Assembly (NCBI RefSeq): GCF_001713395.1
Contig: NZ_CP016452.1
Span: forward strand, 62,001 to 126,000
Direction: 5' to 3'
DNA from: Sinorhizobium sp. RAC02
GTDB taxonomy: Bacteria; Pseudomonadota; Alphaproteobacteria; Rhizobiales; Rhizobiaceae
DNA length: 64,000 nt
Position 1 is the stretch's first letter. Each line of letters begins with the position of its first letter. The position numbers were made by a program, and so were the translations under genes. Shown here one piece after another: positions 1 to 64,000 of this stretch. The notes under the pieces are model-generated. The model was not told where the DNA came from and searched no databases. It was given only the letters and a program-made list of their open reading frames with translations.

Positions 1-2
1 AT

Positions 3-401
3 GTGCTTGACGAAATCGTCCAGAACCGCCGCAACACCAAGGCCGCCAGGCGATTGCTGATCCGTCTGCTGAAGAAGCAGGGTATCGCACCGAAGCGGAT
101 GATCACTGACAAGTTGCGCTCTTATGGAGCAGCCCAACGACAGATCATGCCGCATGTCGAACACCGATCCCACAAGGGTCTGAATAACCGGGCCGAGAAT
201 TCTCATGTGCCGCTGCGAAAACGGGAGCGGATAATGCAAGGCTTCCGATCACCGGGAGGCCTTCAGCGCTTCGTCTCTGTTTTCTCCGCTGTCCGTAACC
301 TCTTCGTCCCACCCCGCTCACAACGCTCCGCATTCCAAACCCGGGCTCACCACATCCTCGCGCTCGTAGAATGGAAAGCTGCGGCCGGAGCCATGGCCTG
401 A
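3..401 (+). pseudogene. IS6-family transposase, C-terminal part (continues upstream of window)
   Basis: The reading frame is open at the window edge, so the true start lies outside. The 132 visible residues match the C-terminal half of IS6/IS26-type DDE transposases: a stretch ending in ITDKLRSYGAA (around the second catalytic Asp), then HRSHKGLNNRAENSH, which carries the catalytic Glu, then the R-rich MQGFRSPGGLQRF tail. The product would act in cis on its own element. Whether the whole element is intact cannot be judged because its left part is not visible. It lies directly against a DUF4238 gene fragment, which suggests insertion into that gene. Confidence 0.85.
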
Positions 402-453
402 GAACAATCCCCAAGGCACAGCGTCTCCTATGCATCCGAAGTCAGGTTAAGGT

Positions 454-733
454 GACATCGCCCCTAGGGGCTATTCAGTCCTATAGCCTGAAAGAACAGG
501 ACGGATACATTTTCCTCCCTATAGGGCCGAAGCTACTGTTCTGCGCGGTGCACAACCAGGGGACGCTCAAGCGGTTTAAAGCTCGCAACCACATTGAACA
601 ACTGCAAAGCCTGAATAAGCTGACCATTCGACGTGCCGCGGAGGTAGTGTTCGCGCGGGACGAGCGGGACCTAAACGAAGTGCGTGAGCTGATGGGCGCG
701 CGACCGGGGGGGAAACGCTGCTTGAACGACTGA
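454..733 (+). pseudogene. DUF4238-type protein, C-terminal fragment
   Basis: The frame can be opened from 371, but only the part from about 454 looks like protein. It contains GYIFLPIGPKLLFCAVHN followed by an Asn-rich helix (ARNHIEQLQSLNKLTIRRA) and VVFARDERDLNEV. This order resembles the end of DUF4238 proteins, whose C-terminus has a strand-rich segment and a final helix. The family function is unknown. The N-terminal two thirds is missing, and the fragment abuts the IS6 transposase tail. I infer a gene cut by the IS. The family assignment is from memory of the motif, so it is moderate. Confidence 0.5.
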
Positions 734-979
734 TAAAGCACCGCGAACAAATGCGAGGCATCGAAAATGACGACGATCTGGGCGGGCAGGACTGATCCAG
801 CGGTCGCCCGCGGGGCGTCTATCAAGGCGGCGAAAGAGGCCGACGTGTTTATCCAACCGTAGAGATCGACAATCCCGTTGCGCTTGGCATATTCCTCCAT
901 TGCATCCATTGGAACAGTGCGTCGGTTCGAAAGTTTTTCTGCGGCCTTCGGAGGCTGAACACGAGGAACGAGAACTTCC

Positions 980-1207
980 ATGCAGCAACTGATCCCACCG
1001 CCGAGCCGCCCGCTCAGTGACGTTGATACCCTACTCGAATGCGAAGAGATGCTGGAAAATCCGGTTCGGGGTTTTATTGAGGCTTTCGTCCAGGCCGGCG
1101 GGCCACCGACTGTGGTCTACAAGGCAGTGAAAAATGTGGTCGACCAACAGGCGCATTCCTATGCCGAGGATCCTGATCCGGCCGATGACGCGCCTAGCAT
1201 CTCGTGA
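980..1207 (+). CDS. Small acidic hypothetical protein (75 aa)
   Basis: A 75-residue protein begins at an ATG preceded by a purine-rich GAGGAACGAG about 7 bases upstream. It is acidic and probably soluble, with a helical centre (LLECEEMLENPVRGFIEAF) and a disordered acidic tail (AEDPDPADDAPS). No signal peptide or membrane segment is visible. I do not recognise a family. A strong hairpin with a T-run lies 145 bases downstream and could end its transcript. It is supported by the ribosome site and protein-like composition only. Confidence 0.5.
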   Translation: MQQLIPPPSRPLSDVDTLLECEEMLENPVRGFIEAFVQAGGPPTVVYKAVKNVVDQQAHSYAEDPDPADDAPSIS

Positions 1208-1351
1208 GTGGGTGATACCGTATTAGGCCGGCAAACTCCCGAGATGGAATAAAAAGGGGCGAACGGAACAAGCGGCAGGCAACGCCGTTTGATGTGCGCG
1301 GCAATTGATGTGCTTCCACGCTCATATTTGGTTCCCCAGCCCGCCGCAACA

Positions 1352-1392
1352 GAAGGTCGCTTCGATCCCCCTCCGAAGCGGCCTTCTTTTTT
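1352..1392 (+). terminator. Rho-independent terminator
   Basis: An inverted repeat (GAAGGTCGCTTCG at 1352-1364 and CGAAGCGGCCTTC at 1374-1386) is followed by six T. The stem is 12-13 bp with one mismatch. It would end rightward transcription from the small gene at 980. The rest of 1208-1567 shows no convincing gene. Confidence 0.75.
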
Positions 1393-1567
1393 GATCGACA
1401 CTGCCGTATCGACTATATGGATTGCCCGGCCCTCGGCCGGTGGGCATTCGAAGAAATGTCGCGCCCCTACGCTTTGGTGCGGGAACATCAAAGCCGACAC
1501 CTCAGAGCCAGCAGTTTTGACGACAGAGAAGAGATCAACTCAATCGGTTGGGGTCAGTTCGACACGC

Positions 1568-1723
1568 TTAAGCCGCTAGTTTCTTCAAGATGAATGCACC
1601 CAGAAAGCCTCCTACTACCGCCGAGCTGGCGGTAACCCAATCGGGAGCATCCAAACTTTGAGCTATCGACACGCCGAGGCCAGCGGGGAAGCCTGCGAGA
1701 AGCGCGTAGAGAAGATTCTTCAT
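1568..1723 (-). CDS. Small membrane protein (51 aa)
   Basis: This reading frame encodes 51 residues starting MKNLLYALLAG and ending LKKLAA. The ATG at 1723 follows AGGTCAGGTGAAC, a good ribosome site. Two hydrophobic stretches (about residues 4-20 and 32-46) are separated by a polar QSLDAPDWVT turn, so it probably forms a two-helix hairpin in the inner membrane. Size and topology resemble phage holins or small stress membrane proteins, and phage-like genes lie next to it, but I do not recognise the family. Confidence 0.6.
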   Translation of the reverse strand: MKNLLYALLAGFPAGLGVSIAQSLDAPDWVTASSAVVGGFLGAFILKKLAA

Positions 1724-1967
1724 GTTCACCTGACCTCAAATTCGAGACCGCTAAAATCGCGCTTGTGAAAACATCAAAACAATCACGCGTCAAGAGCAGT
1801 CGGGAACGCGCCTTGCCAGAGCCTGTCGCGGCGCGGAAGGCGTTTATCACGGCGGCGGAAGAAGCAGGGTGTTCATCCGCCTGTAGGGACTGGCGATCCT
1901 ATTTTAGGCTGGCGAGCTTCCGGCGCCCCCTACGGTTATGTTTCCCGCTGGAAATGCCATCCGATCA

Positions 1968-2252
1968 TCAACCTCTCAACGTAGGATACTCCCAAGATCC
2001 TTTCAGGCAATTGCGAGATTCTTTCACCAAGTCAGCATAATCCGCCTTGAAAGGGGCGGCTAACTGCGTTTCCAGATAAGCCAATACCCCGCGCAACACA
2101 GCGAGTTCGGCAGTGCTTTCAAAACAGGATGCTTCAGGCGTAGGCGCTCTGCCTTCTTCGCACCACCGCGAAAGCAGATCAAAGAGGACCAAGGCCTCAT
2201 CTAGTGAAAGCCGGATTTGCAAACCATCGCCTCGATGTAGAACGTGCGTCAT
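1968..2252 (-). CDS. Hypothetical protein (94 aa)
   Basis: The protein starts MTHVLHRGDGLQ at 2252; an in-frame ATG at 2267 is also possible. It is soluble and mostly helical, with LSLDEALVLFDLLSRWCEEG and a second helix region FESTAELAVLRGVLAYLETQLAAPF. The end DYADLVKESRNCL resembles small rhizobial hypothetical proteins beside prophage remnants. No known domain is recognised. The start overlaps the end of the upstream phage-like gene on the same strand by about 55 bases, which suggests the upstream gene reads past its natural end. Confidence 0.55.
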   Translation of the reverse strand: MTHVLHRGDGLQIRLSLDEALVLFDLLSRWCEEGRAPTPEASCFESTAELAVLRGVLAYLETQLAAPFKADYADLVKESRNCLKGSWEYPTLRG

Positions 2253-2676
2253 GGGGCCATTTGGCATGGACTGCGAAGGGCAGCAATAGGCAGAGCCCGC
2301 CGCACCGCGGATATGCGGCCTCGGTACCGGTGTCGGTCCAGGTCAGGTCGATGTCTCCATCCTCTTCAGACACCGCCTTGAAGAGCTTCTTGGCAACGAT
2401 CGGCAGCAGCGCGCCGTCGGTGCCGATGGCGATGCCGGTCGAACCGCCAGTTGCAACGAACGCGTCACCATTGGCGTCGGCAAACAGTGCGATATCGACA
2501 GAGGCTCGCATGGCGAGGTCCCTGCCCTGGCCGTCCTTCAACTGGATGGTGACGGCACGAACGTTAGTGGCTTCAGCGCCGACGACGATGGATGCGTCCG
2601 CAACGGCACCGCCAAGATCGACGACATCGTCCGGGCCGACGATAAGCTTGTGGGGATTGGGACGACGGATGGTCAT
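2197..2676 (-). CDS. Phage-like hypothetical protein, C-terminus probably altered
   Basis: The first 118 residues are Ala/Asp/Gly-rich and beta-like (DDVVDLGGAVADASIVVGAEA, then ADANGDAFVATGGSTGIAIGTDG, then DGDIDLTWTDTGTEAAY). That style is typical of small structural proteins in rhizobial prophages. After TEAAY the composition changes abruptly to Cys/Trp/Arg-rich sequence that overlaps the next gene, so a frameshift or deletion has probably replaced the natural end. The gene follows a 45-aa phage-like gene at 2722-2859 on the same strand. Function is unknown. Confidence 0.5.
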   Translation of the reverse strand: MTIRRPNPHKLIVGPDDVVDLGGAVADASIVVGAEATNVRAVTIQLKDGQGRDLAMRASVDIALFADANGDAFVATGGSTGIAIGTDGALLPIVAKKLFKAVSEEDGDIDLTWTDTGTEAAYPRCGGLCLLLPFAVHAKWPHDARSTSRRWFANPAFTR

Positions 2677-2721
2677 CGGTCGGGCTCCTGAGTTGGTGGG
2701 GTTTAAGGCCGCGCAGCCGTG

Positions 2722-2859
2722 CTATGCCGCGACGAGGTCGTCAGCGACCAACCAATGGTCCTCGATACGGACGAAGGCCTTCCCGTCCGCATGGACGGTC
2801 TGGGCATCGACGGTGCCGGCAATACCGGCGATGGGGCAACGAAGGTTCATACCGATCAT
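2722..2859 (-). CDS. Small phage-like protein (45 aa)
   Basis: The protein runs from MIGMNLRCPIAGIAG to LVADDLVAA. The ATG at 2859 follows AAGGAGCAGAAC, a strong ribosome site that decides against the longer frame starting at 3015. It has a compact beta-like core (TVDAQTVHADGKAFVRIEDHW). It lies 45 bases upstream of the phage-like gene ending at 2197 and is probably co-transcribed with it. No named family is recognised. Confidence 0.55.
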   Translation of the reverse strand: MIGMNLRCPIAGIAGTVDAQTVHADGKAFVRIEDHWLVADDLVAA

Positions 2860-2944
2860 GTTCTGCTCCTTTTCCTCAATCGAAGATCGACTCGACTCTT
2901 TTCTAAGTTGTGCCATGATGCGCGTTGGAGTGGGGGCAATCATC

Positions 2945-3367
2945 ATGGAATTCAATCTTGCGTGGCGAACTGTGTTCGCCACTTTTCTTTCGTGCGCCCT
3001 AATGGGCTGTGCCACGTCCTACTCAGAATTTCGGAAGAACCCGCACAAGGTGAGCAAGGCCGCGCTGTGTCGAACATTCATCGAAACGCGTGACCAGGGC
3101 TATCTAATTGACCTGACCGCGGAACTGGCACGACGAGGAATAAACCCTCTCGAATGCCACCAGATGGTGCAACAACAGAACCAGGCCGCTGCGGCCGTCG
3201 TCGGCCTTGCGTTGATCGGCACGGCCGTTGCCGTTTGTGCCAACAACAACTGCGGTCGCCCCTACTACCCAGCCTACTCCGGCTCCTGCCAATATGAATG
3301 GCAGTATGACTCGAGGGGCAGGCGGTGTGGGAGACGAGCCGCGTCCTATCGGGCCGGCGGTTGGTAA
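2945..3367 (+). CDS. Putative lipoprotein (140 aa)
   Basis: The start at 2945 gives a typical lipoprotein signal: a short N-region, a hydrophobic stretch TVFATFLSCA and a lipobox LMGC with the acylated Cys at about residue 21. The mature part has a helical segment (ALCRTFIETRDQGYLIDLTAELARRG and nearby), a C-terminal hydrophobic stretch (AAAAVVGLALIGTAVAVC) and a Cys/Tyr/Arg-rich tail. It would sit in the inner or outer membrane facing the periplasm. The frame is open much further upstream, but that part is the antisense of phage-like genes. Function is unknown. Confidence 0.65.
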   Translation: MEFNLAWRTVFATFLSCALMGCATSYSEFRKNPHKVSKAALCRTFIETRDQGYLIDLTAELARRGINPLECHQMVQQQNQAAAAVVGLALIGTAVAVCANNNCGRPYYPAYSGSCQYEWQYDSRGRRCGRRAASYRAGGW

Positions 3368-3385
3368 CCACATATGGAGGAATTG

Positions 3386-3535
3386 ATGACTTACCTAAAG
3401 TTAGCGACGGTGGCAGTGGCTATGGTTGTGTCCGCTTCGGCGGCACTTGCACACGGAGGCGGCTGCCGAAAAAGCTCGCCGCCTGGTCAGTGTTGCCACA
3501 TGGACAACAGCACTGGCTCAGTTCACTGCCATTGA
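3386..3535 (+). CDS. Small secreted Cys/His-rich protein (49 aa)
   Basis: The ATG at 3386 follows TGGAGG by 5 bases. Residues 1-22 form a clear Sec signal peptide (KLATVAVAMVVSASAALA, with cleavage after ALA). The 27-residue mature peptide begins HGGGC and ends CCHMDNSTGSVHCH, with four Cys and four His. That pattern recalls the short YHYH-like motifs in small exported proteins and suggests metal binding. It starts 18 bases after the lipoprotein gene, so the two may be one transcript. Confidence 0.65.
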   Translation: MTYLKLATVAVAMVVSASAALAHGGGCRKSSPPGQCCHMDNSTGSVHCH

Positions 3536-3574
3536 ATGTGTGAGCTTGTCCTTCAGAACTGACATGGGCGAACC

Positions 3575-3640
3575 TTTTCCGTACACATAAATTCATTTCC
3601 CGTGTACGATAATTCTTGCATCAGTCTATTTTCCGTGTAC
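3575..3640 (+). promoter_or_regulatory. Operator/promoter of brnTA with three repeated sites
   Basis: Three related 12-mers lie upstream of brnT: TTTTCCGTACAC (3575), TTTCCCGTGTAC (3596) and TTTTCCGTGTAC (3629). GTGTAC and GTACAC are reverse complements of each other. BrnA antitoxins autorepress their operons, so these are good candidate BrnA sites. A possible -35 TTGCAT (3616) with -10 TACAAA (3638) would place the transcript start almost at the brnT ATG. The promoter boxes are inferred by eye. Confidence 0.55.
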
Positions 3641-3650
3641 AAATAATCCC

Positions 3651-3896
3651 ATGAAGATCGTATGGGACGAACTGAAACGCGAAGCCAACATTGCCAAGCA
3701 CGGCATGGACTTCGCCGCGCTTACAGTCGAGTTCTTCGAGGACGCGACCGTCGTTCCTGCCAAGCTAGGCAGGTTTCAGGCTATCGGTCGTCTCGCTGAT
3801 GGAACCATCGTCGTGATCTTCGCAACTCTCGGCACTGAGGCTGTATCCGTTATCTCGATGCGCCCGGCCCGGAAAGACGAAAGGGACCTGATCTGA
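3651..3896 (+). CDS. brnT: BrnT-family toxin (type II toxin-antitoxin)
   Basis: The 81-residue protein has the BrnT fold order: N-terminal WDELKREANIAKHGMDFA, a FFEDATVV strand, GRLADGTIVVIFATLG, and a C-terminal SMRPARKDERDLI that holds the Arg/Glu residues used for ribosome-dependent RNA cleavage in this RelE-like family. Length fits the usual 80-95 aa. The usual order of toxin first and antitoxin second is kept, with the stop overlapping the brnA ATG (TGATG). There is no clear ribosome site before the ATG, so a leaderless or weakly translated message is possible. Confidence 0.88.
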   Translation: MKIVWDELKREANIAKHGMDFAALTVEFFEDATVVPAKLGRFQAIGRLADGTIVVIFATLGTEAVSVISMRPARKDERDLI

Positions 3897-4195
3897 TGGC
3901 TATCAAATACAGGAAATACGAGGATGTCCCGGAGCCGAAAGGCTTCACAAAACAGGATTGGGACGAGGTGGCCGACAACCCGCCGATCACGAAAGAGCAG
4001 ATGAAGCAGGCGAAGCCGTTCAAGGAAGCATTCCCTGAACTTGCCGAGAGTATCGTGAAGTCCCGCGGGCGCCCCAAAACCGAAGACCCGAAGGAAGCAA
4101 TCACGTTACGCCTGCCACGTTCGGTTCTTGAGCGCTGGAAGCGCGATCCAGAATGGCGGGCAAAGATGGCTGAAGTTCTGGAGAAGGCTGGCTGA
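3896..4195 (+). CDS. brnA: BrnA-family antitoxin
   Basis: The 99-residue protein has the BrnA layout: an N-terminal toxin-neutralising region (EPKGFTKQDWDEVADNPPITKEQ), a linker GRPKTEDPKEA, and a C-terminal ribbon-helix-helix DNA-binding part (ITLRLPRSVLERWK). It would bind BrnT and repress the operon through the upstream repeats. Its start overlaps the brnT stop by one base, so translation is probably coupled. Confidence 0.88.
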   Translation: MAIKYRKYEDVPEPKGFTKQDWDEVADNPPITKEQMKQAKPFKEAFPELAESIVKSRGRPKTEDPKEAITLRLPRSVLERWKRDPEWRAKMAEVLEKAG

Positions 4196-4265
4196 AGCCC
4201 CTGCCTCTACCCTCCACCGAGGATAAGAGAGAAGCATCAGAGAAGCACGAAAACCGGGGTAGCGT

Positions 4266-4433
4266 ATGAACGAGCCGACAGACAGGTCAGGGTTTCAGGA
4301 CGTGCATTTGCCCCGGCTGTCGTGGCGACTTGGATGGGCCGTTGGTAGAGCCCTTTGTCATACCGTCATTTTCTTCATATCGGCGGCGCTAACTTTGACA
4401 GCGATCATCATCGGCTATCGTCTGCTCAATTGA
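4266..4433 (+). CDS. Small single-pass membrane protein (55 aa)
   Basis: This short frame encodes 55 residues. Residues 1-30 are polar and basic (PTDRSGFQDVHLPRLSWRLG), and 31-50 form one transmembrane helix (VIFFISAALTLTAIIIG) ending in YRLLN. The ribosome site is weak (CCGGGG region). A hairpin terminator follows the stop by 12 bases, which supports a real transcript. No family is recognised. Confidence 0.45.
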   Translation: MNEPTDRSGFQDVHLPRLSWRLGWAVGRALCHTVIFFISAALTLTAIIIGYRLLN

Positions 4434-4445
4434 GAGAATCTTGAG

Positions 4446-4484
4446 AAGCCCACCCCCGGGTGACAAACCGGGATGGGCTTTCTC
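4446..4484 (+). terminator. Rho-independent terminator
   Basis: The arms AAGCCCACCCCCGG (4446-4459) and CCGGGATGGGCTT (4468-4480) flank TGACAAA-type loop sequence and are followed by TCTC. It sits just behind the small membrane protein and the brnTA operon. The stretch from 4485 to 4672 holds no gene I can support. Confidence 0.6.
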
Positions 4485-4672
4485 TGGCGCACTCCCGGAG
4501 GGAGGATGGTGGAGCGGACTGTCGGGGTTGAAGCGACCTTGGAAGCTTGGAAGGCTCTTGCCTCACCTCGAAGAAGCCCGCGAAGAAAGCAAGGGATGTG
4601 CATGACACACATACCCTTGAGCCTGCCGACCAGCGACAGGTGGGTGAATTAGTCGTCTGTGAAGAACCGCGT

Positions 4673-5112
4673 TTAGCAGATTTGCAATAGTGGATTTTCT
4701 CGGGTTTGCACCTTGAAGCTGGCCCATAGAATAGCCATCAAAATGCTGAGCCATGCCAGGATGCGTCGGAAGTTGTAGCCGATGGCAGCGAGGATGGCGT
4801 TGGCGGCGTCGCCGTTGGCATGTGCGAGCTGGTTCCGGCCCATGCGATGGTCGGCCTTGAGATGTCCGATGACGGGCTCGACCGCCGAGCGCCTGCGCAT
4901 CTCACGTTTGATCTGATCTGTCATTCCGCGCTTCTGGCCGGCGGTATAGACCTTGAAGCGGTGGGTCGGCGGGGCGTTGTGGCCCTTGTAGCCGGCGTCT
5001 GCGATGATGCGGGTGAGCGTTGCGCCGACCCGGGCTCGATGGCGGGGATGACGGTTTCGAGCGTGTGGCCGTCATAGGGCTTGCCGGGGAGCGCCTGGAT
5101 GTGGGTGACTAT
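4673..5112 (-). pseudogene. IS5-family transposase remnant, frameshifted
   Basis: The last 83 residues are intact in one frame (REMRRRSAVEPVIGHLKADH with the catalytic Glu, then GRNQLAHANGDAANAILAA). Upstream, LPGKPYDGHTLETVIPAIE is in another frame, so a frameshift lies near 5030. The N-terminal half and left end are missing. The homology stops near 5112, where an EamA transporter fragment on the other strand begins. The product would be non-functional. Confidence 0.8.
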
Positions 5113-5114
5113 CA

Positions 5115-5497
5115 TCGCCAAAGGACTAAAGGGCATCACTGGACCTCAATTGGCCCTCGTCCAGTGTCTTTGCGGCATCGTGTTCATGTCGCTGGTCGTG
5201 CCGGCAGGACCTTTGGAGGTATCATCCGTGCAATGGGGGTGGTTTGCTGTTATCGGCGTCGTACATACTGGCGGTGTTTACATGCTGCTCTACGACGCAC
5301 TACCGAAACTATCGACGCCCTTGGCCGCCGTACTGTTGTTTCTCTACCCGGCCACTGCGATCATTGTCGATGCCGTCGTCTACGGCCATCGGCTTGGGTC
5401 GGCGCAATACGTCGGAGTAGGCTGCATTCTGATCGCAAGCCTCGGCGTGACGCTGAAGTGGGGGGTTCGCCGCTCCCTGGCAGTTTCCGCCGCTTGA
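5115..5497 (+). pseudogene. EamA/DMT-family transporter, C-terminal half
   Basis: The encoded segment contains four hydrophobic helices (LALVQCLCGIVFMSLVVP, WGWFAVIGVVHTGGVYMLLY, LAAVLLFLYPATAIIVDAVVYG, YVGVGCILIASLGVTL), matching the second EamA repeat including the Tyr-Pro motif before the last helix pair. Full-length family members have ten helices in about 300 residues. The first half is absent, and the open frame runs back only into the IS5 remnant. I infer a drug/metabolite exporter gene destroyed by IS5 insertion and deletion. Confidence 0.75.
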
Positions 5498-5539
5498 GGA
5501 GCCGAGGAACATGAACTTTGCGCATTTTTGCACCACTGC

Positions 5540-5725
5540 TCACGCGGCGATTTTGCCGAAATCTATCCGGTTGTCCAGATCGAGGTCGAACCTGCCGTAG
5601 TGATTGACGGGGCGTAAATCAGCGGCGTGAGGCCGCGGTAATCTTCCGGTGCCATACGACCGTGCCACGCTGGCTCGGACAGCACCGTTTGCAGCTGCGC
5701 GTGTTCACATAAACGAGCGACGCTC
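5540..5725 (-). pseudogene. Tn3-family transposase, extreme C-terminal remnant
   Basis: Read leftward, one frame gives RMAPEDYRGLTPLIYA and an overlapping frame gives PVNHYGRFDLDLDNRIDF, ending in a stop at 5540. Joined, they resemble the end of Tn3-family TnpA (LTPL..HVNPYG.F.LD). A one-base change near the tac-gcc-cc position splits them. Only about 60 residues of a protein near 1000 residues remain. No terminal inverted repeat was recognised. Confidence 0.5.
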
Positions 5726-5831
5726 AAAGGAGGTTGAGGTGATTGCGCTTTCCACACCAGTTCCGTCGTTAAAGGCGCGCCGAAGTCTCTGCGGGGAGCC
5801 AAGGATATCAAGTTGTGCCCACATAACGCTA

Positions 5832-7052
5832 TTACCGATATGCCTCCGAGAGAGGCGGGCGTGCAGCCAGACGGACTGTAACGAGGATGCCGAGGAATGC
5901 GATGGCGGCGATACCTCCGATCAGCGCTGTCGCCCAGATTGACGGGACGACCCCCGTCCGTGCGAGCGACATGGACATGGCAAGCGGGGCTACTGCGGAC
6001 GTCATCTGCTTGGCAGTCGTAACCCATCCCATGCGGCTGCCAAAACCAGCCTTCCCGAACAGCTCAAGCGGCAGCGTCCCGCTCACAATGCTTGTCAGGC
6101 CGGACCCAAGTCCGAAGCAGATGGCAAACAGGACCGCGCCGGAAATCGACGGCGTTGTTAGCATCAGGATCGTGAGACCCAACGGAATGAGCAAAGTGGC
6201 GATCAACGCGAGCCATCTCTGGGGCAATTCTCCGCCGAAGACCAGATTGATCAGGCGGCTCGCCACCTGTGAAGGACCGAATAGCGACGCGACGACAAGC
6301 CCTGCGGCTCCCATGCCCAAGGCCTGGGTCAGGGGAACCATGTGAACGAGGATGGCCGACAGGGCATATCCTTCGATTGCGAAGCCGAAAAGCATCAGAA
6401 AGAACAGGAGATTCCTATTCGAGACGGCCCGAGCGGGCGCGTCGGGCAAAGGATTTCCTTTGGACACCGACACTGCACTCGTCGTCAGACGGGCCAGGGC
6501 CAGATGGACAGGAAGGCAGACCGCGAGGTTCATGACCGCGAACACTATGTAGACTTCGCGCCAGGACAGGAAGCCATGCATCCACGACGTCAGCGGCCAG
6601 AACATCGATGAAGCGAAACCCGCCATCAGCGTGAGGTGAACGATCGAGGTCTGGGCCCTGTTTCCTCCCGCCTGCACGATTGCGGTAAACGCCGTTGCGT
6701 AGAGGACCGTCGCGGAAATCACTTCGGTCAACGCCAGCGAGATCGCGAACGTCAAAGGCCCAGGCGACATCGACATCATCAACAGGCAGGCGGCGGCAAG
6801 GACGGACCCGATGGCCATCAACCGTCCAGCGCCGATCCTGTCGGCAAGTGAGCCGGAAAACGGCGCGGCCAAGCTGCCGGCCAGCAGCGCGATCGAGAAC
6901 GCGCCGAAAACCCATTGTTCAGATTTGCCGACGTCGCGTGCTATGTCCGGCACCAGGACACTGAATGCATAGTATAGCGTACCGTACCCGATATTCTGCG
7001 AGGCTCCCAAGCCGATCAGGGCCCAGAGCGGCAACTTCTGTTCGCTGCCCAT
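5832..7052 (-). CDS. MFS efflux transporter, ArsK-like (arsenite/antimonite)
   Basis: This 406-residue inner-membrane protein has twelve hydrophobic segments and major-facilitator motifs, including GSLADRIGAGRLM between helices 2 and 3. The start at 7052 overlaps the upstream flavoprotein stop (ATGA), so translation is coupled and a longer start at 7094 is unlikely. It is the last gene of the ars operon, and the operon contains no ArsB or Acr3, so an export role is expected here. ArsK of Agrobacterium is an MFS exporter of arsenite, antimonite and trivalent organoarsenicals in the same kind of operon. The ArsK match is from family and context, not alignment. Confidence 0.72.
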   Translation of the reverse strand: MGSEQKLPLWALIGLGASQNIGYGTLYYAFSVLVPDIARDVGKSEQWVFGAFSIALLAGSLAAPFSGSLADRIGAGRLMAIGSVLAAACLLMMSMSPGPLTFAISLALTEVISATVLYATAFTAIVQAGGNRAQTSIVHLTLMAGFASSMFWPLTSWMHGFLSWREVYIVFAVMNLAVCLPVHLALARLTTSAVSVSKGNPLPDAPARAVSNRNLLFFLMLFGFAIEGYALSAILVHMVPLTQALGMGAAGLVVASLFGPSQVASRLINLVFGGELPQRWLALIATLLIPLGLTILMLTTPSISGAVLFAICFGLGSGLTSIVSGTLPLELFGKAGFGSRMGWVTTAKQMTSAVAPLAMSMSLARTGVVPSIWATALIGGIAAIAFLGILVTVRLAARPPLSEAYR

Positions 7053-8449
7053 CACGCTCGTTCGACCTCGGTTTTCGCCGATCCGCAACCACAACCCGAC
7101 TTGCCGTCCGCCTTCGCGTCGGCGTCAGCAACGCAACAGGCGTCTACGGCGACCGGAGCCAGACCTCCGCAACATCCGGATGATGCCGACGTTTGCGGCG
7201 TAGCGGAGCAGACGCCTGTTTCTGGCAGCACGAGTTCGACACGCCGCGCGCCGTCGTGGTCACCCGCGAGTTCAGCGACCACAGAGCGAACCTGCTCGTA
7301 TCCGGTCTTCATGAGGAATGTCGGCGCGCGCCCATAGGACTTCGAACCCACGATGTAGAAGTCCTTCTCGGGATGCGACAGTTCATCAATGCCATGAGGC
7401 GGAACCGTCCCGCAGGAGTGAAGGTTCGGGTCAATCAGGGGAGCAAGCGCAGGCGGGGCTTCGACAGCGGGTTCGACATCGAGGCGCACCTCCCGGAGGA
7501 ACGAGAAGTCGGGTCGGAACCCCGTTGCGACCACGACCTGGTCCATCTCCAGCTCCGTCGGTTCCCCGTTCGCTACCGCGGACACGATCACCTTGTCGTT
7601 CACCGATGTGACCTTGCTCGCCGAGAACGACGTCAGCATCTTGAGGTGACCTGCGTCCATCGCTTTTTTCGCCGCGAGACCAAGCGCGCCACGTTCGGGT
7701 AATTGGTCGTTCAAGCCGCCCCCGAGCAGCTTCGCGACGCCCCGGTGGCGAAGCACCCAGTAGATTTCCGTAGACGGGTTCGACTGCTGAAGCTCCAGTA
7801 GCGCGAGGGCGACATTGATTGCTGAGTGGCCACTTCCCACCACGAGCGTACGCTTGCCGACGAAGTTCGACCGCTTGGTGCCGACAACGTCCGGAATGCC
7901 GTAAGATATTCGGGCTGCTGCAGCCCGTTCACCGAGGACCGGGAGACCGTTCGCGCCCATTGGGTTTGGCTGCGTCCAGGTGCCCGAGGCATCAATCACC
8001 GCGCGTGCCTCGATCTCGTGGTCGCCCTCATCGTCCCGGTATCGTATTACAAACGGCGCGTCCGCGCGGTTCTTCGAGGATACCTTGTCGAGCCCTTGTC
8101 GTGCGATGGCCGTGACCGTCGCTCCAAGCCTCAAGGCCTTTTCAATGGCCGAAATGCGGGACAGGGGCGCGAGATAATCTTGCACGATGTCGCGGCCGGT
8201 CGGTAGTTCGTCAGAAGGCGGAGACGTCCAGCCATTGTCGTCCAGTAGCCGCCGCGCGGCGTCATCGATGTTGTACTTCCATGGCGAGAACACCCTGACA
8301 TGGCCCCATTCGAGAAGCGCTGTGCCGACGGAGTTGCCTTGCTCGAAAACTACGGGCGGCATACCCGCCTCCAGTAGCCGTGCCGCCGCGGCCATTCCAA
8401 CGGGGCCCGCGCCTATAACCGCAACGGGAAGAGCGCTACTGGGCTTCAT
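7052..8449 (-). CDS. FAD/NAD(P)-dependent oxidoreductase (ArsO-like) with Cys-rich tail
   Basis: This 465-residue flavoprotein has two Rossmann motifs: GAGPVGMAAA near the N-terminus for FAD and VVGSGHSAINVA near residue 220 for NADPH. The ATGFRPD motif follows. This order is that of flavin-containing monooxygenases and thioredoxin-reductase-like enzymes found in ars operons. The last 60 residues are rich in Cys (SSGCCGGL, VDACCVADAD, GKSGCGCGSA), a likely metalloid-binding tail. The ATG at 8449 is chosen because GGAGG lies 7 bases upstream. An ATTTC-N10-GAAAT inverted repeat lies just upstream. Exact substrate unknown. Confidence 0.78.
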   Translation of the reverse strand: MKPSSALPVAVIGAGPVGMAAAARLLEAGMPPVVFEQGNSVGTALLEWGHVRVFSPWKYNIDDAARRLLDDNGWTSPPSDELPTGRDIVQDYLAPLSRISAIEKALRLGATVTAIARQGLDKVSSKNRADAPFVIRYRDDEGDHEIEARAVIDASGTWTQPNPMGANGLPVLGERAAAARISYGIPDVVGTKRSNFVGKRTLVVGSGHSAINVALALLELQQSNPSTEIYWVLRHRGVAKLLGGGLNDQLPERGALGLAAKKAMDAGHLKMLTSFSASKVTSVNDKVIVSAVANGEPTELEMDQVVVATGFRPDFSFLREVRLDVEPAVEAPPALAPLIDPNLHSCGTVPPHGIDELSHPEKDFYIVGSKSYGRAPTFLMKTGYEQVRSVVAELAGDHDGARRVELVLPETGVCSATPQTSASSGCCGGLAPVAVDACCVADADAKADGKSGCGCGSAKTEVERA

Positions 8450-8465
8450 CTCAACCTCCATCGAT

Positions 8466-8485
8466 ATTTCCAGAAACTTCGAAAT
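8466..8485 (-). promoter_or_regulatory. Candidate ArsR operator (inverted repeat ATTTC-N10-GAAAT)
   Basis: ATTTC (8466-8470) and GAAAT (8481-8485) are separated by 10 bases in the arsR2-flavoprotein gap. The same arrangement occurs upstream of arsR2. This fits the roughly 12-2-12 geometry of ArsR-family operators, but binding is inferred. Confidence 0.5.
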
Positions 8486-8505
8486 TAGAGCGCAAAAAAA
8501 CGCGG

Positions 8506-8826
8506 TTAGGCAACGACCTTCGCCGCTGGCCGCGCGCATTCCTGATCGGCACAGCACTCGTTCACGAGATAGCCGATCAGCTCGTTCATGTGTCTGTAGT
8601 TCGCCGTGCAGATCAGCGTCGTTGCCTGGCGGTCCTGAATGACCAGCCCCGTATCGACGAGACGCTTCAGATGGTGCGACAACGTCGATCCTGGGATATC
8701 CAGCTTTTCCTGGAGACGGCCGACGGGAAGCCCCTCCTCCCCCGCGCGAACCAAAGCGCGGTAAATCCGGAGGCGGGTGACGTTCCCCAAGGCTTCAAGT
8801 TGCGATGCTGCTTTTTCGATGATCAT
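8506..8826 (-). CDS. arsR: ArsR-family metalloregulator, second copy in the operon
   Basis: The 106-residue winged-helix repressor has LGNVTRLRIYRALV, a recognition helix in STLSHHLKRLVDTGLV, and a wing (QDRQATTLICTA). Three Cys near the C-terminus (C91, C92 and C97, in NECCADQEC) match the arsenite site of the Acidithiobacillus ferrooxidans ArsR type (CC...C), not the CVC type of E. coli. It should leave DNA when As(III) or Sb(III) binds. It has its own promoter and a TTATTTC-N10-GAAATAA palindrome upstream, so it probably controls itself and the two genes behind it. Confidence 0.92.
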   Translation of the reverse strand: MIIEKAASQLEALGNVTRLRIYRALVRAGEEGLPVGRLQEKLDIPGSTLSHHLKRLVDTGLVIQDRQATTLICTANYRHMNELIGYLVNECCADQECARPAAKVVA

Positions 8827-8832
8827 GGAAAT

Positions 8833-8887
8833 ACGCTACCCGACAGTCGTCTAACGGTCAAGGTTATTTCCACAACCATCGAAATAA
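8833..8887 (-). promoter_or_regulatory. Internal ars promoter with ArsR-type palindrome
   Basis: On the minus strand a -35 TTGACC (8856-8861) and -10 TAGCGT (8833-8838) are 17 bases apart, just upstream of arsR2. Immediately upstream lies a perfect inverted repeat TTATTTC (8864-8870) and GAAATAA (8881-8887) with a 10-base spacer. It would allow separate control of arsR2, the flavoprotein and the MFS pump. Predicted by eye. Confidence 0.55.
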
Positions 8888-9598
8888 TCAAATCGACTTC
8901 AGCTTGACCCGCTGCTCGAGCTTCTCGGCGTCTTCCTTCCGTTCGCTGTAGCGGTCGGTGAGGTAAGCCGACGCATCCCTCGTCAACAGGGTGAACTTGG
9001 CCAGTTCTTCGCATACGTCGACAACACGGTCGTAGTAGGACGATGGCTTCATGCGGCCGTCGGCATCGAACTCCTGAAACGCCTTCGCCACCGATGACTG
9101 GTTCGGAATGGTGATCATCCGCATCCACCGTCCCAGGATACGCATCTGGTTCACGGCGTTGAAGGACTGGCACCCACCGGAGACCTCCATCACCGCTAGC
9201 GTCTTTCCTTGTGTCGGCCGTATCGAACCGAGCGCCAGGGGAATCCAGTCGATCTGCGCCTTCATGATCCCGGTCATCGCGCCATGGCGCTCGGGGCTGA
9301 TCCACACCTGGCCCTCCGACCACTGCGACAGCTCGCGCAACTCCTGGACTTTGGGGTGGCTGACAGGCGCTTCGTCGGGAAGCGGCAGTCCCTTGGGATC
9401 GAACACGCGCACCTCGCATCCGAAATGCTCGAGCAGACGCCGTGCTTCGTGCGCGAGCAGCCGACTGTAGGAGACCTCACGCAGTGAGCCGTAGAGGATA
9501 AGGATGCGCGGCTTGTGCGTGGAGAACGCTGGTCGCAACGCGTCGAGATCGGGAGTGCGGAAATACTCCGGCGACGCCGCGGGAAAGTCTTCAGACAA
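8888..9598 (-). CDS. arsH: ArsH, NADPH-dependent FMN oxidoreductase
   Basis: This 236-residue protein carries the ArsH flavodoxin-like fold: [18 protein letters not shown] near residue 33 (phosphate loop for FMN), [20 protein letters not shown], and [26 protein letters not shown] sequence. ArsH proteins oxidise trivalent organoarsenicals such as methylarsenite and reduce metals or quinones with NADPH. It starts 8 bases inside the end of the upstream arsC gene, so expression is coupled. Length is typical of rhizobial ArsH. Confidence 0.95.
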
Positions 9599-10016
9599 TG
9601 CGCTTTCCTTCGTCGTCTAGGACACGTTCGCCGTCTTCCTTGATAAACGGTCCCTTGAACGCGTCCGCGGGCAGGATATCGAGGACTGCTTCAGACGGCC
9701 GCGACAGGCGCGTGCCCATCGGCGTGATGACGAACGGCCGATTGATTAGAATCGGGTCCTTCAGCATCGCGTCGAGAAGCTCGTCGTCGGTCAGTTGCGG
9801 GTCGGAGAGGCCAAGCTCTGCATAGGGCGTACCCTTTTCTCGGATCGCCTGGCGCACAGTCAGTCCGGCGTCGGCAATCATCTTCACAAGCTGCTCGCGT
9901 GACGGCGGGGTCTTGAGGTATTCGATAACGGTCGGCTCGATTCCTGCGTGCTGGATCAATTCGAGAGCATTGCGGGAGGTCCCGCATTCGGGATTGTGAT
10001 AAATGGTGACGTCCAT
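9591..10016 (-). CDS. arsC: Arsenate reductase, glutaredoxin-coupled type
   Basis: The 141-residue protein begins [16 protein letters not shown], with catalytic Cys11 in the HNPxCGTSR motif of the ArsC/Spx fold. It continues with [20 protein letters not shown] and [17 protein letters not shown], which holds the arsenate-binding Arg residues. It reduces arsenate to arsenite using glutathione and glutaredoxin. An alternative ATG at 10022 overlaps the aqpS stop; 10016 matches the family N-terminus. AAGGAG lies just upstream of both. A second, unrelated arsenate reductase gene is in the same operon. Confidence 0.94.
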
Positions 10017-10018
10017 GA

Positions 10019-10717
10019 TCATTCGGCTCCTTGAACGGTGATTGGGGGAATTTCGTTGCGACGTTCTGCGAAGAGCCATCCTGCAAGGGCAGCGGCGATC
10101 AGCGCGCCGAAAACTTGTGCAACGATGAAACCGGGCAGATCGGTCGGCCGAATGCCGGAAAAGGTATCCGTCACGCTCCGGGCGATCGCGACTGCCGGAT
10201 TGGCAAATGACGTCGACGCCGTGAACCAATAGGCGGCGGTGATATAGAAGCCCACCAGGGCCGGGATTGCGTCGATCTTGAAGCGCAAGCCGCCGAGGAT
10301 CGTCAGCAGCAGGCCGAAGGTCGCTACCGACTCCGCGATCCATTGGGCCGACCCGGTGCGCACCGTCGCGGACAACTGGAATATTGGAAGGTCGAACATG
10401 GCATGCGCGACCAACGTTCCGAATACGCCGCCGACGATCTGGGCAAGGATATATGGTGCAACCGCGGATGCCTCGAACTCGCGTCTGACCGCGAACACTA
10501 TAGTGACAACCGGGTTGAAGTGCGCGCCAGAGATCGGACCGAGGATCGAAAGCAGGACGAACAGTATCGCGCCTGTCGGAATGGTGTTGCCCAGCAAGGA
10601 AACGGCCACGTCGTCGGTCAGGCGGTCAGCCATGATACCCGAACCGACGACGGTGGCGACGAGGATCGCGGTGCCAAGCGCTTCCGCGACGAGGCGACGG
10701 CCGAGATCGACAGTCAC
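10019..10717 (-). CDS. aqpS: Aquaglyceroporin AqpS (arsenite channel)
   Basis: This six-helix major intrinsic protein of about 232 residues has the two pore loops as HFNPVVT (first NPA position changed to NPV) and FANPAVAIAR. AqpS replaces ArsB in the ars operon of Sinorhizobium meliloti and lets arsenite made by ArsC leave by diffusion. I chose the GTG at 10717, two bases after the upstream arsC stop, because the product then begins close to the first helix. An upstream TTG at 10756 is possible but unlikely. Confidence 0.92.
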   Translation of the reverse strand: MTVDLGRRLVAEALGTAILVATVVGSGIMADRLTDDVAVSLLGNTIPTGAILFVLLSILGPISGAHFNPVVTIVFAVRREFEASAVAPYILAQIVGGVFGTLVAHAMFDLPIFQLSATVRTGSAQWIAESVATFGLLLTILGGLRFKIDAIPALVGFYITAAYWFTASTSFANPAVAIARSVTDTFSGIRPTDLPGFIVAQVFGALIAAALAGWLFAERRNEIPPITVQGAE

Positions 10718-10718
10718 G

Positions 10719-11228
10719 TCACTCGGCCTTCTGGTTGTTTTGCCCGATATCGTCAAGCCGCTTCTGGAGCGCCAGTTTGTCGAGGCTGGTCATCGGAAGG
10801 CTGGTGAAGATGGAGAGACGGTTGTTGAGCATCCGGTAGGTATCGTCGAAAGCGAGATGCTTCTCGGCCTCCGTCCCTTCGGCGGCCGTGGGATCGGGTA
10901 CGCCCCAGTGGGCGGTCATCGGCTGACCCGGCCAGACGGGACAAGCCTCGTTGGCCGCGTTGTCGCAGACAGTGAACACGAAATCCATCTGTGGAGCGCC
11001 CGGCACCGCAAACTCTTCCCAGTTCTTCGATCTGGCGAAGCTGGTATCGTGATTTAAGGTCTTCAGGAGCTGGAGCGTATAAGGGTGGACCTCCCCCTTC
11101 GGCTGGGAGCCGGCCGAGTAGGCCTTGAACTTGCCCTGGCCGACCCTGTTAAGGATAGCCTCCGCGATGATGGAGCGGGCGGAATTGCCCGTGCACAGGA
11201 AGAGCACGTTGAATGTCTTGTCGGTCAT
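10719..11228 (-). CDS. arsC: Arsenate reductase, low-molecular-weight phosphatase type
   Basis: The 169-residue protein has the phosphatase loop FLCTGNSARS (CX5R) near residue 12, and a second Cys pair in FTVCDNAANEACPVW that supplies the resolving residues for a Cys cascade. This is the thioredoxin-coupled (pI258-like) arsenate reductase family. The ATG at 11228 lies inside the end of arsR1 (stop at 11248), so the genes overlap and are coupled. It converts arsenate to arsenite for AqpS or the MFS pump. Confidence 0.93.
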   Translation of the reverse strand: MTDKTFNVLFLCTGNSARSIIAEAILNRVGQGKFKAYSAGSQPKGEVHPYTLQLLKTLNHDTSFARSKNWEEFAVPGAPQMDFVFTVCDNAANEACPVWPGQPMTAHWGVPDPTAAEGTEAEKHLAFDDTYRMLNNRLSIFTSLPMTSLDKLALQKRLDDIGQNNQKAE

Positions 11229-11247
11229 CGTGGTTCTCGTCGTTGGC

Positions 11248-11607
11248 TCAGTTAGCGTTGGCTGCCTCATCAGGCAGGCAGCATGGGGTAAGTTCCTTGA
11301 TCAACGGAGCGCAGAGCTCGGCATTGCCACCGCAGCAATCCCTGATCAGGTAGAGTGTAACTTCACGAAACCGATCGAGGTCGGAACGATAGATGATCGA
11401 GCGACTCTGGCGGTCGCCGCGGACCAGTCCGGCATTGGCGAGGATCGATAGATGGGCCGACATCGTGTTTTGCGGCACGCCGACAAGGCGCGCCAACTCC
11501 CCTGCCGCGACACCGTCCGGTTCCCGCGCGACAAGCAGGCGGAAGGTCTGCAGACGCGTGGGCTGGGCAAGTGCGGCGAGCGCCGCTATCGTTTGAGTCT
11601 TATCCAT
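11248..11607 (-). CDS. arsR: ArsR-family arsenical repressor, first gene of the operon
   Basis: The 119-residue winged-helix protein has LAQPTRLQTFRLLV, a recognition helix in NTMSAHLSILANAGLV and a wing around GDRQSRSIIYRSD. A Cys cluster DCCGGNAELC sits after the last helix, as in the CC...C arsenite site, and a further CC pair lies in the tail (TPCCLPD). It heads the operon, and its promoter carries a nested palindrome. It should repress arsC, aqpS, arsC and arsH in the absence of arsenite. Confidence 0.93.
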   Translation of the reverse strand: MDKTQTIAALAALAQPTRLQTFRLLVAREPDGVAAGELARLVGVPQNTMSAHLSILANAGLVRGDRQSRSIIYRSDLDRFREVTLYLIRDCCGGNAELCAPLIKELTPCCLPDEAANAN

Positions 11608-11648
11608 ATATCCAGAGTAATGGATTATTTGACGTTGTCAATATATGG
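11604..11648 (-). promoter_or_regulatory. ars operon promoter with nested palindromes
   Basis: On the minus strand a -35 TTGACA (11636-11641) and -10 TACTCT (11614-11619) are 16 bases apart. The -35 lies in the palindrome TTGACGTTGTCAA (11629-11641). An outer inverted repeat CCATATAT (11604-11611) and ATATATGG (11641-11648) encloses the promoter and the arsR1 start. ArsR1 is the likely ligand. Confidence 0.6.
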
Positions 11649-11859
11649 GTCCGTGTCATTGCGCGCCTTGTCGGCGTTATGCGTCCGGGCGATGTGGCGC
11701 TCCCGATTCACCGGCAAGCTGCGGCTGAGAACGACGAGCCTCGCAAACGCATTGATCCAAACGGACGATCACCTCCCGAGGCATTTAAAGCTCGGCGAAT
11801 TGCTTTTTGGACGCGTTTCCCGTAGGGGGATCGCACAATCCTTTACGTGAGATCGACCC

Positions 11860-12468
11860 ATGAGAATGCCGCAGCGCAGCTTCGTCGTTGAATTCAACTC
11901 GCGTTCCCGGCAAACTAAAGCAAGCAAGCCCGCGTCAATCTGGGCTGACACGGATTTGAAGGCAGTCGCGCGGCAGGTCGAAGAGCAATCCGCACATCTG
12001 TTCGATCAGTCAGCGGATAGAGAGGCGGCCAAGGCTGCAGCTTCCCGGTTGGAAGCGCCACCTCAGGTCCCCTCCGCGCTGCAGTGTTCGACTTTACCTT
12101 CGGAGTCCGAGACCCCAATGGCCAAATCGCAGGTCACTGACGTTCGGCTCGCAGACAACACGATGGCGAAGGATGTTAAAAATGGGCCGCCCGAAACGGC
12201 CGGGCAGCCACCTGCCGCTTCCGAAACAGCGGCTCCTGCGCCTCAACGCATGACGGTACGCAAGATAAAAACGCGCGCAGTGCAATCCGAGCGCAAAGCC
12301 GCGCCACGAACGGCGCCAGCAGGCGGCCTCAATGCGCAGGAGGCATTCGCTTCGGCTACCGATCTCGCCGCCCTTGAAGGGGAAAACAGGCGGCTGAAAG
12401 CGCTGTTGCGGGAACATCTCTCTGCTGAACACGCACAGCTAGCAGCCATGCTTCTGCGCTTTCAATAG
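11860..12468 (+). CDS. SyrB-like regulator (202 aa), repeat copy 1
   Basis: Most of the protein is low-complexity and Ala/Pro/Lys-rich. The C-terminus holds LEGENRRLKALLREHL and AEHAQLAAMLLRF, the helix pair that marks the SyrB family (ENxRLRxLLAEKLxxENAxLRxxL). SyrB of Sinorhizobium meliloti is a negative regulator acting on syrM in nodulation signalling. The basic stretch TVRKIKTRAVQSERKAAPR may contact nucleic acid. It is convergent with the next SyrB-like gene. Regulatory targets here are unknown. Confidence 0.7.
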   Translation: MRMPQRSFVVEFNSRSRQTKASKPASIWADTDLKAVARQVEEQSAHLFDQSADREAAKAAASRLEAPPQVPSALQCSTLPSESETPMAKSQVTDVRLADNTMAKDVKNGPPETAGQPPAASETAAPAPQRMTVRKIKTRAVQSERKAAPRTAPAGGLNAQEAFASATDLAALEGENRRLKALLREHLSAEHAQLAAMLLRFQ

Positions 12469-12535
12469 GCTGTCTTCCGTACCCTTCTCGTCAAGGTACG
12501 ATCTAGGTTGCGCTCCAACGCTTCGGGATCACGCC

Positions 12536-13090
12536 TTAAGCGTCAGGACCGCCAAATCGCTCCAGCATTTTATGAAGTTGAGCATTCTGCTGCTTCAGTT
12601 TCTCCGCCAGCTGGCGCGTTAACGCCCGGATCTCCACATCAACCCCGGCGACCTCCGCATGGATGTTGGCGCCGGATGGTCTGGTGGAGGTTTGACGGTC
12701 GGCCGCGGCCTCCACCTCCTGGTTCACCGGCTCGGTTGGAGCCGGCTTCTTGCCTCGTCTCGGCCGCGTAACTGGCGGTGTGCTGGCGATCGCCGCTTCG
12801 GGCTCCCTTTTGCTCTTTTGAGCAAGACCTTGATTGGATCTTTTGGATGAACGCGTCGCTACACGATCGATAGCGTCGAGGTTCGCAAGAGAAATGCCGT
12901 CATCGGCTTTGGCGTCCGCCAAGATCGTTTCGTCGGCGTGCGTAACATTCTCGCGCTTGAGTTCAAGGAAGGGCTGAACCGGCGCCGAAGAAGACGAGGA
13001 AGTCTCCTGCCCATCGGCCAATTCCTGCGCCTCTTCCGGCGATCGCCGCCGGAAGACCAGTTGTCCAATCATTTTCCACGGTGACTTCAT
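12536..13090 (-). CDS. SyrB-like regulator (184 aa), repeat copy 1
   Basis: The protein begins MKSPWKMIGQLVFRRRSPEE. It has a long disordered, charged middle with a basic patch (TRPRRGKKPAPTE) and ends with the SyrB-type helix RALTRQLAEKLKQQNAQLHKMLERFG. The shared element is AEKLxxxNAxLxxxL. It is weaker than in the neighbour at 13220 and the rest has diverged. The ribosome site is modest. It is likely a paralogue from an old duplication inside the repeat. Confidence 0.62.
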   Translation of the reverse strand: MKSPWKMIGQLVFRRRSPEEAQELADGQETSSSSSAPVQPFLELKRENVTHADETILADAKADDGISLANLDAIDRVATRSSKRSNQGLAQKSKREPEAAIASTPPVTRPRRGKKPAPTEPVNQEVEAAADRQTSTRPSGANIHAEVAGVDVEIRALTRQLAEKLKQQNAQLHKMLERFGGPDA

Positions 13091-13219
13091 TGTGCTTCAA
13101 CCTCTGGCGTCCGCAGCATGACGTCACGTATTCTACCGCGGGTTCGCGGCGAACCCGAGGCGCGAGAAGTGTTATCGCGCTTGCAACCGAACTGGCTCGG
13201 ACGCGACCCTGTCATTACA

Positions 13220-13630
13220 TCAGGCCAGACCGAGCCGTTTACGCAGATCCGCGTTTTCCGAACGCAGTTTCTCGGCCAGCGTTTGGCGAAGACGCTTGTT
13301 CTCTTCTTCCAGCTGCAGAAGTTCCGCCATCTCGTCCAGAGCAGGAGCGGAGGCTTTCGCTATGGCCTTCGCCGGCTTGACAGCGGCAGGAGTTCTTTTG
13401 GCCCTGGTTTTGATCGGCTTTTCCGTGATCACCGCGACGTTGGTATCAATGCCAGCGTTTGCACCGTGCTTCTTACGCTGTTTTGCAACAGTCGCAGTCT
13501 CCAGCGACGCAGCCTTCGAGTCAGGAGTAGATTTCGCGCGCCGAGGAGCTCGCTGCTTCTTCTGCACCGGAGCATTCACCTCTGTCGATGCCACTTCACC
13601 GTTCTCGATCGTGTTGTTTACATCAGCCAT
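13220..13630 (-). CDS. syrB: SyrB-like transcriptional regulator (136 aa), repeat copy 1
   Basis: This is the clearest SyrB family member: N-terminal NAPVQKKQRAPRRAKST, a second basic region (IKTRAKRTPAAVKPAKA), and the diagnostic C-terminal MAELLQLEEENKRLRQTLAEK followed by LRSENADLRKRLGL. The C-terminus is a leucine-zipper-like amphipathic helix. Length (136 aa) is near that of S. meliloti SyrB (about 150). GGGAGA lies 6 bases before the ATG. It is followed on the same strand by the 184-aa paralogue. Confidence 0.82.
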   Translation of the reverse strand: MADVNNTIENGEVASTEVNAPVQKKQRAPRRAKSTPDSKAASLETATVAKQRKKHGANAGIDTNVAVITEKPIKTRAKRTPAAVKPAKAIAKASAPALDEMAELLQLEEENKRLRQTLAEKLRSENADLRKRLGLA

Positions 13631-13919
13631 AAATTGTCTCCCTCTAAGCCTTGATCGCCTTTGTCCGTCGGCTTGAAGATCGAGTCAATATCTTCGCGTC
13701 TCTACTGGAACACGCTGGCTATCAATGGAAGAAAATGGCGCACGCGCCTGCAACGAAACCGCCGTCATCGGAGCAGCATCGAGCGGTGGTCGGGCGATAG
13801 CTCGAAGCGACCGCGGCGCCTCATCAAGAGCGGCGCGCTGGGGTTCTATGTCGAGACCGACGATGCTTGCCTTTCTCGAACACGGGCCTATCCGGCAATG
13901 GGGGCACTCCATAATCACA

Positions 13920-14050
13920 ATGAAGGTGCCAGCGAGTTGCTGCCAGGCTTTGTACTCGGCCGTCTTCGTTCGGCCTCCTGCCTTCTTATTGACAAAGAGA
14001 CCGTTGATGGACGCATGGGAAGAGCGATGCGGATCATGCGGCCGCCTCTG
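13920..14050 (-). pseudogene. Possible RusA-type resolvase fragment in 13631-14173
   Basis: The 540-base gap between the syrB-like and DUF982 genes has no intact gene I trust. On the minus strand one stretch reads ASINGLFVNKKAGGRTKTAE then YKAWQQLAG, which resembles the N-terminal region of RusA-type Holliday junction resolvases (SVNxLWxN...R..YKAWR). The similarity stops after about 40 residues. The two repeat copies differ by indels here, consistent with non-coding or decayed sequence. Confidence 0.3.
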
Positions 14051-14173
14051 AAAAAATTCGACCTTCCGACCGCGACCAATCTTGAAACCGAAAAAGTTCG
14101 AAAATACATTTCCGGCCGGCGCACGATTCCGACGCCACCCTTGTTGATCACCAACGTTTTCAGTGAGGTAGAG

Positions 14174-14476
14174 ATGAACTCGAAGGTATTTGATAAGCCC
14201 GTCTATCTGAAGGAACGCAGGGAACTCATCCGAGAGATAACGTGCTTGGAAGACGCCATCGACTTTCTGGAAGAATGGCCGGAAAGAGATCGTGACATCG
14301 TGCACGATGCGGCCCTTAAGACCTGCTACATGGCCTTTGACGGTCACAAACCCGTAAAGATCGGACGCGATGCCATCCGCTCCTTTGGGGAAAAGAAGGG
14401 CATACTGGTGAAATCCCCCGGCGTCATGCCGTGGATGATCCGTTCGCGTTCCGGCGGCGGGCGCTTGTCCGCGTAG
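14174..14476 (+). CDS. DUF982 domain protein (100 aa), repeat copy 1
   Basis: The protein starts MNSKVFDKPVYLKERRELIR and has the DUF982 pattern: a strand VYLKER, helix TCLEDAIDFLEEWPE, helix DIVHDAALKTCYMAFDGHKP and a final FGEKKGILVKSPG. This small family is abundant in Rhizobiaceae and has no established function. GAGGTAGAG lies just before the ATG at 14174; the longer frame from 13661 is judged spurious because it is broken by indels between the repeat copies. Confidence 0.75.
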   Translation: MNSKVFDKPVYLKERRELIREITCLEDAIDFLEEWPERDRDIVHDAALKTCYMAFDGHKPVKIGRDAIRSFGEKKGILVKSPGVMPWMIRSRSGGGRLSA

Positions 14477-14607
14477 AGTCTGTAACGATTGGGAGAGGCT
14501 GCGATCGCGGCCTCTCTTCCCAAATGGCCAGTTCATGCTGCCACCTCGCCCGCCGATTGGAACTTTTCCGCGCCGGCCGAAGTTGGTTTCGTGACAAGGA
14601 GACCAGC

Positions 14608-14823
14608 ATGGCCATTGCCCCAATCGATCCTACGCCCAAGCAACCGCCGGATGTCATTCCTGATCTGCCGCCGGATTTGCCCGAGCCGCCCATCAAGGAA
14701 CCGGACCCGGACGTCCTTCCGGACGAATTGCCGAACCCTAACCCGGATGAAGGCAATGACTTGCCGAGGAAGCTTCGTAAGCGTCCGGTGAAGCTCCCTT
14801 TGAGATTTCCCACGAACGCCTGA
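14608..14823 (+). CDS. Proline/aspartate-rich small protein (71 aa), repeat copy 1
   Basis: The ATG at 14608 follows AAGGAGACCAGC, a strong ribosome site. The product is dominated by Pro, Asp and Glu (IPDLPPDLPEPPIKEPDPD), with a basic C-terminus (RKLRKRPVKLPLRF). It has no membrane segment or signal and is probably disordered. It is conserved exactly in protein sequence in the second repeat copy. Short Pro-rich proteins of this type are common in rhizobia, with no known role. Confidence 0.6.
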   Translation: MAIAPIDPTPKQPPDVIPDLPPDLPEPPIKEPDPDVLPDELPNPNPDEGNDLPRKLRKRPVKLPLRFPTNA

Positions 14824-14881
14824 AGTTACCTTGACCTGCCCCTGAACTTTCATCCGGCAGCGATTAGAGCCTCGGCGGTTT

Positions 14882-15167
14882 TGAACCGCCCCAAGTTTCT
14901 GGACCAGCGGAGGGTAGAGTTTTCCGGCCTATCTCAGGGAAGCGGGCTGGCGGCGCTTCCCGGATTCATCAGCGAAATCGGTACCTTGTTGCCGATCGCA
15001 CCATGGGGTCGAAACTCATTATAGTCTCTGCGCCAATCCTCCATCTTTTCGCGGGCGTCCGCAAGGGTCAGGAACCAATGCTGGTTCAGGCACTCCGCTC
15101 GGAAGCGGCCGTTGAAGGCTTCGATAAAAGCATTGTCCGTGGGTTTAAACCCGCCCCAGTCTACCAA
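14882..15167 (-). pseudogene. IS3-family (IS407-like) OrfB, C-terminal fragment with IS end
   Basis: The frame contains KPTDNAFIEAFNGRFRAECL, which holds the catalytic Glu of the IS3 DDE domain, then NQHWFLTLADAREKMEDWRR and YNEFRPHGAIGN. The upstream DDE part is gone at about 15165. The sequence from 14882 (TGAACCGCCCCAAG) looks like the terminal inverted repeat. It is related to, but distinct from, the IS at 61631. The stretch 15168-15334 shows nothing I can identify. Confidence 0.8.
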
Positions 15168-15334
15168 GGAAAGGACACTGCTTTCAGACCCGGGGGCTTT
15201 GGAGACCAGCCTCAGAGTGGCTTTTGGCTCCGAGGAGCATCTGAGTTCGATTGGCGGCGGGGTTACACGTCAGAAAATGTGCATCAGGGCCACTGTCGGT
15301 GCAACCCCGGCCAACTCTCGTTGCAAATGGGCAG

Positions 15335-15610
15335 TCAGGCTCGATCGTAGGTGAAGGATGTCAGCAAGGTCGTCACGAAGTTGCTGGCCCTTTCCTTGAC
15401 AAGCACTTCGGTCCATTCATCGCTTTCTCGAAGTCTGAGATCGGTATAGATGCTGTCGACGGCGGCTTCTTCGATACGTTTGATATGTGCCTTGAAATTT
15501 GCCTCGCCGCCAGCGTGGTACATGTCGCGAATGACCATGCGCAGAATTTCCTGGATTGCGATTTGCCACGCCGTGTTGATCGCCTGGAGCTCGGTCGCAT
15601 TCGGTGCCAT
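15335..15610 (-). CDS. Hypothetical protein (91 aa)
   Basis: The protein starts MAPNATELQAINTAWQIAIQ and appears all-helical and soluble. GAAAGGAGCCCCA precedes the ATG at 15610, a strong ribosome site. Two helices, EILRMVIRDMYHAGGEANFK and KRIEEAAVDSIYTDL, are followed by a C-terminal helix in KERASNFVTTLLTSF. I do not recognise a domain. It lies downstream of, and on the same strand as, the DUF6481 gene. Confidence 0.6.
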   Translation of the reverse strand: MAPNATELQAINTAWQIAIQEILRMVIRDMYHAGGEANFKAHIKRIEEAAVDSIYTDLRLRESDEWTEVLVKERASNFVTTLLTSFTYDRA

Positions 15611-15677
15611 TGGGGCTCCTTTCTTTGAAGTGGAGCCCTAATAAGGGCGTCATGGATTAGGTTGGTTCAGGCAAAGG

Positions 15678-16058
15678 CTAGGCTTGCCTTGCCTTGCGGT
15701 TGGCGTAGCGTCTGTCGCGTTCGGCCTTTCGCAGCGCTTCATCTTCGACCACCCTCGTTATCCGGGCTTTTTCGGCGCGCTCCCGCGCTTCGGTTTCAGC
15801 GGCTACCGCGGCCTCAGCGGCTGCCTGCCGCTCCGCGGCCTCGATCTCGATACGCGTCTGCTCCTCAAGCTTCACGCGCTCGCGTTCAACACGTCGTTCT
15901 TCACGAGCGTTGGAAATGGCTGTGCGTTCCGCCTGCCTTGCGATCCTGGCAGGTTCTGCCGCGGCCTTTGCCGCACGGTAAGCATTGAGCAGAGCGGCTT
16001 TGGCCTCACCGGATGAGGAGCGGCGGTCGGCGACTTCGTTGTTTCTGGCGTTCTTCAT
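15678..16058 (-). CDS. DUF6481 family protein (126 aa)
   Basis: The protein begins MKNARNNEVADRRSSSGEAK and is an almost continuous charged helix rich in Ala, Arg and Glu, ending RDRRYANRKARQA. This is the layout of DUF6481 proteins: ADRR near the start, a long coiled-coil-like helix and an ARKARQ end. The family is common in alphaproteobacteria and often next to cold-shock genes, as here. The start at 16058 has GGGATAAGA upstream. Function is unknown. Confidence 0.78.
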   Translation of the reverse strand: MKNARNNEVADRRSSSGEAKAALLNAYRAAKAAAEPARIARQAERTAISNAREERRVERERVKLEEQTRIEIEAAERQAAAEAAVAAETEARERAEKARITRVVEDEALRKAERDRRYANRKARQA

Positions 16059-16087
16059 TCTTATCCCGATCTTGAGTGGCGTAGCGA

Positions 16088-16312
16088 TCAGCACGACTTG
16101 GCGCGTTTGGCAATGAGATTGGATGTCGCGGACATGCGGTCGGCCAATTCCTTGGCAAGACGCGCCTCTCGCAGCCTGACGGTCTTGGCATCCCGCACCC
16201 GAGTAACCGAATCCAGCTCTTCTACCGCGTTGTTTTTGGCAAAGAACTGCGTCTGCTCGTTGCTAAAGGCGATCTCCGCCTGCTGGCGGGATTTACTGTG
16301 TGTTTCTGTCAT
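16088..16312 (-). CDS. Small charged hypothetical protein (74 aa)
   Basis: The 74-residue product (MTETHSKSRQQAEIAFSNEQ...) is helical and charged, with RDAKTVRLREARLAKELADRM in its second half. GAGG lies close before the ATG. It sits between cspA and the DUF6481 gene on the same strand. A terminator separates it from cspA, so read-through or its own promoter is needed. No known domain. Confidence 0.6.
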   Translation of the reverse strand: MTETHSKSRQQAEIAFSNEQTQFFAKNNAVEELDSVTRVRDAKTVRLREARLAKELADRMSATSNLIAKRAKSC

Positions 16313-16345
16313 GGAACCTCAATGGAGTTCGGCTGGCAACCGAAA

Positions 16346-16374
16346 CGAAAAAGGCCAGGCAAAACGCCTGGCCT
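16346..16374 (-). terminator. Rho-independent terminator of cspA
   Basis: On the minus strand GGCCAGGC (16366-16373) pairs with GCCTGGCC (16353-16360) across a five-base loop and is followed by TTTTTCG. It lies 60 bases behind the cspA stop. Confidence 0.8.
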
Positions 16375-16433
16375 CGATGAAACAGCTTCCGGCAGTGCCA
16401 GTACATCCGTGGTCAAAGGGAAGCGAATCTCAA

Positions 16434-16643
16434 CTATGCCGACTGCAGATTGGTCGCCGACATCTTGCCCGACTTGTTGTCGCGCTCGAGTTCGAAGCCG
16501 ATCTTCTGGCCTTCGACGAGTTCGCGCATTCCGGCGCGCTCGACAGCGGAGATGTGAACGAACGCGTCAGCGCCGCCATTGTCAGGCTGGATGAAGCCGA
16601 AGCCCTTGGTGGAGTTAAACCATTTTACTGTGCCAGTGGTCAT
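16434..16643 (-). CDS. cspA: Cold-shock protein, CspA family (69 aa)
   Basis: The start at 16643 gives a 69-residue protein with the two RNA-binding motifs of the cold-shock domain: [18 protein letters not shown] (RNP1) and [13 protein letters not shown] (RNP2). It ends GKMSATNL, a common alphaproteobacterial variant. It acts as an RNA chaperone that melts secondary structure. A GC-rich hairpin lies 30-50 bases upstream in the leader, which may contribute to control as in other csp leaders. Confidence 0.95.
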
Positions 16644-16674
16644 GACGAACCCTTTCAAAGCATAGAATGAGGGC

Positions 16675-16696
16675 CCGCGGAAGCAATGCTTCGCGG
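16675..16696 (-). promoter_or_regulatory. Hairpin in the cspA leader
   Basis: CCGCGGAAGCA pairs with TGCTTCGCGG (one bulge) 32 bases upstream of the cspA ATG. Together with A/T-rich sequence up to about 16830 it suggests a structured 5' leader. The rest of 16700-17154 shows no gene I can support. Confidence 0.4.
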
Positions 16697-17154
16697 ACGG
16701 TGATACGACTATTTTTGAGAGAGAAGGTTCGAATAGAGCGCGGTGCCAATCGCGCGGTAGACAAAGCTCGGCAAGCAAAAGATCGATAACGCATCTATAG
16801 GGTATTGAGATTACCACGTCAACGATTAGTTTTTGCTGGGCGCCGCCTCATCCATAGGTTGCCCCATCTAAATGAGTCATCAGATTCCTGAAAAAGACAT
16901 GCTGCGGTAACCATATCGAAGCCGCTGGGTTCCTCAATTGTTGACGACGCTGAACGCCTCGTTGTTTTCTTGAGGGATGCGAACCGGCAACCCTACCTTC
17001 CGCTCGATCAACGACCATGCCAACGAAGTGTAATGCCTGTTCAGGCTCGATATGATATGTTGTCTTAGAACGTCAGTGTGATTTGCGTCCGGCGGCGTTC
17101 CTGCCGAGTGATGGCTCGTACCCTGCGAGTTTTCGGCCCTTGAGGGCCATTTCC

Positions 17155-18205
17155 ATGTCGAACGCACCGATAGTTCATTTCGAAGCGGCGAGTACGCTTG
17201 CCGTGGTGGTTTCATCGAACGAGCCGCTGCTTTTCCTCTCCAAAGACCAGAGGGTCATTGCAGCGAGCACATCGTTCTGCCGGACGTTCGAAATCGATCC
17301 CGCGACTATTCCCGGCAGACCGCTCGGTTCGCTTGGAAACGGCGAATGGGCAATGCCCAACCTCGCCTCGCTCCTGCAGGCGACCGCTTCCGGAAGCGCG
17401 CGGATCGAGGCCTACGAAATCGATCTCCAGCGGCCAAACCGCAGGACGCGACAGTTGATCGTCAATGCGCAGATCCTCGACGATGGCGACACGGCGCATA
17501 TCCGGCTCCTGCTGGCCATCACCGACGTCACGGACGCGCGCGCCGAAGCGAAACTGAAAGACGATCTTATCCGGGAGAAGGCCATCCTGATGCAGGAGGT
17601 CCAGCACCGCGTCGCCAACAGCCTTCAGATCATCGCCAGCGTTCATGCAGAGCGCACGCCGGGTTCAGTCCGAGGAAGCGCGCGGCCATCTGCACAACGC
17701 CCATCACCGGGTCATGTCGATCGCGGCCGTGCAACGGCAGCTTTCTACGTCCAGCGGCGGCAGCGTCGAGCTTCGCACCTACTTCACGCAGCTTTGCGAA
17801 AGCCTTGGCGCGTCGATGATCGCCGACGACGACCGGCTTTCGATATCGGTGACAGTGGATGACAGCGCGGTGGAAGCCGACATTTCCATCAGCCTTGGGC
17901 TGATCGTGACCGAATTGGTGATCAACGCGCTCAAGCACGCCTTCCCGGGGCAGCAAACCGGCACGATCCTTGTCGACTATTGCTCAACGGGCGGCGACTG
18001 GACGCTTTCTGTCACTGACGACGGCATCGGCATGCCGACCGGTAGCGTTGCCCCCAAGTCCGGCCTTGGGACCGGCATCGTCGAAGCGCTTGCCAGGAAC
18101 CTAAACGGCGAAATCCAGGTGAGCGATGCGAACCCCGGGACCGCCATAACCATCAGGCATCGGGGAGACGCCGATCGCCAAACCAGACTTCCGGCCGCCG
18201 CCTAG
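17155..18205 (+). pseudogene. PAS-HWE/HisKA_2 sensor histidine kinase with internal frameshift
   Basis: The first frame (from MSNAPIVHFEAAS at 17155) covers a PAS-like sensor (residues 20-130) and the phospho-acceptor box LMQEVQHRVANSLQIIASV. The second frame, from about 17645, continues with the family sequence after the box and then the ATPase: ELVINALKHAFPG (N box), DDGIGMP (G1), GLGTGIVEAL (G2). One or two bases are lost or gained at about 17640. If real, the kinase is dead; if a sequencing error, it is a normal soluble 350-aa kinase. A receiver protein gene follows. Confidence 0.82.
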
Positions 18206-18382
18206 AGCTATTCCAGCAAAAGTGCGCAGCGGTTTCGCGCCCGGAATTGCAAAAAACAAAGAGAGGGAGCGTTTTCGCGATTCGAAGAAAAGCGGAAACG
18301 ATCCAGGAACTTATCCCCCGCTGGAACGCTCTATCAGGGAGCGGACAGGGTCCGCTTCAAACGATGCCCTGATGAGGGTCAG

Positions 18383-18754
18383 ATGTTCAACGGCAAGGCG
18401 GTCATCCTCGTGGTCGAAGACAGTGCTCTCATTCGGATGAGCGCCATCGATCTGGTGCGATCTGCGGGTTACGAGGCCCTTGAGGCGAGCGACGCCGACG
18501 AGGCCATTCGCATCCTGGAAGCGAGAGCGGACATCGACCTGGTGTTCACGGATGTACAGATGCCGGGAACGATGGACGGCATCAAACTGGCCCACTACAT
18601 CCGTGATCGATGGCCGCCGGTGAAATTGATCGTCGCGTCCGGCAATGCAATCATCGAAGAGAGCAACCTGCCGACGGGGAGCCGGTTCTTCGCGAAACCC
18701 TATGAAGATCATGCGATCGCAGACGCGATGGCCCGTATGCTGTTGAGCCCATAG
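18383..18754 (+). CDS. Single-domain response regulator
   Basis: The 123-residue protein is one receiver domain: acidic pocket VVEDS near residue 12, phospho-acceptor Asp in VFTDVQMPGTMDG (about 57), Thr/Ser position replaced by IVASGN, and conserved Lys in FFAKPY. No output domain is present. It follows the HWE kinase by 177 bases and is the probable partner in a stress-type phosphorelay. Confidence 0.9.
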   Translation: MFNGKAVILVVEDSALIRMSAIDLVRSAGYEALEASDADEAIRILEARADIDLVFTDVQMPGTMDGIKLAHYIRDRWPPVKLIVASGNAIIEESNLPTGSRFFAKPYEDHAIADAMARMLLSP

Positions 18755-18889
18755 GGGTCCCCGCGCGTGCCGGAGGCATGTCCGCACAGCAAAGCCGGCA
18801 CCCTCGACTGAGAAATTTGCCGGCTCCGTCATTCTTTCGCTGGACAGCGGGCGATCCGAAGATCGCCCGTTCAAGGGATTGCGGATTGG

Positions 18890-19261
18890 TTACTTGGCCA
18901 GATGCCAAACGCCCCCGACGCCGTCGCCGTTGGTTTCACCGGCCTTCTTGTCCTCGACATAGGTGTAGAGCGGCTTGCCTTCATAGGCCCACATCTCCAT
19001 GCCGTCCGCCGCCTTGACCAAAGACCATTCTCCTTCAGCCTTGGCGCTCGCGGCGGCGTGGAATGCCGGCCATTTCTTCAGGCAGTCCGCATCGCAGTTT
19101 GACTTGTCTTTGGCATCCTTGTCGAAAGTGTAGAGGATCATCCCCTTCTCGTCGGCCAAAGCCTTGCCCATCTTGGTGTCGACCATCTTGGCAGGCTCGG
19201 CTGCGAACGCCGACCCGCACAGAGCAGACACCAGGCCGATCGCAATCAACATCGTTCTCAT
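18890..19261 (-). CDS. Secreted COG4315-type repeat protein
   Basis: The 123-residue product has a Sec signal peptide (MLIAIGLVSALCGSAFA, cleaved before AEPAK). The mature part has two copies of the 'secreted repeat of unknown function': GMILYTFDKDAKDKSNCDADCLKKWPAF and KPLYTYVEDKKAGETNGDGV, each with YxFxxD-like and the first with a CxxxC pair. The start at 19261 is chosen because GGAG lies 7 bases upstream. It is periplasmic; role unknown, often linked to stress. Confidence 0.85.
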   Translation of the reverse strand: MRTMLIAIGLVSALCGSAFAAEPAKMVDTKMGKALADEKGMILYTFDKDAKDKSNCDADCLKKWPAFHAAASAKAEGEWSLVKAADGMEMWAYEGKPLYTYVEDKKAGETNGDGVGGVWHLAK

Positions 19262-19417
19262 GACATTCTCCAATTCGGGAGTGCCGGCGGAATGCCAGTA
19301 GCGCCCGATCTAACGAGGAGAAACCCATCAGGGCTGGAAGAGGTTCCCTTCGGCGTCATCCAATCGGAACGGTCAAAACGGCAGCGGGCGATTCCAGTCG
19401 AGCCGGCCCCGCCGTCG

Positions 19418-21334
19418 TCACCCCTCCGCCGCCTGACGCCACGCCGCGATGGGTGTTTTTTCCGCCACGCCGTTCTCAACGGAGAGCACGCTGTCGAAGA
19501 AATCGGCACCGCTCGCGGATCGTATGGGCGAAACGTCATGCATGACGGCGATCACCGTCGCCTCCGGGCAATGGTCCCTGATCGCCTGATGGAACGCGTA
19601 CACGGCCTGGGTATCGAGCGCGCTCGTTGCCTCGTCGAGAAACAGCAGGCCGGGCCGGAGCAGGAGGATCCTGGCAAGAACAAGCTTCTGCTTCTGGCCT
19701 CCGGACAAAAGCAGGTCCCAGCTTTGGCCGTCGCGGCCTTCCTTCAGGAGTTCGTCGATGAGTTCGCCGAGCCCCGCCTCGTGCAACGCCACCGCGACGC
19801 GCGTATCGGGGTAGTCCCCGGCCGCGTCCGGAAGGCAGACGAGATCCTTCAAGGACACTGCCTGAAGCTTGACGTCCTGGGCGGCATACAGGGTCCTGAC
19901 ATGCCTCGGCATCGCGATCTTGCCGCGACCATGCGCCCATAGACCGTTGATCGCCTTGAGAAGCGAGGTCTTGCCGCTCCCGGACTCGCCAACGACCAAG
20001 GTCCACTCGCCCGGCAGGAACCGTAGATTTGTGGCGGCCAGAAAAGGAAGATCGGCGCCCGCATGCAGAAGCTCGATCTGCCGAAGAGCGAGACCGAGCG
20101 CGGAATCCTGCTTCGTATACTGGAATTCGTACAGGCCGGTTTGCGAATAGAATACCTCGGGTCGCTGAACGGTTTCGATCGCCTCCGCGAGATCGGTTAT
20201 GCGGCGGGCATTCGCCCTCAGCGTTGCAATGTCGGGCATGACGTGAATGAACCACGAACATTCGTTGATGAGCGCATTGGCCAGCTCGGCACCCGTAACG
20301 TAGTGCTGCAGGCTGACCTTGTTGTCCATGTAGGGAATCAGGCCCGGCGCATAGGCGACGATTCGCGAGCCGATGAAATTGTGGACGAGTTCGAACCCCA
20401 AATAGCCGGCAGTCACCCGGTTCAGGCTAGCCCAGGTTTTGTCGATGTCGAGATACCGGCGCGCATTGACGACCTTCTGGGCCCTTTCGCCATGGAGGAC
20501 GGCAACATGGAAGCTGCGATGCAGCAGGGTGTTCAATTCGGCGCGGTAGCTGCCCTCGGCCCATTGCATGCGCACCGACAGGCGCTGGAGGATCCCACCG
20601 AGCTTCGCCGCGACGACGGTGTTGAGCGACACGTAAATCGCGACCGCCGCGAAGGCCAGGAACGCGCTGCCATAGCTGCCCAGGAACGCGAGCCCTCTGA
20701 CATGGCTCGACATCTCGATGAGCTTTCTGCCGACGAAGCCAAGGGACAGCACGACGCCGGCAATGCCCATCGCGAGCCCGATTGCGCCCCCGGTCATGCC
20801 TTTGATCGATTCCTGGACGCGTTGATCGACATTGTCGGGCGCGGGGGTAGCCGATCCGGTCGCGTCGGATCCGAATTGCTGAAGATGGAAATGCGTGTGG
20901 TTGGTATCGAGCAGGGCTTCGTTGAAGCGCCGGTCGAGCCATTCGCGCCACTTGCGGTGGAGCGTGGTCGAAAAGAAATGGCGGACTGCAGTGAAACACA
21001 CGTCCTTCAGGATGGCGATCGCGGCAAGCGTTGCCGCTGTCGTCAGCAGGGCCGTGGGGGTGGTGCGGGTGGTCGGATGGTGGAAGTAGGCGATCCGGTT
21101 GATCAATTCGCCCGAGGTGACGGCGAACCAGACGCTGGCTTGGGCGGACAATGCCGTCAGCACGAGGATGGCGGATGTCAGTCCCCAGGCCTCGCGCCAG
21201 CTTTCGGAAAGCCAATAGGCGCGCATCAGGCCCCAGAAGCTGCGCATCGAGGAAACCGGGCTTGCAGGGCCACGCGTCTCGCCGCCGAGCAGCCTTCTTA
21301 CGGATGCGCCTATTCGCCGGGCATGACTGCGCAT
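19418..21334 (-). CDS. SbmA/BacA-like ABC transporter with fused ATPase
   Basis: The 638-residue protein has an SbmA/BacA-type membrane domain (about residues 40-390), with helices such as AWGLTSAILVLTALSAQASVWF and the conserved WREWLDRRF. The ATPase follows with Walker A GESGSGKTS, signature LSGGQKQKLVLARILL and Walker B LLFLDEATSALD. This matches the YddA/BclA group of full-length exporters or peptide/cobalamin importers. In rhizobia, BacA and BclA import NCR-type antimicrobial peptides and affect symbiosis. Substrate here is unknown. Confidence 0.88.
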   Translation of the reverse strand: MRSHARRIGASVRRLLGGETRGPASPVSSMRSFWGLMRAYWLSESWREAWGLTSAILVLTALSAQASVWFAVTSGELINRIAYFHHPTTRTTPTALLTTAATLAAIAILKDVCFTAVRHFFSTTLHRKWREWLDRRFNEALLDTNHTHFHLQQFGSDATGSATPAPDNVDQRVQESIKGMTGGAIGLAMGIAGVVLSLGFVGRKLIEMSSHVRGLAFLGSYGSAFLAFAAVAIYVSLNTVVAAKLGGILQRLSVRMQWAEGSYRAELNTLLHRSFHVAVLHGERAQKVVNARRYLDIDKTWASLNRVTAGYLGFELVHNFIGSRIVAYAPGLIPYMDNKVSLQHYVTGAELANALINECSWFIHVMPDIATLRANARRITDLAEAIETVQRPEVFYSQTGLYEFQYTKQDSALGLALRQIELLHAGADLPFLAATNLRFLPGEWTLVVGESGSGKTSLLKAINGLWAHGRGKIAMPRHVRTLYAAQDVKLQAVSLKDLVCLPDAAGDYPDTRVAVALHEAGLGELIDELLKEGRDGQSWDLLLSGGQKQKLVLARILLLRPGLLFLDEATSALDTQAVYAFHQAIRDHCPEATVIAVMHDVSPIRSASGADFFDSVLSVENGVAEKTPIAAWRQAAEG

Positions 21335-21447
21335 GGCGACTTCATCTCCCCGAACCGATGCAAGCGGAAACCTGGGGCAGGCGCCGCGGATGTCAAATCG
21401 AGACGGCGAGGCCTTCAGGCTCGCTCACAGGAATGTCGCCCCTGACG

Positions 21448-21900
21448 TCAGGCCATCGTGGCCTGCCGCCCCGACAATGTGTCGATCTCCACGCGATAGA
21501 AGATGGGCCGCGTTTGCGCGTCCGGATACGCAACTCCTTCGGGCTTGTAGGCGCCCGGTTCCCACCAGTTGCCGCGCTCCTGCAGGAGCCGCCAGGCACG
21601 CATGTGTTCGCTATTGTCCTGTTCGTCGTCAGGCATTTCCCGGTAGACGCCCTCCAGAAGCACGCTCTTCCACTCTTCCAGCGTCGCCAGCTGCTCGACC
21701 TGCACGCAGACATGTGGATTGAAGCGAAGACTGTCGATCTTCTTTCCCGGCAGGGAAAAACTGTAGAAAACGCGTTTCTGGTAGACGTAGCGGATCGGCA
21801 CGACATAGGGCCGGCTGCCCGAGATACATCCCAGATGGCCTATGCTGTTCGCCGACAGCGCGGCCTCGCATTCCGCTCTTGTCATATCCCGCAAAATCAT
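21448..21900 (-). CDS. Pyridoxamine 5'-phosphate oxidase-fold flavin protein
   Basis: The 150-residue protein has a split-barrel FMN-binding fold: SIGHLGCISGSRPYVVPIRY near residue 20, VFYSFSLPGKKIDSLRFNPH and VCVQVEQLATLEEWKSVLLEG. This is the NimA-like/PF12900 branch, which includes nitroimidazole reductases and small flavin-binding stress proteins. The ATG at 21900 follows AGGAGGTCGAA, an ideal ribosome site, so the longer frame to 22044 is not used. Confidence 0.85.
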   Translation of the reverse strand: MILRDMTRAECEAALSANSIGHLGCISGSRPYVVPIRYVYQKRVFYSFSLPGKKIDSLRFNPHVCVQVEQLATLEEWKSVLLEGVYREMPDDEQDNSEHMRAWRLLQERGNWWEPGAYKPEGVAYPDAQTRPIFYRVEIDTLSGRQATMA

Positions 21901-22148
21901 TTCGACCTCCTGGCATCGCTGCCTTGGAAAGCGCAGCGGTAGATGCCCGCTGCCTGCGATCGACTCTGCGCCTTTTTCCGCGCTGCGGCAAACGGGGCAA
22001 TGCGGCGGACGCATCGCAGCCACGCCGATTTTCCTACCGAACAAGACCGCTCATGGAACGTTCGTTCGAAGTGAGGTGCAATCCGTCCGCAGCCTGCCAC
22101 CTACGGTAACGCGGCGGAGACGGTAGCGAGCACTCACAGGAGCCTGCC

Positions 22149-22232
22149 ATGGACATCACCACCCTTCTCATCATCGTTCTTATCGTCGCCGTATTGGGCG
22201 GCGGCTTTTATGGCCGTGGGCGTTGGTATTAA
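22149..22232 (+). CDS. Very small hydrophobic protein (27 aa)
   Basis: A 27-residue frame, MDITTLLIIVLIVAVLGGGF then YGRGRWY, has AGGAG 6 bases before the ATG and a hairpin terminator about 70 bases after its stop. It is one membrane helix with a Gly/Arg aromatic tail. Tiny proteins with this pattern are common but unnamed in Rhizobiales; it recalls DUF3309 but is shorter. Confidence 0.6.
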   Translation: MDITTLLIIVLIVAVLGGGFYGRGRWY

Positions 22233-22300
22233 GCCACACCTTCCCACTGCTCGCTGGCGGCGAGCCAACCCCGGGGAACGTGAAGAGGAAGAAGCAGTGT

Positions 22301-22328
22301 GACCGGCGCCGCGCCGGTCAAGTTTTTT
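22301..22328 (+). terminator. Rho-independent terminator
   Basis: GACCGGCG and CGCCGGTC form an 8-bp GC stem followed by AAGTTTTTT. It ends the 27-aa gene transcript. The 560 bases to 22892 hold no gene I can support; a short frame ending FRPHCGRSMIRDEDD may be a gene remnant. Confidence 0.75.
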
Positions 22329-22892
22329 CGTTCCGAAAGAGTACGGCCACCGTCGCTGTACAAGAACCGTGTTCTTTGAGCTCCCTTTTAAGCTCTTGAA
22401 CACGGACTCGGCCCCCCGACCCGGTCGTTCAGGTGACTTATGTTCGCTTTGAATTTCCTAATCCGAGAAACAAGTTCCGCTCCGGAATGAACGCTCTGGG
22501 CACGGTTGCAGACCGTCCGGTCCTGGAAGCGTGGTGACATAGCTGCTATAGAAGCGCGCATAGAGCGCGGGCGACCTCTATGACCGCTTCCGCCCCCATT
22601 GCGGCCGTTCGATGATTCGAGACGAAGACGACTAAGGCGGACGATATAGGTTCCTGTCGTATTGAATCATATTTGCTGCAGGTTTCAGGATTTTTCCGGC
22701 AAATTACGGACAGCCTTACAGCTTGGCTGGCTGAAAGCTGTGATTAAGCGTTGAAGTTTGACCCCTTTCGGCGCGGACGAATGACCCCGGTCTTGGTAGA
22801 TTAACATACTGATTAATTTGTGGTTTAGGCAATGTGACTGAGGTCAACCCTCGGCGCCGATGGTTGGGTCAAACACCACGCCGAAACACATA

Positions 22893-23429
22893 TCAAAGTA
22901 TAAGGCTCATCTGAACAGTCGCAAAGTACACACCGTCGAACCTCATTCCATGGCTTTTCACGCAATCAAGACGGAAATCGAATTTCTCGTAAAGCCGAAT
23001 AGCCGGCAGATTGTCCTCGCGCGTCTCGAGTTCGATACAAGTAATGCCTTTCACCTTTGCCTTCTCGATACAAGAATGTAACAAAGTTTCGCCTACTTTC
23101 TGGCCTCTGTAGATTGGCAGGACACCCATTCCGAGGCTTCCTCGATGGGAGATCGCGTCCTGCCAAGCGGAGAAGATATCCGCCCAACCAACGACGCGGT
23201 CGCCGTCCAAAGCAACAAACTGGATGCTATCGTTGATGACACTTGCTTCAACGAACTCCTGCACTTTCTCCAGAGGTAATACCTTAGTCTGAGCGAGATA
23301 CCGCCTCTCCCGTGCAACGACATCAAGGCACGAATGGAAACTTTCCGCGTGTTCTACTGAGATTGGCGCAACGACGAAGGACAACTCAGCTCCTGTTACT
23401 GAAACGGTGAGGATGCGATCCACAATCAA
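22893..23429 (-). CDS. GNAT-family N-acetyltransferase (178 aa)
   Basis: The protein has the GNAT core: IQFVALDGDRVVGWADIFS (strands 2-4), then MGVLPIYRGQKVGETLLHSC containing the acetyl-CoA loop (RxxGxG/A-like), then ITCIELETREDNLPAIRLYEKFDF. It would transfer an acetyl group from acetyl-CoA; the acceptor is unknown. It stands alone on the minus strand. Confidence 0.88.
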   Translation of the reverse strand: MIVDRILTVSVTGAELSFVVAPISVEHAESFHSCLDVVARERRYLAQTKVLPLEKVQEFVEASVINDSIQFVALDGDRVVGWADIFSAWQDAISHRGSLGMGVLPIYRGQKVGETLLHSCIEKAKVKGITCIELETREDNLPAIRLYEKFDFRLDCVKSHGMRFDGVYFATVQMSLIL

Positions 23430-23652
23430 ACCCTACATCCACCAGTGTTAGCGGGGATAAATCTCGTGCGAATTGGTTAACATAGCAACGCCCGAAACTC
23501 CCCGGTGTCGGAAAAGCTAACCGGGACAGCGGCGATTGCGCGATTTTTCTTTCAGGCATCGTCTCCGCCGCGAGGAAGCTATTGTCAATCGAGAGAAGGC
23601 TTCCGCAGGATGCCTCCGTCACATTCGTTCGGCTTGCCAAAGCGAATGGCTA

Positions 23653-24120
23653 TTACAAGACCTTTGTCATGACCGGCACGGTTGACCCCAGCGGTGTCTT
23701 CTCCTCACCGACTATCGAAAAGCCGACGGACTTATAGAAATGCACGGCACTGGCACTGGACACCACCCGGATACCGGTGGCGTGGCGTGCGATTAGCTCA
23801 CGCTGGGCGGCCTCGAAAATCATCCTCCCGATGCCCCGTCGCCAATAACTTGGATCGACGAACATGCCGTCGAGCTCAGTATAGGCGCTCTCGGCGATGA
23901 CGAAGGAAGCAAAACCCACCACCACGCCATCGGCTTCTGCCAGCACAACTTGACCGGACGATATAAGCTTGGCATCAACGTTGAGTAACTCCCTCTCCTC
24001 CATAAGTCGTCGAAGCACCTCGCCCGTCTCAACAGCTAGCGACGCGTTACGCATCACGGTATTCAACTGTTTCTGATCGGCGGGGATGGCGCTGCGAACC
24101 TTTACATGGGAGGTCCTCAT
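23653..24120 (-). CDS. GNAT-family N-acetyltransferase (155 aa)
   Basis: The protein carries GVVVGFASFVIAESAYTELDG and the acetyl-CoA loop VDPSYWRRGIGRMIFEAAQ, then VVSSASAVHFYKSVGF and a C-terminal strand VPVMTKVL. The ATG at 24120 follows GGGTGGCG; the upstream GTG at 24126 is less likely. It lies about 80 bases behind an MFS exporter on the same strand and may be read with it. Confidence 0.87.
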   Translation of the reverse strand: MRTSHVKVRSAIPADQKQLNTVMRNASLAVETGEVLRRLMEERELLNVDAKLISSGQVVLAEADGVVVGFASFVIAESAYTELDGMFVDPSYWRRGIGRMIFEAAQRELIARHATGIRVVSSASAVHFYKSVGFSIVGEEKTPLGSTVPVMTKVL

Positions 24121-24199
24121 CGCCACCCGACATAGCCAGTTTGAAGTCCAAGCTCTTCCTTGAGGATTTTAGCTTTTCGAATACCAATGTATCCTTTCA

Positions 24200-25390
24200 C
24201 TAGCGGATGATCCTTTTTGCAAGCTGCGATAACACGAGGGCAATGGCAGCCAGGGTGGCCGCGATATAGCTGACACGATCCGCTCCGATCCAATCGACAC
24301 CGAGACCGCCAACCAATCCTGATAGTGCGATAGCCAGATAGAGGATCGCTTGGTTCAACGAGATCAGAACGGCTCCTGACTCCGGTTTCAGTGCGATCAG
24401 CATATGCTGCTGTGGTGTGGTGATTGCGAATGCAGCAATCGCAAAAAACGCAACCACGACGTAAGCCGACGACAGGTTTCCGATTGCATGGGGGATAGCC
24501 AACAAACTGGCTATCAGCCAAACGAGTGCAATCGCCACAACTTTCGGGCCCCCGATACGGTCTGCGAAGATACCTGCGGTAAGATTGCCCAGTGTGCCGA
24601 CGATACCGAGCGTCAGCATCAATCCTGCCAGATTAAGGCTGCTTTCACCCGTCGCTGGTTCGAAGATCACGCCAATGTAGGTATAGGGAATATAGACGGC
24701 GGTGAAGGCAAGGAGCGTGACACTAAGAACCGTAAGAATGTGAGGCTCGCGAAGCAGGCGTGTCTGCTGGCGGATGCCACTTGACTGCGCTGTCAAAGTC
24801 TTGTTTGGGACCAGAGCGAGCACGCCGAGCGCCCCAACGATCGCAAGAGCGGCCGCCAGCCACAATGTTGTCCGCCATCCGAAGAGGCCGCCAAGCACCG
24901 TACCGAACGGAGCTCCGAGCGAAGCGGCGGCCGTGAATCCACTGACTACAATAGCGATAGCTTTCCCGCGATGCGCCTCGGGAACCAGAGCCGCCGCGGT
25001 TACTGTTGCGTTCGGCACGAATAGACCAACACCGAGCGCAGCCAGGATTTGGCCCGCGATAACGTGCCAGTAGTGTGGCGCCAGCGCGGTCCAGACACTC
25101 CCGGTCAGATAGACCAATATGGCGATCAAAAGTACCTGCCGGCGTTGCCATCCACGGGTAAAGGTTGTCAGAACGGGGCCCGCTAAAGCACATGTAAGTG
25201 CAAATACGGTTATCACCTGTCCTGCCGTGCTGACAGATATGTCAAGGGATCGACTAAGAAGTGGCAAGAGGCCCGCCAATACGAATTCGCCTGTGCCAAC
25301 TACGAATACGCCAAAGGCCAACATAGAGACGGTGACCCAGTGACGGGTGAGTTGTGACGTTTGCACATTGCTCGGTGTTGACCTGTTCAT
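24200..25390 (-). CDS. MFS drug exporter, DHA1 (AraJ/YdhP-like)
   Basis: The 396-residue protein has twelve membrane segments and the DHA1 signature near helix 1 (GVFVVGTGEFVLAGLLPLLS) and GPVLTTFTRGWQRRQVLL in loop 2-3. QILAALGVGLFVPNATVTAAALV and HRGKAIAIVVSGFTAAASLG follow the AraJ/YdhP pattern. It is a proton-driven exporter of small molecules in the inner membrane. A TetR gene is divergent, and a palindrome lies between them, so induction by a toxic substrate is likely. Confidence 0.88.
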   Translation of the reverse strand: MNRSTPSNVQTSQLTRHWVTVSMLAFGVFVVGTGEFVLAGLLPLLSRSLDISVSTAGQVITVFALTCALAGPVLTTFTRGWQRRQVLLIAILVYLTGSVWTALAPHYWHVIAGQILAALGVGLFVPNATVTAAALVPEAHRGKAIAIVVSGFTAAASLGAPFGTVLGGLFGWRTTLWLAAALAIVGALGVLALVPNKTLTAQSSGIRQQTRLLREPHILTVLSVTLLAFTAVYIPYTYIGVIFEPATGESSLNLAGLMLTLGIVGTLGNLTAGIFADRIGGPKVVAIALVWLIASLLAIPHAIGNLSSAYVVVAFFAIAAFAITTPQQHMLIALKPESGAVLISLNQAILYLAIALSGLVGGLGVDWIGADRVSYIAATLAAIALVLSQLAKRIIR

Positions 25391-25468
25391 TGGTTTCCTT
25401 TCGACGGCACGGTGGCGTTAGAACTGCTGCGGAGCGCTCGTTCCCTTGACCGGCTGAACTCGTTTTGA

Positions 25469-25490
25469 TATACATACGACCGTATATATA
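25469..25490. promoter_or_regulatory. TetR-type operator between MFS and tetR genes
   Basis: A 22-bp palindrome TATACATACGACCGTATATA plus TA has arms matching at 9 of 10 positions around a central AC. It is midway between the divergent genes (25390 and 25529), where a TetR repressor would control both. Confidence 0.7.
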
Positions 25491-25528
25491 AATGGATTTG
25501 GAAGTCAACCCAAATTGGAGGCGTTGAG

Positions 25529-26146
25529 ATGATGGAATTGGATCGCAGGCGCCAACGAGGAGAGCGGGCGCGCGCTCAAGTCCTTGAACATTCGACAGCA
25601 ATCGCGTCGACGGAAGGGCTCGCGGGCCTCTCGATCGGTCGGGTGGCCACAGAGGCCGGCGTGGGAAAGGGTAATATCCAGGTGCTGTTCGGCGACAAGG
25701 AGGCGTTGCAACTCGCCACGATTGAGAGTGCGGTCGCTCTGTATCAGCAAAACGTGGTGGATCCCGCGATGCAGGAACCCACGCCTGCTACAAGACTTAA
25801 GGCACTCGTCGATGGATGGTTCGGCTTTGTCGAGGCGCGCACTTTGCCTGGCGGCTGCTTCATCAATGCAGTCAGCAGCGAATATCGAGCGCGCCCTGGA
25901 CGTATTCGCGATCGCATCAACGAGCATCGAAAAGAAATCCGCTCCCGTTTCGCTGACTTGATCCGTGCTGCTCAGGAAGAGGATGAATTGCGGACCCATC
26001 TGGATGTCGAGCAGATGGTTTTTGAGCTTGTGGCGTATCAGGCAGCGGCGAATGTCGCCTCGTCGATGGGCGATTCCGGCGAATTTTTCCGAGCCCGAAC
26101 CAGTTCAGTCGAACTCGTTCGTCTTGCTACGACAAGGGAGAACTAA
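25529..26146 (+). CDS. TetR-family transcriptional regulator
   Basis: The 205-residue protein starts with the TetR DNA-binding domain: RAQVLEHSTAIASTEGLAGL, SIGRVATEAGVGKGNIQVLF, GDKEALQLATIES. The C-terminal ligand domain contains LVDGWFGFVEARTLPGGCFI and AQEEDELRTHLDVEQMVFEL, as in the TetR_C group next to efflux pumps. It is divergent from the MFS exporter and likely represses it. A decayed PNPOx-type gene begins two bases after its stop, which suggests a former operon. Confidence 0.92.
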   Translation: MMELDRRRQRGERARAQVLEHSTAIASTEGLAGLSIGRVATEAGVGKGNIQVLFGDKEALQLATIESAVALYQQNVVDPAMQEPTPATRLKALVDGWFGFVEARTLPGGCFINAVSSEYRARPGRIRDRINEHRKEIRSRFADLIRAAQEEDELRTHLDVEQMVFELVAYQAAANVASSMGDSGEFFRARTSSVELVRLATTREN

Positions 26147-26147
26147 G

Positions 26148-26500
26148 ATGGCTGTTCTGGCTACCGAGGGCGACGTTAGCTCGCCTTTCCATATAGGTGA
26201 GGAAGCTATCCAGGATCGCTTCGGCTTCAAAGAGCGGTCAGCGCGGACCCCCCGCGATCAGTAAATTCCTGATGGAACAGCAAACGGTTTTTTTCGGCCA
26301 TCTTTCGTCCAGAGCGTTTCATCTGTGCACCGGACCCGCGGCATCTGTCCATTTCTGCCATGCCTGAGCTCGATGATCCCTTGATCAATGCGCTAATGCC
26401 CGGCAAACGGATAGCGGTTTTAGGGTTCGATCTTGCAACCAGGCGCCGTAACCGCGTTAATGGCTGTAGGGAGGAGATCGCGTCGGAAATTCCATACTAG
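26148..26500 (+). pseudogene. Decayed pyridoxamine 5'-phosphate oxidase-family gene
   Basis: Frame pieces appear in the order expected for PNPOx-like proteins with a flavin barrel: SSPFHIGEEAIQDRFGFKER (26148-26264, then a stop), KFLMEQQTVFFGHLSS in another frame, and LINALMPGKRIAVLGFDLAT then RRRNRVNG (to 26500). Intervening sequence is shortened. At least two frameshifts or deletions are needed, so it is non-functional. It follows tetR closely. Confidence 0.65.
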
Positions 26501-26549
26501 CGGATCATGGGTAACGAAGCGTTAACCCTGGGCTCGGCGTGGGTGTCGT

Positions 26550-26725
26550 TCGGCTGCTGCCCTGAAGCGGAGATTTTCGTTCCATGATCTCACGACGTCC
26601 GAACAGGTACCCCTGCAACTGATCGGGAGCTTTAGCGGTCAGGCGGACTCGCTGTGCTTCCGTTCGATGCCCTCGACGACAACCCTCAGGCCAAGACTCC
26701 TGCCGAGCGCCAGATGGTCTGATGA
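26550..26725 (-). pseudogene. EAL-domain (cyclic-di-GMP phosphodiesterase) remnant
   Basis: Leftward, one frame reads LALGRSLGLRVVVEGIERKH and the next frame LTAKAPDQLQGYLFGRRE. Together they match the end of EAL domains (GxxLGLxVVAEGVE ... QGYLFGRP). A frameshift lies near 26640. Only the last 50 residues are left. The remaining parts of 26501-26998 show nothing identifiable. Confidence 0.6.
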
Positions 26726-26998
26726 CCGATTCGTTCGGCCGGAGCCCGTCAAGCAGGATAGCGAAGCAAACATGCGTTATGACCACTCGATTGCGCGTCT
26801 TTCAGTTTCAACGTAAATCGTAACTATCCCTTCGTGACGCCCTCTTTGCGGAAAGTAGTTCAGCCCAAGGACGAAAAGCGCAAGCTGCCTATTAACGTGC
26901 CATCACCCATGACGGGCGAGATCGAGTACCTATGGATAGTCTTGGTCATAAAGGGATCAGAACCACTGATCTCTTGTTGGCTCAGTTGAGCATCCGCC

Positions 26999-27907
26999 TC
27001 AGTCAGAAAGTCGCGCCCGCGCCGCCAGGAAGTCAAGCATCACCCTCACCCGGGACGGAAGCGTACCGCCCTGGCCCTGAAACACCGCATGGAAGGTCTC
27101 GCGATCTCCTGGGTTGAGGTGCTCGGCAATCGGCACCAGTCGCCCGGCAGCGATATCGTCGCGGACCGTGAACGTCGCCATCCGCGCCAATCCGACACCT
27201 GCAAGTGCCAGCCGGCGCAACCCCTCCCCGTCGCTCACACGCACCCTTTCGCTTGGCGGCAGCTGGACCGGCAAACCATTTTCCAGCACCGGCCATCCAT
27301 CCACAGCCCTGGCATAGTTCAGGCTCAGGCGGTTGTGGGTTCTGAGGTCGTCCAAGCTTTCCGGCTTGCCTTGGCATTCGAGATAGGACGGCGCCCCGAC
27401 GATCGTCATCGACGTACTGCCGAGCTTGCGCGCGATCAGCGTCGACGACTTCAGCGGACCAGCGCGGATCGCGATATCGACGCGCTCGGCCATCAGGTCG
27501 ACGACGGCGTCGGTCTGGATAATGTCGACGGCGAGTTCCGGAAACGAACCCAGAAGGTCCGGTAGAAGCGGCATCAGTACATGCGTAGCAAAGGAAGCGC
27601 TGGCGTTGAGGCGAACGCGGCCGGCAGGGGTGTCGCCGGCCGCTGCCTGCCTCTCCGCATCATCGATATCGGCGAGGATGCTGGCCGCGCGCTCGTGAAA
27701 TGCGCATCCCTCCGGCGTCAACTGCAATTGACGCGTCGACCGGTTGATCAGCCGAACGCCAAGCCTCTCTTCGAGCCTCTGCACCAGCTTGCTCACCGCC
27801 GATGGCGTCATGCCGCATTCGCGAGCAGCTGCTGAGAAGCCGCCGAGTTCGACAGCCCTGACAAAGACGGCCATTTCGCCGGAGCGATTGATCTGTTGTC
27901 GCGCCAT
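26999..27907 (-). CDS. LysR-family transcriptional regulator
   Basis: The 302-residue protein has an N-terminal winged helix (FVRAVELGGFSAAARECGMT, PSAVSKLVQRLEERLGVRLI, NRSTRQLQLTPEG) and a LysR substrate domain with LPDLLGSFPELAVDIIQTDA and RVDIAIRAGPLKSS. It belongs to the DsdC/CrgA-like branch. It is divergent from an aldo/keto reductase, and an inverted repeat GCAAATGG/CCATTTGC lies between, so it probably controls that gene. Confidence 0.93.
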   Translation of the reverse strand: MARQQINRSGEMAVFVRAVELGGFSAAARECGMTPSAVSKLVQRLEERLGVRLINRSTRQLQLTPEGCAFHERAASILADIDDAERQAAAGDTPAGRVRLNASASFATHVLMPLLPDLLGSFPELAVDIIQTDAVVDLMAERVDIAIRAGPLKSSTLIARKLGSTSMTIVGAPSYLECQGKPESLDDLRTHNRLSLNYARAVDGWPVLENGLPVQLPPSERVRVSDGEGLRRLALAGVGLARMATFTVRDDIAAGRLVPIAEHLNPGDRETFHAVFQGQGGTLPSRVRVMLDFLAARARLSD

Positions 27908-27935
27908 GTGACTTCAGCTCACAAATGATGTTCCT

Positions 27936-27982
27936 GCAAATGGTCTATCTATCAAATCCCCAAGACACCACCTTCCATTTGC
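27936..27982. promoter_or_regulatory. Inverted repeat between LysR and aldo/keto reductase genes
   Basis: GCAAATGG (27936-27943) and CCATTTGC (27975-27982) are perfect 8-base arms 31 bases apart in the divergent gap. Possible LysR half-sites. Confidence 0.4.
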
Positions 27983-28017
27983 CAACGCAGGCATGCTCGC
28001 ACAAAGGAGTTCGAACA

Positions 28018-29052
28018 ATGGAATACAGACGGCTTGGATCGTCCGGGTTGAAGGTTCCCGCGCTGTCTTTCGGCGCCGGAACGTTCGGTGGCAAAGGGCC
28101 GCTTTTCAGCGCGTGGGGCAACAGCAACGACACCGAGGCACGCCGGCTTATCGACATCTGCATGGAGGCGGGCGTCAATCTTTTCGACACGGCAGATGTC
28201 TATTCGGACGGCGCCTCCGAAGAAGTGCTCGGCGCGGCGATCAGGGGACGGCGCAGCGACGTTCTGATCTCCACCAAAATGGCGTTGCCCATGGGCGACG
28301 GCCCGAACGATGCCGGGTCCTCGCGTTCACGCCTGATCAAGGGAGTGGACGATGCGCTGCGCCGGTTGGGTACCGATTACATAGACCTGATGCAACTGCA
28401 CGCCTTCGATGCCTTCACGCCCATCGAAGAGGTGTTGTCGACACTCGACACTTTGGTCAGCGGTGGAAAAATCCGGTATGTCGGCGTTTCCAATTTCGCC
28501 GGCTGGCAACTGATGAAATCGCTGGCAGCGGCAGAGAAAGGCGGCTATCCGCGCTATGTCGCACATCAGGTCTATTATTCGCTGGTTGGGCGGGACTACG
28601 AATGGGAGTTGATGCCGCTTGGGCTCGATCAGGGCGTCGGCGCGCTCGTCTGGAGCCCGCTCGGCTGGGGGCGCCTCACCGGCAAGATCAGACGCGGCCA
28701 ACCCTGGCCGGACGGAAGCCGCCTGCATGATACGGCCTCGTTCGGTCCGCCGGTCGATGACGAAAAGCTCTACGACATCGTCGATGTGCTTGACGAACTG
28801 GTCGGTGAAACCGGCAAGACGATCCCACAAATCGCCATCAACTGGCTGCTGCAGCGCCCGACGGTCTCAAGCGCCATCATTGGCGCCCGCAACGAAGAGC
28901 AGCTACGTCAGAACCTCGGCGCCATGGGCTGGTCCTTGACCCTGGACCAGACAGCGCGGCTGGACAAGGCCAGCCAGAAGACCGCCGCCTACCCGTACTT
29001 CCCCTATCACCTCCAGCAAGGCTTTGCGCGCCTGAACCCGCCGGCGGTGTGA
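28018..29052 (+). CDS. Aldo/keto reductase
   Basis: The 344-residue TIM-barrel oxidoreductase has MEYRRLGSSGLKVPALSFGA, catalytic Asp and Tyr in NLFDTADVYSDGASE, Lys in LISTKMALP, and His in DLMQLHAFD. NADPH-binding residues lie in AIIGARNEEQLRQNLGA. It reduces aldehydes or ketones; substrate unknown. AAGGAG lies before the ATG at 28018, so the frame start at 27925 is not used. A terminator follows at 29139. Confidence 0.93.
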   Translation: MEYRRLGSSGLKVPALSFGAGTFGGKGPLFSAWGNSNDTEARRLIDICMEAGVNLFDTADVYSDGASEEVLGAAIRGRRSDVLISTKMALPMGDGPNDAGSSRSRLIKGVDDALRRLGTDYIDLMQLHAFDAFTPIEEVLSTLDTLVSGGKIRYVGVSNFAGWQLMKSLAAAEKGGYPRYVAHQVYYSLVGRDYEWELMPLGLDQGVGALVWSPLGWGRLTGKIRRGQPWPDGSRLHDTASFGPPVDDEKLYDIVDVLDELVGETGKTIPQIAINWLLQRPTVSSAIIGARNEEQLRQNLGAMGWSLTLDQTARLDKASQKTAAYPYFPYHLQQGFARLNPPAV

Positions 29053-29138
29053 TCCCCTTCCCATTTTAACAAGCGGGTGCGTACGCCATTGTAGAACTGG
29101 GAGTACGAACTCCGCCAACAACCGCATACTAAGAAACC

Positions 29139-29165
29139 GGCCGGGTGATTTTGCCCGGCCTTTTC
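29139..29165 (+). terminator. Rho-independent terminator of aldo/keto reductase
   Basis: GGCCGGG (29139-29145) pairs with CCCGGCC (29154-29160) across an 8-base loop and is followed by TTTTC. The stretch 29166-29368 has no gene I can support. Confidence 0.8.
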
Positions 29166-29368
29166 ACGAGAATGGCGACGGGCTGGCCAAACTGAACCTA
29201 TCGACTTGGTGTGATAAGCAAGGCTTCAAGAATTGCAAAACTCTTGAAAGGAGCCGAACCATCGACCCGATATCCCATGCTAATGCATAATTCCGAATCG
29301 GGAGGCAATCTGCTCACCTTGTTAAAAGTATACTCACCACTACCCGGAAAAGCCGGACAGCCTTTGTC

Positions 29369-30802
29369 TCACGCCAGGGTGTAGGCGGTCTTGACGGTTG
29401 TGTAGAATTCGTTGGCGTAGCGGCCCTGCTCGCGCGAGCCATGCGACGAGCCCTTGCGGCCGCCGAAAGGCACATGGAAATCAACGCCCGCCGTCGGCAG
29501 GTTGACCATGACCATGCCGGCCTCGGCATTGCGCTTGAAATGCGTCGCGTGCTTGAGGCTCGTCGTGGCAATGCCGGAGGACAGGCCGAAAGGCGTGTCG
29601 TTGGCGACAGCCAGCGCCTCCTCGTAATCCTTGACGCGGATGACCGCGGCGACCGGGCCGAAAATCTCCTCCCGCGAGATACGCATGTCGTTCGTCGCCT
29701 CGGTGAAGAGCGCGGGTGCCAGATAGAAGCCGGGCGTGTCGCGCTTCAGCAACTCACCACCGAAGGCGAGTTTTGCACCCTCTTGTCTGCCGATCTCGAT
29801 ATAGTCCGTGTCCTGCTTCAGCTGGCTTTCATCGACCACCGGACCAATATGCGTGCCGGCCTTCAGCGCATCATCGATGACGACGCTCTTCAGGCGCTCA
29901 CCGACGGCAGCGACGAACCTGTCGTGGATGCCTTCGGTCACGATGACGCGCGAGGAGGCCGTGCAGCGCTGGCCGGTGGAGAAGAAGGCCGAGTTGACGG
30001 CGGCTTCCACGGCGACGGTGAGGTCCGCATCGTCGAGCACGACGAAGGGATTCTTGCCGCCCATTTCGAGCTGGTATTTGCGATTATGTTCGACGGAGGC
30101 GAGTGCGACGCGTTTGCCCGTGCCGGTCGAGCCGGTAAATGTGATGGCCTGCACGTCGGGGCTGTCGAGCATGGTCTGGCCGACAACCGAGCCCTTGCCC
30201 ATGACGAGGTTCAGCACACCCTTCGGCAGGCCGGCGCGCACGAGGATATCGACGATCGCCCAGGAACAGCCGGGCACCAGTTCGGCCGGCTTGAAGACGA
30301 CGGTATTGCCGTAACACAGCGCCGGCGCGATCTTCCAGGCGGGGATGGCAATCGGGAAGTTCCACGGCGTGATGATGCCGACGACGCCGATCGGTTCGCG
30401 GGTGATCTCGACGCCGATGTTCGGGCGCACCGAGGGCAGCACTTCGCCGGCAAGGCGCAGGCACTCACCTGCGAAGAAATCGAAGATCTGGCCGGCGCGC
30501 ACCGTCTCGCCGATGCCTTCGGCCAGCGTCTTGCCCTCTTCGCGCGACAGCAGGCGGCCGAGTTCGTCCTTGCGGGCGAGGATCTCGTCGGCGGTCTTGC
30601 GCAGAATCGCATGGCGTTCGAGGATGCCGGAGCGCGACCAGGCCGCGAAAGCCGCCTTCGCCGCCGCAATGGCCGCCTTGGTGTCCTCGACCGAAGCGCG
30701 GGCATATTCGCCCACCACGTCGTCGGTATTCGACGGGTTGATGTTGCGAATTGCGTCCGAGCCGACCCATTCGCCGGCAATCAGGTTCTGGTGCATCGTC
30801 AT
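29369..30802 (-). CDS. Aldehyde dehydrogenase, alpha-ketoglutaric semialdehyde type
   Basis: The 477-residue NAD(P)-dependent enzyme has ITPWNFPIAIPAWKIAPAL, FKPAELVPGCSW (cofactor), FTGSTGTGKRVA, LEMGGKNPFVVLDDADL with the general-base Glu, and FFSTGQRCTASSRVIV with catalytic Cys. Closest by memory are 2,5-dioxovalerate (alpha-ketoglutaric semialdehyde) dehydrogenases such as Caulobacter XylA. It follows an FAH-family gene, the pair expected for the last steps of non-phosphorylative pentose breakdown to 2-oxoglutarate. It is the last gene of operon A. Confidence 0.85.
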   Translation of the reverse strand: MTMHQNLIAGEWVGSDAIRNINPSNTDDVVGEYARASVEDTKAAIAAAKAAFAAWSRSGILERHAILRKTADEILARKDELGRLLSREEGKTLAEGIGETVRAGQIFDFFAGECLRLAGEVLPSVRPNIGVEITREPIGVVGIITPWNFPIAIPAWKIAPALCYGNTVVFKPAELVPGCSWAIVDILVRAGLPKGVLNLVMGKGSVVGQTMLDSPDVQAITFTGSTGTGKRVALASVEHNRKYQLEMGGKNPFVVLDDADLTVAVEAAVNSAFFSTGQRCTASSRVIVTEGIHDRFVAAVGERLKSVVIDDALKAGTHIGPVVDESQLKQDTDYIEIGRQEGAKLAFGGELLKRDTPGFYLAPALFTEATNDMRISREEIFGPVAAVIRVKDYEEALAVANDTPFGLSSGIATTSLKHATHFKRNAEAGMVMVNLPTAGVDFHVPFGGRKGSSHGSREQGRYANEFYTTVKTAYTLA

Positions 30803-30815
30803 GATAGATCTCCGT

Positions 30816-31964
30816 CTAGATCAGCTTGCGCGCGGCAAGGTTGCGCATGAGATGGGACGCGCCGAAAGTCCAGGGCGGGCATTCGTTGGACAGCTTCACT
30901 GTGTTGACGAGAGCACCGAGCTTCTCGTTGGAAATTGTCACGACGTCGCCGATCTTGTGAGTAAATCCCTGGCCCGGCGCATCACGGTCCTCGACGGGCG
31001 CAAAGAGCGTGCCGAGAAACAGCACGAAGCCATCCGGATATTGGTGATGCGCGCCGCGCGTCTGGGCGACGAGATCGAGGGGGTCGCGGCTGATTTCCTT
31101 CATCGAACTTTTGCCGCGCAGCACGAAGCCGTCCTTGCCTTCGACGCGCAGGTCCAGTTCCGCATTGCGCACGTCGTCGATCGTATAGGTTTCGTCGAAT
31201 AGGCGGATGAACGGGCCGATCGAGCAGGAGGCGTTGTTGTCCTTGGCCTTGCCGAGCAGCAGGGCCGAACGCCCTTCCACATCGCGCAGGTTCACGTCAT
31301 TGCCGAGCGTCGCACCCTTGACGCGGCCTTCGCTATCGACTGCAAGCACGATTTCCGGTTCGGGATTGTTCCACTTCGAAATCGGATGCAGGCCGACGGC
31401 GGCACCCGTCCCGACGGAAGACATGATCTGCGATTTCGTGAAGATCTCGGCGTCAGGGCCGATGCCGACTTCGAGATATTGCGACCACAGGCCTTCCTCG
31501 ATCAGCGCGGACTTCACCCGCTGAGCGTCTTCCGATCCTGCCTTCAGGTCGCGAAGGCTGGCGCCGATGATCTGCGACACCTTTTCCCGGATGTTTGCAG
31601 CGCGCTCGGGATTGCCCGCCGCGCGTTCTTCGATAACCCGCTCGATCATCGAACGGGCGAAGGTGACGCCGCTGGCCTTGATCGCCTGAAAATCGATCGG
31701 CGCCAGCAGGTGAAGCTGGGAGCGGCTCGGCTCGCTGTGCGACAGCAGGTTTTCCAGCGGCCCGAGTTCGCGGCCTTGCGCGTTGCGGACAAAATCCGCC
31801 GGTGCCTCCAGCTCCAGAAGATCACGCACCGTAGCGCAGGCCTTCGCCGTGATATCGTAGACGCGGCCGTCGCGGATCGTCACGAGGACCGGCCCTTCGG
31901 CCTCCGGCGACCAGACCCGGCCGACGAAACATCCTGTTGCAAAGCTTGAAATAGTATCGGTCAC
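30816..31964 (-). CDS. FAH-family enzyme, XylX/2-keto-3-deoxyaldonate dehydratase-like
   Basis: The 382-residue protein has a fumarylacetoacetate-hydrolase fold. VGIGPDAEIFTKSQIMSSVG and PEPEIVLAVDSEGRVKGATLG carry the acidic metal ligands, followed by GNDVNLRDVEGRSALLLGKA and the Lys-rich catalytic region. Length and features match XylX-type 2-keto-3-deoxy-xylonate dehydratases. I prefer the GTG at 31964 with GGGAG upstream; the TTG at 31973 overlaps the upstream stop. Its pairing with the dehydrogenase supports a Weimberg-like end of pathway, but a beta-diketone hydrolase is possible. Confidence 0.8.
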   Translation of the reverse strand: MTDTISSFATGCFVGRVWSPEAEGPVLVTIRDGRVYDITAKACATVRDLLELEAPADFVRNAQGRELGPLENLLSHSEPSRSQLHLLAPIDFQAIKASGVTFARSMIERVIEERAAGNPERAANIREKVSQIIGASLRDLKAGSEDAQRVKSALIEEGLWSQYLEVGIGPDAEIFTKSQIMSSVGTGAAVGLHPISKWNNPEPEIVLAVDSEGRVKGATLGNDVNLRDVEGRSALLLGKAKDNNASCSIGPFIRLFDETYTIDDVRNAELDLRVEGKDGFVLRGKSSMKEISRDPLDLVAQTRGAHHQYPDGFVLFLGTLFAPVEDRDAPGQGFTHKIGDVVTISNEKLGALVNTVKLSNECPPWTFGASHLMRNLAARKLI

Positions 31965-31969
31965 GACGA

Positions 31970-33511
31970 TCAATGCTCCCTGAAAGCCAATGTCAATATT
32001 CGGTCTTCGCTCATTTCCGCCCGCTCGAGAATACCGGCAAGCCGGCCCTTCGACAGCACCGCCACGCGGTCGCAGAGCGCAAGGATTTCCGGTACCTCGG
32101 ACGAGGCCATGAGCACGGTCAGGCCCCGTTCGGCAGCCTGCGCGATGATGGTGTACAGATCAGCCTTCGCTCCCACGTCCACGCCATGGGTCGGCTCGTC
32201 GAGAAGCAGTAGCTGCGGTTCGGCCATGAGCGCGCGAGCGAAAATGACCTTCTGCTGGTTGCCGCCCGACAGCGTGGAGATCGGTTGCGTGTCGCTCGCC
32301 ATGCGAATGCCGAGGCTTTTGGTGAAGGCCGCCATGCGGTCCGCCTCCCCGCTGCGATCGGAGAGGAACCGAACGGCGAAACGCCGCAGGCTAGAAATGG
32401 CCACATTGTCGCGCACGGAATGTTGCGGGAGGATGCCCGCCGTCTTGCGCCCCTCCGGCACCAGCACCACGCCGCTTTTCACCGCCTCGCTCGGAGAACG
32501 AGGCGCAAAGTGCTGCTGATTGAGGGTCAACTGCCCTGATTTCACGGATCTGACGCCATGAATCACATCGAGAAGTTCGGTGCGTCCGGCCCCGACCAGG
32601 CCGAACAGGCCGAGGACCTCGCCCCGCCGCACCTCAAGGCTGATGTCCTCGAGATGCGTGCCATCAGAGACGTTCTTCAGCGACAGCGCGACGGTCTTCT
32701 CATCGATGGCGCGCGGCTTGTAATCATAAATCGCCGGCTTTCCGGTCATGTCGGCAATGAGCTGTTCCCGGCTTGTCTCTGCCGGTCTGCGCTCGCTGAC
32801 GATGGCGCCGTTGCGCAGAACCACCAGTCGGTCGCAGAGGCCCAGCGCCTCCTCGAGACGATGCGTGATGAAGATGATCGCCGTGCCGGCATCCCGCGCA
32901 TTGCGGACGTAGGAGAAGAAGCTCTCTACCTCGTGCGGCGTCAGCGATGAGGTCGGCTCGTCGAGGATCAGCAGGCGCGGCTGGCGCCCGGCCGCCTTGG
33001 CGATCTCGATCAACTGCTGCTCGCCGGCGCGAAGCCCGCCCGCTTCCTGCTCAGGGTCGAGTGCCCCGGCGCCGACCCTTTCGAGCAAGGCCTTGGACGA
33101 GGCGCGCATCAGCGCTTTGTCGACGAAGCCAAGCGGTGTACGCGGAAAGCGTCCAAGATACAGATTTTCCGCGACCGAAAGTGCCCCGACCACCGAAAGC
33201 TCCTGGTGGACGAAGCTGATGCCGGCGGCGATGCCATCGCCGACATTGCCGAACCGCACCGGCTCGCCGGCAAGATCGAAGGTGCCGGAATCGGCCGTGA
33301 GGCCGCCGGACAGGATATGCATCAGCGTCGATTTGCCGGCGCCGTTTTCCCCGAGCAACCCGACCACCTCGCCCGGATGGAGATCGAGATCGACGGAATG
33401 CAGCACCGCATTGCCGGAAAAGGCCTTTGCGACCGCGCGGGCACGAACGAGCGGCTGACCGTGACCGGCGCGAGGCGCGCCGGTCGTGTTTTCAATGACG
33501 TTACTTGGCAT
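31970..33511 (-). CDS. Sugar ABC transporter ATPase, RbsA-like (two ATPase domains)
   Basis: The 513-residue protein has two nucleotide-binding domains. The first has Walker A GENGAGKST, signature LRAGEQQLIEIAKAAG and Walker B LLILDEPTSSL. The second starts near residue 270, lacks a normal Walker A (GLVGAGRTE) as usual for RbsA, and has LSGGNQQKVIFARALM and LLLDEPTHGVDVG. It powers import through the RbsC-like permease at 34499 with the binding protein at 33501. It overlaps the binding-protein gene end by 11 bases. Confidence 0.95.
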   Translation of the reverse strand: MPSNVIENTTGAPRAGHGQPLVRARAVAKAFSGNAVLHSVDLDLHPGEVVGLLGENGAGKSTLMHILSGGLTADSGTFDLAGEPVRFGNVGDGIAAGISFVHQELSVVGALSVAENLYLGRFPRTPLGFVDKALMRASSKALLERVGAGALDPEQEAGGLRAGEQQLIEIAKAAGRQPRLLILDEPTSSLTPHEVESFFSYVRNARDAGTAIIFITHRLEEALGLCDRLVVLRNGAIVSERRPAETSREQLIADMTGKPAIYDYKPRAIDEKTVALSLKNVSDGTHLEDISLEVRRGEVLGLFGLVGAGRTELLDVIHGVRSVKSGQLTLNQQHFAPRSPSEAVKSGVVLVPEGRKTAGILPQHSVRDNVAISSLRRFAVRFLSDRSGEADRMAAFTKSLGIRMASDTQPISTLSGGNQQKVIFARALMAEPQLLLLDEPTHGVDVGAKADLYTIIAQAAERGLTVLMASSEVPEILALCDRVAVLSKGRLAGILERAEMSEDRILTLAFREH

Positions 33512-34475
33512 CGGCGGGGGTCAGCAGGTTACCGACGACGGGGATGACCTTGGCCGGCGGCTCAGTGCCGGCGGCCAGGTAGTTATAGAGCAGCACGCTT
33601 GCATCCAGAGCCTGCTGGTAAGGCGCCTGGTCGAGCAGTCCGACCATCTCGCCGGTCTTGAGATACTGCATGTTGTCAGGCGTATGGTCGAAGCCGACGA
33701 CACCAACCTTCCCGGTCAGGCCGAGGTCCTTGACGGCCTTCGCCGCGCCGAACGGGCCACCCGCCGTGACATAGACCATCGACAGATCGGGATTGGACGT
33801 CATCATGTCCTGAACGAGCGAATAGGCCTCTTCCGCCTTGTCCTTGTTCTCGAACGGGCCGACGATCTGGATATCTGGCGCATTGGCCTTCAGATAGTCG
33901 ACAGCACCGTTCATGCGCTGGGTGTGCTGAGTGGCGCCGAAATAGCCAGTGATCACGCCGAGCTTGCCCTTGCCGTTCATCTTTTCCTGGATGAACTTGC
34001 CGATCTGCTCGCCAGCGGACGTCGCATCCTGGCCGATGAAGGCGAGGCGCTCGGAGGGAGCGGCCCCTTCCGCGACGATGTTGAAGACCGGCACGCCGGC
34101 TTCCGTCGCCTCGTTGATGATGCGGGCCGTGCCGTCGAAGATCGGAACGACCACGATGCCGTTATACTGCTTGGCCAGCGCGCCCTCGATACCGGCGACG
34201 ACCGCTTCGGCCGAAAGCTCGTTGCCGAGATCGACGAAATCGACCGTAGCGTTGAAACCCTTCAGATAGTCGTTGGCGGCCTTGGCGCCGTCGGTCACCG
34301 GGGTCCAGAACGGATTGTTCTGGAATGACAGGAAGGCAATCTTGATCGGCCCCTTCGTGTTTTCGGCGGCGGCGACCGTGCCGCCCTTCGGCGGTTCCGC
34401 CGCGTTCGCCACGGAAAATACCGATGCGACACCGAATGCGGCCGCAGCCGTCAATTTCGTGATTTTTCTGATCAT
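33501..34475 (-). CDS. Sugar ABC transporter substrate-binding protein, RbsB-like
   Basis: The 324-residue periplasmic protein has a Sec signal (IRKITKLTAAAAFGVASVFS, cleaved after VANA). The mature protein has the pentose-binding fold: IAFLSFQNNPFWTPVTDGAK, YNGIVVVPIFDGTARIINEA, GVPVFNIVAEG, and VGVVGFDHTPDNMQYLKTGE. Start 34475 has GGAGGAG 8 bases upstream. It delivers a sugar to the permease encoded just upstream in the operon. Confidence 0.93.
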   Translation of the reverse strand: MIRKITKLTAAAAFGVASVFSVANAAEPPKGGTVAAAENTKGPIKIAFLSFQNNPFWTPVTDGAKAANDYLKGFNATVDFVDLGNELSAEAVVAGIEGALAKQYNGIVVVPIFDGTARIINEATEAGVPVFNIVAEGAAPSERLAFIGQDATSAGEQIGKFIQEKMNGKGKLGVITGYFGATQHTQRMNGAVDYLKANAPDIQIVGPFENKDKAEEAYSLVQDMMTSNPDLSMVYVTAGGPFGAAKAVKDLGLTGKVGVVGFDHTPDNMQYLKTGEMVGLLDQAPYQQALDASVLLYNYLAAGTEPPAKVIPVVGNLLTPADAK

Positions 34476-34498
34476 GTTCATCTCCTCCACTGGGTTGA

Positions 34499-35455
34499 TC
34501 AATCGTCTTCGCTGCCGCGCTGCAGGCCGTCCAACGCCACGGCGAAGATGATCACCAACCCCTTGGTGACGACCTGCCAGTAGGCGGAAATGCCGAGCAG
34601 CACGAAAGCATTGTTGAGCAGCGCCATCAGCAGCGCGCCGATGACGACGCCCGCAATCGAGCCCCGACCGCCGCTGAGCGCCGTGCCGCCGAGGATGACT
34701 GCGGCGATAACGTCGAGTTCGTAGCCGACGCCGAGATTGGGATCAGCGCTTGCCAGGTTGCCGGACAGGATGATTCCGCCGAGACCGGCCAGTAGGCCGC
34801 AGAAGGCGAAAATGAAGAGGCGCGTCGCCTTCAGATCGACGCCTGCGAGGCGCGACGCCTTCGGATTGTCGCCGATCGCGTAAATCTCGCGGCCGCGCAC
34901 CGTGCGCACGGAAAAGACATGCACGACGACGGCCAGAACAATCATCAGCAGGAAGGAGACCGGGATGCCGGCGATGCGGCCCGCGCCGACGAATTCGGCA
35001 AAGCCGCCCATCGGAACCGGAATGCCGCCCGTCATCAGGAGCGCGATACCGCGCGCGACCGACAGGGTGCCGAGCGTGGCGATGAACGGATTGATCTTCA
35101 GCCGCGTATAGAGCAGGCCGTTGACGATGCCGCAGCCGAGGCCGGTGAGAAGACCCGCGATGAGGCCGACGCTTTCCAGCCCCGTATCCCTGATGACGAC
35201 GGCCGCGACCACGGCAGAAAGGCCGATGACCGAACCGACCGACAGATCGATGCCGCGGCCGATGATGACCAGCGCCTGGCCGAGCGCCACGATGGCGACG
35301 ACCGACGCCTGCCTGCCGATGTTCAAAAGATTGCGCGGCGCGAGAAAATACTCGCTTGCAAAGGAAAGATAGGCGGCGACTACGAAAAGCATCAGGAGAA
35401 CCGATGCTTCGCGGTGGCGCCCGAGACGCTTGAGCGTGGAAAGTCCCGTATTCAT
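34499..35455 (-). CDS. Sugar ABC transporter permease, RbsC-like
   Basis: The 318-residue inner-membrane protein has about nine helices and the RbsC landmarks GQALVIIGRGIDLSVGSVIG and GRGSIAGVVIGALLMALLNN, plus the ATPase-contact loop GREIYAIGDNPKASRLAGVD. It forms the channel for the importer with the 513-aa ATPase. TAGGAGCG precedes the ATG. Confidence 0.94.
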   Translation of the reverse strand: MNTGLSTLKRLGRHREASVLLMLFVVAAYLSFASEYFLAPRNLLNIGRQASVVAIVALGQALVIIGRGIDLSVGSVIGLSAVVAAVVIRDTGLESVGLIAGLLTGLGCGIVNGLLYTRLKINPFIATLGTLSVARGIALLMTGGIPVPMGGFAEFVGAGRIAGIPVSFLLMIVLAVVVHVFSVRTVRGREIYAIGDNPKASRLAGVDLKATRLFIFAFCGLLAGLGGIILSGNLASADPNLGVGYELDVIAAVILGGTALSGGRGSIAGVVIGALLMALLNNAFVLLGISAYWQVVTKGLVIIFAVALDGLQRGSEDD

Positions 35456-35464
35456 GGCGCGCTC

Positions 35465-36235
35465 CTATCGCCGCCGGAAGACCGGCGGGCGCTTCTCCTT
35501 GAAGGCCTGGCGGCCTTCCTGGGCGTCGGCGGTCGCAAAGCAGATCGTCTGGAGGTCGCGCTCGTATTCGACAGCCTTTTCATGTGGCATCGAGGCTGCG
35601 GCCTTGAGGTTGAGCTTGGCGGTTTCCGCCGCGATCGGCGCGCGGGAGGCGATCGTTTCCGCGATGGCCCGTGCCCGCGGCAGCAGGTCCTCGGAACTCA
35701 CCACATCGCTGACGAGGCCCCATTGCTGCGCCTTGTCCGCGCTGACGGGATCGCCCGTCATGATCATCAATGCCGCATTCGACGGGCCGATCGAATGTGC
35801 GAGGCCTGCCGCCATGCCACCGCCACCGATCCAGCCGAGCTTGATTTCGGGCGCGGCGAACTGCGCGTTGGACGAGGCGATGCGAATGTCGCAGGCCATG
35901 GCCGTTTCGAGCCCGCCGCCGAAGGCATAACCGTTGACGGCGGCGATCGTCGGCTTCAGCAGCGCGTGAATGGCATCGCAATAGTCCTCGCGGTTGCGGA
36001 ACTGCCAGGGCGTCTCGTAAGTATCCAGTTCGCGGATATCGGAGCCCGCACAGAACGCGCGCGTGCCGGCACCCGTCAGGATGACGCAGCGGATCGTGTC
36101 ACTGTCGTTGCATTCCTCGACCGCCGCCACGATGGCCTCGGCCATTTCGGGCGTGACGGCGTTCAGCTTGGCCGGGCGGTTCAGGGTGATCGTCGCGATC
36201 GCGCCGTCCACCTCGAAAATGATCTCCTCCGTCAT
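35465..36235 (-). CDS. Enoyl-CoA hydratase/isomerase family protein
   Basis: The 256-residue crotonase-fold protein has ATITLNRPAKLNAVTPEMAE, the first oxyanion segment AFCAGSDIRELD, and the second KPTIAAVNGYAFGGGLETAM. The Glu usually used for hydration (residue near 117) lies in GGGLETAMACDI, and GWIGGGGMAAGLAH is in the second catalytic region. AGGAGACGAC precedes the ATG. Its place among sugar-transport genes, beside a CoA-transferase, is unusual and suggests a CoA-ester intermediate. Confidence 0.92.
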   Translation of the reverse strand: MTEEIIFEVDGAIATITLNRPAKLNAVTPEMAEAIVAAVEECNDSDTIRCVILTGAGTRAFCAGSDIRELDTYETPWQFRNREDYCDAIHALLKPTIAAVNGYAFGGGLETAMACDIRIASSNAQFAAPEIKLGWIGGGGMAAGLAHSIGPSNAALMIMTGDPVSADKAQQWGLVSDVVSSEDLLPRARAIAETIASRAPIAAETAKLNLKAAASMPHEKAVEYERDLQTICFATADAQEGRQAFKEKRPPVFRRR

Positions 36236-36243
36236 GTCGTCTC

Positions 36244-37392
36244 CTATCGCTCCTCACCGCCACGCCTGTGGGCGCGGTAGAGGTCCTGCAGTTGGGCGAG
36301 CACGCTCGCGGCCGCCGCGTTTGTTTCGAATGCGTCGCGCAAGAGCGCGGATGCCTTGCTCTGGAAGGCGATGTAGCCTTCATGGCGCGGGCGCACGTAA
36401 GCCACCTCGATTGTCTCCGCCGTCTGACGGTAGAAGCCGTTCCAGCGCCGGTTGACGCCATTGTCGAACCAGGCCTCCCGCCGCGAAGGCTGGCCGTCAT
36501 GGGCGGGAATGAAATTGATCTGCGCGTCACGGCTCATCAGCCAGAGCAGATGCGCCTTCAGTTCCGGGCTTGGATCGCAACGCTTCGAGATGCCGATGCC
36601 GGTTCCGCCGAGCGTGGAGCCGGGGCGACCGCCCGCGACACGGCGCGGCGCATTCGCAAAGGCGACCGGCTTTCCGACATCGGGCGCCGAGTAGTTCACA
36701 TAGCCATAGACGAGCGGGCACAGCACCACGTCATCAGACGCGGCCATATGGCCGAGAATGCCGATCGGGTTCTTTTCCCTGACGACACGCGGGCTGCGCG
36801 ACGCCAGTTCCGCCATCAGGTCATAGACCGCAGTCCCGGCTTCTGCGGAGATCAGGACATCCGGGTCCGCTTCGGCCGGCGGCTCGCCATAGGCGGCGGC
36901 AATCGACAGGAAACTCAGGGCCGCATGCGGCCCTGCCAGCGACAGGGCGACCTTGCTGGTACGGCGGGAAAGATCGGCAACGGCCGCCCAGGTCTCCAGT
37001 GCGGCGCCTTCGACGAGATCGGCGCGCAGCGCCATTACCTGTGTCGCAGCATCCAGCGGCAATGCCCAATGCTGGCCGGCATAGCGATAGCTCGACAGGG
37101 ACGGACCGATGCTTTCGGCGGCAAGCGCCTCGACCACATCGGCACCGAACACGCTTTCGAGCGATTGCAGGCATTCACCGCCGACCGCTTCGCCGACATG
37201 CGGATGGTCGAGGACGACGAGATCGTAACGCGCGCAGAGGTCGGCGATCGGATGCGACTCGAACCCTTCGAGCGGCTGCTTTTCCCATTGGATATCGAGG
37301 CCGGCCGCGATGACCTCGTCCCGCTTTGCGGCTGCGGCGAGTGCGTTGAACCCGCGCGGATGTTCCCAGGTCAGTGCCTTGATCGTCGCCAT
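36244..37392 (-). CDS. Solute-binding-like protein without signal peptide
   Basis: The 382-residue protein resembles family-1 ABC binding proteins: FNALAAAAKRDEVIAAGLDI, YDLVVLDHPHVGEA, HWALPLDAATQVMALRADLV, and GGRPGSTLGGTGIGISKRCD followed by LLWLMSRDAQ. It starts MATIKALTWEHPRGFNAL with no hydrophobic leader, so it should stay in the cytoplasm. It lies 2 bases after the CoA-transferase stop and 8 bases before the hydratase, between two CoA enzymes. It may be a binding or carrier partner, or a new enzyme on this fold. Confidence 0.75.
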   Translation of the reverse strand: MATIKALTWEHPRGFNALAAAAKRDEVIAAGLDIQWEKQPLEGFESHPIADLCARYDLVVLDHPHVGEAVGGECLQSLESVFGADVVEALAAESIGPSLSSYRYAGQHWALPLDAATQVMALRADLVEGAALETWAAVADLSRRTSKVALSLAGPHAALSFLSIAAAYGEPPAEADPDVLISAEAGTAVYDLMAELASRSPRVVREKNPIGILGHMAASDDVVLCPLVYGYVNYSAPDVGKPVAFANAPRRVAGGRPGSTLGGTGIGISKRCDPSPELKAHLLWLMSRDAQINFIPAHDGQPSRREAWFDNGVNRRWNGFYRQTAETIEVAYVRPRHEGYIAFQSKASALLRDAFETNAAAASVLAQLQDLYRAHRRGGEER

Positions 37393-37394
37393 GG

Positions 37395-38588
37395 TCAGAT
37401 CGTTCCCGTCGCGACGGCGCCATTCGCCACGAGCGCGGCGATCGCCGCATCGTCGTAGCCGGCCTCCTTCAGCAGTTCGTGCGTGTGCTGGCCGGTAACG
37501 GGCGCGCCCCGCTCGACGGTGGACGGGGTTTTAGAAAACTTGATCGGGAAGCCCGGCGTCTTGACCCGGCCTTCCGTCGGATGGTCGTAATCGACGAAGG
37601 TGCCGTTGTGCTTGATCTGCTCGTCCTCGACGAGATCGGCATAGCCGTAGACCGGGCCGCACCAGATATCGGCGGCGCGCAGCAATTCGAGCCACTCGGC
37701 CGAGGACCGGGCCTTCAGCCGGTCGCGGGTCTTGGCGAAAATTTCGTCGCGCCGTGCCCAGCTATCGACCTCGTCGTCCATCGTCAGGAAACTGTCTTCA
37801 CCGATCACCTCACCCAGCGTTTTCAGCTTCGGGAAGGCGACGATGATAAAACCGTCGCTGGTGGCGAAGGCGCCGTAGGGTGCGCGGATGTAGACATGGG
37901 CATGCGGCTCGGCGGAGCGTTGCTGCGGTTTGCCGCCCACCGTGAAGACCGAAAGCTCCTGCATCTGGATCGTCGTGATGGCATCCAGCATGTTGACCTG
38001 CACAAGCTGGCCCTCACCGGTCCGTTCACGATGAAACAGTGCGGCAAGCGCGCCTTCGAAGGCCGTATAAGCTGTGATCGCATCAACGAGATACTGACCG
38101 GCGGCCGTCGGCGGCTCGCCCTCACGGCCGGCCGACAGCATGGCGCCGGACATACCTTGGAGAACGAGATCCTGTCCCGGACGGTTCACATAGGGGCCGT
38201 CTTCGCCATAGCCCGACATCGACACATAGACGAGTCGCGGATTGATCTTCGACAGCGTTTCGTAATCGACGCCGAGGCGCTTGGCGACGCCGGGACGATA
38301 GTTCTGCAGGAAGACGTCAGCCGTCTTCACGAGATCCAGCAAGACCTTCTTGCCGTCGTCCGACTTGAGGTCGACGGCAAGCGAACGCTTGTTTCGATTG
38401 AGCGACAAAAACGAGACGTTGACGCGATTACCGCCAGCGCCGCCGGCCGCGACATGGCGTTGCCATTCACCCGTCGTCGGCTCGACCTTTACCACGTCCG
38501 CCCCCAGATCGCCAAGCCGCTGGGCCGCAAACGGTCCCGCCATGGCGATAGAGCAATCCAGAACTCTGATACCCGACAAAACACCCAT
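37395..38588 (-). CDS. CaiB/BaiF-type CoA-transferase (family III)
   Basis: The 397-residue protein has IRVLDCSIAMAGPFAAQRLG, DLGADVVKVEPTTGEWQRH, the family stretch LNRNKRSLAVDLKSDDGKK, and catalytic Asp in RPGQDLVLQGMSG. It moves CoA between carboxylic acids by a covalent Asp-CoA intermediate. It is the first gene of leftward operon A, behind two LacI-type palindromes. GGAGAG lies 9 bases before the ATG. Its acid substrate is unknown. Confidence 0.93.
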   Translation of the reverse strand: MGVLSGIRVLDCSIAMAGPFAAQRLGDLGADVVKVEPTTGEWQRHVAAGGAGGNRVNVSFLSLNRNKRSLAVDLKSDDGKKVLLDLVKTADVFLQNYRPGVAKRLGVDYETLSKINPRLVYVSMSGYGEDGPYVNRPGQDLVLQGMSGAMLSAGREGEPPTAAGQYLVDAITAYTAFEGALAALFHRERTGEGQLVQVNMLDAITTIQMQELSVFTVGGKPQQRSAEPHAHVYIRAPYGAFATSDGFIIVAFPKLKTLGEVIGEDSFLTMDDEVDSWARRDEIFAKTRDRLKARSSAEWLELLRAADIWCGPVYGYADLVEDEQIKHNGTFVDYDHPTEGRVKTPGFPIKFSKTPSTVERGAPVTGQHTHELLKEAGYDDAAIAALVANGAVATGTI

Positions 38589-38656
38589 ATTCGGTCGCTC
38601 TCCTGCAAGTCTTTAAGTTGGCGGGAACTTAGCGGATAAATTTGGCCTGTCCAGAG

Positions 38657-38740
38657 TGAGCGCTAACTATTTTTGAATTGCGCCGGCAAAATTATCGCAT
38701 CATAATCGCAGTTATCAAGCGCGACCTAATGAGCGCTAAC
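38657..38740. promoter_or_regulatory. Paired LacI-type operators between operons A and B
   Basis: TGAGCGCTAAC occurs at 38657-38667 and 38730-38740, 73 bases apart (about seven helical turns). The core AGCGCT is palindromic, as expected for LacI/GalR operators. The two sites sit in the 238-base gap between divergent operons starting at 38588 and 38827. A single repressor could loop this DNA and control both. Confidence 0.7.
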
Positions 38741-38826
38741 TTTGACATTGACCAACGGATACATGATGAATAGATAATTCATTGGTAAAGGTGGAGCGGC
38801 CCAAGTGCCGCTGGAGGAGGAAATCA

Positions 38827-40023
38827 ATGAAGACGTTTCAATCAGGCTTTCGCCTGAGCTTGCTTGCCGCCGCGCTGCTTTCGTCGGCCGCAGTACCCGC
38901 ATACTCAGACGCCCGGTCCGATGCATTGCAGGCTCTGCCGGAAAACGTGCGTGCGCTCTACACCGACGCCGTCGATGTGGCGCAGGGCGCACTCGCCGAC
39001 TTCAAAGCACCAGCCAAGCCGTGGCGCTGGTGCCATTCGGAATCCTATATGGGCAATCCCTGGCGCGTGACCTTCAATGACGAGCTCGCCCGTCTCGTCA
39101 ACGGCGCCAAGGAAGCCGGCGACGTCTCGGAGTTCATCGTTTCCGACTCCAACGGCGACGCCACGCAGCAGATCTCGCAGATCCGCTCCTTCATCGAACG
39201 CGGCTGCTCGGTCATCACAACGATTGCCGGCTCCTCGACGGCGCTCAATGCCGTCATCGAAGACGCGCAGAAGGCAGGCATTCCCGTCATCACGTCCGCA
39301 GGCGCGGTGACGACGCCCGCTGCCATCAATGTCATGCACAACCAGAACCTCTGGGGCTACCAGATGGGCAAGGGCATAGCCGAGGCACTGCCCAATGGCG
39401 GCACCATCCTTCAGGTCGAAGGCATTTCCGGTCACCCGCTGGTGCAGCAGGAAAATGCAGGCCTCGACAAGGCCGTTGCCGAAAGCGGCAATCTGACGAT
39501 TGCCCGCAAGGTGAGCGGCGAATGGACCGGCACGACCACCAAGTCCGCCGTTCTGCAGGCGCTGGCAACGACGCCGCAGCAGATCGATGCGGTGTGGTCC
39601 ACCGGCAGCGAGGCCCGCTTCATTGCCGAGGCCTTTCAGCAGGCCGGCCGGCCTCTCCCGCTGATCGCAGGCTCCATTTCGGGCGATGCGCTCGGCTTCT
39701 GGCACGAAAACCAGGACACCTTTAAATTCTACGGCGGCGAGGTCTCGCCGCATGTTGCCGCGCAGAACGCGTTCCGCGTCGCCCTGCGCATCATCGAAGG
39801 CCAGAAGCCGATCGTGAACACGATCATCGCCCCGATGCCCACCATCACGCAGGCCGACCTGCCGACCTGGTACAAGGACTGCATGAAGCCGGATTCGGCC
39901 GCGATCTTCCCGATCCCGCCGCAGGACCCGTTCTCGGAAGAGCTGCTCAACGGCTATTTCTCGAGCGGCCAGGCTACGCCGCTCTACGATTTCGCCAAGG
40001 TCCCTGCCTCCTGCGCGAAGTAA
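38827..40023 (+). CDS. Sugar ABC transporter substrate-binding protein
   Basis: The 398-residue periplasmic protein has a Sec signal (FRLSLLAAALLSSAAVPAYS). It has the type I periplasmic fold: SYMGNPWRVTFNDELARLVN, FIVSDSNGDATQQISQIRSF, VITTIAGSSTALNAVIEDAQ, IPVITSAGAVTT. It is longer than RbsB, and its tail has PIPPQDPFSEELLNGYF, like the larger sugar-binding proteins of rhizobial CUT2 systems. GGAGGAAATCA precedes the ATG at 38827. A perfect 13-bp hairpin follows the stop. Confidence 0.93.
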   Translation: MKTFQSGFRLSLLAAALLSSAAVPAYSDARSDALQALPENVRALYTDAVDVAQGALADFKAPAKPWRWCHSESYMGNPWRVTFNDELARLVNGAKEAGDVSEFIVSDSNGDATQQISQIRSFIERGCSVITTIAGSSTALNAVIEDAQKAGIPVITSAGAVTTPAAINVMHNQNLWGYQMGKGIAEALPNGGTILQVEGISGHPLVQQENAGLDKAVAESGNLTIARKVSGEWTGTTTKSAVLQALATTPQQIDAVWSTGSEARFIAEAFQQAGRPLPLIAGSISGDALGFWHENQDTFKFYGGEVSPHVAAQNAFRVALRIIEGQKPIVNTIIAPMPTITQADLPTWYKDCMKPDSAAIFPIPPQDPFSEELLNGYFSSGQATPLYDFAKVPASCAK

Positions 40024-40035
40024 TCGCCTGTGCGA

Positions 40036-40065
40036 GGACCACCGCCGGATGCCCGGCGGTGGTCC
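40036..40065 (+). promoter_or_regulatory. Intercistronic hairpin after binding-protein gene
   Basis: GGACCACCGCCGG (40036-40048) pairs perfectly with CCGGCGGTGGTCC (40053-40065) across ATGC. There is no T-run, so it is more likely a stabilising or attenuating stem that keeps binding-protein mRNA above that of downstream genes. Confidence 0.65.
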
Positions 40066-40097
40066 CGCCGCGTTCGGCAATGAGAAGGCTGCTGTGA

Positions 40098-40931
40098 ATG
40101 CTTGCTACGACACATCCGCAATCCGGACTGGCGGTCGCGACGTCCCGGATCCATCGCGTCGTCGCCGAGAACGGCGGGGCAACGCCCCATCGCGGGGGCA
40201 GCGTCGAGCTCTCGGTCAGCCACCTGACCAAGCGCTATGGCGAGACGTTGGCCCTCAGCGACGCATCCGTAACGTTCACGGCCGGCATCCACACGATCCT
40301 TGGCGAGAACGGCTCCGGCAAGAGCACAATGCTCAAGATCCTCTCCGGCGTCGTTGCGCAAAGCGAGGGCACCGTTTCCCTGAACGGTCTCGCGATCAAC
40401 CCGCGCACGCCGCGCGACATGCACGATCTCGGCCTTTCCACGGTCTTCCAGGAAGTGCTGATCGCGCCACATCGCACGGTTATCGAAAACATCTTTCTCG
40501 GTTATGACGGCCCGCTCAAGCGGCGGATCGCGAAATCCGCGCGCGCGCCGCTCGCCCAGGCGCTGCTTGCCGAAATCTCGCGCTTCCCCATTCCGTTGTC
40601 GGCGCCAGCCGGCGAACTGCCGCTTGCCTGCCAGCAACTCATCGTTCTCGCCCGCGCCCTCGTCCGCCTGCCGTCCATCCTGTTGCTCGACGAGGCGACG
40701 GCCGCCCTCGACTATGCCGACCGCGATCTCGTCTTCAATGCGATCGAAAACTATGCGGCTGCCGGGAACATCGTCATCTTCATTTCGCACCGTCTTGAAG
40801 AGGTGCGCCGTCTGTCCGACCGCGTCACCGTGCTCAGAAGCGGACACATCGTCGAAACGCTCGAGCGGGACGGCATTACCGCCGAGAGGCTCCTGAAGCT
40901 CATGGCCCCGGAGGCGGCGATCCATGCCTGA
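40098..40931 (+). CDS. Sugar ABC ATPase, N-terminal-half subunit of split RbsA
   Basis: The 277-residue protein matches only the first half of RbsA. It has Walker A GENGSGKST, ITTVFQE-like Q-loop (LSTVFQEVLIAPHRTV), a degenerate signature APAGELPLACQQLIVLARAL, Walker B ILLLDEATAALD and switch His in IVIFISHRLEEV. The first 30 residues are a poorly conserved extension. Its stop lies 8 bases inside the next gene, which encodes the second half. The two products probably form a heterodimer. Confidence 0.9.
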   Translation: MLATTHPQSGLAVATSRIHRVVAENGGATPHRGGSVELSVSHLTKRYGETLALSDASVTFTAGIHTILGENGSGKSTMLKILSGVVAQSEGTVSLNGLAINPRTPRDMHDLGLSTVFQEVLIAPHRTVIENIFLGYDGPLKRRIAKSARAPLAQALLAEISRFPIPLSAPAGELPLACQQLIVLARALVRLPSILLLDEATAALDYADRDLVFNAIENYAAAGNIVIFISHRLEEVRRLSDRVTVLRSGHIVETLERDGITAERLLKLMAPEAAIHA

Positions 40932-41685
40932 CGACACCACCCTTCTGCGCTACGACAACCTCGTCCTCGCGCCCGGAAGGGCGCCGCTGTCCGGTGCCAT
41001 CCGTGCCGGCGAGATCACCGGCATCGCGGGCCTCGAAGGCCATGGGCAGGAGCAATTCCTGTTGGCACTGGCCGGCCTCGGCCGGATCCGCGAAGGCGCG
41101 ATTACCGTCGAGACGACAGATCGCGGCCCGCTCGGCTATCGCGATCACTACGAAGCGGCGCGGCACGGCGTTGTCTTTCTGCCGCGCGACCGGCGGGCGA
41201 CCGGCATTTTCCCCGTGCTCTCCGTGCTGGACAATTTCGCAATACCGTCCATGCCGCGTTTTTCACTGGCCGGCATTCTAAACCGCAAGCGCCTGAAGGA
41301 CGAACTCGCCGCCTATACGGACTTCCTGTCGATCCGCTATCCCTCGGCCGATGCACCGATTTCAGCACTCAGCGGCGGAAACCAGCAGAAGGTACTGCTG
41401 GCGCGCCTGCTCGCGCTCAAGCCGCGCGTCATGCTGCTCAACGACCCGACGCGCGGTGTCGATCTTAACACGCGCCTGAAATTCTACGAAGCATTCCGCA
41501 AGCTTGCGGCCGAAAACGGCATCGCCCTTGTCATCCTCTCCAGCGAGATCGAGGAAATCCTCACGCTTTGCGACACGGTCTCGATCTTCCGGGATTTCGA
41601 ATGCAGCACGGTTCTCGACCGCGCCTCCATGTCGATGGACCGCGTCATGGCCGCCATGTTCGGCCAGGAAGGAGCACAGGCATGA
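40924..41685 (+). CDS. Sugar ABC ATPase, C-terminal-half subunit of split RbsA
   Basis: The 253-residue protein matches the second half of RbsA. It has IRAGEITGIAGLEGHGQEQF in place of Walker A (also degenerate in RbsA C-domains), VVFLPRDRRATGIFPVLSVL, signature LSGGNQQKVLLARLLALKPR, and Walker B VMLLNDPTRGVDLN, with Asn where the family usually has Asp/Glu neighbours. It overlaps the first-half gene by 8 bases. Paired subunits instead of a fused ATPase are uncommon for this transporter class. Confidence 0.9.
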   Translation: MPDDTTLLRYDNLVLAPGRAPLSGAIRAGEITGIAGLEGHGQEQFLLALAGLGRIREGAITVETTDRGPLGYRDHYEAARHGVVFLPRDRRATGIFPVLSVLDNFAIPSMPRFSLAGILNRKRLKDELAAYTDFLSIRYPSADAPISALSGGNQQKVLLARLLALKPRVMLLNDPTRGVDLNTRLKFYEAFRKLAAENGIALVILSSEIEEILTLCDTVSIFRDFECSTVLDRASMSMDRVMAAMFGQEGAQA

Positions 41686-42659
41686 GCATCGATCCGATGA
41701 CATTTAACAAACCACGCTTCTGGGATCGCAGCGAAACACGCCTCGCAGCGATCCTTTTCGTTGTACTCATTCTGCTCAACGCCGTCCTCAACCCCGTTCG
41801 GTTCTCGCCGGCAAACTGGCCGACCGTGCTCGGCCTCGCCGCCCCGATGATCCTTGCAACCATGGCGACGACGCTGCCGTTCCTCGCCGGTCGCGGCTCC
41901 ATCGATGTATCGGTCGGTCCACTTATGGGCCTCATCAACGTCATCCTCATCAAGGTGGTCATCGGTGATCTCGGCATATCCTCGCCCTGGATCATCGCTC
42001 CGGCCGCTCTCCTGCTCGGGCTTGCCTCCGGTGCCCTGAACGGCTTCCTGGCCGCGATCCTGCGCATCCAGCCGATCGTTGCGACCCTCGCCACCTATCT
42101 TATCTATAGCGGCCTTGCGCTCTCCATTCTGCCCTCGCCCTCCGGCACCGTACCGGGATGGCTGTCTGCGCTATCAGGCCCATTGTCCTTCATCCCCGTC
42201 GGTGTCGTCATCGTCGCCTGGCTCTTCTTCAAGCGGTTGCCATTCTACGAGCTTCTGATGGCCGTCGGCAGCGATGATCGCGCCGCGTTTACCGCCGGGG
42301 TGAACGTGCCCGTCATCCGGTTCTTCGCCTATGTGTTTTCCGGTCTGGTTGCCGGTGTCGCGGCCCTTGCGCTAACCGCGTTGATCGGTTCCGGCGACCC
42401 GAACATCGGGCCCGGCTATACGCTGATCGCCATTGCGGCGGCCGCCCTCGGCGGCGTCAGTCTCGCCGGCGGCGTCGGCGGGCTGGCGGCAGCCTTCATC
42501 GGCGCGGCCGATATCTTCCTGCTGCAGAACGTGCTGACCTCCTTCAACGTCTCCACCTTCATGCTGCAGGCCGCCTATGGCGTCGTGCTGGTGCTCGCCG
42601 TTTGCCTCAATTCCGAAACGCTCAAAGCACGGTTCCAGACCTGGAAGGCCAGCCGATGA
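41682..42659 (+). CDS. Sugar ABC transporter permease (RbsC-like), first of two
   Basis: The 325-residue protein has about nine membrane segments, with ATMATTLPFLAGRGSIDVSV in the RbsC position and YTLIAIAAAALGGVSLAGGV near the C-terminal pore. It begins at the ATGA overlap with the ATPase gene and ends in another ATGA overlap with the second permease. Two different permeases suggest a heterodimeric channel, matching the split ATPase. Confidence 0.92.
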   Translation: MSIDPMTFNKPRFWDRSETRLAAILFVVLILLNAVLNPVRFSPANWPTVLGLAAPMILATMATTLPFLAGRGSIDVSVGPLMGLINVILIKVVIGDLGISSPWIIAPAALLLGLASGALNGFLAAILRIQPIVATLATYLIYSGLALSILPSPSGTVPGWLSALSGPLSFIPVGVVIVAWLFFKRLPFYELLMAVGSDDRAAFTAGVNVPVIRFFAYVFSGLVAGVAALALTALIGSGDPNIGPGYTLIAIAAAALGGVSLAGGVGGLAAAFIGAADIFLLQNVLTSFNVSTFMLQAAYGVVLVLAVCLNSETLKARFQTWKASR

Positions 42660-43612
42660 CGACCGCCCTCTTCTCCAACCGCGCCCTGATCGCCTTCATC
42701 GGCGTGGTCGTCGTCTTCCTGCTCGGAACGATCTTCATTCCGGGCTTCGGCAGCGCATTCTCGGTGCGTGCCATGCTGATCCTGGCATCGCTCTTGGCGA
42801 TCGCCGCCCTGGGCCAGACGCTCGTCATGATCCTCGGCGGCATCGACCTTTCGATCCCCTTCGTGATCGGTTTCGCCAACGTCGTCTTCGCCAGCCTCTA
42901 TGGCAGCGGCATGCCGGCTTTACCGGCCTTTCTCATCGTCATCGCCTGCGCTGGCGCAATCGGCGCGGTGTCCGGCGCGCTATCGGCTGGCCTCTCGATC
43001 CACCCGCTGATCGTCACGCTCGGCGTCGGCACGATCGTTCAAGCCGTTGTGCAGCTTTGGACACGCGGCCTTCCGACTGGCTCGGCGCCGCCGTTTATCA
43101 ATGACTTCGTGTCGCTCGGCGGAACGATCGGCCCACTGCCCTTTCCCTGGCTGATCCCGTTCACGCTCGCGCTGACACTCGGATGCGTCTTTGTCTTGCA
43201 GCGAACGGTCTACGGCCGTCGCCTCTATGCGCTCGGCTCCAACCTGAAGGCGGCGGAACTTGCCCTCGTGCGACCGGTTGCGATGTGGACGACGACGTTT
43301 GCACTCAGCGCGGCCTTCGCCGCACTTGCGGGCATCCTGCTTGTCGGATTTACCGGTTCATCGAGCGCAACCGTTGGGACGCCCTATCTGTTCCAGACGG
43401 TTTCAGCGGTGGTGATCGGCGGCACCGCGCTGATCGGCGGACGCGGCGGTTTCGTCGGCACGGTCGCCGGCGCCATCGTCCTCGTCGAACTGCGCACGCT
43501 GCTGATCGGCTTTGGCCTGTCGGAAGCGCTGGTCCAGTCCGCACTCGGCCTGTTGATCCTCCTGCTGGTTGCGGCTTACGGACGCGACCAGCATATCCGC
43601 AATCTGATCTGA
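42656..43612 (+). CDS. Sugar ABC transporter permease (RbsC-like), second
   Basis: The 318-residue protein has GQTLVMILGGIDLSIPFVIG, the classic RbsC motif, the cytoplasmic loop YGRRLYALGSNLKAAELALV, and VIGGTALIGGRGGFVGTVAG. It overlaps the first permease by 4 bases. It pairs with the first permease to form the membrane channel of transporter B. Confidence 0.93.
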   Translation: MTTALFSNRALIAFIGVVVVFLLGTIFIPGFGSAFSVRAMLILASLLAIAALGQTLVMILGGIDLSIPFVIGFANVVFASLYGSGMPALPAFLIVIACAGAIGAVSGALSAGLSIHPLIVTLGVGTIVQAVVQLWTRGLPTGSAPPFINDFVSLGGTIGPLPFPWLIPFTLALTLGCVFVLQRTVYGRRLYALGSNLKAAELALVRPVAMWTTTFALSAAFAALAGILLVGFTGSSSATVGTPYLFQTVSAVVIGGTALIGGRGGFVGTVAGAIVLVELRTLLIGFGLSEALVQSALGLLILLLVAAYGRDQHIRNLI

Positions 43613-43622
43613 GGAGAGGCCC

Positions 43623-44744
43623 ATGGACGAACGGCTCGCAAAAACCATCGCCGCGATCAGGCAGTCCGGCGCGGACTGGGGCCTCTTTACCAGTCCCGAC
43701 GGCGTCGCCTATGCGCTTGGCCATATTTCCGGCATCGAGGCCGGCCCTTCGCCCTTCGCAGGAGGCCCCAGCCTCGGCATCGTCGGTGTGAACGGTGAAA
43801 CCGGGCTGCTCGTCACCAATCTGGAGGCGGGAACCGGCAGTTGGGCCGATCTCGTCGTCACCTACACGGGCTTCTCGTTTAAGGAGCCGACCAATATCTT
43901 CGCGAACTATGTTTCGGAGGCGAAGGCCCTGCTGCAACGCCTCAAGGTCGGTGGAAAAATCGCGGTCGAGCACCACGCTCTACCCGCTTCGATCCTCCCG
44001 CTGCTGGAAGGCAATCCTATTGTTCCCGTAGAACCGGCCTTCCGGCGCCAGCGCGCCATCAAGACCAAAACCGAAATCGCCCTCTTGCGCGAAGCGGGGC
44101 TGACGGCCTCAGAGGGCCAGAAGGCGTTCCTTTCAACGACCCGTGGCGGGATGAGTGAACTTGACGTGTTCGCCGCCGTCCGCCTGGCCATGGAAACCCG
44201 GGCCGGCGAACGACTGCCGGTGACCGGCGACCTGATCTCCGGACGCGAGCGTACGTCGCGATTCATGGGGTGGCCAGGCAACCGCATCCTCGAAAGAGGC
44301 GATCCGCTGATCTGCGATCTCGCACCGCGCGTCGCCGGTTACTGGGGCGACAGCTGTGCATCAGCGATGATCGGGCAACCGTCGTCCGGCTTCGAAACGC
44401 TCTTCAGCGCCGCCCGCACCGCATTGGACCTGGCGATGGAAACCGTTCGTCCGGGGCTCGGTATCGACGCGCTCGACCAGAGCCTGCAGGCAGCGATCAC
44501 CCGGCATGGCTATTCCTATGCGCACCATTCCGGTCACTCGATCGGCACGGGCGTGCATGAATGGCCGCGCCTCGTCGCCTATGAACGCGAGACGCTGAAA
44601 GAAGACATGGTGATCATGGTGGAGCCGACCGCGCTTGATCCGGAAATCGGCGGCGTGCGGCTCGAATATATGCTGCGCGTGACGGCAACCGGCTGCGAGG
44701 TGCTCACCGATTTCGAGCACCGGCCGGAAATTCCGGCATTCTAG
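43623..44744 (+). CDS. M24-family metallohydrolase (Xaa-Pro peptidase/creatinase-like)
   Basis: The 373-residue protein has a creatinase-type N-domain and a pita-bread C-domain with all five metal ligands in order: Asp in LICDLAPRVAG, Asp in YWGDSCAS, His in HHSGHSIGTGVHE, Glu in IMVEPTALDPE, Glu in GVRLEYMLRV. It would split an amide or peptide bond with two metal ions. It ends operon B. Its place with a sugar-type importer suggests the imported compound has an amide or amino-acid part. Confidence 0.92.
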   Translation: MDERLAKTIAAIRQSGADWGLFTSPDGVAYALGHISGIEAGPSPFAGGPSLGIVGVNGETGLLVTNLEAGTGSWADLVVTYTGFSFKEPTNIFANYVSEAKALLQRLKVGGKIAVEHHALPASILPLLEGNPIVPVEPAFRRQRAIKTKTEIALLREAGLTASEGQKAFLSTTRGGMSELDVFAAVRLAMETRAGERLPVTGDLISGRERTSRFMGWPGNRILERGDPLICDLAPRVAGYWGDSCASAMIGQPSSGFETLFSAARTALDLAMETVRPGLGIDALDQSLQAAITRHGYSYAHHSGHSIGTGVHEWPRLVAYERETLKEDMVIMVEPTALDPEIGGVRLEYMLRVTATGCEVLTDFEHRPEIPAF

Positions 44745-45808
44745 CCGCTGTCGCGGATCATCAGCTTGAAGCCCATATCGATGAGCGTGGTTTCGGATTC
44801 GATGCCGCGCATGCCCTCCAGAAGAAGACGCCCGGCCTCGCGGCCGATTTCCGCCGAGGGCACCGAGACCGTCGTCAGCGATGGGATGAGATGCCGGGCA
44901 AGTTCGAAGTCGCCGAAGCCGGTAATGGCAAGGCGCTCCGGCACCTTCAGGCCGATGCGCACGCTTTCCTGTAGCGCGCCCGAGGCGATGATATCGCTCG
45001 AGAACATCACGGCATCGGCTTCGGGATAGCGCGCGAGTGCCTTGCGCAGCAGGTCCGCTCCGGAGGCCATGGTCAAAGGCAGGTCGCGTGATATGGAAAT
45101 GCGCGGCGTCTTGCCGGGAAAGAGTTCTTCCATGACTGCGGCAAAGCCATCCCGCCGCTCGGCCGCGCGGCTGTCGCCCTTGCGCAGTACGCCGGCAAAG
45201 ACGATGTTCGTCCGGCCGGAGCGCACGAGATGCCGCGCCATCTCGGAAATGGCCGCCGTATTGGAAAAGCCGACGAGCCGGTCGATCGGCTTTTCCGTCA
45301 TGTCCCACCCCTCGACGACCGGAATGCCGGCGCGTTTCAGCATGGCCACGCTGGCGCGGGTATGGTGCGTGCCGATCAGAAACACACCATCCGGCCGCCG
45401 CCCGAGCAGGCTGCGGATCACTTCCTCCTCGCGGTCCAGCCGGTAATCGGTATTGCCGAGAAAGATCTGGTAGCCTTCGCGATGCAGGACCTCGGAGAAA
45501 TGCTGCATCGTCTCGGCGAAGACGGAGGCCGAGAGTGTCGGAATGACGGCGGCGACGGTGTTGCTCTTGTGCGAAGCGAGGTGGCTTGCCGCGAGATTGT
45601 GGACGTAATGCGTCTTCCGGATCGCGTCGTCGATTGTCTTGCGGTTTTCCGGCGTTACCGTGTCGGGAAAGCGCAGCGCGCGCGAAACCGTCTGCATGGA
45701 GACGCCGGCAGCGGCAGCGACATCCGCCATCGTCACTCCGGAGCCCTTTCGACGGCCTCGTTTTGCCGGCTGCTTTTCGTCCGTCACAGGATGAAGGGCC
45801 TCACGCAT
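44741..45808 (-). CDS. LacI-family regulator (GntR/gluconate type)
   Basis: The protein of up to 355 residues has a helix-turn-helix VTMADVAAAAGVSMQTVSRA with the hinge VTPENRKTIDDAIR, then a periplasmic-binding-like effector domain (VAAVIPTLSASVFAETMQHF, FLIGTHHTRASV). It overlaps convergently with the M24 gene by 4 bases and follows the lactonase on the same strand. A GTG at 45787 overlapping the lactonase stop is an alternative start. It is a good candidate for binding the TGAGCGCTAAC operators at 38.7 kb. Confidence 0.92.
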   Translation of the reverse strand: MREALHPVTDEKQPAKRGRRKGSGVTMADVAAAAGVSMQTVSRALRFPDTVTPENRKTIDDAIRKTHYVHNLAASHLASHKSNTVAAVIPTLSASVFAETMQHFSEVLHREGYQIFLGNTDYRLDREEEVIRSLLGRRPDGVFLIGTHHTRASVAMLKRAGIPVVEGWDMTEKPIDRLVGFSNTAAISEMARHLVRSGRTNIVFAGVLRKGDSRAAERRDGFAAVMEELFPGKTPRISISRDLPLTMASGADLLRKALARYPEADAVMFSSDIIASGALQESVRIGLKVPERLAITGFGDFELARHLIPSLTTVSVPSAEIGREAGRLLLEGMRGIESETTLIDMGFKLMIRDSG

Positions 45809-46875
45809 ACCGGGGTGCCGATCTCGATGCGCTTTCCGCTGTCCGTCAGCGCACCCGTCTCTTCGTTCCGCCGGAAGATCACGATTGCATCACCATTCTG
45901 GTTGGCGACCAGCACATGGCGGCCGCTCGGCGTGAGCGCGAAATTGCGGGGCGTCTTGCCGCCCGAAGGGATGATGTCCTGCAGCGCCAACTGTCCCGTC
46001 GTCTGATCGACCATGAAACACGCTATACTGTCCTCGCCCCGGTTGGAACAATAGAGGAAACGCCCGTCGGGCGACAGATGAATGTCGGCACCATGGGATT
46101 CCACGCCGGGCCGGATGGTCGGCAGCGTCTGCTCCACCGTCATTTTGCCGGCCTGGCGCAGGACGAAAGTCACGGTGGAATCCAGTTCGTTGGAAACATA
46201 GACGAAACGACCGTTCGCGTGTTGCGCGATATGGCGAGGTCCGGCGCCTGCGGGCAATGCCACACTGGCGACCTGCGCGAGCTTGCCGTCACCGGAGATC
46301 TTGTACTCTGCAACCTGGTCAAGGCCGAGATCGGCAACCAGCACCGCACCGCCCTCCGGAACCTCGCTTACCATGTGGGCATGCGGTCGTTCCTGCCGGT
46401 CGGCGACCGGGCCGAGTGGACCATCGAGCCGCACCGATGCCACCGCCGGCGCAAGACCGCCATCCTCCCGGATCGGGAATACCGCCACCGACTGGTCCGG
46501 CCCATCACCGCCCATCGAATAGTTAGCGACCAGCACGACGCGCCGGTCACGCGACACCATGTTATGCGCCGCGATGCTGCCGAGCGTCGGCTGCTTGTTG
46601 AGATAGGTCAGTGCGTTCGTTTCAGGCGAAAAGCGGAAGGCGCTGACCGTGCCTTCATGCCAGCCGAACACCTCCGAATTGGCATAGACGACACCGGAGA
46701 CCGCATCGACGCTGAGGAATGTGGGATTGTCGATGGTCGACGTGCCGGCAAGGCGCGCCCATTCCAACGCGTCCTCGTCGAAGGAGAAGATGGTAAGGCC
46801 CTCACCGCGTGCGCCCTGGAAATAGGGCGCCTCGCGATTGAGCGATCCGACTGCAAGGTAGAGTGACTGGCTCAC
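45784..46875 (-). CDS. Lactonase, beta-propeller (6-phosphogluconolactonase-like)
   Basis: The 363-residue protein has repeated blades of the YbhE/Pgl fold: AHNMVSRDRRVVLVANYS, RPHAHMVSEVPEGGAVLVAD, GPRHIAQHANGRFVYVSNEL, ESHGADIHLSPDGRFLYCSN and TPRNFALTPSGRHVLVANQN, with conserved His residues at the top. It opens sugar lactones, which fits an upstream sugar-1-dehydrogenase. It starts at a GTG with GGAG 8 bases upstream. It has no signal peptide, so it is cytoplasmic. Confidence 0.9.
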   Translation of the reverse strand: MSQSLYLAVGSLNREAPYFQGARGEGLTIFSFDEDALEWARLAGTSTIDNPTFLSVDAVSGVVYANSEVFGWHEGTVSAFRFSPETNALTYLNKQPTLGSIAAHNMVSRDRRVVLVANYSMGGDGPDQSVAVFPIREDGGLAPAVASVRLDGPLGPVADRQERPHAHMVSEVPEGGAVLVADLGLDQVAEYKISGDGKLAQVASVALPAGAGPRHIAQHANGRFVYVSNELDSTVTFVLRQAGKMTVEQTLPTIRPGVESHGADIHLSPDGRFLYCSNRGEDSIACFMVDQTTGQLALQDIIPSGGKTPRNFALTPSGRHVLVANQNGDAIVIFRRNEETGALTDSGKRIEIGTPVCVRPFIL

Positions 46876-46953
46876 GCGAAAACTCCAGGGCGATAGGCAT
46901 CATGGGCACGGCCATGCCCTGCGCCCCGACATGGCATATTCGCAACCGCAGCG

Positions 46954-47751
46954 CTAGTTCATCACCCAGCCGCCATCGACGTTCAGCGTCTGTCCGGTGA
47001 TGAAGCCGGCGGCGTCGGAGGCGAGGAACATCAGGGCGTTGGCGATGTCGCTGGCGCTGCCGCGCCGCTTGATCGCCTGATGATCCAGTACGAAGCGGGT
47101 ATAGCCCTCCGGATCGGGATGAATCTTTTCCGCATCCGTCGGGAAAGCGCCGGGCGACACCGCATTGACCGTAATGCCATGGGCGCCGAATTCACGCGCC
47201 CAGGCGCGTGCAAGACCGATGAGCGCGCCCTTAGACTGGACGTAAGGCGAGAGATTGGCCCATCCGCCATTGGACGTGACACTGGCGATGTTGATGATAC
47301 GACCCCAGCCGCGATCGCGCATATGCGGCAAGGCGACCTGAACACAGACGATGCCCGCATCCACATTGATGCGCTGGACCCGCTGCATTTCCTCGATCGA
47401 ATAGTCCTCGAAGGGTTTCGAAGGATAGATCGCGGCATTGTTGATGACCACGTCGAACCCGCCGGCCTCGCGCGAAATATCTTCCAGGCACGAACGCAGG
47501 GCCGAAAGATCGGAAAGATCGATGGCCCGGATCACCAGGTTTTCGAGGCCCTCCTTGTTGGCGGATGCCTGCAAGGCGGCATTCTTTGCGGGATCGTTGT
47601 CGAGCGCGACAACCGTCGCCCCGGCCCGAAGGAAATTCAGCGTCGTTTCCGCACCAAGCCCACCAGCCGCGCCGGTATACAGAATGACTTTGCCGGCAAC
47701 CGAGATCATGGGGGTTTCCTTCTGCACTAGCTGCTTCGCCTGCATGTTCAT
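46954..47751 (-). CDS. Short-chain dehydrogenase/reductase
   Basis: The 265-residue Rossmann protein has TGAAGGLGAETTLN (TGxxxGxG), the NNAA motif in VVINNAAIYPS, catalytic Ser in IASVTSNGG, and YVQSK (YxxxK). The C-terminus has FITGQTLNVDGGWVMN. The start at 47751 overlaps the DUF4432 stop (ATGA) and has GGAGG 7 bases upstream. It is a likely sugar or polyol dehydrogenase that feeds the lactonase. Confidence 0.9.
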   Translation of the reverse strand: MNMQAKQLVQKETPMISVAGKVILYTGAAGGLGAETTLNFLRAGATVVALDNDPAKNAALQASANKEGLENLVIRAIDLSDLSALRSCLEDISREAGGFDVVINNAAIYPSKPFEDYSIEEMQRVQRINVDAGIVCVQVALPHMRDRGWGRIINIASVTSNGGWANLSPYVQSKGALIGLARAWAREFGAHGITVNAVSPGAFPTDAEKIHPDPEGYTRFVLDHQAIKRRGSASDIANALMFLASDAAGFITGQTLNVDGGWVMN

Positions 47752-48929
47752 GACCGGCCCTCCAGAGGGACATGGTTGCCGGAAGGCTCTGGGAAATCGG
47801 CATCCGGCTGACGGGCGATCGCCGTAATCCTGGCCTCGCTCGCCGCAATCGCTGCGGCATCGGGAAGGATGCGGAACGTCGTGTCGTAGTGGCGCTCTTC
47901 GCCGTGCTCTAGCCAGATCAGCTCGCCACGCTCCCGCGCGGCACCGTGGCCGAGCACATGGTTGGTCGAAGGTTCGATGCCGACAGCATATTGCCCGGCC
48001 TGCAGGTTCTGCCATTCGTACATGCAGGGGAACTGGTCCTTGCGGGTGATGACTTCGAAGCCGAGGCCGAGACGGTCGTTGACCAGCGCCACGGGCACCT
48101 CGCCATTTTCATCCGCCGCCATTTCATGCTGCCAAACCTGCTCGTGGAAACCGAACTGTGGCGCCGGCATGGCGCGGTAGCCCACACCTTGCTTCTCGTA
48201 ATCCGCTCCGGCATGCGCCGCCCACACGACGTCGCGCACGGGTGCCAGATAGCGCGAGCCCTCGGCAAGCACGGGATGGCCGACATTGATGTGGTAGCAG
48301 AACATGTGCGGCGTGCAGTAGAAACCCCGATTGGCCACCCTGTCGGAAATGCGGATATCGTTGGTGCCGGCCTTGATCTCGATGCGGCGCTTCAGTTCGA
48401 GGTGTTCGCCGAACACCGTGCCCTGCGTGACGGTGCCTTCGCACCAGAGAAAACAATCATCGCCGTCCCAGCGCTCGCCGTAACCGTCCAGCTTGCCGGG
48501 GATGGTGCCGACGCGGCCGTGGATGGAATGCTTCACCGTCTTCTTCGGACCATAGACATAGTGGTCGGCCGGCTCGTCATACATGAAGAGGATATGGTCG
48601 AGGCCGCAGGTGATCATCAGGCCGGAGAAGGAGCGCATCCAGCCGAGACCGCCCTCGCCCTCGTATTCGTGCAGGCCCGGATGGCGGAAGCCGGACGGCG
48701 AGTGCCAGCCGATCGCCATGCCGCGATATTCGCAGTCCGCAATATCAAGGGCGCGATCCACCAGAACCGTGAAACGCAGGCCCGTGCCGCTGCGGAACTC
48801 GAGCATGCGGATGCCGCGCTCGAGACCGTCGGACAAGGTCATCAGCCGTACACCGGCAAACTGCGAAAAACTTCCTGCGCTGGCAGCGATATCGCGGCGC
48901 GACTTCGCTTCCCCGAATAGTTCGACCAT
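47748..48929 (-). CDS. DUF4432 family protein (aldose-1-epimerase-like)
   Basis: The 393-residue protein is a galactose-mutarotase-like beta-sandwich: FRSGTGLRFTVLVDRALDIA, GLMITCGLDHILF, LKRRIEIKAGTNDIRISDRV, and MFCYHINVGHPVL with catalytic-type His. The end has GIEPSTNHVLGHGAARERG, typical of DUF4432. It probably interconverts sugar anomers or epimers. Start 48929 has GAAGGA upstream. Sits between the TIM-barrel and SDR genes of operon C. Confidence 0.87.
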   Translation of the reverse strand: MVELFGEAKSRRDIAASAGSFSQFAGVRLMTLSDGLERGIRMLEFRSGTGLRFTVLVDRALDIADCEYRGMAIGWHSPSGFRHPGLHEYEGEGGLGWMRSFSGLMITCGLDHILFMYDEPADHYVYGPKKTVKHSIHGRVGTIPGKLDGYGERWDGDDCFLWCEGTVTQGTVFGEHLELKRRIEIKAGTNDIRISDRVANRGFYCTPHMFCYHINVGHPVLAEGSRYLAPVRDVVWAAHAGADYEKQGVGYRAMPAPQFGFHEQVWQHEMAADENGEVPVALVNDRLGLGFEVITRKDQFPCMYEWQNLQAGQYAVGIEPSTNHVLGHGAARERGELIWLEHGEERHYDTTFRILPDAAAIAASEARITAIARQPDADFPEPSGNHVPLEGRS

Positions 48930-49006
48930 CGTGTTGTTCCTTCTCCCTGCCAGGCAGGTCATGCTGTCTCGAGAGGCGGCCGGACCGAAGCCCGGCCGCC
49001 GGATTG

Positions 49007-49921
49007 TCAAAGGCCCTGGGCGCGCAGCTTGCCGTCGAGGAATTTCTTGGCGCGCGGCACGTCGCTCTCGTCGAGATGCTCGATGATCATGGGGATGTTC
49101 GGGTGCTTCTCACTGAGGCGCTTGAGGTAAAGATCGTAGTTCAGCGAACCCAGGCCGGGGGCCGGCAGTTCGATTTCGCCGACGCCGCGGAAGGTGTGGC
49201 TTTCCAGCGCATCCGCATCGCCGATATCGGCATGCTTTTCCGACTTGTCGTCGCCGGACCGCTTCACGTCCTTGGCATGACCGATCTTGATCTTGTCGGC
49301 GAGCGTATCGAACACCTGGTTCAGGATCTGGTCCATGCGGTCGATATTGTGCGTCTCGAAATAGTTGGTCGGATCCATCAGCAAGCCGAGGCCGGGATGA
49401 TCGACCTGCGCAAACATCTTGACGGTCTCCTCGACGGAGCCGACGACGTTGTTCACGTAGGTTTCGAGCAGGAAGACCGCACCGTGGTCATAGGCATGCT
49501 GGGCGAGATCGGCGATGACCTTGCGGCATTCCTCGAAGCCTTCTTCCGTCTTGTTCTTCGGGTGATGCACCCAGTCGGATTCCGTGTTGTAGGTGCCGGT
49601 TTCCGAGATGACATAGGGCGTGCCGAGATGGCGCGCGTTACGGATGATTTCCTTCAGATAGCCGACGCGGCGCTCGCGCTCGGCCTTGTCCGGATGGATG
49701 ATGTTCGTGTAGCCCGAGATGCAGGAGATCGGCAGGTGGTGATCGCGGAAGGTCTCGCGGATCTTGACGCACTTGTCCTTGGTGATCTGGCCCGCCGAGA
49801 GATCGATATCCTTGAAGTGCATGTCGAGCTGCACGGTGTTGAAGTCGAGTGCCCGGATCTTCTTCGCCGTCTCTTCCAGCGCATAGGGGAAATAGCCGGT
49901 GAAAATACCTGTTTGCATCAT
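49007..49921 (-). CDS. Sugar phosphate isomerase/epimerase (TIM barrel)
   Basis: The 304-residue protein belongs to the AP-endonuclease-2/xylose-isomerase-like fold. Metal ligands are suggested by ISETGTYNTESDWVHHP, VFLLETYVNNVVGS, GLLMDPTNYFETHNID, KIGHAKDVKRSG and MIIEHLDESDVPRAK. It would isomerise or epimerise a keto sugar in operon C. It follows the Gfo/Idh/MocA gene by 22 bases. Confidence 0.9.
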   Translation of the reverse strand: MMQTGIFTGYFPYALEETAKKIRALDFNTVQLDMHFKDIDLSAGQITKDKCVKIRETFRDHHLPISCISGYTNIIHPDKAERERRVGYLKEIIRNARHLGTPYVISETGTYNTESDWVHHPKNKTEEGFEECRKVIADLAQHAYDHGAVFLLETYVNNVVGSVEETVKMFAQVDHPGLGLLMDPTNYFETHNIDRMDQILNQVFDTLADKIKIGHAKDVKRSGDDKSEKHADIGDADALESHTFRGVGEIELPAPGLGSLNYDLYLKRLSEKHPNIPMIIEHLDESDVPRAKKFLDGKLRAQGL

Positions 49922-49943
49922 GATGAGAATCCTCCCTCGTTAT

Positions 49944-51038
49944 TCATGAATTGATGGAAATTTCGGAAAGCCTGACCGTGCGGCCCTCGTCGATCGACTT
50001 GTAGCCGGCCTCAACCAGCGCCACGGTCTTGACGTTATCGGCGACGGAGAGCGCCGGCGGCTCGCCGGATTTGACCGCATATTGCAGCTGCTCCATCACA
50101 CCAACGAAGGCATGCGGGAACCACATCGTGTCCCAGGTCGGCGTGACCCACTTGCCGCCGGTCGTCGTCTTCGAGGCATAGGTCAACGTCGAGGGCGAAC
50201 CGTCGGGCCAGCCGATGGTGCCCTGTGCAACGCCGTCCGTGCCTTCGACGCGCCACTTGATGTAGATGTCGCTGTCGAAACCCTCTTCGCGCGGGCCGGA
50301 CCACACGTCCTCCATGGAAACGGCCATGACGCCGCTCGGGAAGGTAAGCGTCGAGACGGTGATGCCGTCCTTGTGGGCGAATGTCGTTCGCGGATCGGCC
50401 CGCGTCAGCGTCGTGATCGTCTCGGGGTCGCCGAACAGGAAGCGCAGCACGTCGAGATGGTGCACGCTCATGTTTGACAGTGTCAGCCGGTCATAGTCTT
50501 CGAGGAAGGTCTGCCAGTGCGGAATGGCGCGCATCTCGATCGTCGCCATGACAGGCGCGCCAAGTTCACCTTTGTCGAGGATCTGCTTGAGCACGCGCAT
50601 GGACTGGTCGTAGCGCATGTTCTGGTTGACCGAGAGGATCTTGCCGGCCTTGGCTGCGGCATCGCGCAACTCGATGGCGTCCTCCAGCGTCAGCGCCAGC
50701 GGCTTCTGCGCGAGGATACCCTTGATATGCGGCTGCGCGAGCGCCTTGCGGATCAGCTCCGGCTGCTGGTCCGGCGGGAAGGCGATGTCGAGAATGTCGA
50801 TGGTGGGATCAGCGATCAGCGCGTCCGGCGTGTCGTGCACGGTCGCAATGCCCCAGCGCTCGGCAACGGCCGCGGCCTTGTCCTTCGTGCGCGAGGCGAT
50901 GGCGACGACCGGAAAGCCGGCCTCCTTGTAGGCCGCCAGATGGCATTCCGCCATGATCATGCCGGCGCCGATGCAGCCGATCTTGTAGTCCCGCACCCGC
51001 ACCTGCGGGTCGGGTGCAAAACCCCTGGCTTCGCTCAT
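49944..51038 (-). CDS. Gfo/Idh/MocA-family oxidoreductase
   Basis: The 364-residue NAD(P)-dependent protein has GCIGAGMIMAECHLAAY (GxGxxx), the EKP-like motif as GILAQKPLALTLEDA, then MRYDQSMRVLKQIL and a C-terminal open-faced sheet with HHLDVLRFLFGDPETITTLT. Members oxidise inositols, sugars or their keto forms. The usual Lys in EKP is kept as QKP, with Glu replaced by Gln. GGGAGG lies before the ATG at 51038. Confidence 0.93.
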   Translation of the reverse strand: MSEARGFAPDPQVRVRDYKIGCIGAGMIMAECHLAAYKEAGFPVVAIASRTKDKAAAVAERWGIATVHDTPDALIADPTIDILDIAFPPDQQPELIRKALAQPHIKGILAQKPLALTLEDAIELRDAAAKAGKILSVNQNMRYDQSMRVLKQILDKGELGAPVMATIEMRAIPHWQTFLEDYDRLTLSNMSVHHLDVLRFLFGDPETITTLTRADPRTTFAHKDGITVSTLTFPSGVMAVSMEDVWSGPREEGFDSDIYIKWRVEGTDGVAQGTIGWPDGSPSTLTYASKTTTGGKWVTPTWDTMWFPHAFVGVMEQLQYAVKSGEPPALSVADNVKTVALVEAGYKSIDEGRTVRLSEISINS

Positions 51039-51064
51039 GGTAACCTCCCGTTTGATATGCTCGT

Positions 51065-52123
51065 TCACAGGCTGACGGCCTCCCCCGCCTGATTGAAGAA
51101 ATGGGCTTTGATCGGATTGCAGCTGAGTGCCACCGCACTTTCCAGCCGTATATCCGGTTGGCCACGCATCAGCGCCTTCAATTTTTCTGCCCCGGTATCG
51201 ACCGTGACCACGGTGTAGCCGCCGAGCGGTTCGATCTCGTAGACCGTGGCCGGTCGCCCCGGACGCGCATCGTTCCACGGCTCGACCTTGAGGTCTTCCG
51301 GGCGCACGCCGACATGTGCGGCACCATCCGGAACCGCCTCGAGCGGCAAACTGATCGTGCCGTCCGCCATTTCCAGCGCCTTGCCGCGCACGGCGGGCAG
51401 GATGTTCATCATGGGGGCGCCAAGCAGGCGGGCGACATAGCGGCTGACCGGCGTATCGTAGATGTCGGTCGGCGAACCGATCTGGCGGATTTCGCCCTCT
51501 TCCATGATCGCCATACGGTCGGCGATCGACATGGCCTCTTCCTGATCGTGCGTGACATAGATCAGCGTCTGGCCGAGATCGCGCTGGATGCGTTTCAGCT
51601 CGACGCGGGTTTCCTCGCGCAGCCGCGCATCGAGCGCCGAAATCGGATCGTCCATGAGATAGGCGACGGGATCGCGCACGAGTGCGCGCGCAATCGCCAC
51701 GCGCTGACGCTCGCCACCGGAAAGCTGCGCCGGCGGCTTGTGCAGCAGGTGGGAAATATGAAGCTTCGCGGCGACGGCCTCGACACGGGCACGGATCTTG
51801 TCCTCCGGCACCTTGCGCTCGACGAGCGGGAAGCGGACGTTCTCGCCCGCCGTCATATGCGGAAAGAGCGCGAGGTTCTGGAACACCATCGCCACGTTGC
51901 GGTCGGCAGGCGAGATGCGGTTGACCGGCTTGCCACCGATCAGGATCTCGCCTTCGTCCGGCGTCTCCAGTCCGAGGATCAGCTTCAGCACGGTGGATTT
52001 TCCAGAAAGCGGCGGCCCGAAGAAACAGAAGAACTCGCCCGGCTGGATATCGAAGCTCGCATTGTTTACGGCGAGGGTCTTGCCGAAACGCTTCGTGACA
52101 TTGCGGAAGGAAATACCGGCCAT
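51065..52123 (-). CDS. ABC transporter ATPase, UgpC/MalK-like (intact signature)
   Basis: The 352-residue protein has an unusual Walker A (GPPLSGKST), Q-loop VFQNLALFPHM, signature LSGGERQRVAIARAL, Walker B VAYLMDDPISALD and a C-terminal TOBE region. Walker B has Asp-Asp where Asp-Glu is normal, so its own catalytic base is altered. It starts just inside the other ATPase gene's end. With that ATPase it probably forms an unequal dimer. Confidence 0.9.
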   Translation of the reverse strand: MAGISFRNVTKRFGKTLAVNNASFDIQPGEFFCFFGPPLSGKSTVLKLILGLETPDEGEILIGGKPVNRISPADRNVAMVFQNLALFPHMTAGENVRFPLVERKVPEDKIRARVEAVAAKLHISHLLHKPPAQLSGGERQRVAIARALVRDPVAYLMDDPISALDARLREETRVELKRIQRDLGQTLIYVTHDQEEAMSIADRMAIMEEGEIRQIGSPTDIYDTPVSRYVARLLGAPMMNILPAVRGKALEMADGTISLPLEAVPDGAAHVGVRPEDLKVEPWNDARPGRPATVYEIEPLGGYTVVTVDTGAEKLKALMRGQPDIRLESAVALSCNPIKAHFFNQAGEAVSL

Positions 52124-52125
52124 GC

Positions 52126-53220
52126 TCAAACCTCACGGATCGCGACGCCGGTCGCGGCATCGAACAGACGGGCAAAGCCCGGCTCGACAGCGACATGGAC
52201 GGTCTCGCCTGTCTGGACGGCGATATCATTGTCGAACACGGCTTTCACCCTCTGCTCCCCGTCGCCGAAGTGAACGACAGTGCGCGCGCCGATGCGCTCG
52301 ATGAAGGTGACGGGCATGGCAAGTCCCTGCCCCGCTGTCGCCAGCACCACACGCTCCGGGCGGAAGCCATAGACGATCTCACGCACGCCGTTTCTCCGCG
52401 CCACGGCAGAGAGCGCAGGATCGAGCGGCGCGGTCACACCGAGCGCACCGAGATCGATCACTAGGCCGCGGTCGCTATCGGCAAGCGCGCCCTTGAGCAG
52501 GTTCATGCCCGGTGAGCCGATGAAATCGGCGACGAACAGATTGACGGGGTCGTTGTAGACCTCCAGCGGCGTACCGACCTGCTGCAAAACGCCGTGATCC
52601 ATAACGGCGATGCGGTCCGCCATGGTCATCGCCTCGAGCTGGTCGTGCGTGACATACACCATGGTCTGGCGGAACTGGCGCTGGAGATGCTTGAGCTCGG
52701 TGCGCATGACGGCGCGGAAGGCCGCGTCCACATTGGAAAGCGGCTCGTCCAGCAGGAAGATTGCCGGTTCCACGATGGCCGAGCGACCGATCGCCAGGCG
52801 CTGGAGGATATTGACCGAGAGCTTGGCCGAGGGCTTGTCGAGCATCGGCGTCAGTTGCAGGAAATCGGCCATCGCCTTGACGCGGCGGTCGGTTTCGGAT
52901 GCGGAGGTCCCACGCACTTTCAGGCCGTAGGCCAGATTGTCGTAGACGTTCATATGGGTAAAGATCGCGTAGTTCTGGAACACGAAGCCGACGCCGCGCC
53001 GGCCCATGGCGACGCCGTTCATGTCGCGGCCATCGAAGGTGATACGCCCCCCGCTCGGCTGCTCCATGCCGGCGATCATGTTCATGGTCGTGGACTTGCC
53101 GCAGCCGGACGGGCCGAGCAGCGCCATGAACTCGCCGTCGCGGATTTCGAGATCCATTGTCTTCAACGCCGTGAAGGCCCCGAAACGCTTGACCAGGTTT
53201 TCAAGGTGGATGGCGGTCAT
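52126..53220 (-). CDS. ABC transporter ATPase, UgpC/MalK-like (degenerate signature)
   Basis: The 364-residue protein has a normal Walker A GPSGCGKST, Q-loop VFQNYAIFTHM and Walker B IFLLDEPLSNVD with Glu, but the signature is LSVNILQRLAIGRS instead of LSGGQ. Its partner has a normal signature but DD in Walker B. In the dimer one composite site would combine good Walker elements with a good signature, and the other would be doubly damaged. The C-terminal TOBE domain is present. Confidence 0.9.
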   Translation of the reverse strand: MTAIHLENLVKRFGAFTALKTMDLEIRDGEFMALLGPSGCGKSTTMNMIAGMEQPSGGRITFDGRDMNGVAMGRRGVGFVFQNYAIFTHMNVYDNLAYGLKVRGTSASETDRRVKAMADFLQLTPMLDKPSAKLSVNILQRLAIGRSAIVEPAIFLLDEPLSNVDAAFRAVMRTELKHLQRQFRQTMVYVTHDQLEAMTMADRIAVMDHGVLQQVGTPLEVYNDPVNLFVADFIGSPGMNLLKGALADSDRGLVIDLGALGVTAPLDPALSAVARRNGVREIVYGFRPERVVLATAGQGLAMPVTFIERIGARTVVHFGDGEQRVKAVFDNDIAVQTGETVHVAVEPGFARLFDAATGVAIREV

Positions 53221-53223
53221 GGC

Positions 53224-54180
53224 TCAAGCCTCCTTCGCCGCATTCATGCGGCTGATGGCAAGCGATACGAGAATGGAAAGCGCGATCAGGACGACGAGCG
53301 CGATAGCTGCGACATAGCCCCAGATCAGATCCTGCTGCGTCACCTTGTAGATATAGACGGAGATGGTTTCCGTCGCGACACCCGGCCCGCCGCCTGTCAT
53401 GATGTAGAGCGTGTCGAAGATCTTGAAGTTCTCGATGACGCGGATCGACAGCGCGATGATGATGATCGTCTTCATCTTCGGCATGACGATGGTGCGGAAG
53501 CGCTGCGACCAGCTCGCACCGAGCAGTGTCGCGGCGCGCATCTGATCTTCAGGCACGCCGACGAGCCCAGCGAGCAGAATGAGGAACATCAGCGGCGTCC
53601 ACTGCCAGATATCGGCGATCATCACGGCGATCAGCGCCGTACCGGGGCTCGACAGCCAGGCGAGCGCGAAGGGGCGGCCGATCAGCGTCGAGACGATGTC
53701 GTTCACCGGCCCGCCGGACTGGAACAGCATGAAGAACATGTAGCCGGCGACGGCGGGGACAACCATCATGGGAATGAGCATGACGGAATAGAACAGGCGC
53801 TTGCCAACGAAATTGTCTATGAAGAGGATGGCAAGGCCGAGACCCAGCAGGAATTCGGCCGGCACGCAGATCGCCATAACCAGCGCCGTGCGACCTAGGG
53901 CATCCCAGAAGCGGCTATCGGCTGCAAGGTCGGTATAGTTGGCGAAGCTGTTCCACAGTTCATAGGCCTGCCACCAGCCGATGCCGTCGAGCGGCGACCA
54001 ATCGGTGAGGCTGATATAGAGCTGCATCAAGAGCGGAAAGACCGCGATGAAGAGCACCAATAGCTGGGCCGGTAGCGTCAGCATCAGGCCAAGGCGGCGT
54101 CCACCGTCCTCGATGCGGGTCTCAGGCGTCGAACGGTCGCCGGTCACGGAGATTTTCTCCTCGGTTGCGAGTATGCTCAT
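53224..54180 (-). CDS. Sugar ABC transporter permease, UgpA/MalF-like
   Basis: The 318-residue protein has six membrane helices and the EAA loop ([20 protein letters not shown]). The N-terminus begins [18 protein letters not shown], with helix 1 at [20 protein letters not shown]. The start at 54180 overlaps the second permease stop (ATGA). It forms the channel with the permease at 54177. Confidence 0.93.
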
Positions 54181-55037
54181 TGCTTGAGCGCTCCGAAGGT
54201 CAGACCCCGGACCAGATGCTTCTGGATGGCGATGCCCATGATGACAGGCGGGACGGCGGCGATCAGGCCGAGCGCGGCCTTGGCGCCATAAAGCTGGCCG
54301 GTCATGGAGGACGAGAGCGAGGCCATGTAGACCGGGATGGTCACCCATTCGCGCGTCGTCAGAAGTAGCGCGATGAGATAGTCCGACCAGTTCAGGATGA
54401 AGACGAAGAGCGCGGAGCTGGCGAGTGCCGGGCGCATGATCGGCAGCGTGATTTTCAGGAAAACGCGCAGGCGAGAGCATCCCTCGACGAGTGCTGCATC
54501 CTCGATTTCGCGCGGCATATCGTCGAAAAATGTCTTCATCAGCCAAAAGGCGAAAGGCAACGTGACAATGCCGTAGATCAGCGCAAGGCCCCACCAGCTA
54601 TCGACCAGGCCGAAGAAGGCCCACATGATCATGACGGGGATCATAACCGCCATCGGGGGAAAGAGCCTCAGCTGGATGAGCGCCAACGGCAAGTTCCGCC
54701 CGGAACCGAACCGCGACAGGCCATAGGCGCCCGCCGTGCCCGCTGTTATAGCAATCAGCGTGCCGAAGACGGCCGAAAACAGCGAGGCGAGGATCGGCTT
54801 GCCCGCAGTGCGATCGAGGGCGACGATGAGATCCGAGGTCGAGGTTCCGAAGATGAACCGGAAGTTATCGAGCGTCGGGTTCTTCGGCCACCAGGTCAGG
54901 TCGGCGCCGGCGGCAGACCATTCGGCAATCGGCTTGAAGGCCATCGAGGCCATCCAGAGCGTTGGAATGAGCGTGACCGCCAACGCCAGAAGAATGGTGG
55001 TGTAGCGGAAGATCTCGAAGGTCAGCGAGCGGTTCAT
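54177..55037 (-). CDS. Sugar ABC transporter permease, UgpE/MalG-like
   Basis: The 286-residue protein has six helices, the EAA loop [20 protein letters not shown] and the end [17 protein letters not shown], which is typical of MalG-type subunits. The ATG at 55037 has no strong ribosome site. It lies 77 bases after the binding-protein stop, behind a GC-rich hairpin, so expression is likely lower than that of the binding protein. Confidence 0.92.
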
Positions 55038-55073
55038 GATCGCAAAGGTCACTTGTCGAAAACAGGAAGAAGG

Positions 55074-55098
55074 CGCCGGGCGAACAGGCCGCCCGGCG
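55074..55098 (-). promoter_or_regulatory. Intercistronic hairpin after Tat-exported binding-protein gene
   Basis: CGCCGGGCG (55074-55082) pairs with CGCCCGGCG (55090-55098) across seven bases, between the binding-protein stop and the permease start, with no T-run. Likely an mRNA-stabilising stem. Confidence 0.55.
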
Positions 55099-55114
55099 AT
55101 CGGGTCATGCCGGC

Positions 55115-56731
55115 TCAGCCGGCCAGCGGATCGAGCACCGTCGGCCACGCCTGCTTGTTCGACTTGATGGCTTCGAGCAGCTTGTCCTCACCCGTGCGCC
55201 GCGCGATGCGCTGCCATTGCTTCTCGGTATCGGCCATCGCCTCCTCCGGCGTCTTCGCCTTGGTCAGCGCTGCCATGAGGTTTTCGTCTAGCGCGTTGTG
55301 GAATGCGGTCGCGCCCGGATAGTTGATCGAGGGCACGGTGCGCGCCACCGTCTCCCGCACGACGTCCATGTGGTAGTCGTGATAGGTCTGGCGCACCAGC
55401 GGGTCGGCGAAGTTCGACAGCTGGAACGGGTCGAAGTAGCCGCCCGGATTGGCCGTCATCCACGAATAGATGCGGCTGGAACCCAGCCATTGCAGCAGCA
55501 GGTAGCAGACCTCGGGATGTTTGCTCTGCGCCGAGACTGACGCCGAGAGGTTGAGCCACAGGACAGAGCGGCTGACGAGCTGGCCGCCGACATCGCGGCC
55601 GGGCGGCAGCATGGAACCGATCTTGCCGGTGACCTTGGAGCCCTCGTTCGCCTTGTTGTCGAGGAACTTCGGCAGGTTCGAAAAGGCGCAGGTCATCGCC
55701 GCACCACCCGAGGCGAAGTTGCCGTACTGCTCTGGCCAGCCCCACGAGATTGCGTCCGGCGAATGGTGGCTGAGCGAATCGACATACTCATGGGTAGCGA
55801 GATAACCGGCTTCCGAATTGATCAAAGCCTTGCCGTCGTCGCCGAAGAGGAACTGGTTGGGCGAACCCATCGAAACGAAGCGCTGGTACCAGTTCGTGTA
55901 ACCCCACCCCTGGTTGCGCAGGTCCGTCGAGCCGAAAAGGCCCTTGTCCGGGCGGTGAAAGAATGCTGCAACGTCGGAGTGTTCCTTCCAGGTGCGCGGC
56001 GGGGCGAGCGCATAGCCATATTTGTCGGAGAAGGCCTTCTTCTCCGCCTCGTCGTTGAACAGGTCGGTGCGGTAGTTCCAGGTCTGGAAGTCGCCGTCGA
56101 GCGAAACGCCGTAGGTCGAGCCGCGATACTGGTTGAGAAGCGAAACGCCTTTGGCGCCGTTGACATAGCCGCGTTCCGGATCGTCCCATTCCGGCTTATG
56201 CTTGGCGACATAGTCGTCGAGCTTGATGATGCCGGCCGTTTCGACGAGATCGCCGAGGCGGTTCCACTCCACGGCATAAATGTCGAACGCTCCGCCCTTG
56301 GTGGAGATATCCTGCATCGTCTTGGTGAATTCCTGGCCGTTCGGCACGCCGACGATATCCAGGGTGATGCCGGTTTCTTTCTCCCAGAGCTCCTTGATGG
56401 ACGGCGCACCGGCGGGGAAGGCCTGCGTCAGCTGGCCGATCGAACCGTCGGACAGACCGAGCACGATACGCTCTGGTGCCTTGCCGGCGCTCTTCAGTGC
56501 CTTGGCAGCTTCGACGGCGCGGCCTTCCGGCGTGTCGGCGCCGTACTGGTAGCGCTCAGCCCCTTCGAAGCCGGTCGGACCGCCGATCATGCCGGGCGCG
56601 AGCGCGTCGGCCGCAAAGGCCCGGCCTGGACGGATGAACTGCGGCGCAATTCCGACCGCAGCAGTCAATGCAAATGTCTTCGCGCCGGCTGCCAGAAGGC
56701 CACGGCGCGAGACCGTCAGAAACTCGCTCAT
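55115..56731 (-). CDS. Tat-exported sugar ABC transporter substrate-binding protein
   Basis: The 538-residue protein starts with a twin-arginine signal, [20 protein letters not shown], with the cleavage region near GRAFA. The mature family-1 binding protein has [40 protein letters not shown], and [20 protein letters not shown]. It is longer than typical 420-residue proteins. Tat export implies folding before export. It heads operon C and is divergent from a LacI gene. Confidence 0.93.
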
Positions 56732-56774
56732 TGATGTTCTCCTCCATGCCGAGAGGTCTCCTCACCCGTCAGCG

Positions 56775-56895
56775 TGATGATTAATGGCGGCATCATTGAT
56801 TGGCGTCAACATCATTTTACCTCATATTGCGTCTTTTGGCTTCAATTGCTTAAGTCAGTAGGCGTCTAGGAGCGAAAACTGACGGAAAATGATGG
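56775..56895. promoter_or_regulatory. Divergent promoter region of operon C with ATGATG-type repeats
   Basis: TGATG (56775) and CATCA (56791) form an inverted repeat, CATCATTTTA follows at about 56809, and the reverse-complement element AAAATGATG recurs near 56887. They lie between the binding-protein gene and the divergent LacI gene, and are candidate operators. Not certain. Confidence 0.35.
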
Positions 56896-57014
56896 GCTAG
56901 GCCCGCGCCACACGCGTGGTTTTCTGAGGAAAAGCTGATTTGCCTACGCATACCCCTTGTATTTCGGATGGAGAGAAATACATCATTTCGCGTCATTTTG
57001 TGGAAGGACACGCT

Positions 57015-58034
57015 TTGCGCTCGACATTGACGGACATTGCCCGTGAAGCCGGCGTTTCACCGGCGACAGTGGATAGGGTCCTCAACAATCGTCAGGGCGT
57101 GCGGGATCGGACCCGCGACGCCGTGCTCGAGACCGCCCGCAAACTAGGCTATCTCACCGGACCGTTCTCGGAAGTGACGACTGCGGCCGGGAAAATTCGG
57201 CTAGACTTCGTACTTCCGGCCGGCACGAACACCTTCGTCGCTAACCTTCTCACGCAGCTTGTCAATCAGGGCGCCCTTCAGGAAGACCTCGACATCCGCG
57301 TTCACTCAATTGAAGGCTTTAATCCGGATACGCTTGCACGCACGCTCAATTCGTTGGTGGGCCTAACGCAGGGCGTCGGCGTCATCGCCCTCGACCATCC
57401 CACCGTACGAGAGGCCATGCGCGAACTCTCGCTATCTGGCGTGCCGATCGTGACGCTTGTCTCCGATATCCTTCACGTGCCTCGCGCAGGGTATGTCGGC
57501 ATCGACAACCGTGCGGCAGGCAGGCTTGCCGGCTATCTGCTTGGCCGTTTCCTCGGCAGTGGTACGAAGCGGAAGATCGCGCTGTTCGCCGGGTCGCTGT
57601 CTTATCGCGGGCACGAAGAGCGCGAAATGGGCTTCCGTCACGTCATCACGGAAGAATTCCCAGATCTCGATGTCGTCGAACTGCGCGAAGTCCGCGACGA
57701 CCGCCAACGCGCCTATGAGGAAGCGGTCTCCCTTTTCAAGCGCCACCCCGATCTCTCCGGGATCTACAATATCGGCGCCGGCAATGCCGGGATTGGCCTG
57801 GCGCTACAGGAGACCGGCATCGCATCCTCGGTCATCTTCGTCGGCCACGAACTGACGGAGAGCACCAAGCGCTTTCTTCTCGACGGCACCATCGATGCCG
57901 TCATCGACCAAAATCCGCGCGTAGAGGCGCGCGAAGCCATTTCCATGCTGAAAAACACGATCCTCGGCGGGAAATTCGACCACCACCCGCCGCGACTTCA
58001 GGTCATTTTCCGAGAGAACATCCCGGAATCGTGA
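57015..58034 (+). CDS. LacI-family transcriptional regulator
   Basis: The protein has LTDIAREAGVSPATVDRVLN as the DNA-binding helices with hinge RDRTRDAVLETARKLGYL, and a sugar-binding effector domain (VSDILHVPRAGYVGIDNRAA, FAGSLSYRGHEEREMGFRHV). I choose the TTG at 57015 because GGAAGGA lies 7 bases upstream and the product then begins right before the helix-turn-helix, as in LacI proteins (339 aa). A longer frame opens at 56940. It probably controls operon C. Confidence 0.9.
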   Translation: MRSTLTDIAREAGVSPATVDRVLNNRQGVRDRTRDAVLETARKLGYLTGPFSEVTTAAGKIRLDFVLPAGTNTFVANLLTQLVNQGALQEDLDIRVHSIEGFNPDTLARTLNSLVGLTQGVGVIALDHPTVREAMRELSLSGVPIVTLVSDILHVPRAGYVGIDNRAAGRLAGYLLGRFLGSGTKRKIALFAGSLSYRGHEEREMGFRHVITEEFPDLDVVELREVRDDRQRAYEEAVSLFKRHPDLSGIYNIGAGNAGIGLALQETGIASSVIFVGHELTESTKRFLLDGTIDAVIDQNPRVEAREAISMLKNTILGGKFDHHPPRLQVIFRENIPES

Positions 58035-58608
58035 GATCTACTTATCCGAAATTGAAGCGGGGCCACTCATTGCAGTAGCTATTGCTGGTTGTTGGCGCAC
58101 GCTTGCTCAGAAGAGGCTCCGGAAAATCAGCATGCGGTCAACAGATTTCTCCGCCGCACCAATCAAGTGCCTGGTTCATTGGGGCAGTGCTAACGAGCTT
58201 GACACTGGAGCCACAGGAGAGCGGTGTAGCATTCGATTCGCGAACTTGTCGGCGGCATGACCGCGCAGCAAGCTGCCTGGAAACTCCGCGGTCTCTCGCC
58301 CGCTACATTAGGTCTTGATGGAATCAGAACCGGTGGCCCCGTGAAAATCCCAACTCATATGGAAATTCACAGCCTACACAAGACCTTGAGTACGAATGAC
58401 CGAGTTGGTCCGGCAGCTAACTCGAAGCGGAAAACTAGAGCCTTTGCGCTCCCGATTCACCGGCAAGCTGCGGCTGAGAACGACGAGCCTCGCAAACGCA
58501 TTGATCCAAACGGACGATCACCTCCCGAGGCATTTAAAGCTCGGCGAATTGCTTTTTGGACGCGTTTCCCGTAGGGGGATCGCACAATCCTTTACGTGAG
58601 ATCGACCC

Positions 58609-59217
58609 ATGAGAATGCCGCAGCGCAGCTTCGTCGTTGAATTCAACTCGCGTTCCCGGCAAACTAAAGCAAGCAAGCCCGCGTCAATCTGGGCTGACAC
58701 GGATTTGAAGGCAGTCGCGCGGCAGGTCGAAGAGCAATCCGCACATCTGTTCGATCAGTCAGCGGATAGAGAGGCGGCCAAGGCTGCAGCTTCCCGGTTG
58801 GAAGCGCCACCTCAGGTCCCCTCCGCGCTGCAGTGTTCGACTTTACCTTCGGAGTCCGAGACCCCAATGGCCAAATCGCAGGTCACTGACGTTCGGCTCG
58901 CAGACAACACGATGGCGAAGGATGTTAAAAATGGGCCGCCCGAAACGGCCGGGCAGCCACCTGCCGCTTCCGAAACAGCGGCTCCTGCGCCTCAACGCAT
59001 GACGGTACGCAAGATAAAAACGCGCGCAGTGCAATCCGAGCGCAAAGCCGCGCCACGAACGGCGCCAGCAGGCGGCCTCAATGCGCAGGAGGCATTCGCT
59101 TCGGCTACCGATCTCGCCGCCCTTGAAGGGGAAAACAGGCGGCTGAAAGCGCTGTTGCGGGAACATCTCTCTGCTGAACACGCACAGCTAGCAGCCATGC
59201 TTCTGCGCTTTCAATAG
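58609..59217 (+). CDS. SyrB-like regulator (202 aa), repeat copy 2
   Basis: The protein is identical to the product at 11860-12468. It has the C-terminal LEGENRRLKALLREHL helix of the SyrB family after a long low-complexity region. Two identical copies in one replicon double the dosage of this presumed regulator. Flanking order is the same as in copy 1. Confidence 0.7.
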   Translation: MRMPQRSFVVEFNSRSRQTKASKPASIWADTDLKAVARQVEEQSAHLFDQSADREAAKAAASRLEAPPQVPSALQCSTLPSESETPMAKSQVTDVRLADNTMAKDVKNGPPETAGQPPAASETAAPAPQRMTVRKIKTRAVQSERKAAPRTAPAGGLNAQEAFASATDLAALEGENRRLKALLREHLSAEHAQLAAMLLRFQ

Positions 59218-59284
59218 GCTGTCTTCCGTACCCTTCTCGTCAAGGTACGATCTAGGTTGCGCTCCAACGCTTCGGGATCACGCC

Positions 59285-59839
59285 TTAAGCGTCAGGACCG
59301 CCAAATCGCTCCAGCATTTTATGAAGTTGAGCATTCTGCTGCTTCAGTTTCTCCGCCAGCTGGCGCGTTAACGCCCGGATCTCCACATCAACCCCGGCGA
59401 CCTCCGCATGGATGTTGGCGCCGGATGGTCTGGTGGAGGTTTGACGGTCGGCCGCGGCCTCCACCTCCTGGTTCACCGGCTCGGTTGGAGCCGGCTTCTT
59501 GCCTCGTCTCGGCCGCGTAACTGGCGGTGTGCTGGCGATCGCCGCTTCGGGCTCCCTTTTGCTCTTTTGAGCAAGACCTTGATTGGATCTTTTGGATGAA
59601 CGCGTCGCTACACGATCGATAGCGTCGAGGTTCGCAAGAGAAATGCCGTCATCGGCTTTGGCGTCCGCCAAGATCGTTTCGTCGGCGTGCGTAACATTCT
59701 CGCGCTTGAGTTCAAGGAAGGGCTGAACCGGCGCCGAAGAAGACGAGGAAGTCTCCTGCCCATCGGCCAATTCCTGCGCCTCTTCCGGCGATCGCCGCCG
59801 GAAGACCAGTTGTCCAATCATTTTCCACGGTGACTTCAT
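59285..59839 (-). CDS. SyrB-like regulator (184 aa), repeat copy 2
   Basis: Identical to the 184-residue product at 12536-13090, with the terminal LAEKLKQQNAQLHKMLERFG helix. The central region is disordered and carries the basic patch TRPRRGKKPAPTE. It lies behind the 136-aa SyrB-like gene on the same strand. Confidence 0.62.
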   Translation of the reverse strand: MKSPWKMIGQLVFRRRSPEEAQELADGQETSSSSSAPVQPFLELKRENVTHADETILADAKADDGISLANLDAIDRVATRSSKRSNQGLAQKSKREPEAAIASTPPVTRPRRGKKPAPTEPVNQEVEAAADRQTSTRPSGANIHAEVAGVDVEIRALTRQLAEKLKQQNAQLHKMLERFGGPDA

Positions 59840-59968
59840 TGTGCTTCAACCTCTGGCGTCCGCAGCATGACGTCACGTATTCTACCGCGGGTTCGCGGCG
59901 AACCCGAGGCGCGAGAAGTGTTATCGCGCTTGCAACCGAACTGGCTCGGACGCGACCCTGTCATTACA

Positions 59969-60379
59969 TCAGGCCAGACCGAGCCGTTTACGCAGATCCG
60001 CGTTTTCCGAACGCAGTTTCTCGGCCAGCGTTTGGCGAAGACGCTTGTTCTCTTCTTCCAGCTGCAGAAGTTCCGCCATCTCGTCCAGAGCAGGAGCGGA
60101 GGCTTTCGCTATGGCCTTCGCCGGCTTGACAGCGGCAGGAGTTCTTTTGGCCCTGGTTTTGATCGGCTTTTCCGTGATCACCGCGACGTTGGTATCAATG
60201 CCAGCGTTTGCACCGTGCTTCTTACGCTGTTTTGCAACAGTCGCAGTCTCCAGCGACGCAGCCTTCGAGTCAGGAGTAGATTTCGCGCGCCGAGGAGCTC
60301 GCTGCTTCTTCTGCACCGGAGCATTCACCTCTGTCGATGCCACTTCACCGTTCTCGATCGTGTTGTTTACATCAGCCAT
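59969..60379 (-). CDS. syrB: SyrB-like transcriptional regulator (136 aa), repeat copy 2
   Basis: Identical to the clearest SyrB family member at 13220-13630, ending LQLEEENKRLRQTLAEKLRS and ENADLRKRLGL. GGGAGA lies before the ATG at 60379. It is probably active if copy 1 is. Confidence 0.82.
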   Translation of the reverse strand: MADVNNTIENGEVASTEVNAPVQKKQRAPRRAKSTPDSKAASLETATVAKQRKKHGANAGIDTNVAVITEKPIKTRAKRTPAAVKPAKAIAKASAPALDEMAELLQLEEENKRLRQTLAEKLRSENADLRKRLGLA

Positions 60380-60922
60380 AAATTGTCTCCCTCTAAGCCT
60401 TGATCGCCTTTGTCCGTCGGCTTGAAGATCGAGTCAATATCTTCGCGTCTCTACTGGAACACGCTGGCTATCAATGGAAGAAAAGGCGCACGCGCCTGCA
60501 ACGAAACCGCCGTCATCGGAGCAGCATCGAGCGGTGGTCGGGCGATAGCTCGAAGCGACCGCGGCGCCTCATCAAGAGCGGCGCGCTGGGGTTCTATGTC
60601 GAGACCGACGATGCTTGCCTTTCTCGAACACGGGCCTATCCGGCAATGGGGGCACTCCATAATCACAATGAAGGTGCCAGCGAGTTGCTGCCAGGCTTTG
60701 TACTCGGCCGTCTTCGTTCGGCCTCCTGCCTTCTTATTGACAAAGAGACCATTGATGGAGGCATGGGAAGAGCGATGCGGATCCTGCGGCCGCCCTCTGA
60801 AAAAATTCGACCTTCCGACCGCGACCAATCTTGAAACCGAAAAAGTTCGAAAATACATTTCCGGCCGGCGCACGATTCTGACGCCACCCTTGTTGATCAC
60901 CAACGTTTTCAGTGAGGTAGAG

Positions 60923-61225
60923 ATGAACTCGAAGGTATTTGATAAGCCCGTCTATCTGAAGGAACGCAGGGAACTCATCCGAGAGATAACGTGCTTGGAA
61001 GACGCCATCGACTTTCTGGAAGAATGGCCGGAAAGAGATCGTGACATCGTGCACGATGCGGCCCTTAAGACATGCTACATGGCCTTTGACGGTCACAAAC
61101 CCGTAAAAATCGGACGCGATGCCATCCGCTCCTTTGGGGAAAAGAAGGGCATATTGGTGAAATCCCCAGGCGTCATGCCGTGGATGATCCGTTCGCGTTC
61201 CGGCGGCGGGCGCTTGTCCGCGTAG
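60923..61225 (+). CDS. DUF982 domain protein (100 aa), repeat copy 2
   Basis: The protein matches the 14174-14476 copy; the four or so base changes I noticed are silent (for example ACC to ACA Thr and AAG to AAA Lys). Silent-only change suggests both copies are under selection or the copies are young. The frame starts at the ATG with GAGGTAGAG before it. Confidence 0.75.
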   Translation: MNSKVFDKPVYLKERRELIREITCLEDAIDFLEEWPERDRDIVHDAALKTCYMAFDGHKPVKIGRDAIRSFGEKKGILVKSPGVMPWMIRSRSGGGRLSA

Positions 61226-61356
61226 AGTCTGTAACGATTGGGAGAGGCTGCGATTGCGGCCTCTCTTCCCAAATGGCCAGTTCATGCTGCCACCTCGCCC
61301 GCCGATTGGAACCTTTCCGCGCCGGCCGAAGTTGGTTTCGTGACAAGGAGACCAGA

Positions 61357-61572
61357 ATGGCCATTGCCCCAATCGATCCTACGCCCAAGCAACCGCCGGA
61401 TGTCATTCCTGATCTGCCGCCGGATTTGCCCGAGCCGCCCATCAAGGAACCGGACCCGGACGTCCTTCCGGACGAATTGCCGAACCCTAACCCGGATGAA
61501 GGCAATGACTTGCCGAGGAAGCTTCGTAAGCGTCCGGTGAAGCTCCCTTTGAGATTTCCCACGAACGCCTGA
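61357..61572 (+). CDS. Proline/aspartate-rich small protein (71 aa), repeat copy 2
   Basis: Same protein as at 14608-14823; the ribosome site AAGGAG is kept, with one base change (AGCATG to AGAATG) next to the start. A TGACCTGCCCC motif begins 8 bases after the stop in both copies and could be an old IS terminus. Confidence 0.6.
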   Translation: MAIAPIDPTPKQPPDVIPDLPPDLPEPPIKEPDPDVLPDELPNPNPDEGNDLPRKLRKRPVKLPLRFPTNA

Positions 61573-61682
61573 AGTCACGTTGACCTGCCCCTGAACTTTC
61601 ATCCGGCAGCGATTAGAGCCTCGGCGGTCTTGCTCTGAGCCCAAACCTTGGACCGCCGGGAGTTGGAGTTTTCCGGCTCTTA

Positions 61683-62486
61683 TCACGATGGCTGGCTGGT
61701 ATCGCCACCGGGATTATGCAGCAGGATCGGAGGTTTGTAACCGATCGCCGAGTGAGGACGTTCCTCGTTGTAGTATCGACGCCAAGTCTCCAACTTTTCG
61801 CTTGAATCCGCAAGGGTCAGGAACCAATGAGCGTTCAGGCATTCCGCGCGGAGCTTACTGTTGAACGCCTCGATGAAGCCGTTGTCCGTCGGCTTACCGG
61901 GCCGCGAGAAGTCCAGCGTGACGTTGTTGGCATAGGCCCAAAGGTCGAGATCTCGGGAGATGAATTCGCTGCCGTTGTCGACCCTGATCGTCTTCGGAGA
62001 CCCAGTCTTCCTGCAAATGCGTTCCAGCGTCTGGACAACATCCTCACCGCGATAGGTGAACCGCGCATCGGTTGCGAGGCAGTAACGCGCATGGGTATCG
62101 ACAATGGTCAGGATGCGCAGCTTCTTGCCGGTCGAAAGCTGGTCGTGAACGAAGTCCATCGCCCACACGTCGTTCGGCCCGGCGGCTTCCTGGCGATCCT
62201 CCCGTAGTTTTGCCTTGACCCGCCGCTTGGGGTGCTTGTTGCGCAGTTGAAGCCCTAACTCACTGTAAATCCTGCGTGTCTTCTTCATGTTGATCTTCCA
62301 TCCATCACGGCGCAGGAGGATATGGACACGCCGATATCCATAACGGACGCGTGCCTCGCAAATCTCCCTGATCCGTCTTTCGAGAGGGGCCTGTCCGGTG
62401 CGCCGGGACTTGTAGTGATAAGTCGATGTATCGAATGTCAGGACCTTGCAGGCCCGTCGGATCGATATGCCCCAGTCCGCCAGCAT
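61683..62486 (-). CDS. IS3-family transposase OrfB (DDE domain)
   Basis: The 267-residue product has the complete IS3 DDE core: Asp in NDVWAMDFVHDQLSTG, Asp in TIRVDNGSEFIS, Glu in PTDNGFIEAFNSKLRAECL, and the end HSAIGYKPPILLHNPGG. The frame stays open upstream of the ATG (PKALRPVQQRKLIDG), so it is normally made as an OrfAB fusion by a frameshift near the CCGAAAG sequence at the end of OrfA. Confidence 0.92.
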   Translation of the reverse strand: MLADWGISIRRACKVLTFDTSTYHYKSRRTGQAPLERRIREICEARVRYGYRRVHILLRRDGWKINMKKTRRIYSELGLQLRNKHPKRRVKAKLREDRQEAAGPNDVWAMDFVHDQLSTGKKLRILTIVDTHARYCLATDARFTYRGEDVVQTLERICRKTGSPKTIRVDNGSEFISRDLDLWAYANNVTLDFSRPGKPTDNGFIEAFNSKLRAECLNAHWFLTLADSSEKLETWRRYYNEERPHSAIGYKPPILLHNPGGDTSQPS

Positions 62487-62518
62487 CCCGTCGATCAGCT
62501 TTCGCTGCTGGACAGGCC

Positions 62519-62784
62519 TCAGAGCTTTCGGCGGATGACGTCCTGGAGCATCTCCCGGTCAAGCGTCAGGTCCGCGACAATCTTCTTCAGCCGGGAATTC
62601 TCATCCTCCAAAGCCTTCAGACGTCGCATCTCGTCGGGCAACAGGCCCGCATACTTCTTGCGCCAGTTGAAATACGTCGCCTGGCTGATACCTGCCTTCC
62701 GGCAGATCTCCGCAACCGGCACGCCGTCGTCGCCCTGCTTCAATATGAACGCCTTCTGCGCGCCCGAAAATTCGATGCCTTCAT
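62519..62784 (-). pseudogene. IS3-family OrfA with N-terminal frameshift
   Basis: From residue 15 the frame is intact: FILKQGDDGVPVAEICRKAG (helix-turn-helix start), ISQATYFNWRKKYAGLLPDE, and a leucine zipper LKALEDENSRLKKIVADL. The natural ATG at 62784, with AAGGAG upstream, opens MKASNF in another frame. One base appears lost in the aattttcgg run near 62768. OrfA would not be made in full, so the element is probably not self-mobile. Confidence 0.7.
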
Positions 62785-62865
62785 CGCTTCCGCTCCTTAT
62801 CCCAGCCGGGAAATTATCGCGGAAAACTCCAACTATGAATGGTCCAGTTTTTGGGGATCAGAGCA

Positions 62866-63017
62866 CATTGTCCGGCCATCGCCTCGCTCACCTCCAGCGA
62901 TCCCCCGATCTGCGGGAGCAGACCGGCAGGCAGAGCCTCGGTCAGGATGGTGAGGAAACCGGCAATCGCCAGCGCGCATAGCCCCGCGACTGGCAGCCGT
63001 CCGACCTGCGTCGTCAT
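62866..63017 (-). pseudogene. MFS transporter, N-terminal fragment cut by IS3 element
   Basis: The ATG at 63017 overlaps the upstream monooxygenase stop (ATGA). The product MTTQVGRLPVAGLCALAIAG then FLTILTEALPAGLLPQIGGS and EVSEAMAGQ matches the first helix and loop of DHA1-type exporters. The IS end follows right after at 62865. About 350 residues are missing. Confidence 0.85.
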
Positions 63018-63352
63018 GCTGAGGCCTTCGGCAGCACCAGGTCGGCAACGGTGTAGGTGTGGAACTCGCTCGACGAGACGGTGTCGAGCTTGCGGAACTT
63101 TTCGAGGAATACCGGATCGGAAAAGAAGATCCCGACATCGCCAGCATCGGAAATCGCCTCGATGTTCACGACGGTCAGCCCATCCGTGCTCTTGGCAAGG
63201 TTGCTCCACAGGAAACCGGGCTTCTGCTCGGCGACGTAGTGAACGACATCCTGGATCAATCGGAATGCTTCCTCCTGCTTGCCAGGATGAACGTGAATGA
63301 CATTGACGATGAATGTCGTTGCGGCGGGCTGGATCGTGAAGGCGGGGATCAT
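63014..63352 (-). CDS. ABM-superfamily monooxygenase-like protein
   Basis: The 112-residue protein has the antibiotic-biosynthesis monooxygenase fold: TTFIVNVIHVHPGKQEEAFR, HYVAEQKPGFLWSNLAKSTD, and FFSDPVFLEKFRKLDTVSSS. Such small dimeric proteins act on quinones or other aromatics or as heme-degrading enzymes. AAGGAG lies 6 bases before the ATG at 63352. It was in an operon with the cut MFS gene and is divergent from a LysR gene. Confidence 0.85.
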   Translation of the reverse strand: MIPAFTIQPAATTFIVNVIHVHPGKQEEAFRLIQDVVHYVAEQKPGFLWSNLAKSTDGLTVVNIEAISDAGDVGIFFSDPVFLEKFRKLDTVSSSEFHTYTVADLVLPKASA

Positions 63353-63417
63353 GTTCGTCTCCTTGTTTCGGAAGGCCAAGCGATAGCGGACGGTTTGTTG
63401 CGGAAAAACAGGCCGTC

Positions 63418-63449
63418 ATTCCGATGACTACAGAATAAAATTCCGATAA
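63418..63449. promoter_or_regulatory. Direct repeats between ABM and LysR genes
   Basis: ATTCCGATGA (63418) and ATTCCGATAA (63440) are repeated 22 bases apart, about two helical turns, just upstream of the LysR start. They may be LysR contact sites. Confidence 0.45.
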
Positions 63450-63459
63450 TAGTCAGTGC

Positions 63460-64000
63460 ATGGACAAACTCACAGCGTTCGACGCCTTCGTGCAATCGGC
63501 TGAAACAGGCAGCTTCGTTGCAGCTGGTCGCAAGCTCGGCCTATCTGCCTCTGCGGTTGGCAAGGCGGTGGTGCGGCTCGAGCAACGGCTGGATGTGCGC
63601 CTGTTCCATCGCAACACGCGCAACATGACGCTGACCGAGGAAGGGCGGCTGTTCCTTGAACGCTGCCGCCGCATCTTCGAGGAGGTCGAGGCAGCGGAAG
63701 CCGAGCTTGCCCGATCCAATCGGACGCCGAGAGGGAGGCTACGCGTCAGTCTGCCGCTGGTCGGCATGCTCCTGACGCCGGTGATGGCCAACTTCATGCG
63801 CGCCTGGCCCGAGGTGCAGCTCGATTTGGATTTCAGCGATCGGCTGGTTGACGTTGTGGAGGAAGGGTTCGATGCGGTCATTCGCACCGGGCAGCCCTCG
63901 GACAGCCGGTTGATGAGCCGCAATGTTGGAAGGTTCAAACTGAAGATTGTCGCCTCGCCAGGCTATCTGGCACGGTGCGGCGTGCCGGAAACCCTTGATG
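63460..64000 (+). CDS. LysR-family regulator, 5' part (runs off window)
   Basis: The 180 visible residues start MDKLTAFDAFVQSAETGSFV and show the winged helix AAGRKLGLSASAVGKAVVRL, LDVRLFHRNTRNMTLTEEG, then the effector domain start RLRVSLPLVGMLLTPVMANF and LVDVVEEGFDAVIRTG. No stop is reached before 64000. It is divergent from the ABM/MFS operon, which it most likely regulates. Confidence 0.92.
   Translation, partial: MDKLTAFDAFVQSAETGSFVAAGRKLGLSASAVGKAVVRLEQRLDVRLFHRNTRNMTLTEEGRLFLERCRRIFEEVEAAEAELARSNRTPRGRLRVSLPLVGMLLTPVMANFMRAWPEVQLDLDFSDRLVDVVEEGFDAVIRTGQPSDSRLMSRNVGRFKLKIVASPGYLARCGVPETLD

What the first reader, a model, noticed from the sequence alone, without database searches (positions are those of the whole stretch)
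11697..61628. A 3.18-kb direct repeat brackets a 43.6-kb segment
Copies at 11697-14879 and 58446-61628 are in the same orientation with a constant offset of 46749. They bracket the segment 14880-58445, which includes the whole catabolic island. The start and end points are sharp and shared. Direct repeats of this length allow RecA-dependent excision as a circle or tandem amplification, so the segment could be gained, lost or multiplied as a unit. The repeat contains no transposase of its own; each right end meets a different IS3-type element.
Basis: partly seen in the sequence, partly recalled or inferred. Interest (0 to 1): 0.78.

Follow-up and report, generated by a model that had tools for sequence, protein, structure and literature searches.

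The report
Long direct repeat around mosaic segment
A soil bacterium's large second replicon carries two nearly identical 3.2-kilobase DNA copies 47 kilobases apart that could recombine, but the sugar-utilisation island between them occurs without these copies in related species, so the pair is most likely a separate, ordinary duplication.

Summary
The repeat is real: 11697-14879 and 58446-61628, same orientation, 15 differing columns of 3184. All differences lie in the last third; the first 2039 bp are identical, as expected if gene conversion has homogenised part of it. It has no inverted ends, no target duplication and no transposase. It carries three small regulator-like genes (one SyrB-like), a DUF982 gene and the 50-bp tip of an ISAtu5-type IS3 element.

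RecA-dependent excision or amplification is possible; shorter direct repeats do this in Rhizobium etli. The stronger claim, that the repeats define a unit with the island, is not supported. The catabolic island (30822-58038) lies collinear in 3 of 20 other genomes of the genus (inferred Shinella), one 96.5% identical, and none of the 20 holds the whole repeat. The 43.6 kb is a patchwork; 5.3 kb of it is duplicated about 0.49 Mb away.

The shared right end has its own explanation. Both copies stop where a different IS3 element abuts exactly 50 bp inside the ISAtu5-type tip. That junction recurs: 21 of 36 right ends of this IS clade have such a tip 50-52 bp outside (0.17 expected), suggesting an IS that homes into IS ends.

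The parts
11697..14881 (+).
58446..61630 (+).
11697..13735 (+). Block identical in both copies, 2039 bp (copy 2: 58446-60484)
13736..14881 (+). Diverged block: 14 substitutions and 2 one-base indels (copy 2: 60485-61630)
11860..12468 (+). Small ORF, 202 aa (copy 2: 58609-59217); 29% identical homologue at C3 about 1.876 Mb
12536..13090 (-). Small ORF, 184 aa (copy 2: 59285-59839); homologues at C3 about 711 kb (47%) and 1.876 Mb (29%)
13220..13630 (-). SyrB-like regulator, 136 aa (copy 2: 59969-60379)
   Evidence: translation; the three top-ranked plasmid hits (about 51% identity) are annotated 'SyrB-like regulator'; no Pfam or NCBIfam hit
14174..14476 (+). DUF982 protein, 100 aa; identical protein in copy 2 (60923-61225) despite 4 synonymous SNPs
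   Evidence: Pfam PF06169 on the copy 2 ORF, codon comparison
14832..14881 (.). 50-bp right-end tip of an ISAtu5-type IS3 element (copy 2: 61581-61630)
14882..15147 (-). IS-A: 3' fragment of an IS3 element; a 1221-bp full copy at C3 about 1.988-1.990 Mb is 94.8% identical to it
61631..62865 (-). IS-B: IS3 element of 1235 bp, inverted ends TGCTCTGAGCCC / TGCTCTGATCCCC, no target duplication (...TCT | ... | CAT...)
15149..22245 (.). Module collinear, with gaps, with G302:C38 (87-92%), starting one base after IS-A
17140..22410 (.). 5.27-kb segment duplicated in inverted orientation at C3:575990-581257, 99.64%
26999..29211 (.). LysR regulator and aldo/keto reductase; 94.9% to G306:C8, a contig other than that of G306's island
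29344..30803 (-). Aldehyde dehydrogenase region, 96% identical to C1:241713-243172
30822..58038 (.). Catabolic island proper (CoA transferase, ABC transporters, SDR, lactonase, epimerase, LacI regulators, by comparison with an annotated plasmid); collinear in G306, G157, G075 without the repeat
58039..58445 (.). Left flank of copy 2; no match in the 20 other genus genomes or in PLSDB
5832..11607 (-). Outer left flank: ars operon (ArsK-type MFS, flavoprotein, ArsH, ArsC, ACR3, ArsR), by comparison with Rhizobium rhizogenes pC6.5b

Best explanation
The two copies are a segmental duplication of ordinary accessory DNA (three small regulator-like genes, a DUF982 gene and an IS tip) on the 2.22-Mb replicon of a Rhizobiaceae strain, probably Shinella. 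They are not a transposon and not the ends of the catabolic island. Shown: two slightly diverged copies in direct orientation; an island that occurs without them; a patchwork interior. Inferred: the copies pair through RecA, and gene conversion has homogenised the first 2 kb. The same pairing could delete the 46.7-kb interval (leaving one copy) or duplicate it in tandem, at an unknown rate. Inferred: the common right end is not the end of the duplicated unit. Each copy once ran on into an ISAtu5-type element; IS3 elements of one clade that favour a site 50-52 bp inside IS tips entered both copies at the same nucleotide, and later rearrangement removed the rest.
For: Copies and differences. Differences only in the last 1146 bases, about 8e-8 if evenly spread (post hoc). 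Copy 1 carries the majority base of the DUF982 homologues at 5 of the 6 differences they cover. Four of four coding SNPs synonymous, so both copies look genuine and functional. No inverted ends and no target duplication seen around either copy (ends compared by eye). Island in 3 of 20 other genus genomes with common edges, whole repeat in 0 of 20. G306 island 96.5% identical over its length, against about 82-91% for the G306 matches of 900 bp or more to two 15-kb chromosomal samples, so the island seems to have moved without the repeat. Second long duplication. IS junction statistics. Precedents read in passages: PMC10932983 (871-bp, 98% identical direct repeats appear to delete part of the R. 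etli symbiotic plasmid) and PMC6778807 (two 2.56-kb IS66 copies in tandem orientation, 270-kb deletion leaving one copy, RecA not tested).
Against: How the duplication arose is not shown: no IS, repeat or tRNA signature was found at the left breakpoints (11697, 58446). Gene conversion is inferred from uneven divergence; two blocks of different age would look the same. At the sixth covered site (14506) the homologues are split, 3 with the copy 2 base and 2 with the copy 1 base. No single-copy or tandem form was found. Genomes held are one per species and many are drafts, and in the searches only a limited number of candidates per genome were scored (2, 14), so a strain with the deleted form or a diverged copy could go unseen.
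Confidence: 0.72

Rival explanations
1. Campbell-type integration: a 46.7-kb circle carrying the island, the 15.1-30.8 kb genes and one copy of the repeat recombined with a resident copy, producing the flanking direct repeat.
For: Direct orientation and full-length homology fit. In G075 contig C14 the module 15154-16248 lies 10.4 kb beyond the island's right end in the same relative orientation, the permuted order such a circle predicts.
Against: In G075 two contigs (C7 and C14) end in this same module, so its order is ambiguous. No replication, transfer or site-specific recombinase gene appeared among the 30 proteins scanned with Pfam, which do not cover every interior ORF. Interior pieces lie on separate contigs in G306. 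Outer flanks have no close counterpart in the genus genomes searched, so an empty site could not be tested (6 other genomes, 20 others).
Confidence: 0.15
2. One reading: the repeats bracket a functional unit that is gained, lost or amplified as one.
For: Geometry permits it; shorter direct repeats do it in R. etli and A. tumefaciens.
Against: Island found without repeats in three relatives and with its own edges 15.9 kb and 0.4 kb inside the repeats; whole repeat absent from the other 20 genus genomes.
Confidence: 0.08
3. The repeat is itself a transposable unit.
For: Two copies with unrelated left flanks; the right edge contains an IS tip.
Against: No terminal inverted repeats or target duplication seen, no transposase hit, and no full copy reported in 296 other family genomes (two candidates scored per genome) or 20 other genus genomes.
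Confidence: 0.04
4. Assembly artefact.
For: Long repeats are commonly misassembled; no reads available.
Against: Four distinct flanks, 16 differences confined to one part, 4 of 4 coding SNPs synonymous.
Confidence: 0.01

Closest known systems
F7 direct repeats of the Rhizobium etli symbiotic plasmid (PMC10932983, passages read)
   Same: Direct repeats on a large rhizobial plasmid; recombination between them removes the intervening DNA
   Different: 871 bp, 98% identical, deletions recovered in experiments; here 3.18 kb, 99.5%, nothing shown by experiment
IS66 pair flanking the 270-kb deletable segment of pAt15955 in Agrobacterium tumefaciens (PMC6778807, passages read)
   Same: Direct repeats of 2.5-3 kb on a Rhizobiaceae megaplasmid; loss leaves one copy
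   Different: Those repeats are whole insertion sequences; here ordinary genes
[quoted passage not shown] the original work of Partridge and Hall seen only as a reference)
   Same: An insertion sequence whose preferred target is the end of another mobile element
   Different: Those are IS1111-family elements in Tn3-family ends; IS-A/IS-B are IS3 family, 50-52 bp inside IS3-type tips
IS3-family elements with fixed targets in REP sequences (ISPsy8, IS1397, ISKpn1; PMC1525189, passages read)
   Same: Target specificity within the IS3 family; ISPsy8 always at the same point of the target
   Different: Target is a REP palindrome, not an IS tip

Membership tests
Recombinogenic long direct repeat (RecA substrate) | Same orientation on one replicon, kilobase length, near identity | tested here: met
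   2039 identical bp, 15 differing columns of 3184
Recombinogenic long direct repeat (RecA substrate) | Observed deletion, circle or tandem amplification | not testable with these tools
   No reads; genomes held are one per species
Recombinogenic long direct repeat (RecA substrate) | Sign of past exchange between copies | tested here: inconclusive
   Divergence confined to the last third; fits gene conversion, but blocks of different age are not excluded
Composite or unit transposon | Terminal inverted repeats and target duplication at 11697/14881 and 58446/61630 | tested here: not met
   ends and flanks printed and compared by eye
Composite or unit transposon | Transposase inside the repeat, or IS of one kind at both ends | tested here: not met
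   IS DNA only at the right ends, from different elements
Integrative element at a tRNA | tRNA target, integrase, short att repeats | tested here: not met
   No tRNA in window; no site-specific recombinase among 30 scanned proteins, not all ORFs; repeats are 3.18 kb
IS that targets ends of other mobile elements | Insertion at a fixed position relative to a mobile-element end | tested here: met
   21 of 36 right ends have a TGACCTG-type tip at 50-52 bp, 0.17 expected; 15 of 36 do not
IS that targets ends of other mobile elements | Target duplication, host element on both sides | tested here: inconclusive
   4-bp duplication in 5 of 31 rows, but in only 2 of the 16 rows with a tip; host orfA on the far side in 4 of those 16 (L139, L141, L155, L159, by eye); window copy 2 has neither
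IS that targets ends of other mobile elements | Demonstrated transposition into the site | not testable with these tools
   Needs experiment

The most novel reading that the evidence does not exclude
IS-A and IS-B belong to an IS3-family clade that homes into the ends of other IS3 elements, landing 50-52 bp inside the tip with its right end facing outwards, in several different hosts and sometimes in its own kind (a ladder of tips in L145). A duplicated stretch that carries one such tip is then cut back at the same nucleotide wherever a different member lands, which gives repeats with coincident, IS-bounded ends without common transposition.
Probability: 0.65. Interest if true: 0.55.

Novelty: new member of a known kind. 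Interest (0 to 1): 0.36.

Why it matters
As a direct repeat it is an ordinary substrate for megaplasmid plasticity, and it warns against reading bracketing as common origin: the island occurs without the repeats. The by-product may matter more. A clade of IS3 elements whose preferred landing site is the inner edge of other IS3 tips would be a safe-harbour strategy inside other mobile elements, would blur IS boundaries in annotation, and could explain IS tips left next to a different IS3 element in rhizobia. It is testable from existing genomes.

Tried and rejected
Named relatives of the 184-aa repeat protein in genome contigs: none confirmed. tRNA as an integration site: none in the window or in eight other stretches. 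Left breakpoint as an IS end: no match of 58038-58620 in PLSDB; 11600-11860 matched only arsR sequence and weak short stretches. A TGACC about 49 bp before 58446 was seen by eye but has two mismatches to the tip motif, so I do not claim it. Empty-site test: the outer right flank has no good counterpart in 20 other genus genomes; the outer left flank, searched in 6 other genus genomes, gives mainly ars genes at about 68-78%. The permuted order in G075 as proof of a circle was dropped because two contigs end in the same module. The idea that the 50 bp are simply the outer end of IS-B was dropped as a general rule because 4-bp duplications flank the inner end in 5 of 31 rows and flank the outer end in 0 of the 16 rows with a tip; it stays possible for single lineages. 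The + strand ORF 13118-13654 was rejected in favour of the SyrB-like gene on the minus strand. Literature searches for an IS3 element that targets IS ends (open-access library, capped listings) showed none; that is not proof of absence.
Full report
Setting. The window is contig C3 (2,220,160 bp), positions 62001-126000, of a 6.63-Mb genome in three contigs. This is an inference from lengths.

The observation. The copies are at the stated places and orientation. A gapped alignment of 11697-14881 with 58446-61630 gives 14 substitutions and two one-base indels in 3186 columns. The first 2039 bp are identical; the first difference is at 13736. The two indels compensate each other and sit upstream of the DUF982 start codon (14174). 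By megablast no other repeat of at least 200 bp and 90% identity joins two places of C3:1-246000. Elsewhere in the genome only partial, diverged relatives of the repeat were found, 68-82% identical.

Content. The repeat holds an ORF of 202 aa (+), one of 184 aa (-), a SyrB-like regulator of 136 aa (-; the three top-ranked plasmid hits, about 51% identical, are annotated 'SyrB-like regulator') and a 100-aa DUF982 protein. The first two have homologues at other places on C3 (47% and 29% identity). The last 50 bp are the tip of an ISAtu5-type IS3 element: in two annotated plasmids the same stretch closes a transposase gene, and among 12 loci from unnamed family genomes that hold the tip, an ISAtu5-type body follows it in 9 (by eye). 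There are no terminal inverted repeats and no target duplications visible around either copy.

Exchange between copies. If 16 differences fell evenly, all lying in the last 1146 bases would have probability 8e-8; the cut is chosen after the fact, so this is a guide only. Six of the 16 differences are covered by 11 homologous DUF982 regions (two of them, L040 and L059, are the same plasmid locus; one, L004, is a paralogue on C1). Copy 1 has the majority base at 5 of the 6; at the sixth (14506) the homologues are split, 3 with the copy 2 base and 2 with the copy 1 base. In the DUF982 gene 4 of 4 SNPs are synonymous. So both copies have probably been real and functional for some time, and the left two thirds were homogenised later, most simply by gene conversion. 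Two blocks of different age remain possible.

Is the bracketed DNA a unit? A probe from the island (45000-56000) finds full-length matches in 3 of 20 other genus genomes: G306 (98%), G075 and G157 (90%); the other 17 show only single-gene matches. Aligning their surroundings shows one collinear block, window 30822-58038, with edges within a few bases of each other. None of the 20 holds the whole repeat; 17 of them hold partial matches, the largest being the DUF982 gene (14 candidates scored per genome). No whole copy was reported in 296 other family genomes either (two candidates scored per genome). For comparison, the G306 matches of at least 900 bp to two 15-kb chromosomal stretches of this strain are 82-91% identical, while the island is 96.5% over its whole length. 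The island therefore seems to have moved recently between these lineages, without the repeat. The rest of the interval is pieced together: 14882-15147 is an IS fragment; 15149-22245 is collinear, with gaps, with G302:C38; 17140-22410 is 99.64% identical to an inverted copy at C3:575990-581257; 26999-29211 is 94.9% to a different contig of G306 than the island; the aldehyde dehydrogenase region 29344-30803 is 96% to a stretch of C1. Region 58039-58445 has no match in the genus or PLSDB.

The right end. Copy 1 meets the right end of IS-A at 14882, copy 2 that of IS-B at 61631, each exactly 50 bp inside the same ISAtu5-type tip. IS-A and IS-B are about 71-74% identical. Three of the 12 tip loci from other family genomes (L027, L032, L035) show the same junction with yet other members. 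I then collected 69 loci with matches to IS-B: 13 of the 15 plasmid hits listed, leaving out two with the same coordinates in sister Phaeobacter plasmids, plus the loci returned (both capped). Of these, 36 distinct right-end flanks of 60 bp were available, the window's own among them. A TGACCTG-type tip (at most one mismatch) begins 50, 51 or 52 bp outside 21 of the 36; background predicts 0.17. The 15 without it include two (L110, L145) where another kind of IS tip seems to start 50-51 bp away (by eye). Left ends show the motif at 42-60 bp in 6 of 37, of which at least two (L111, L167) look like real tips; control windows further out gave 7 of 107 (right) and 5 of 111 (left). Similar flanks count separately in these numbers (for example L128 and L129, both without a tip), and some members share ancestry, so the probability printed is too small. 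Both ends could be seen in 31 rows, about 28 elements; 16 of the rows have a tip. In 4 of these 16 (L139, L141, L155, L159) the host's orfA start lies on the far side, so the IS sits inside the host. Four-base duplications are seen in 5 of the 31 rows, 2 of them with a tip. Against a simple picture: in 12 of the 16 rows with a tip, the window's copy 2 included, no host orfA follows, and in 14 of the 16 there is no duplication, so later deletion, recombination between copies or one-ended events must be assumed.

Mechanism. Shown: a long direct repeat, genuine divergence, independence of the island. Inferred: RecA-mediated pairing with gene conversion; possible deletion or tandem duplication of 46.7 kb. 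Precedents were read in passages: 871-bp, 98% identical repeats on the R. etli symbiotic plasmid (PMC10932983) and the IS66 pair on pAt15955, where the authors infer homologous recombination but could not test recA (PMC6778807). How the second copy was laid down is unresolved; the left breakpoints carry no signature that I found. A Campbell-type integration stays possible, but its one supporting observation, the order in G075, is ambiguous.

Known or new. The repeat is a new example of a known kind. The tip-targeting IS3 clade resembles in principle IS4321/IS5075 in Tn21 ends (PMC8269217) and IS3 elements in REP sequences (PMC1525189). My literature searches listed no report of IS3 elements placed at a fixed distance inside IS3 tips; the library is open-access only and the listings were capped. 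IS911, an IS3-family element, is known for targeted insertion, of which I saw only titles in a reference list; its target there is recalled to be sequences like its own ends.

Noticed in passing
window 17140-22410 and C3:575990-581257: A second recent duplication, 5.27 kb, 99.64% identical, inverted; it could support an inversion of about 0.5 Mb on C3.
   Followed up: partly
window 61631-62865, L108-L176: IS3 clade whose right end lies 50-52 bp inside tips of other IS3 elements in 21 of 36 cases.
   Followed up: yes
L145 (Nitratireductor pOM-1): A ladder of about 50-bp IS tips in a row before a full element, one of them the element's own tip (by eye).
   Followed up: no
L146, L109: An IS110-family transposase gene lies inside the IS-B-like element in Rhizobium rhizoryzae and Sulfitobacter dubius plasmids: nested insertions.
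   Followed up: no
window 22586-22890: Two adjacent elements of about 152 bp with further copies, 83-95% identical, elsewhere in this genome and in G300.
   Followed up: no
window 18193-18306: A roughly 113-bp element with many 85-91% copies across the genus, possibly an intergenic repeat family.
   Followed up: no
window 30822-58038: Catabolic island 96.5% identical to G306 although chromosomal samples are about 82-91%: recent horizontal transfer likely.
   Followed up: partly
window 29344-30803: Aldehyde dehydrogenase gene beside the island, 96% identical to a stretch of contig C1.
   Followed up: no
window 1-462: IS240-type transposase end (Pfam DDE_Tnp_IS240) at the window edge, 100% identical to C3:467355-467816.
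   Followed up: no
window 11860-13630: Three small regulator-like proteins whose C-terminal tails look alike by eye (charged, leucine-rich), with diverged relatives elsewhere on C3.
   Followed up: partly
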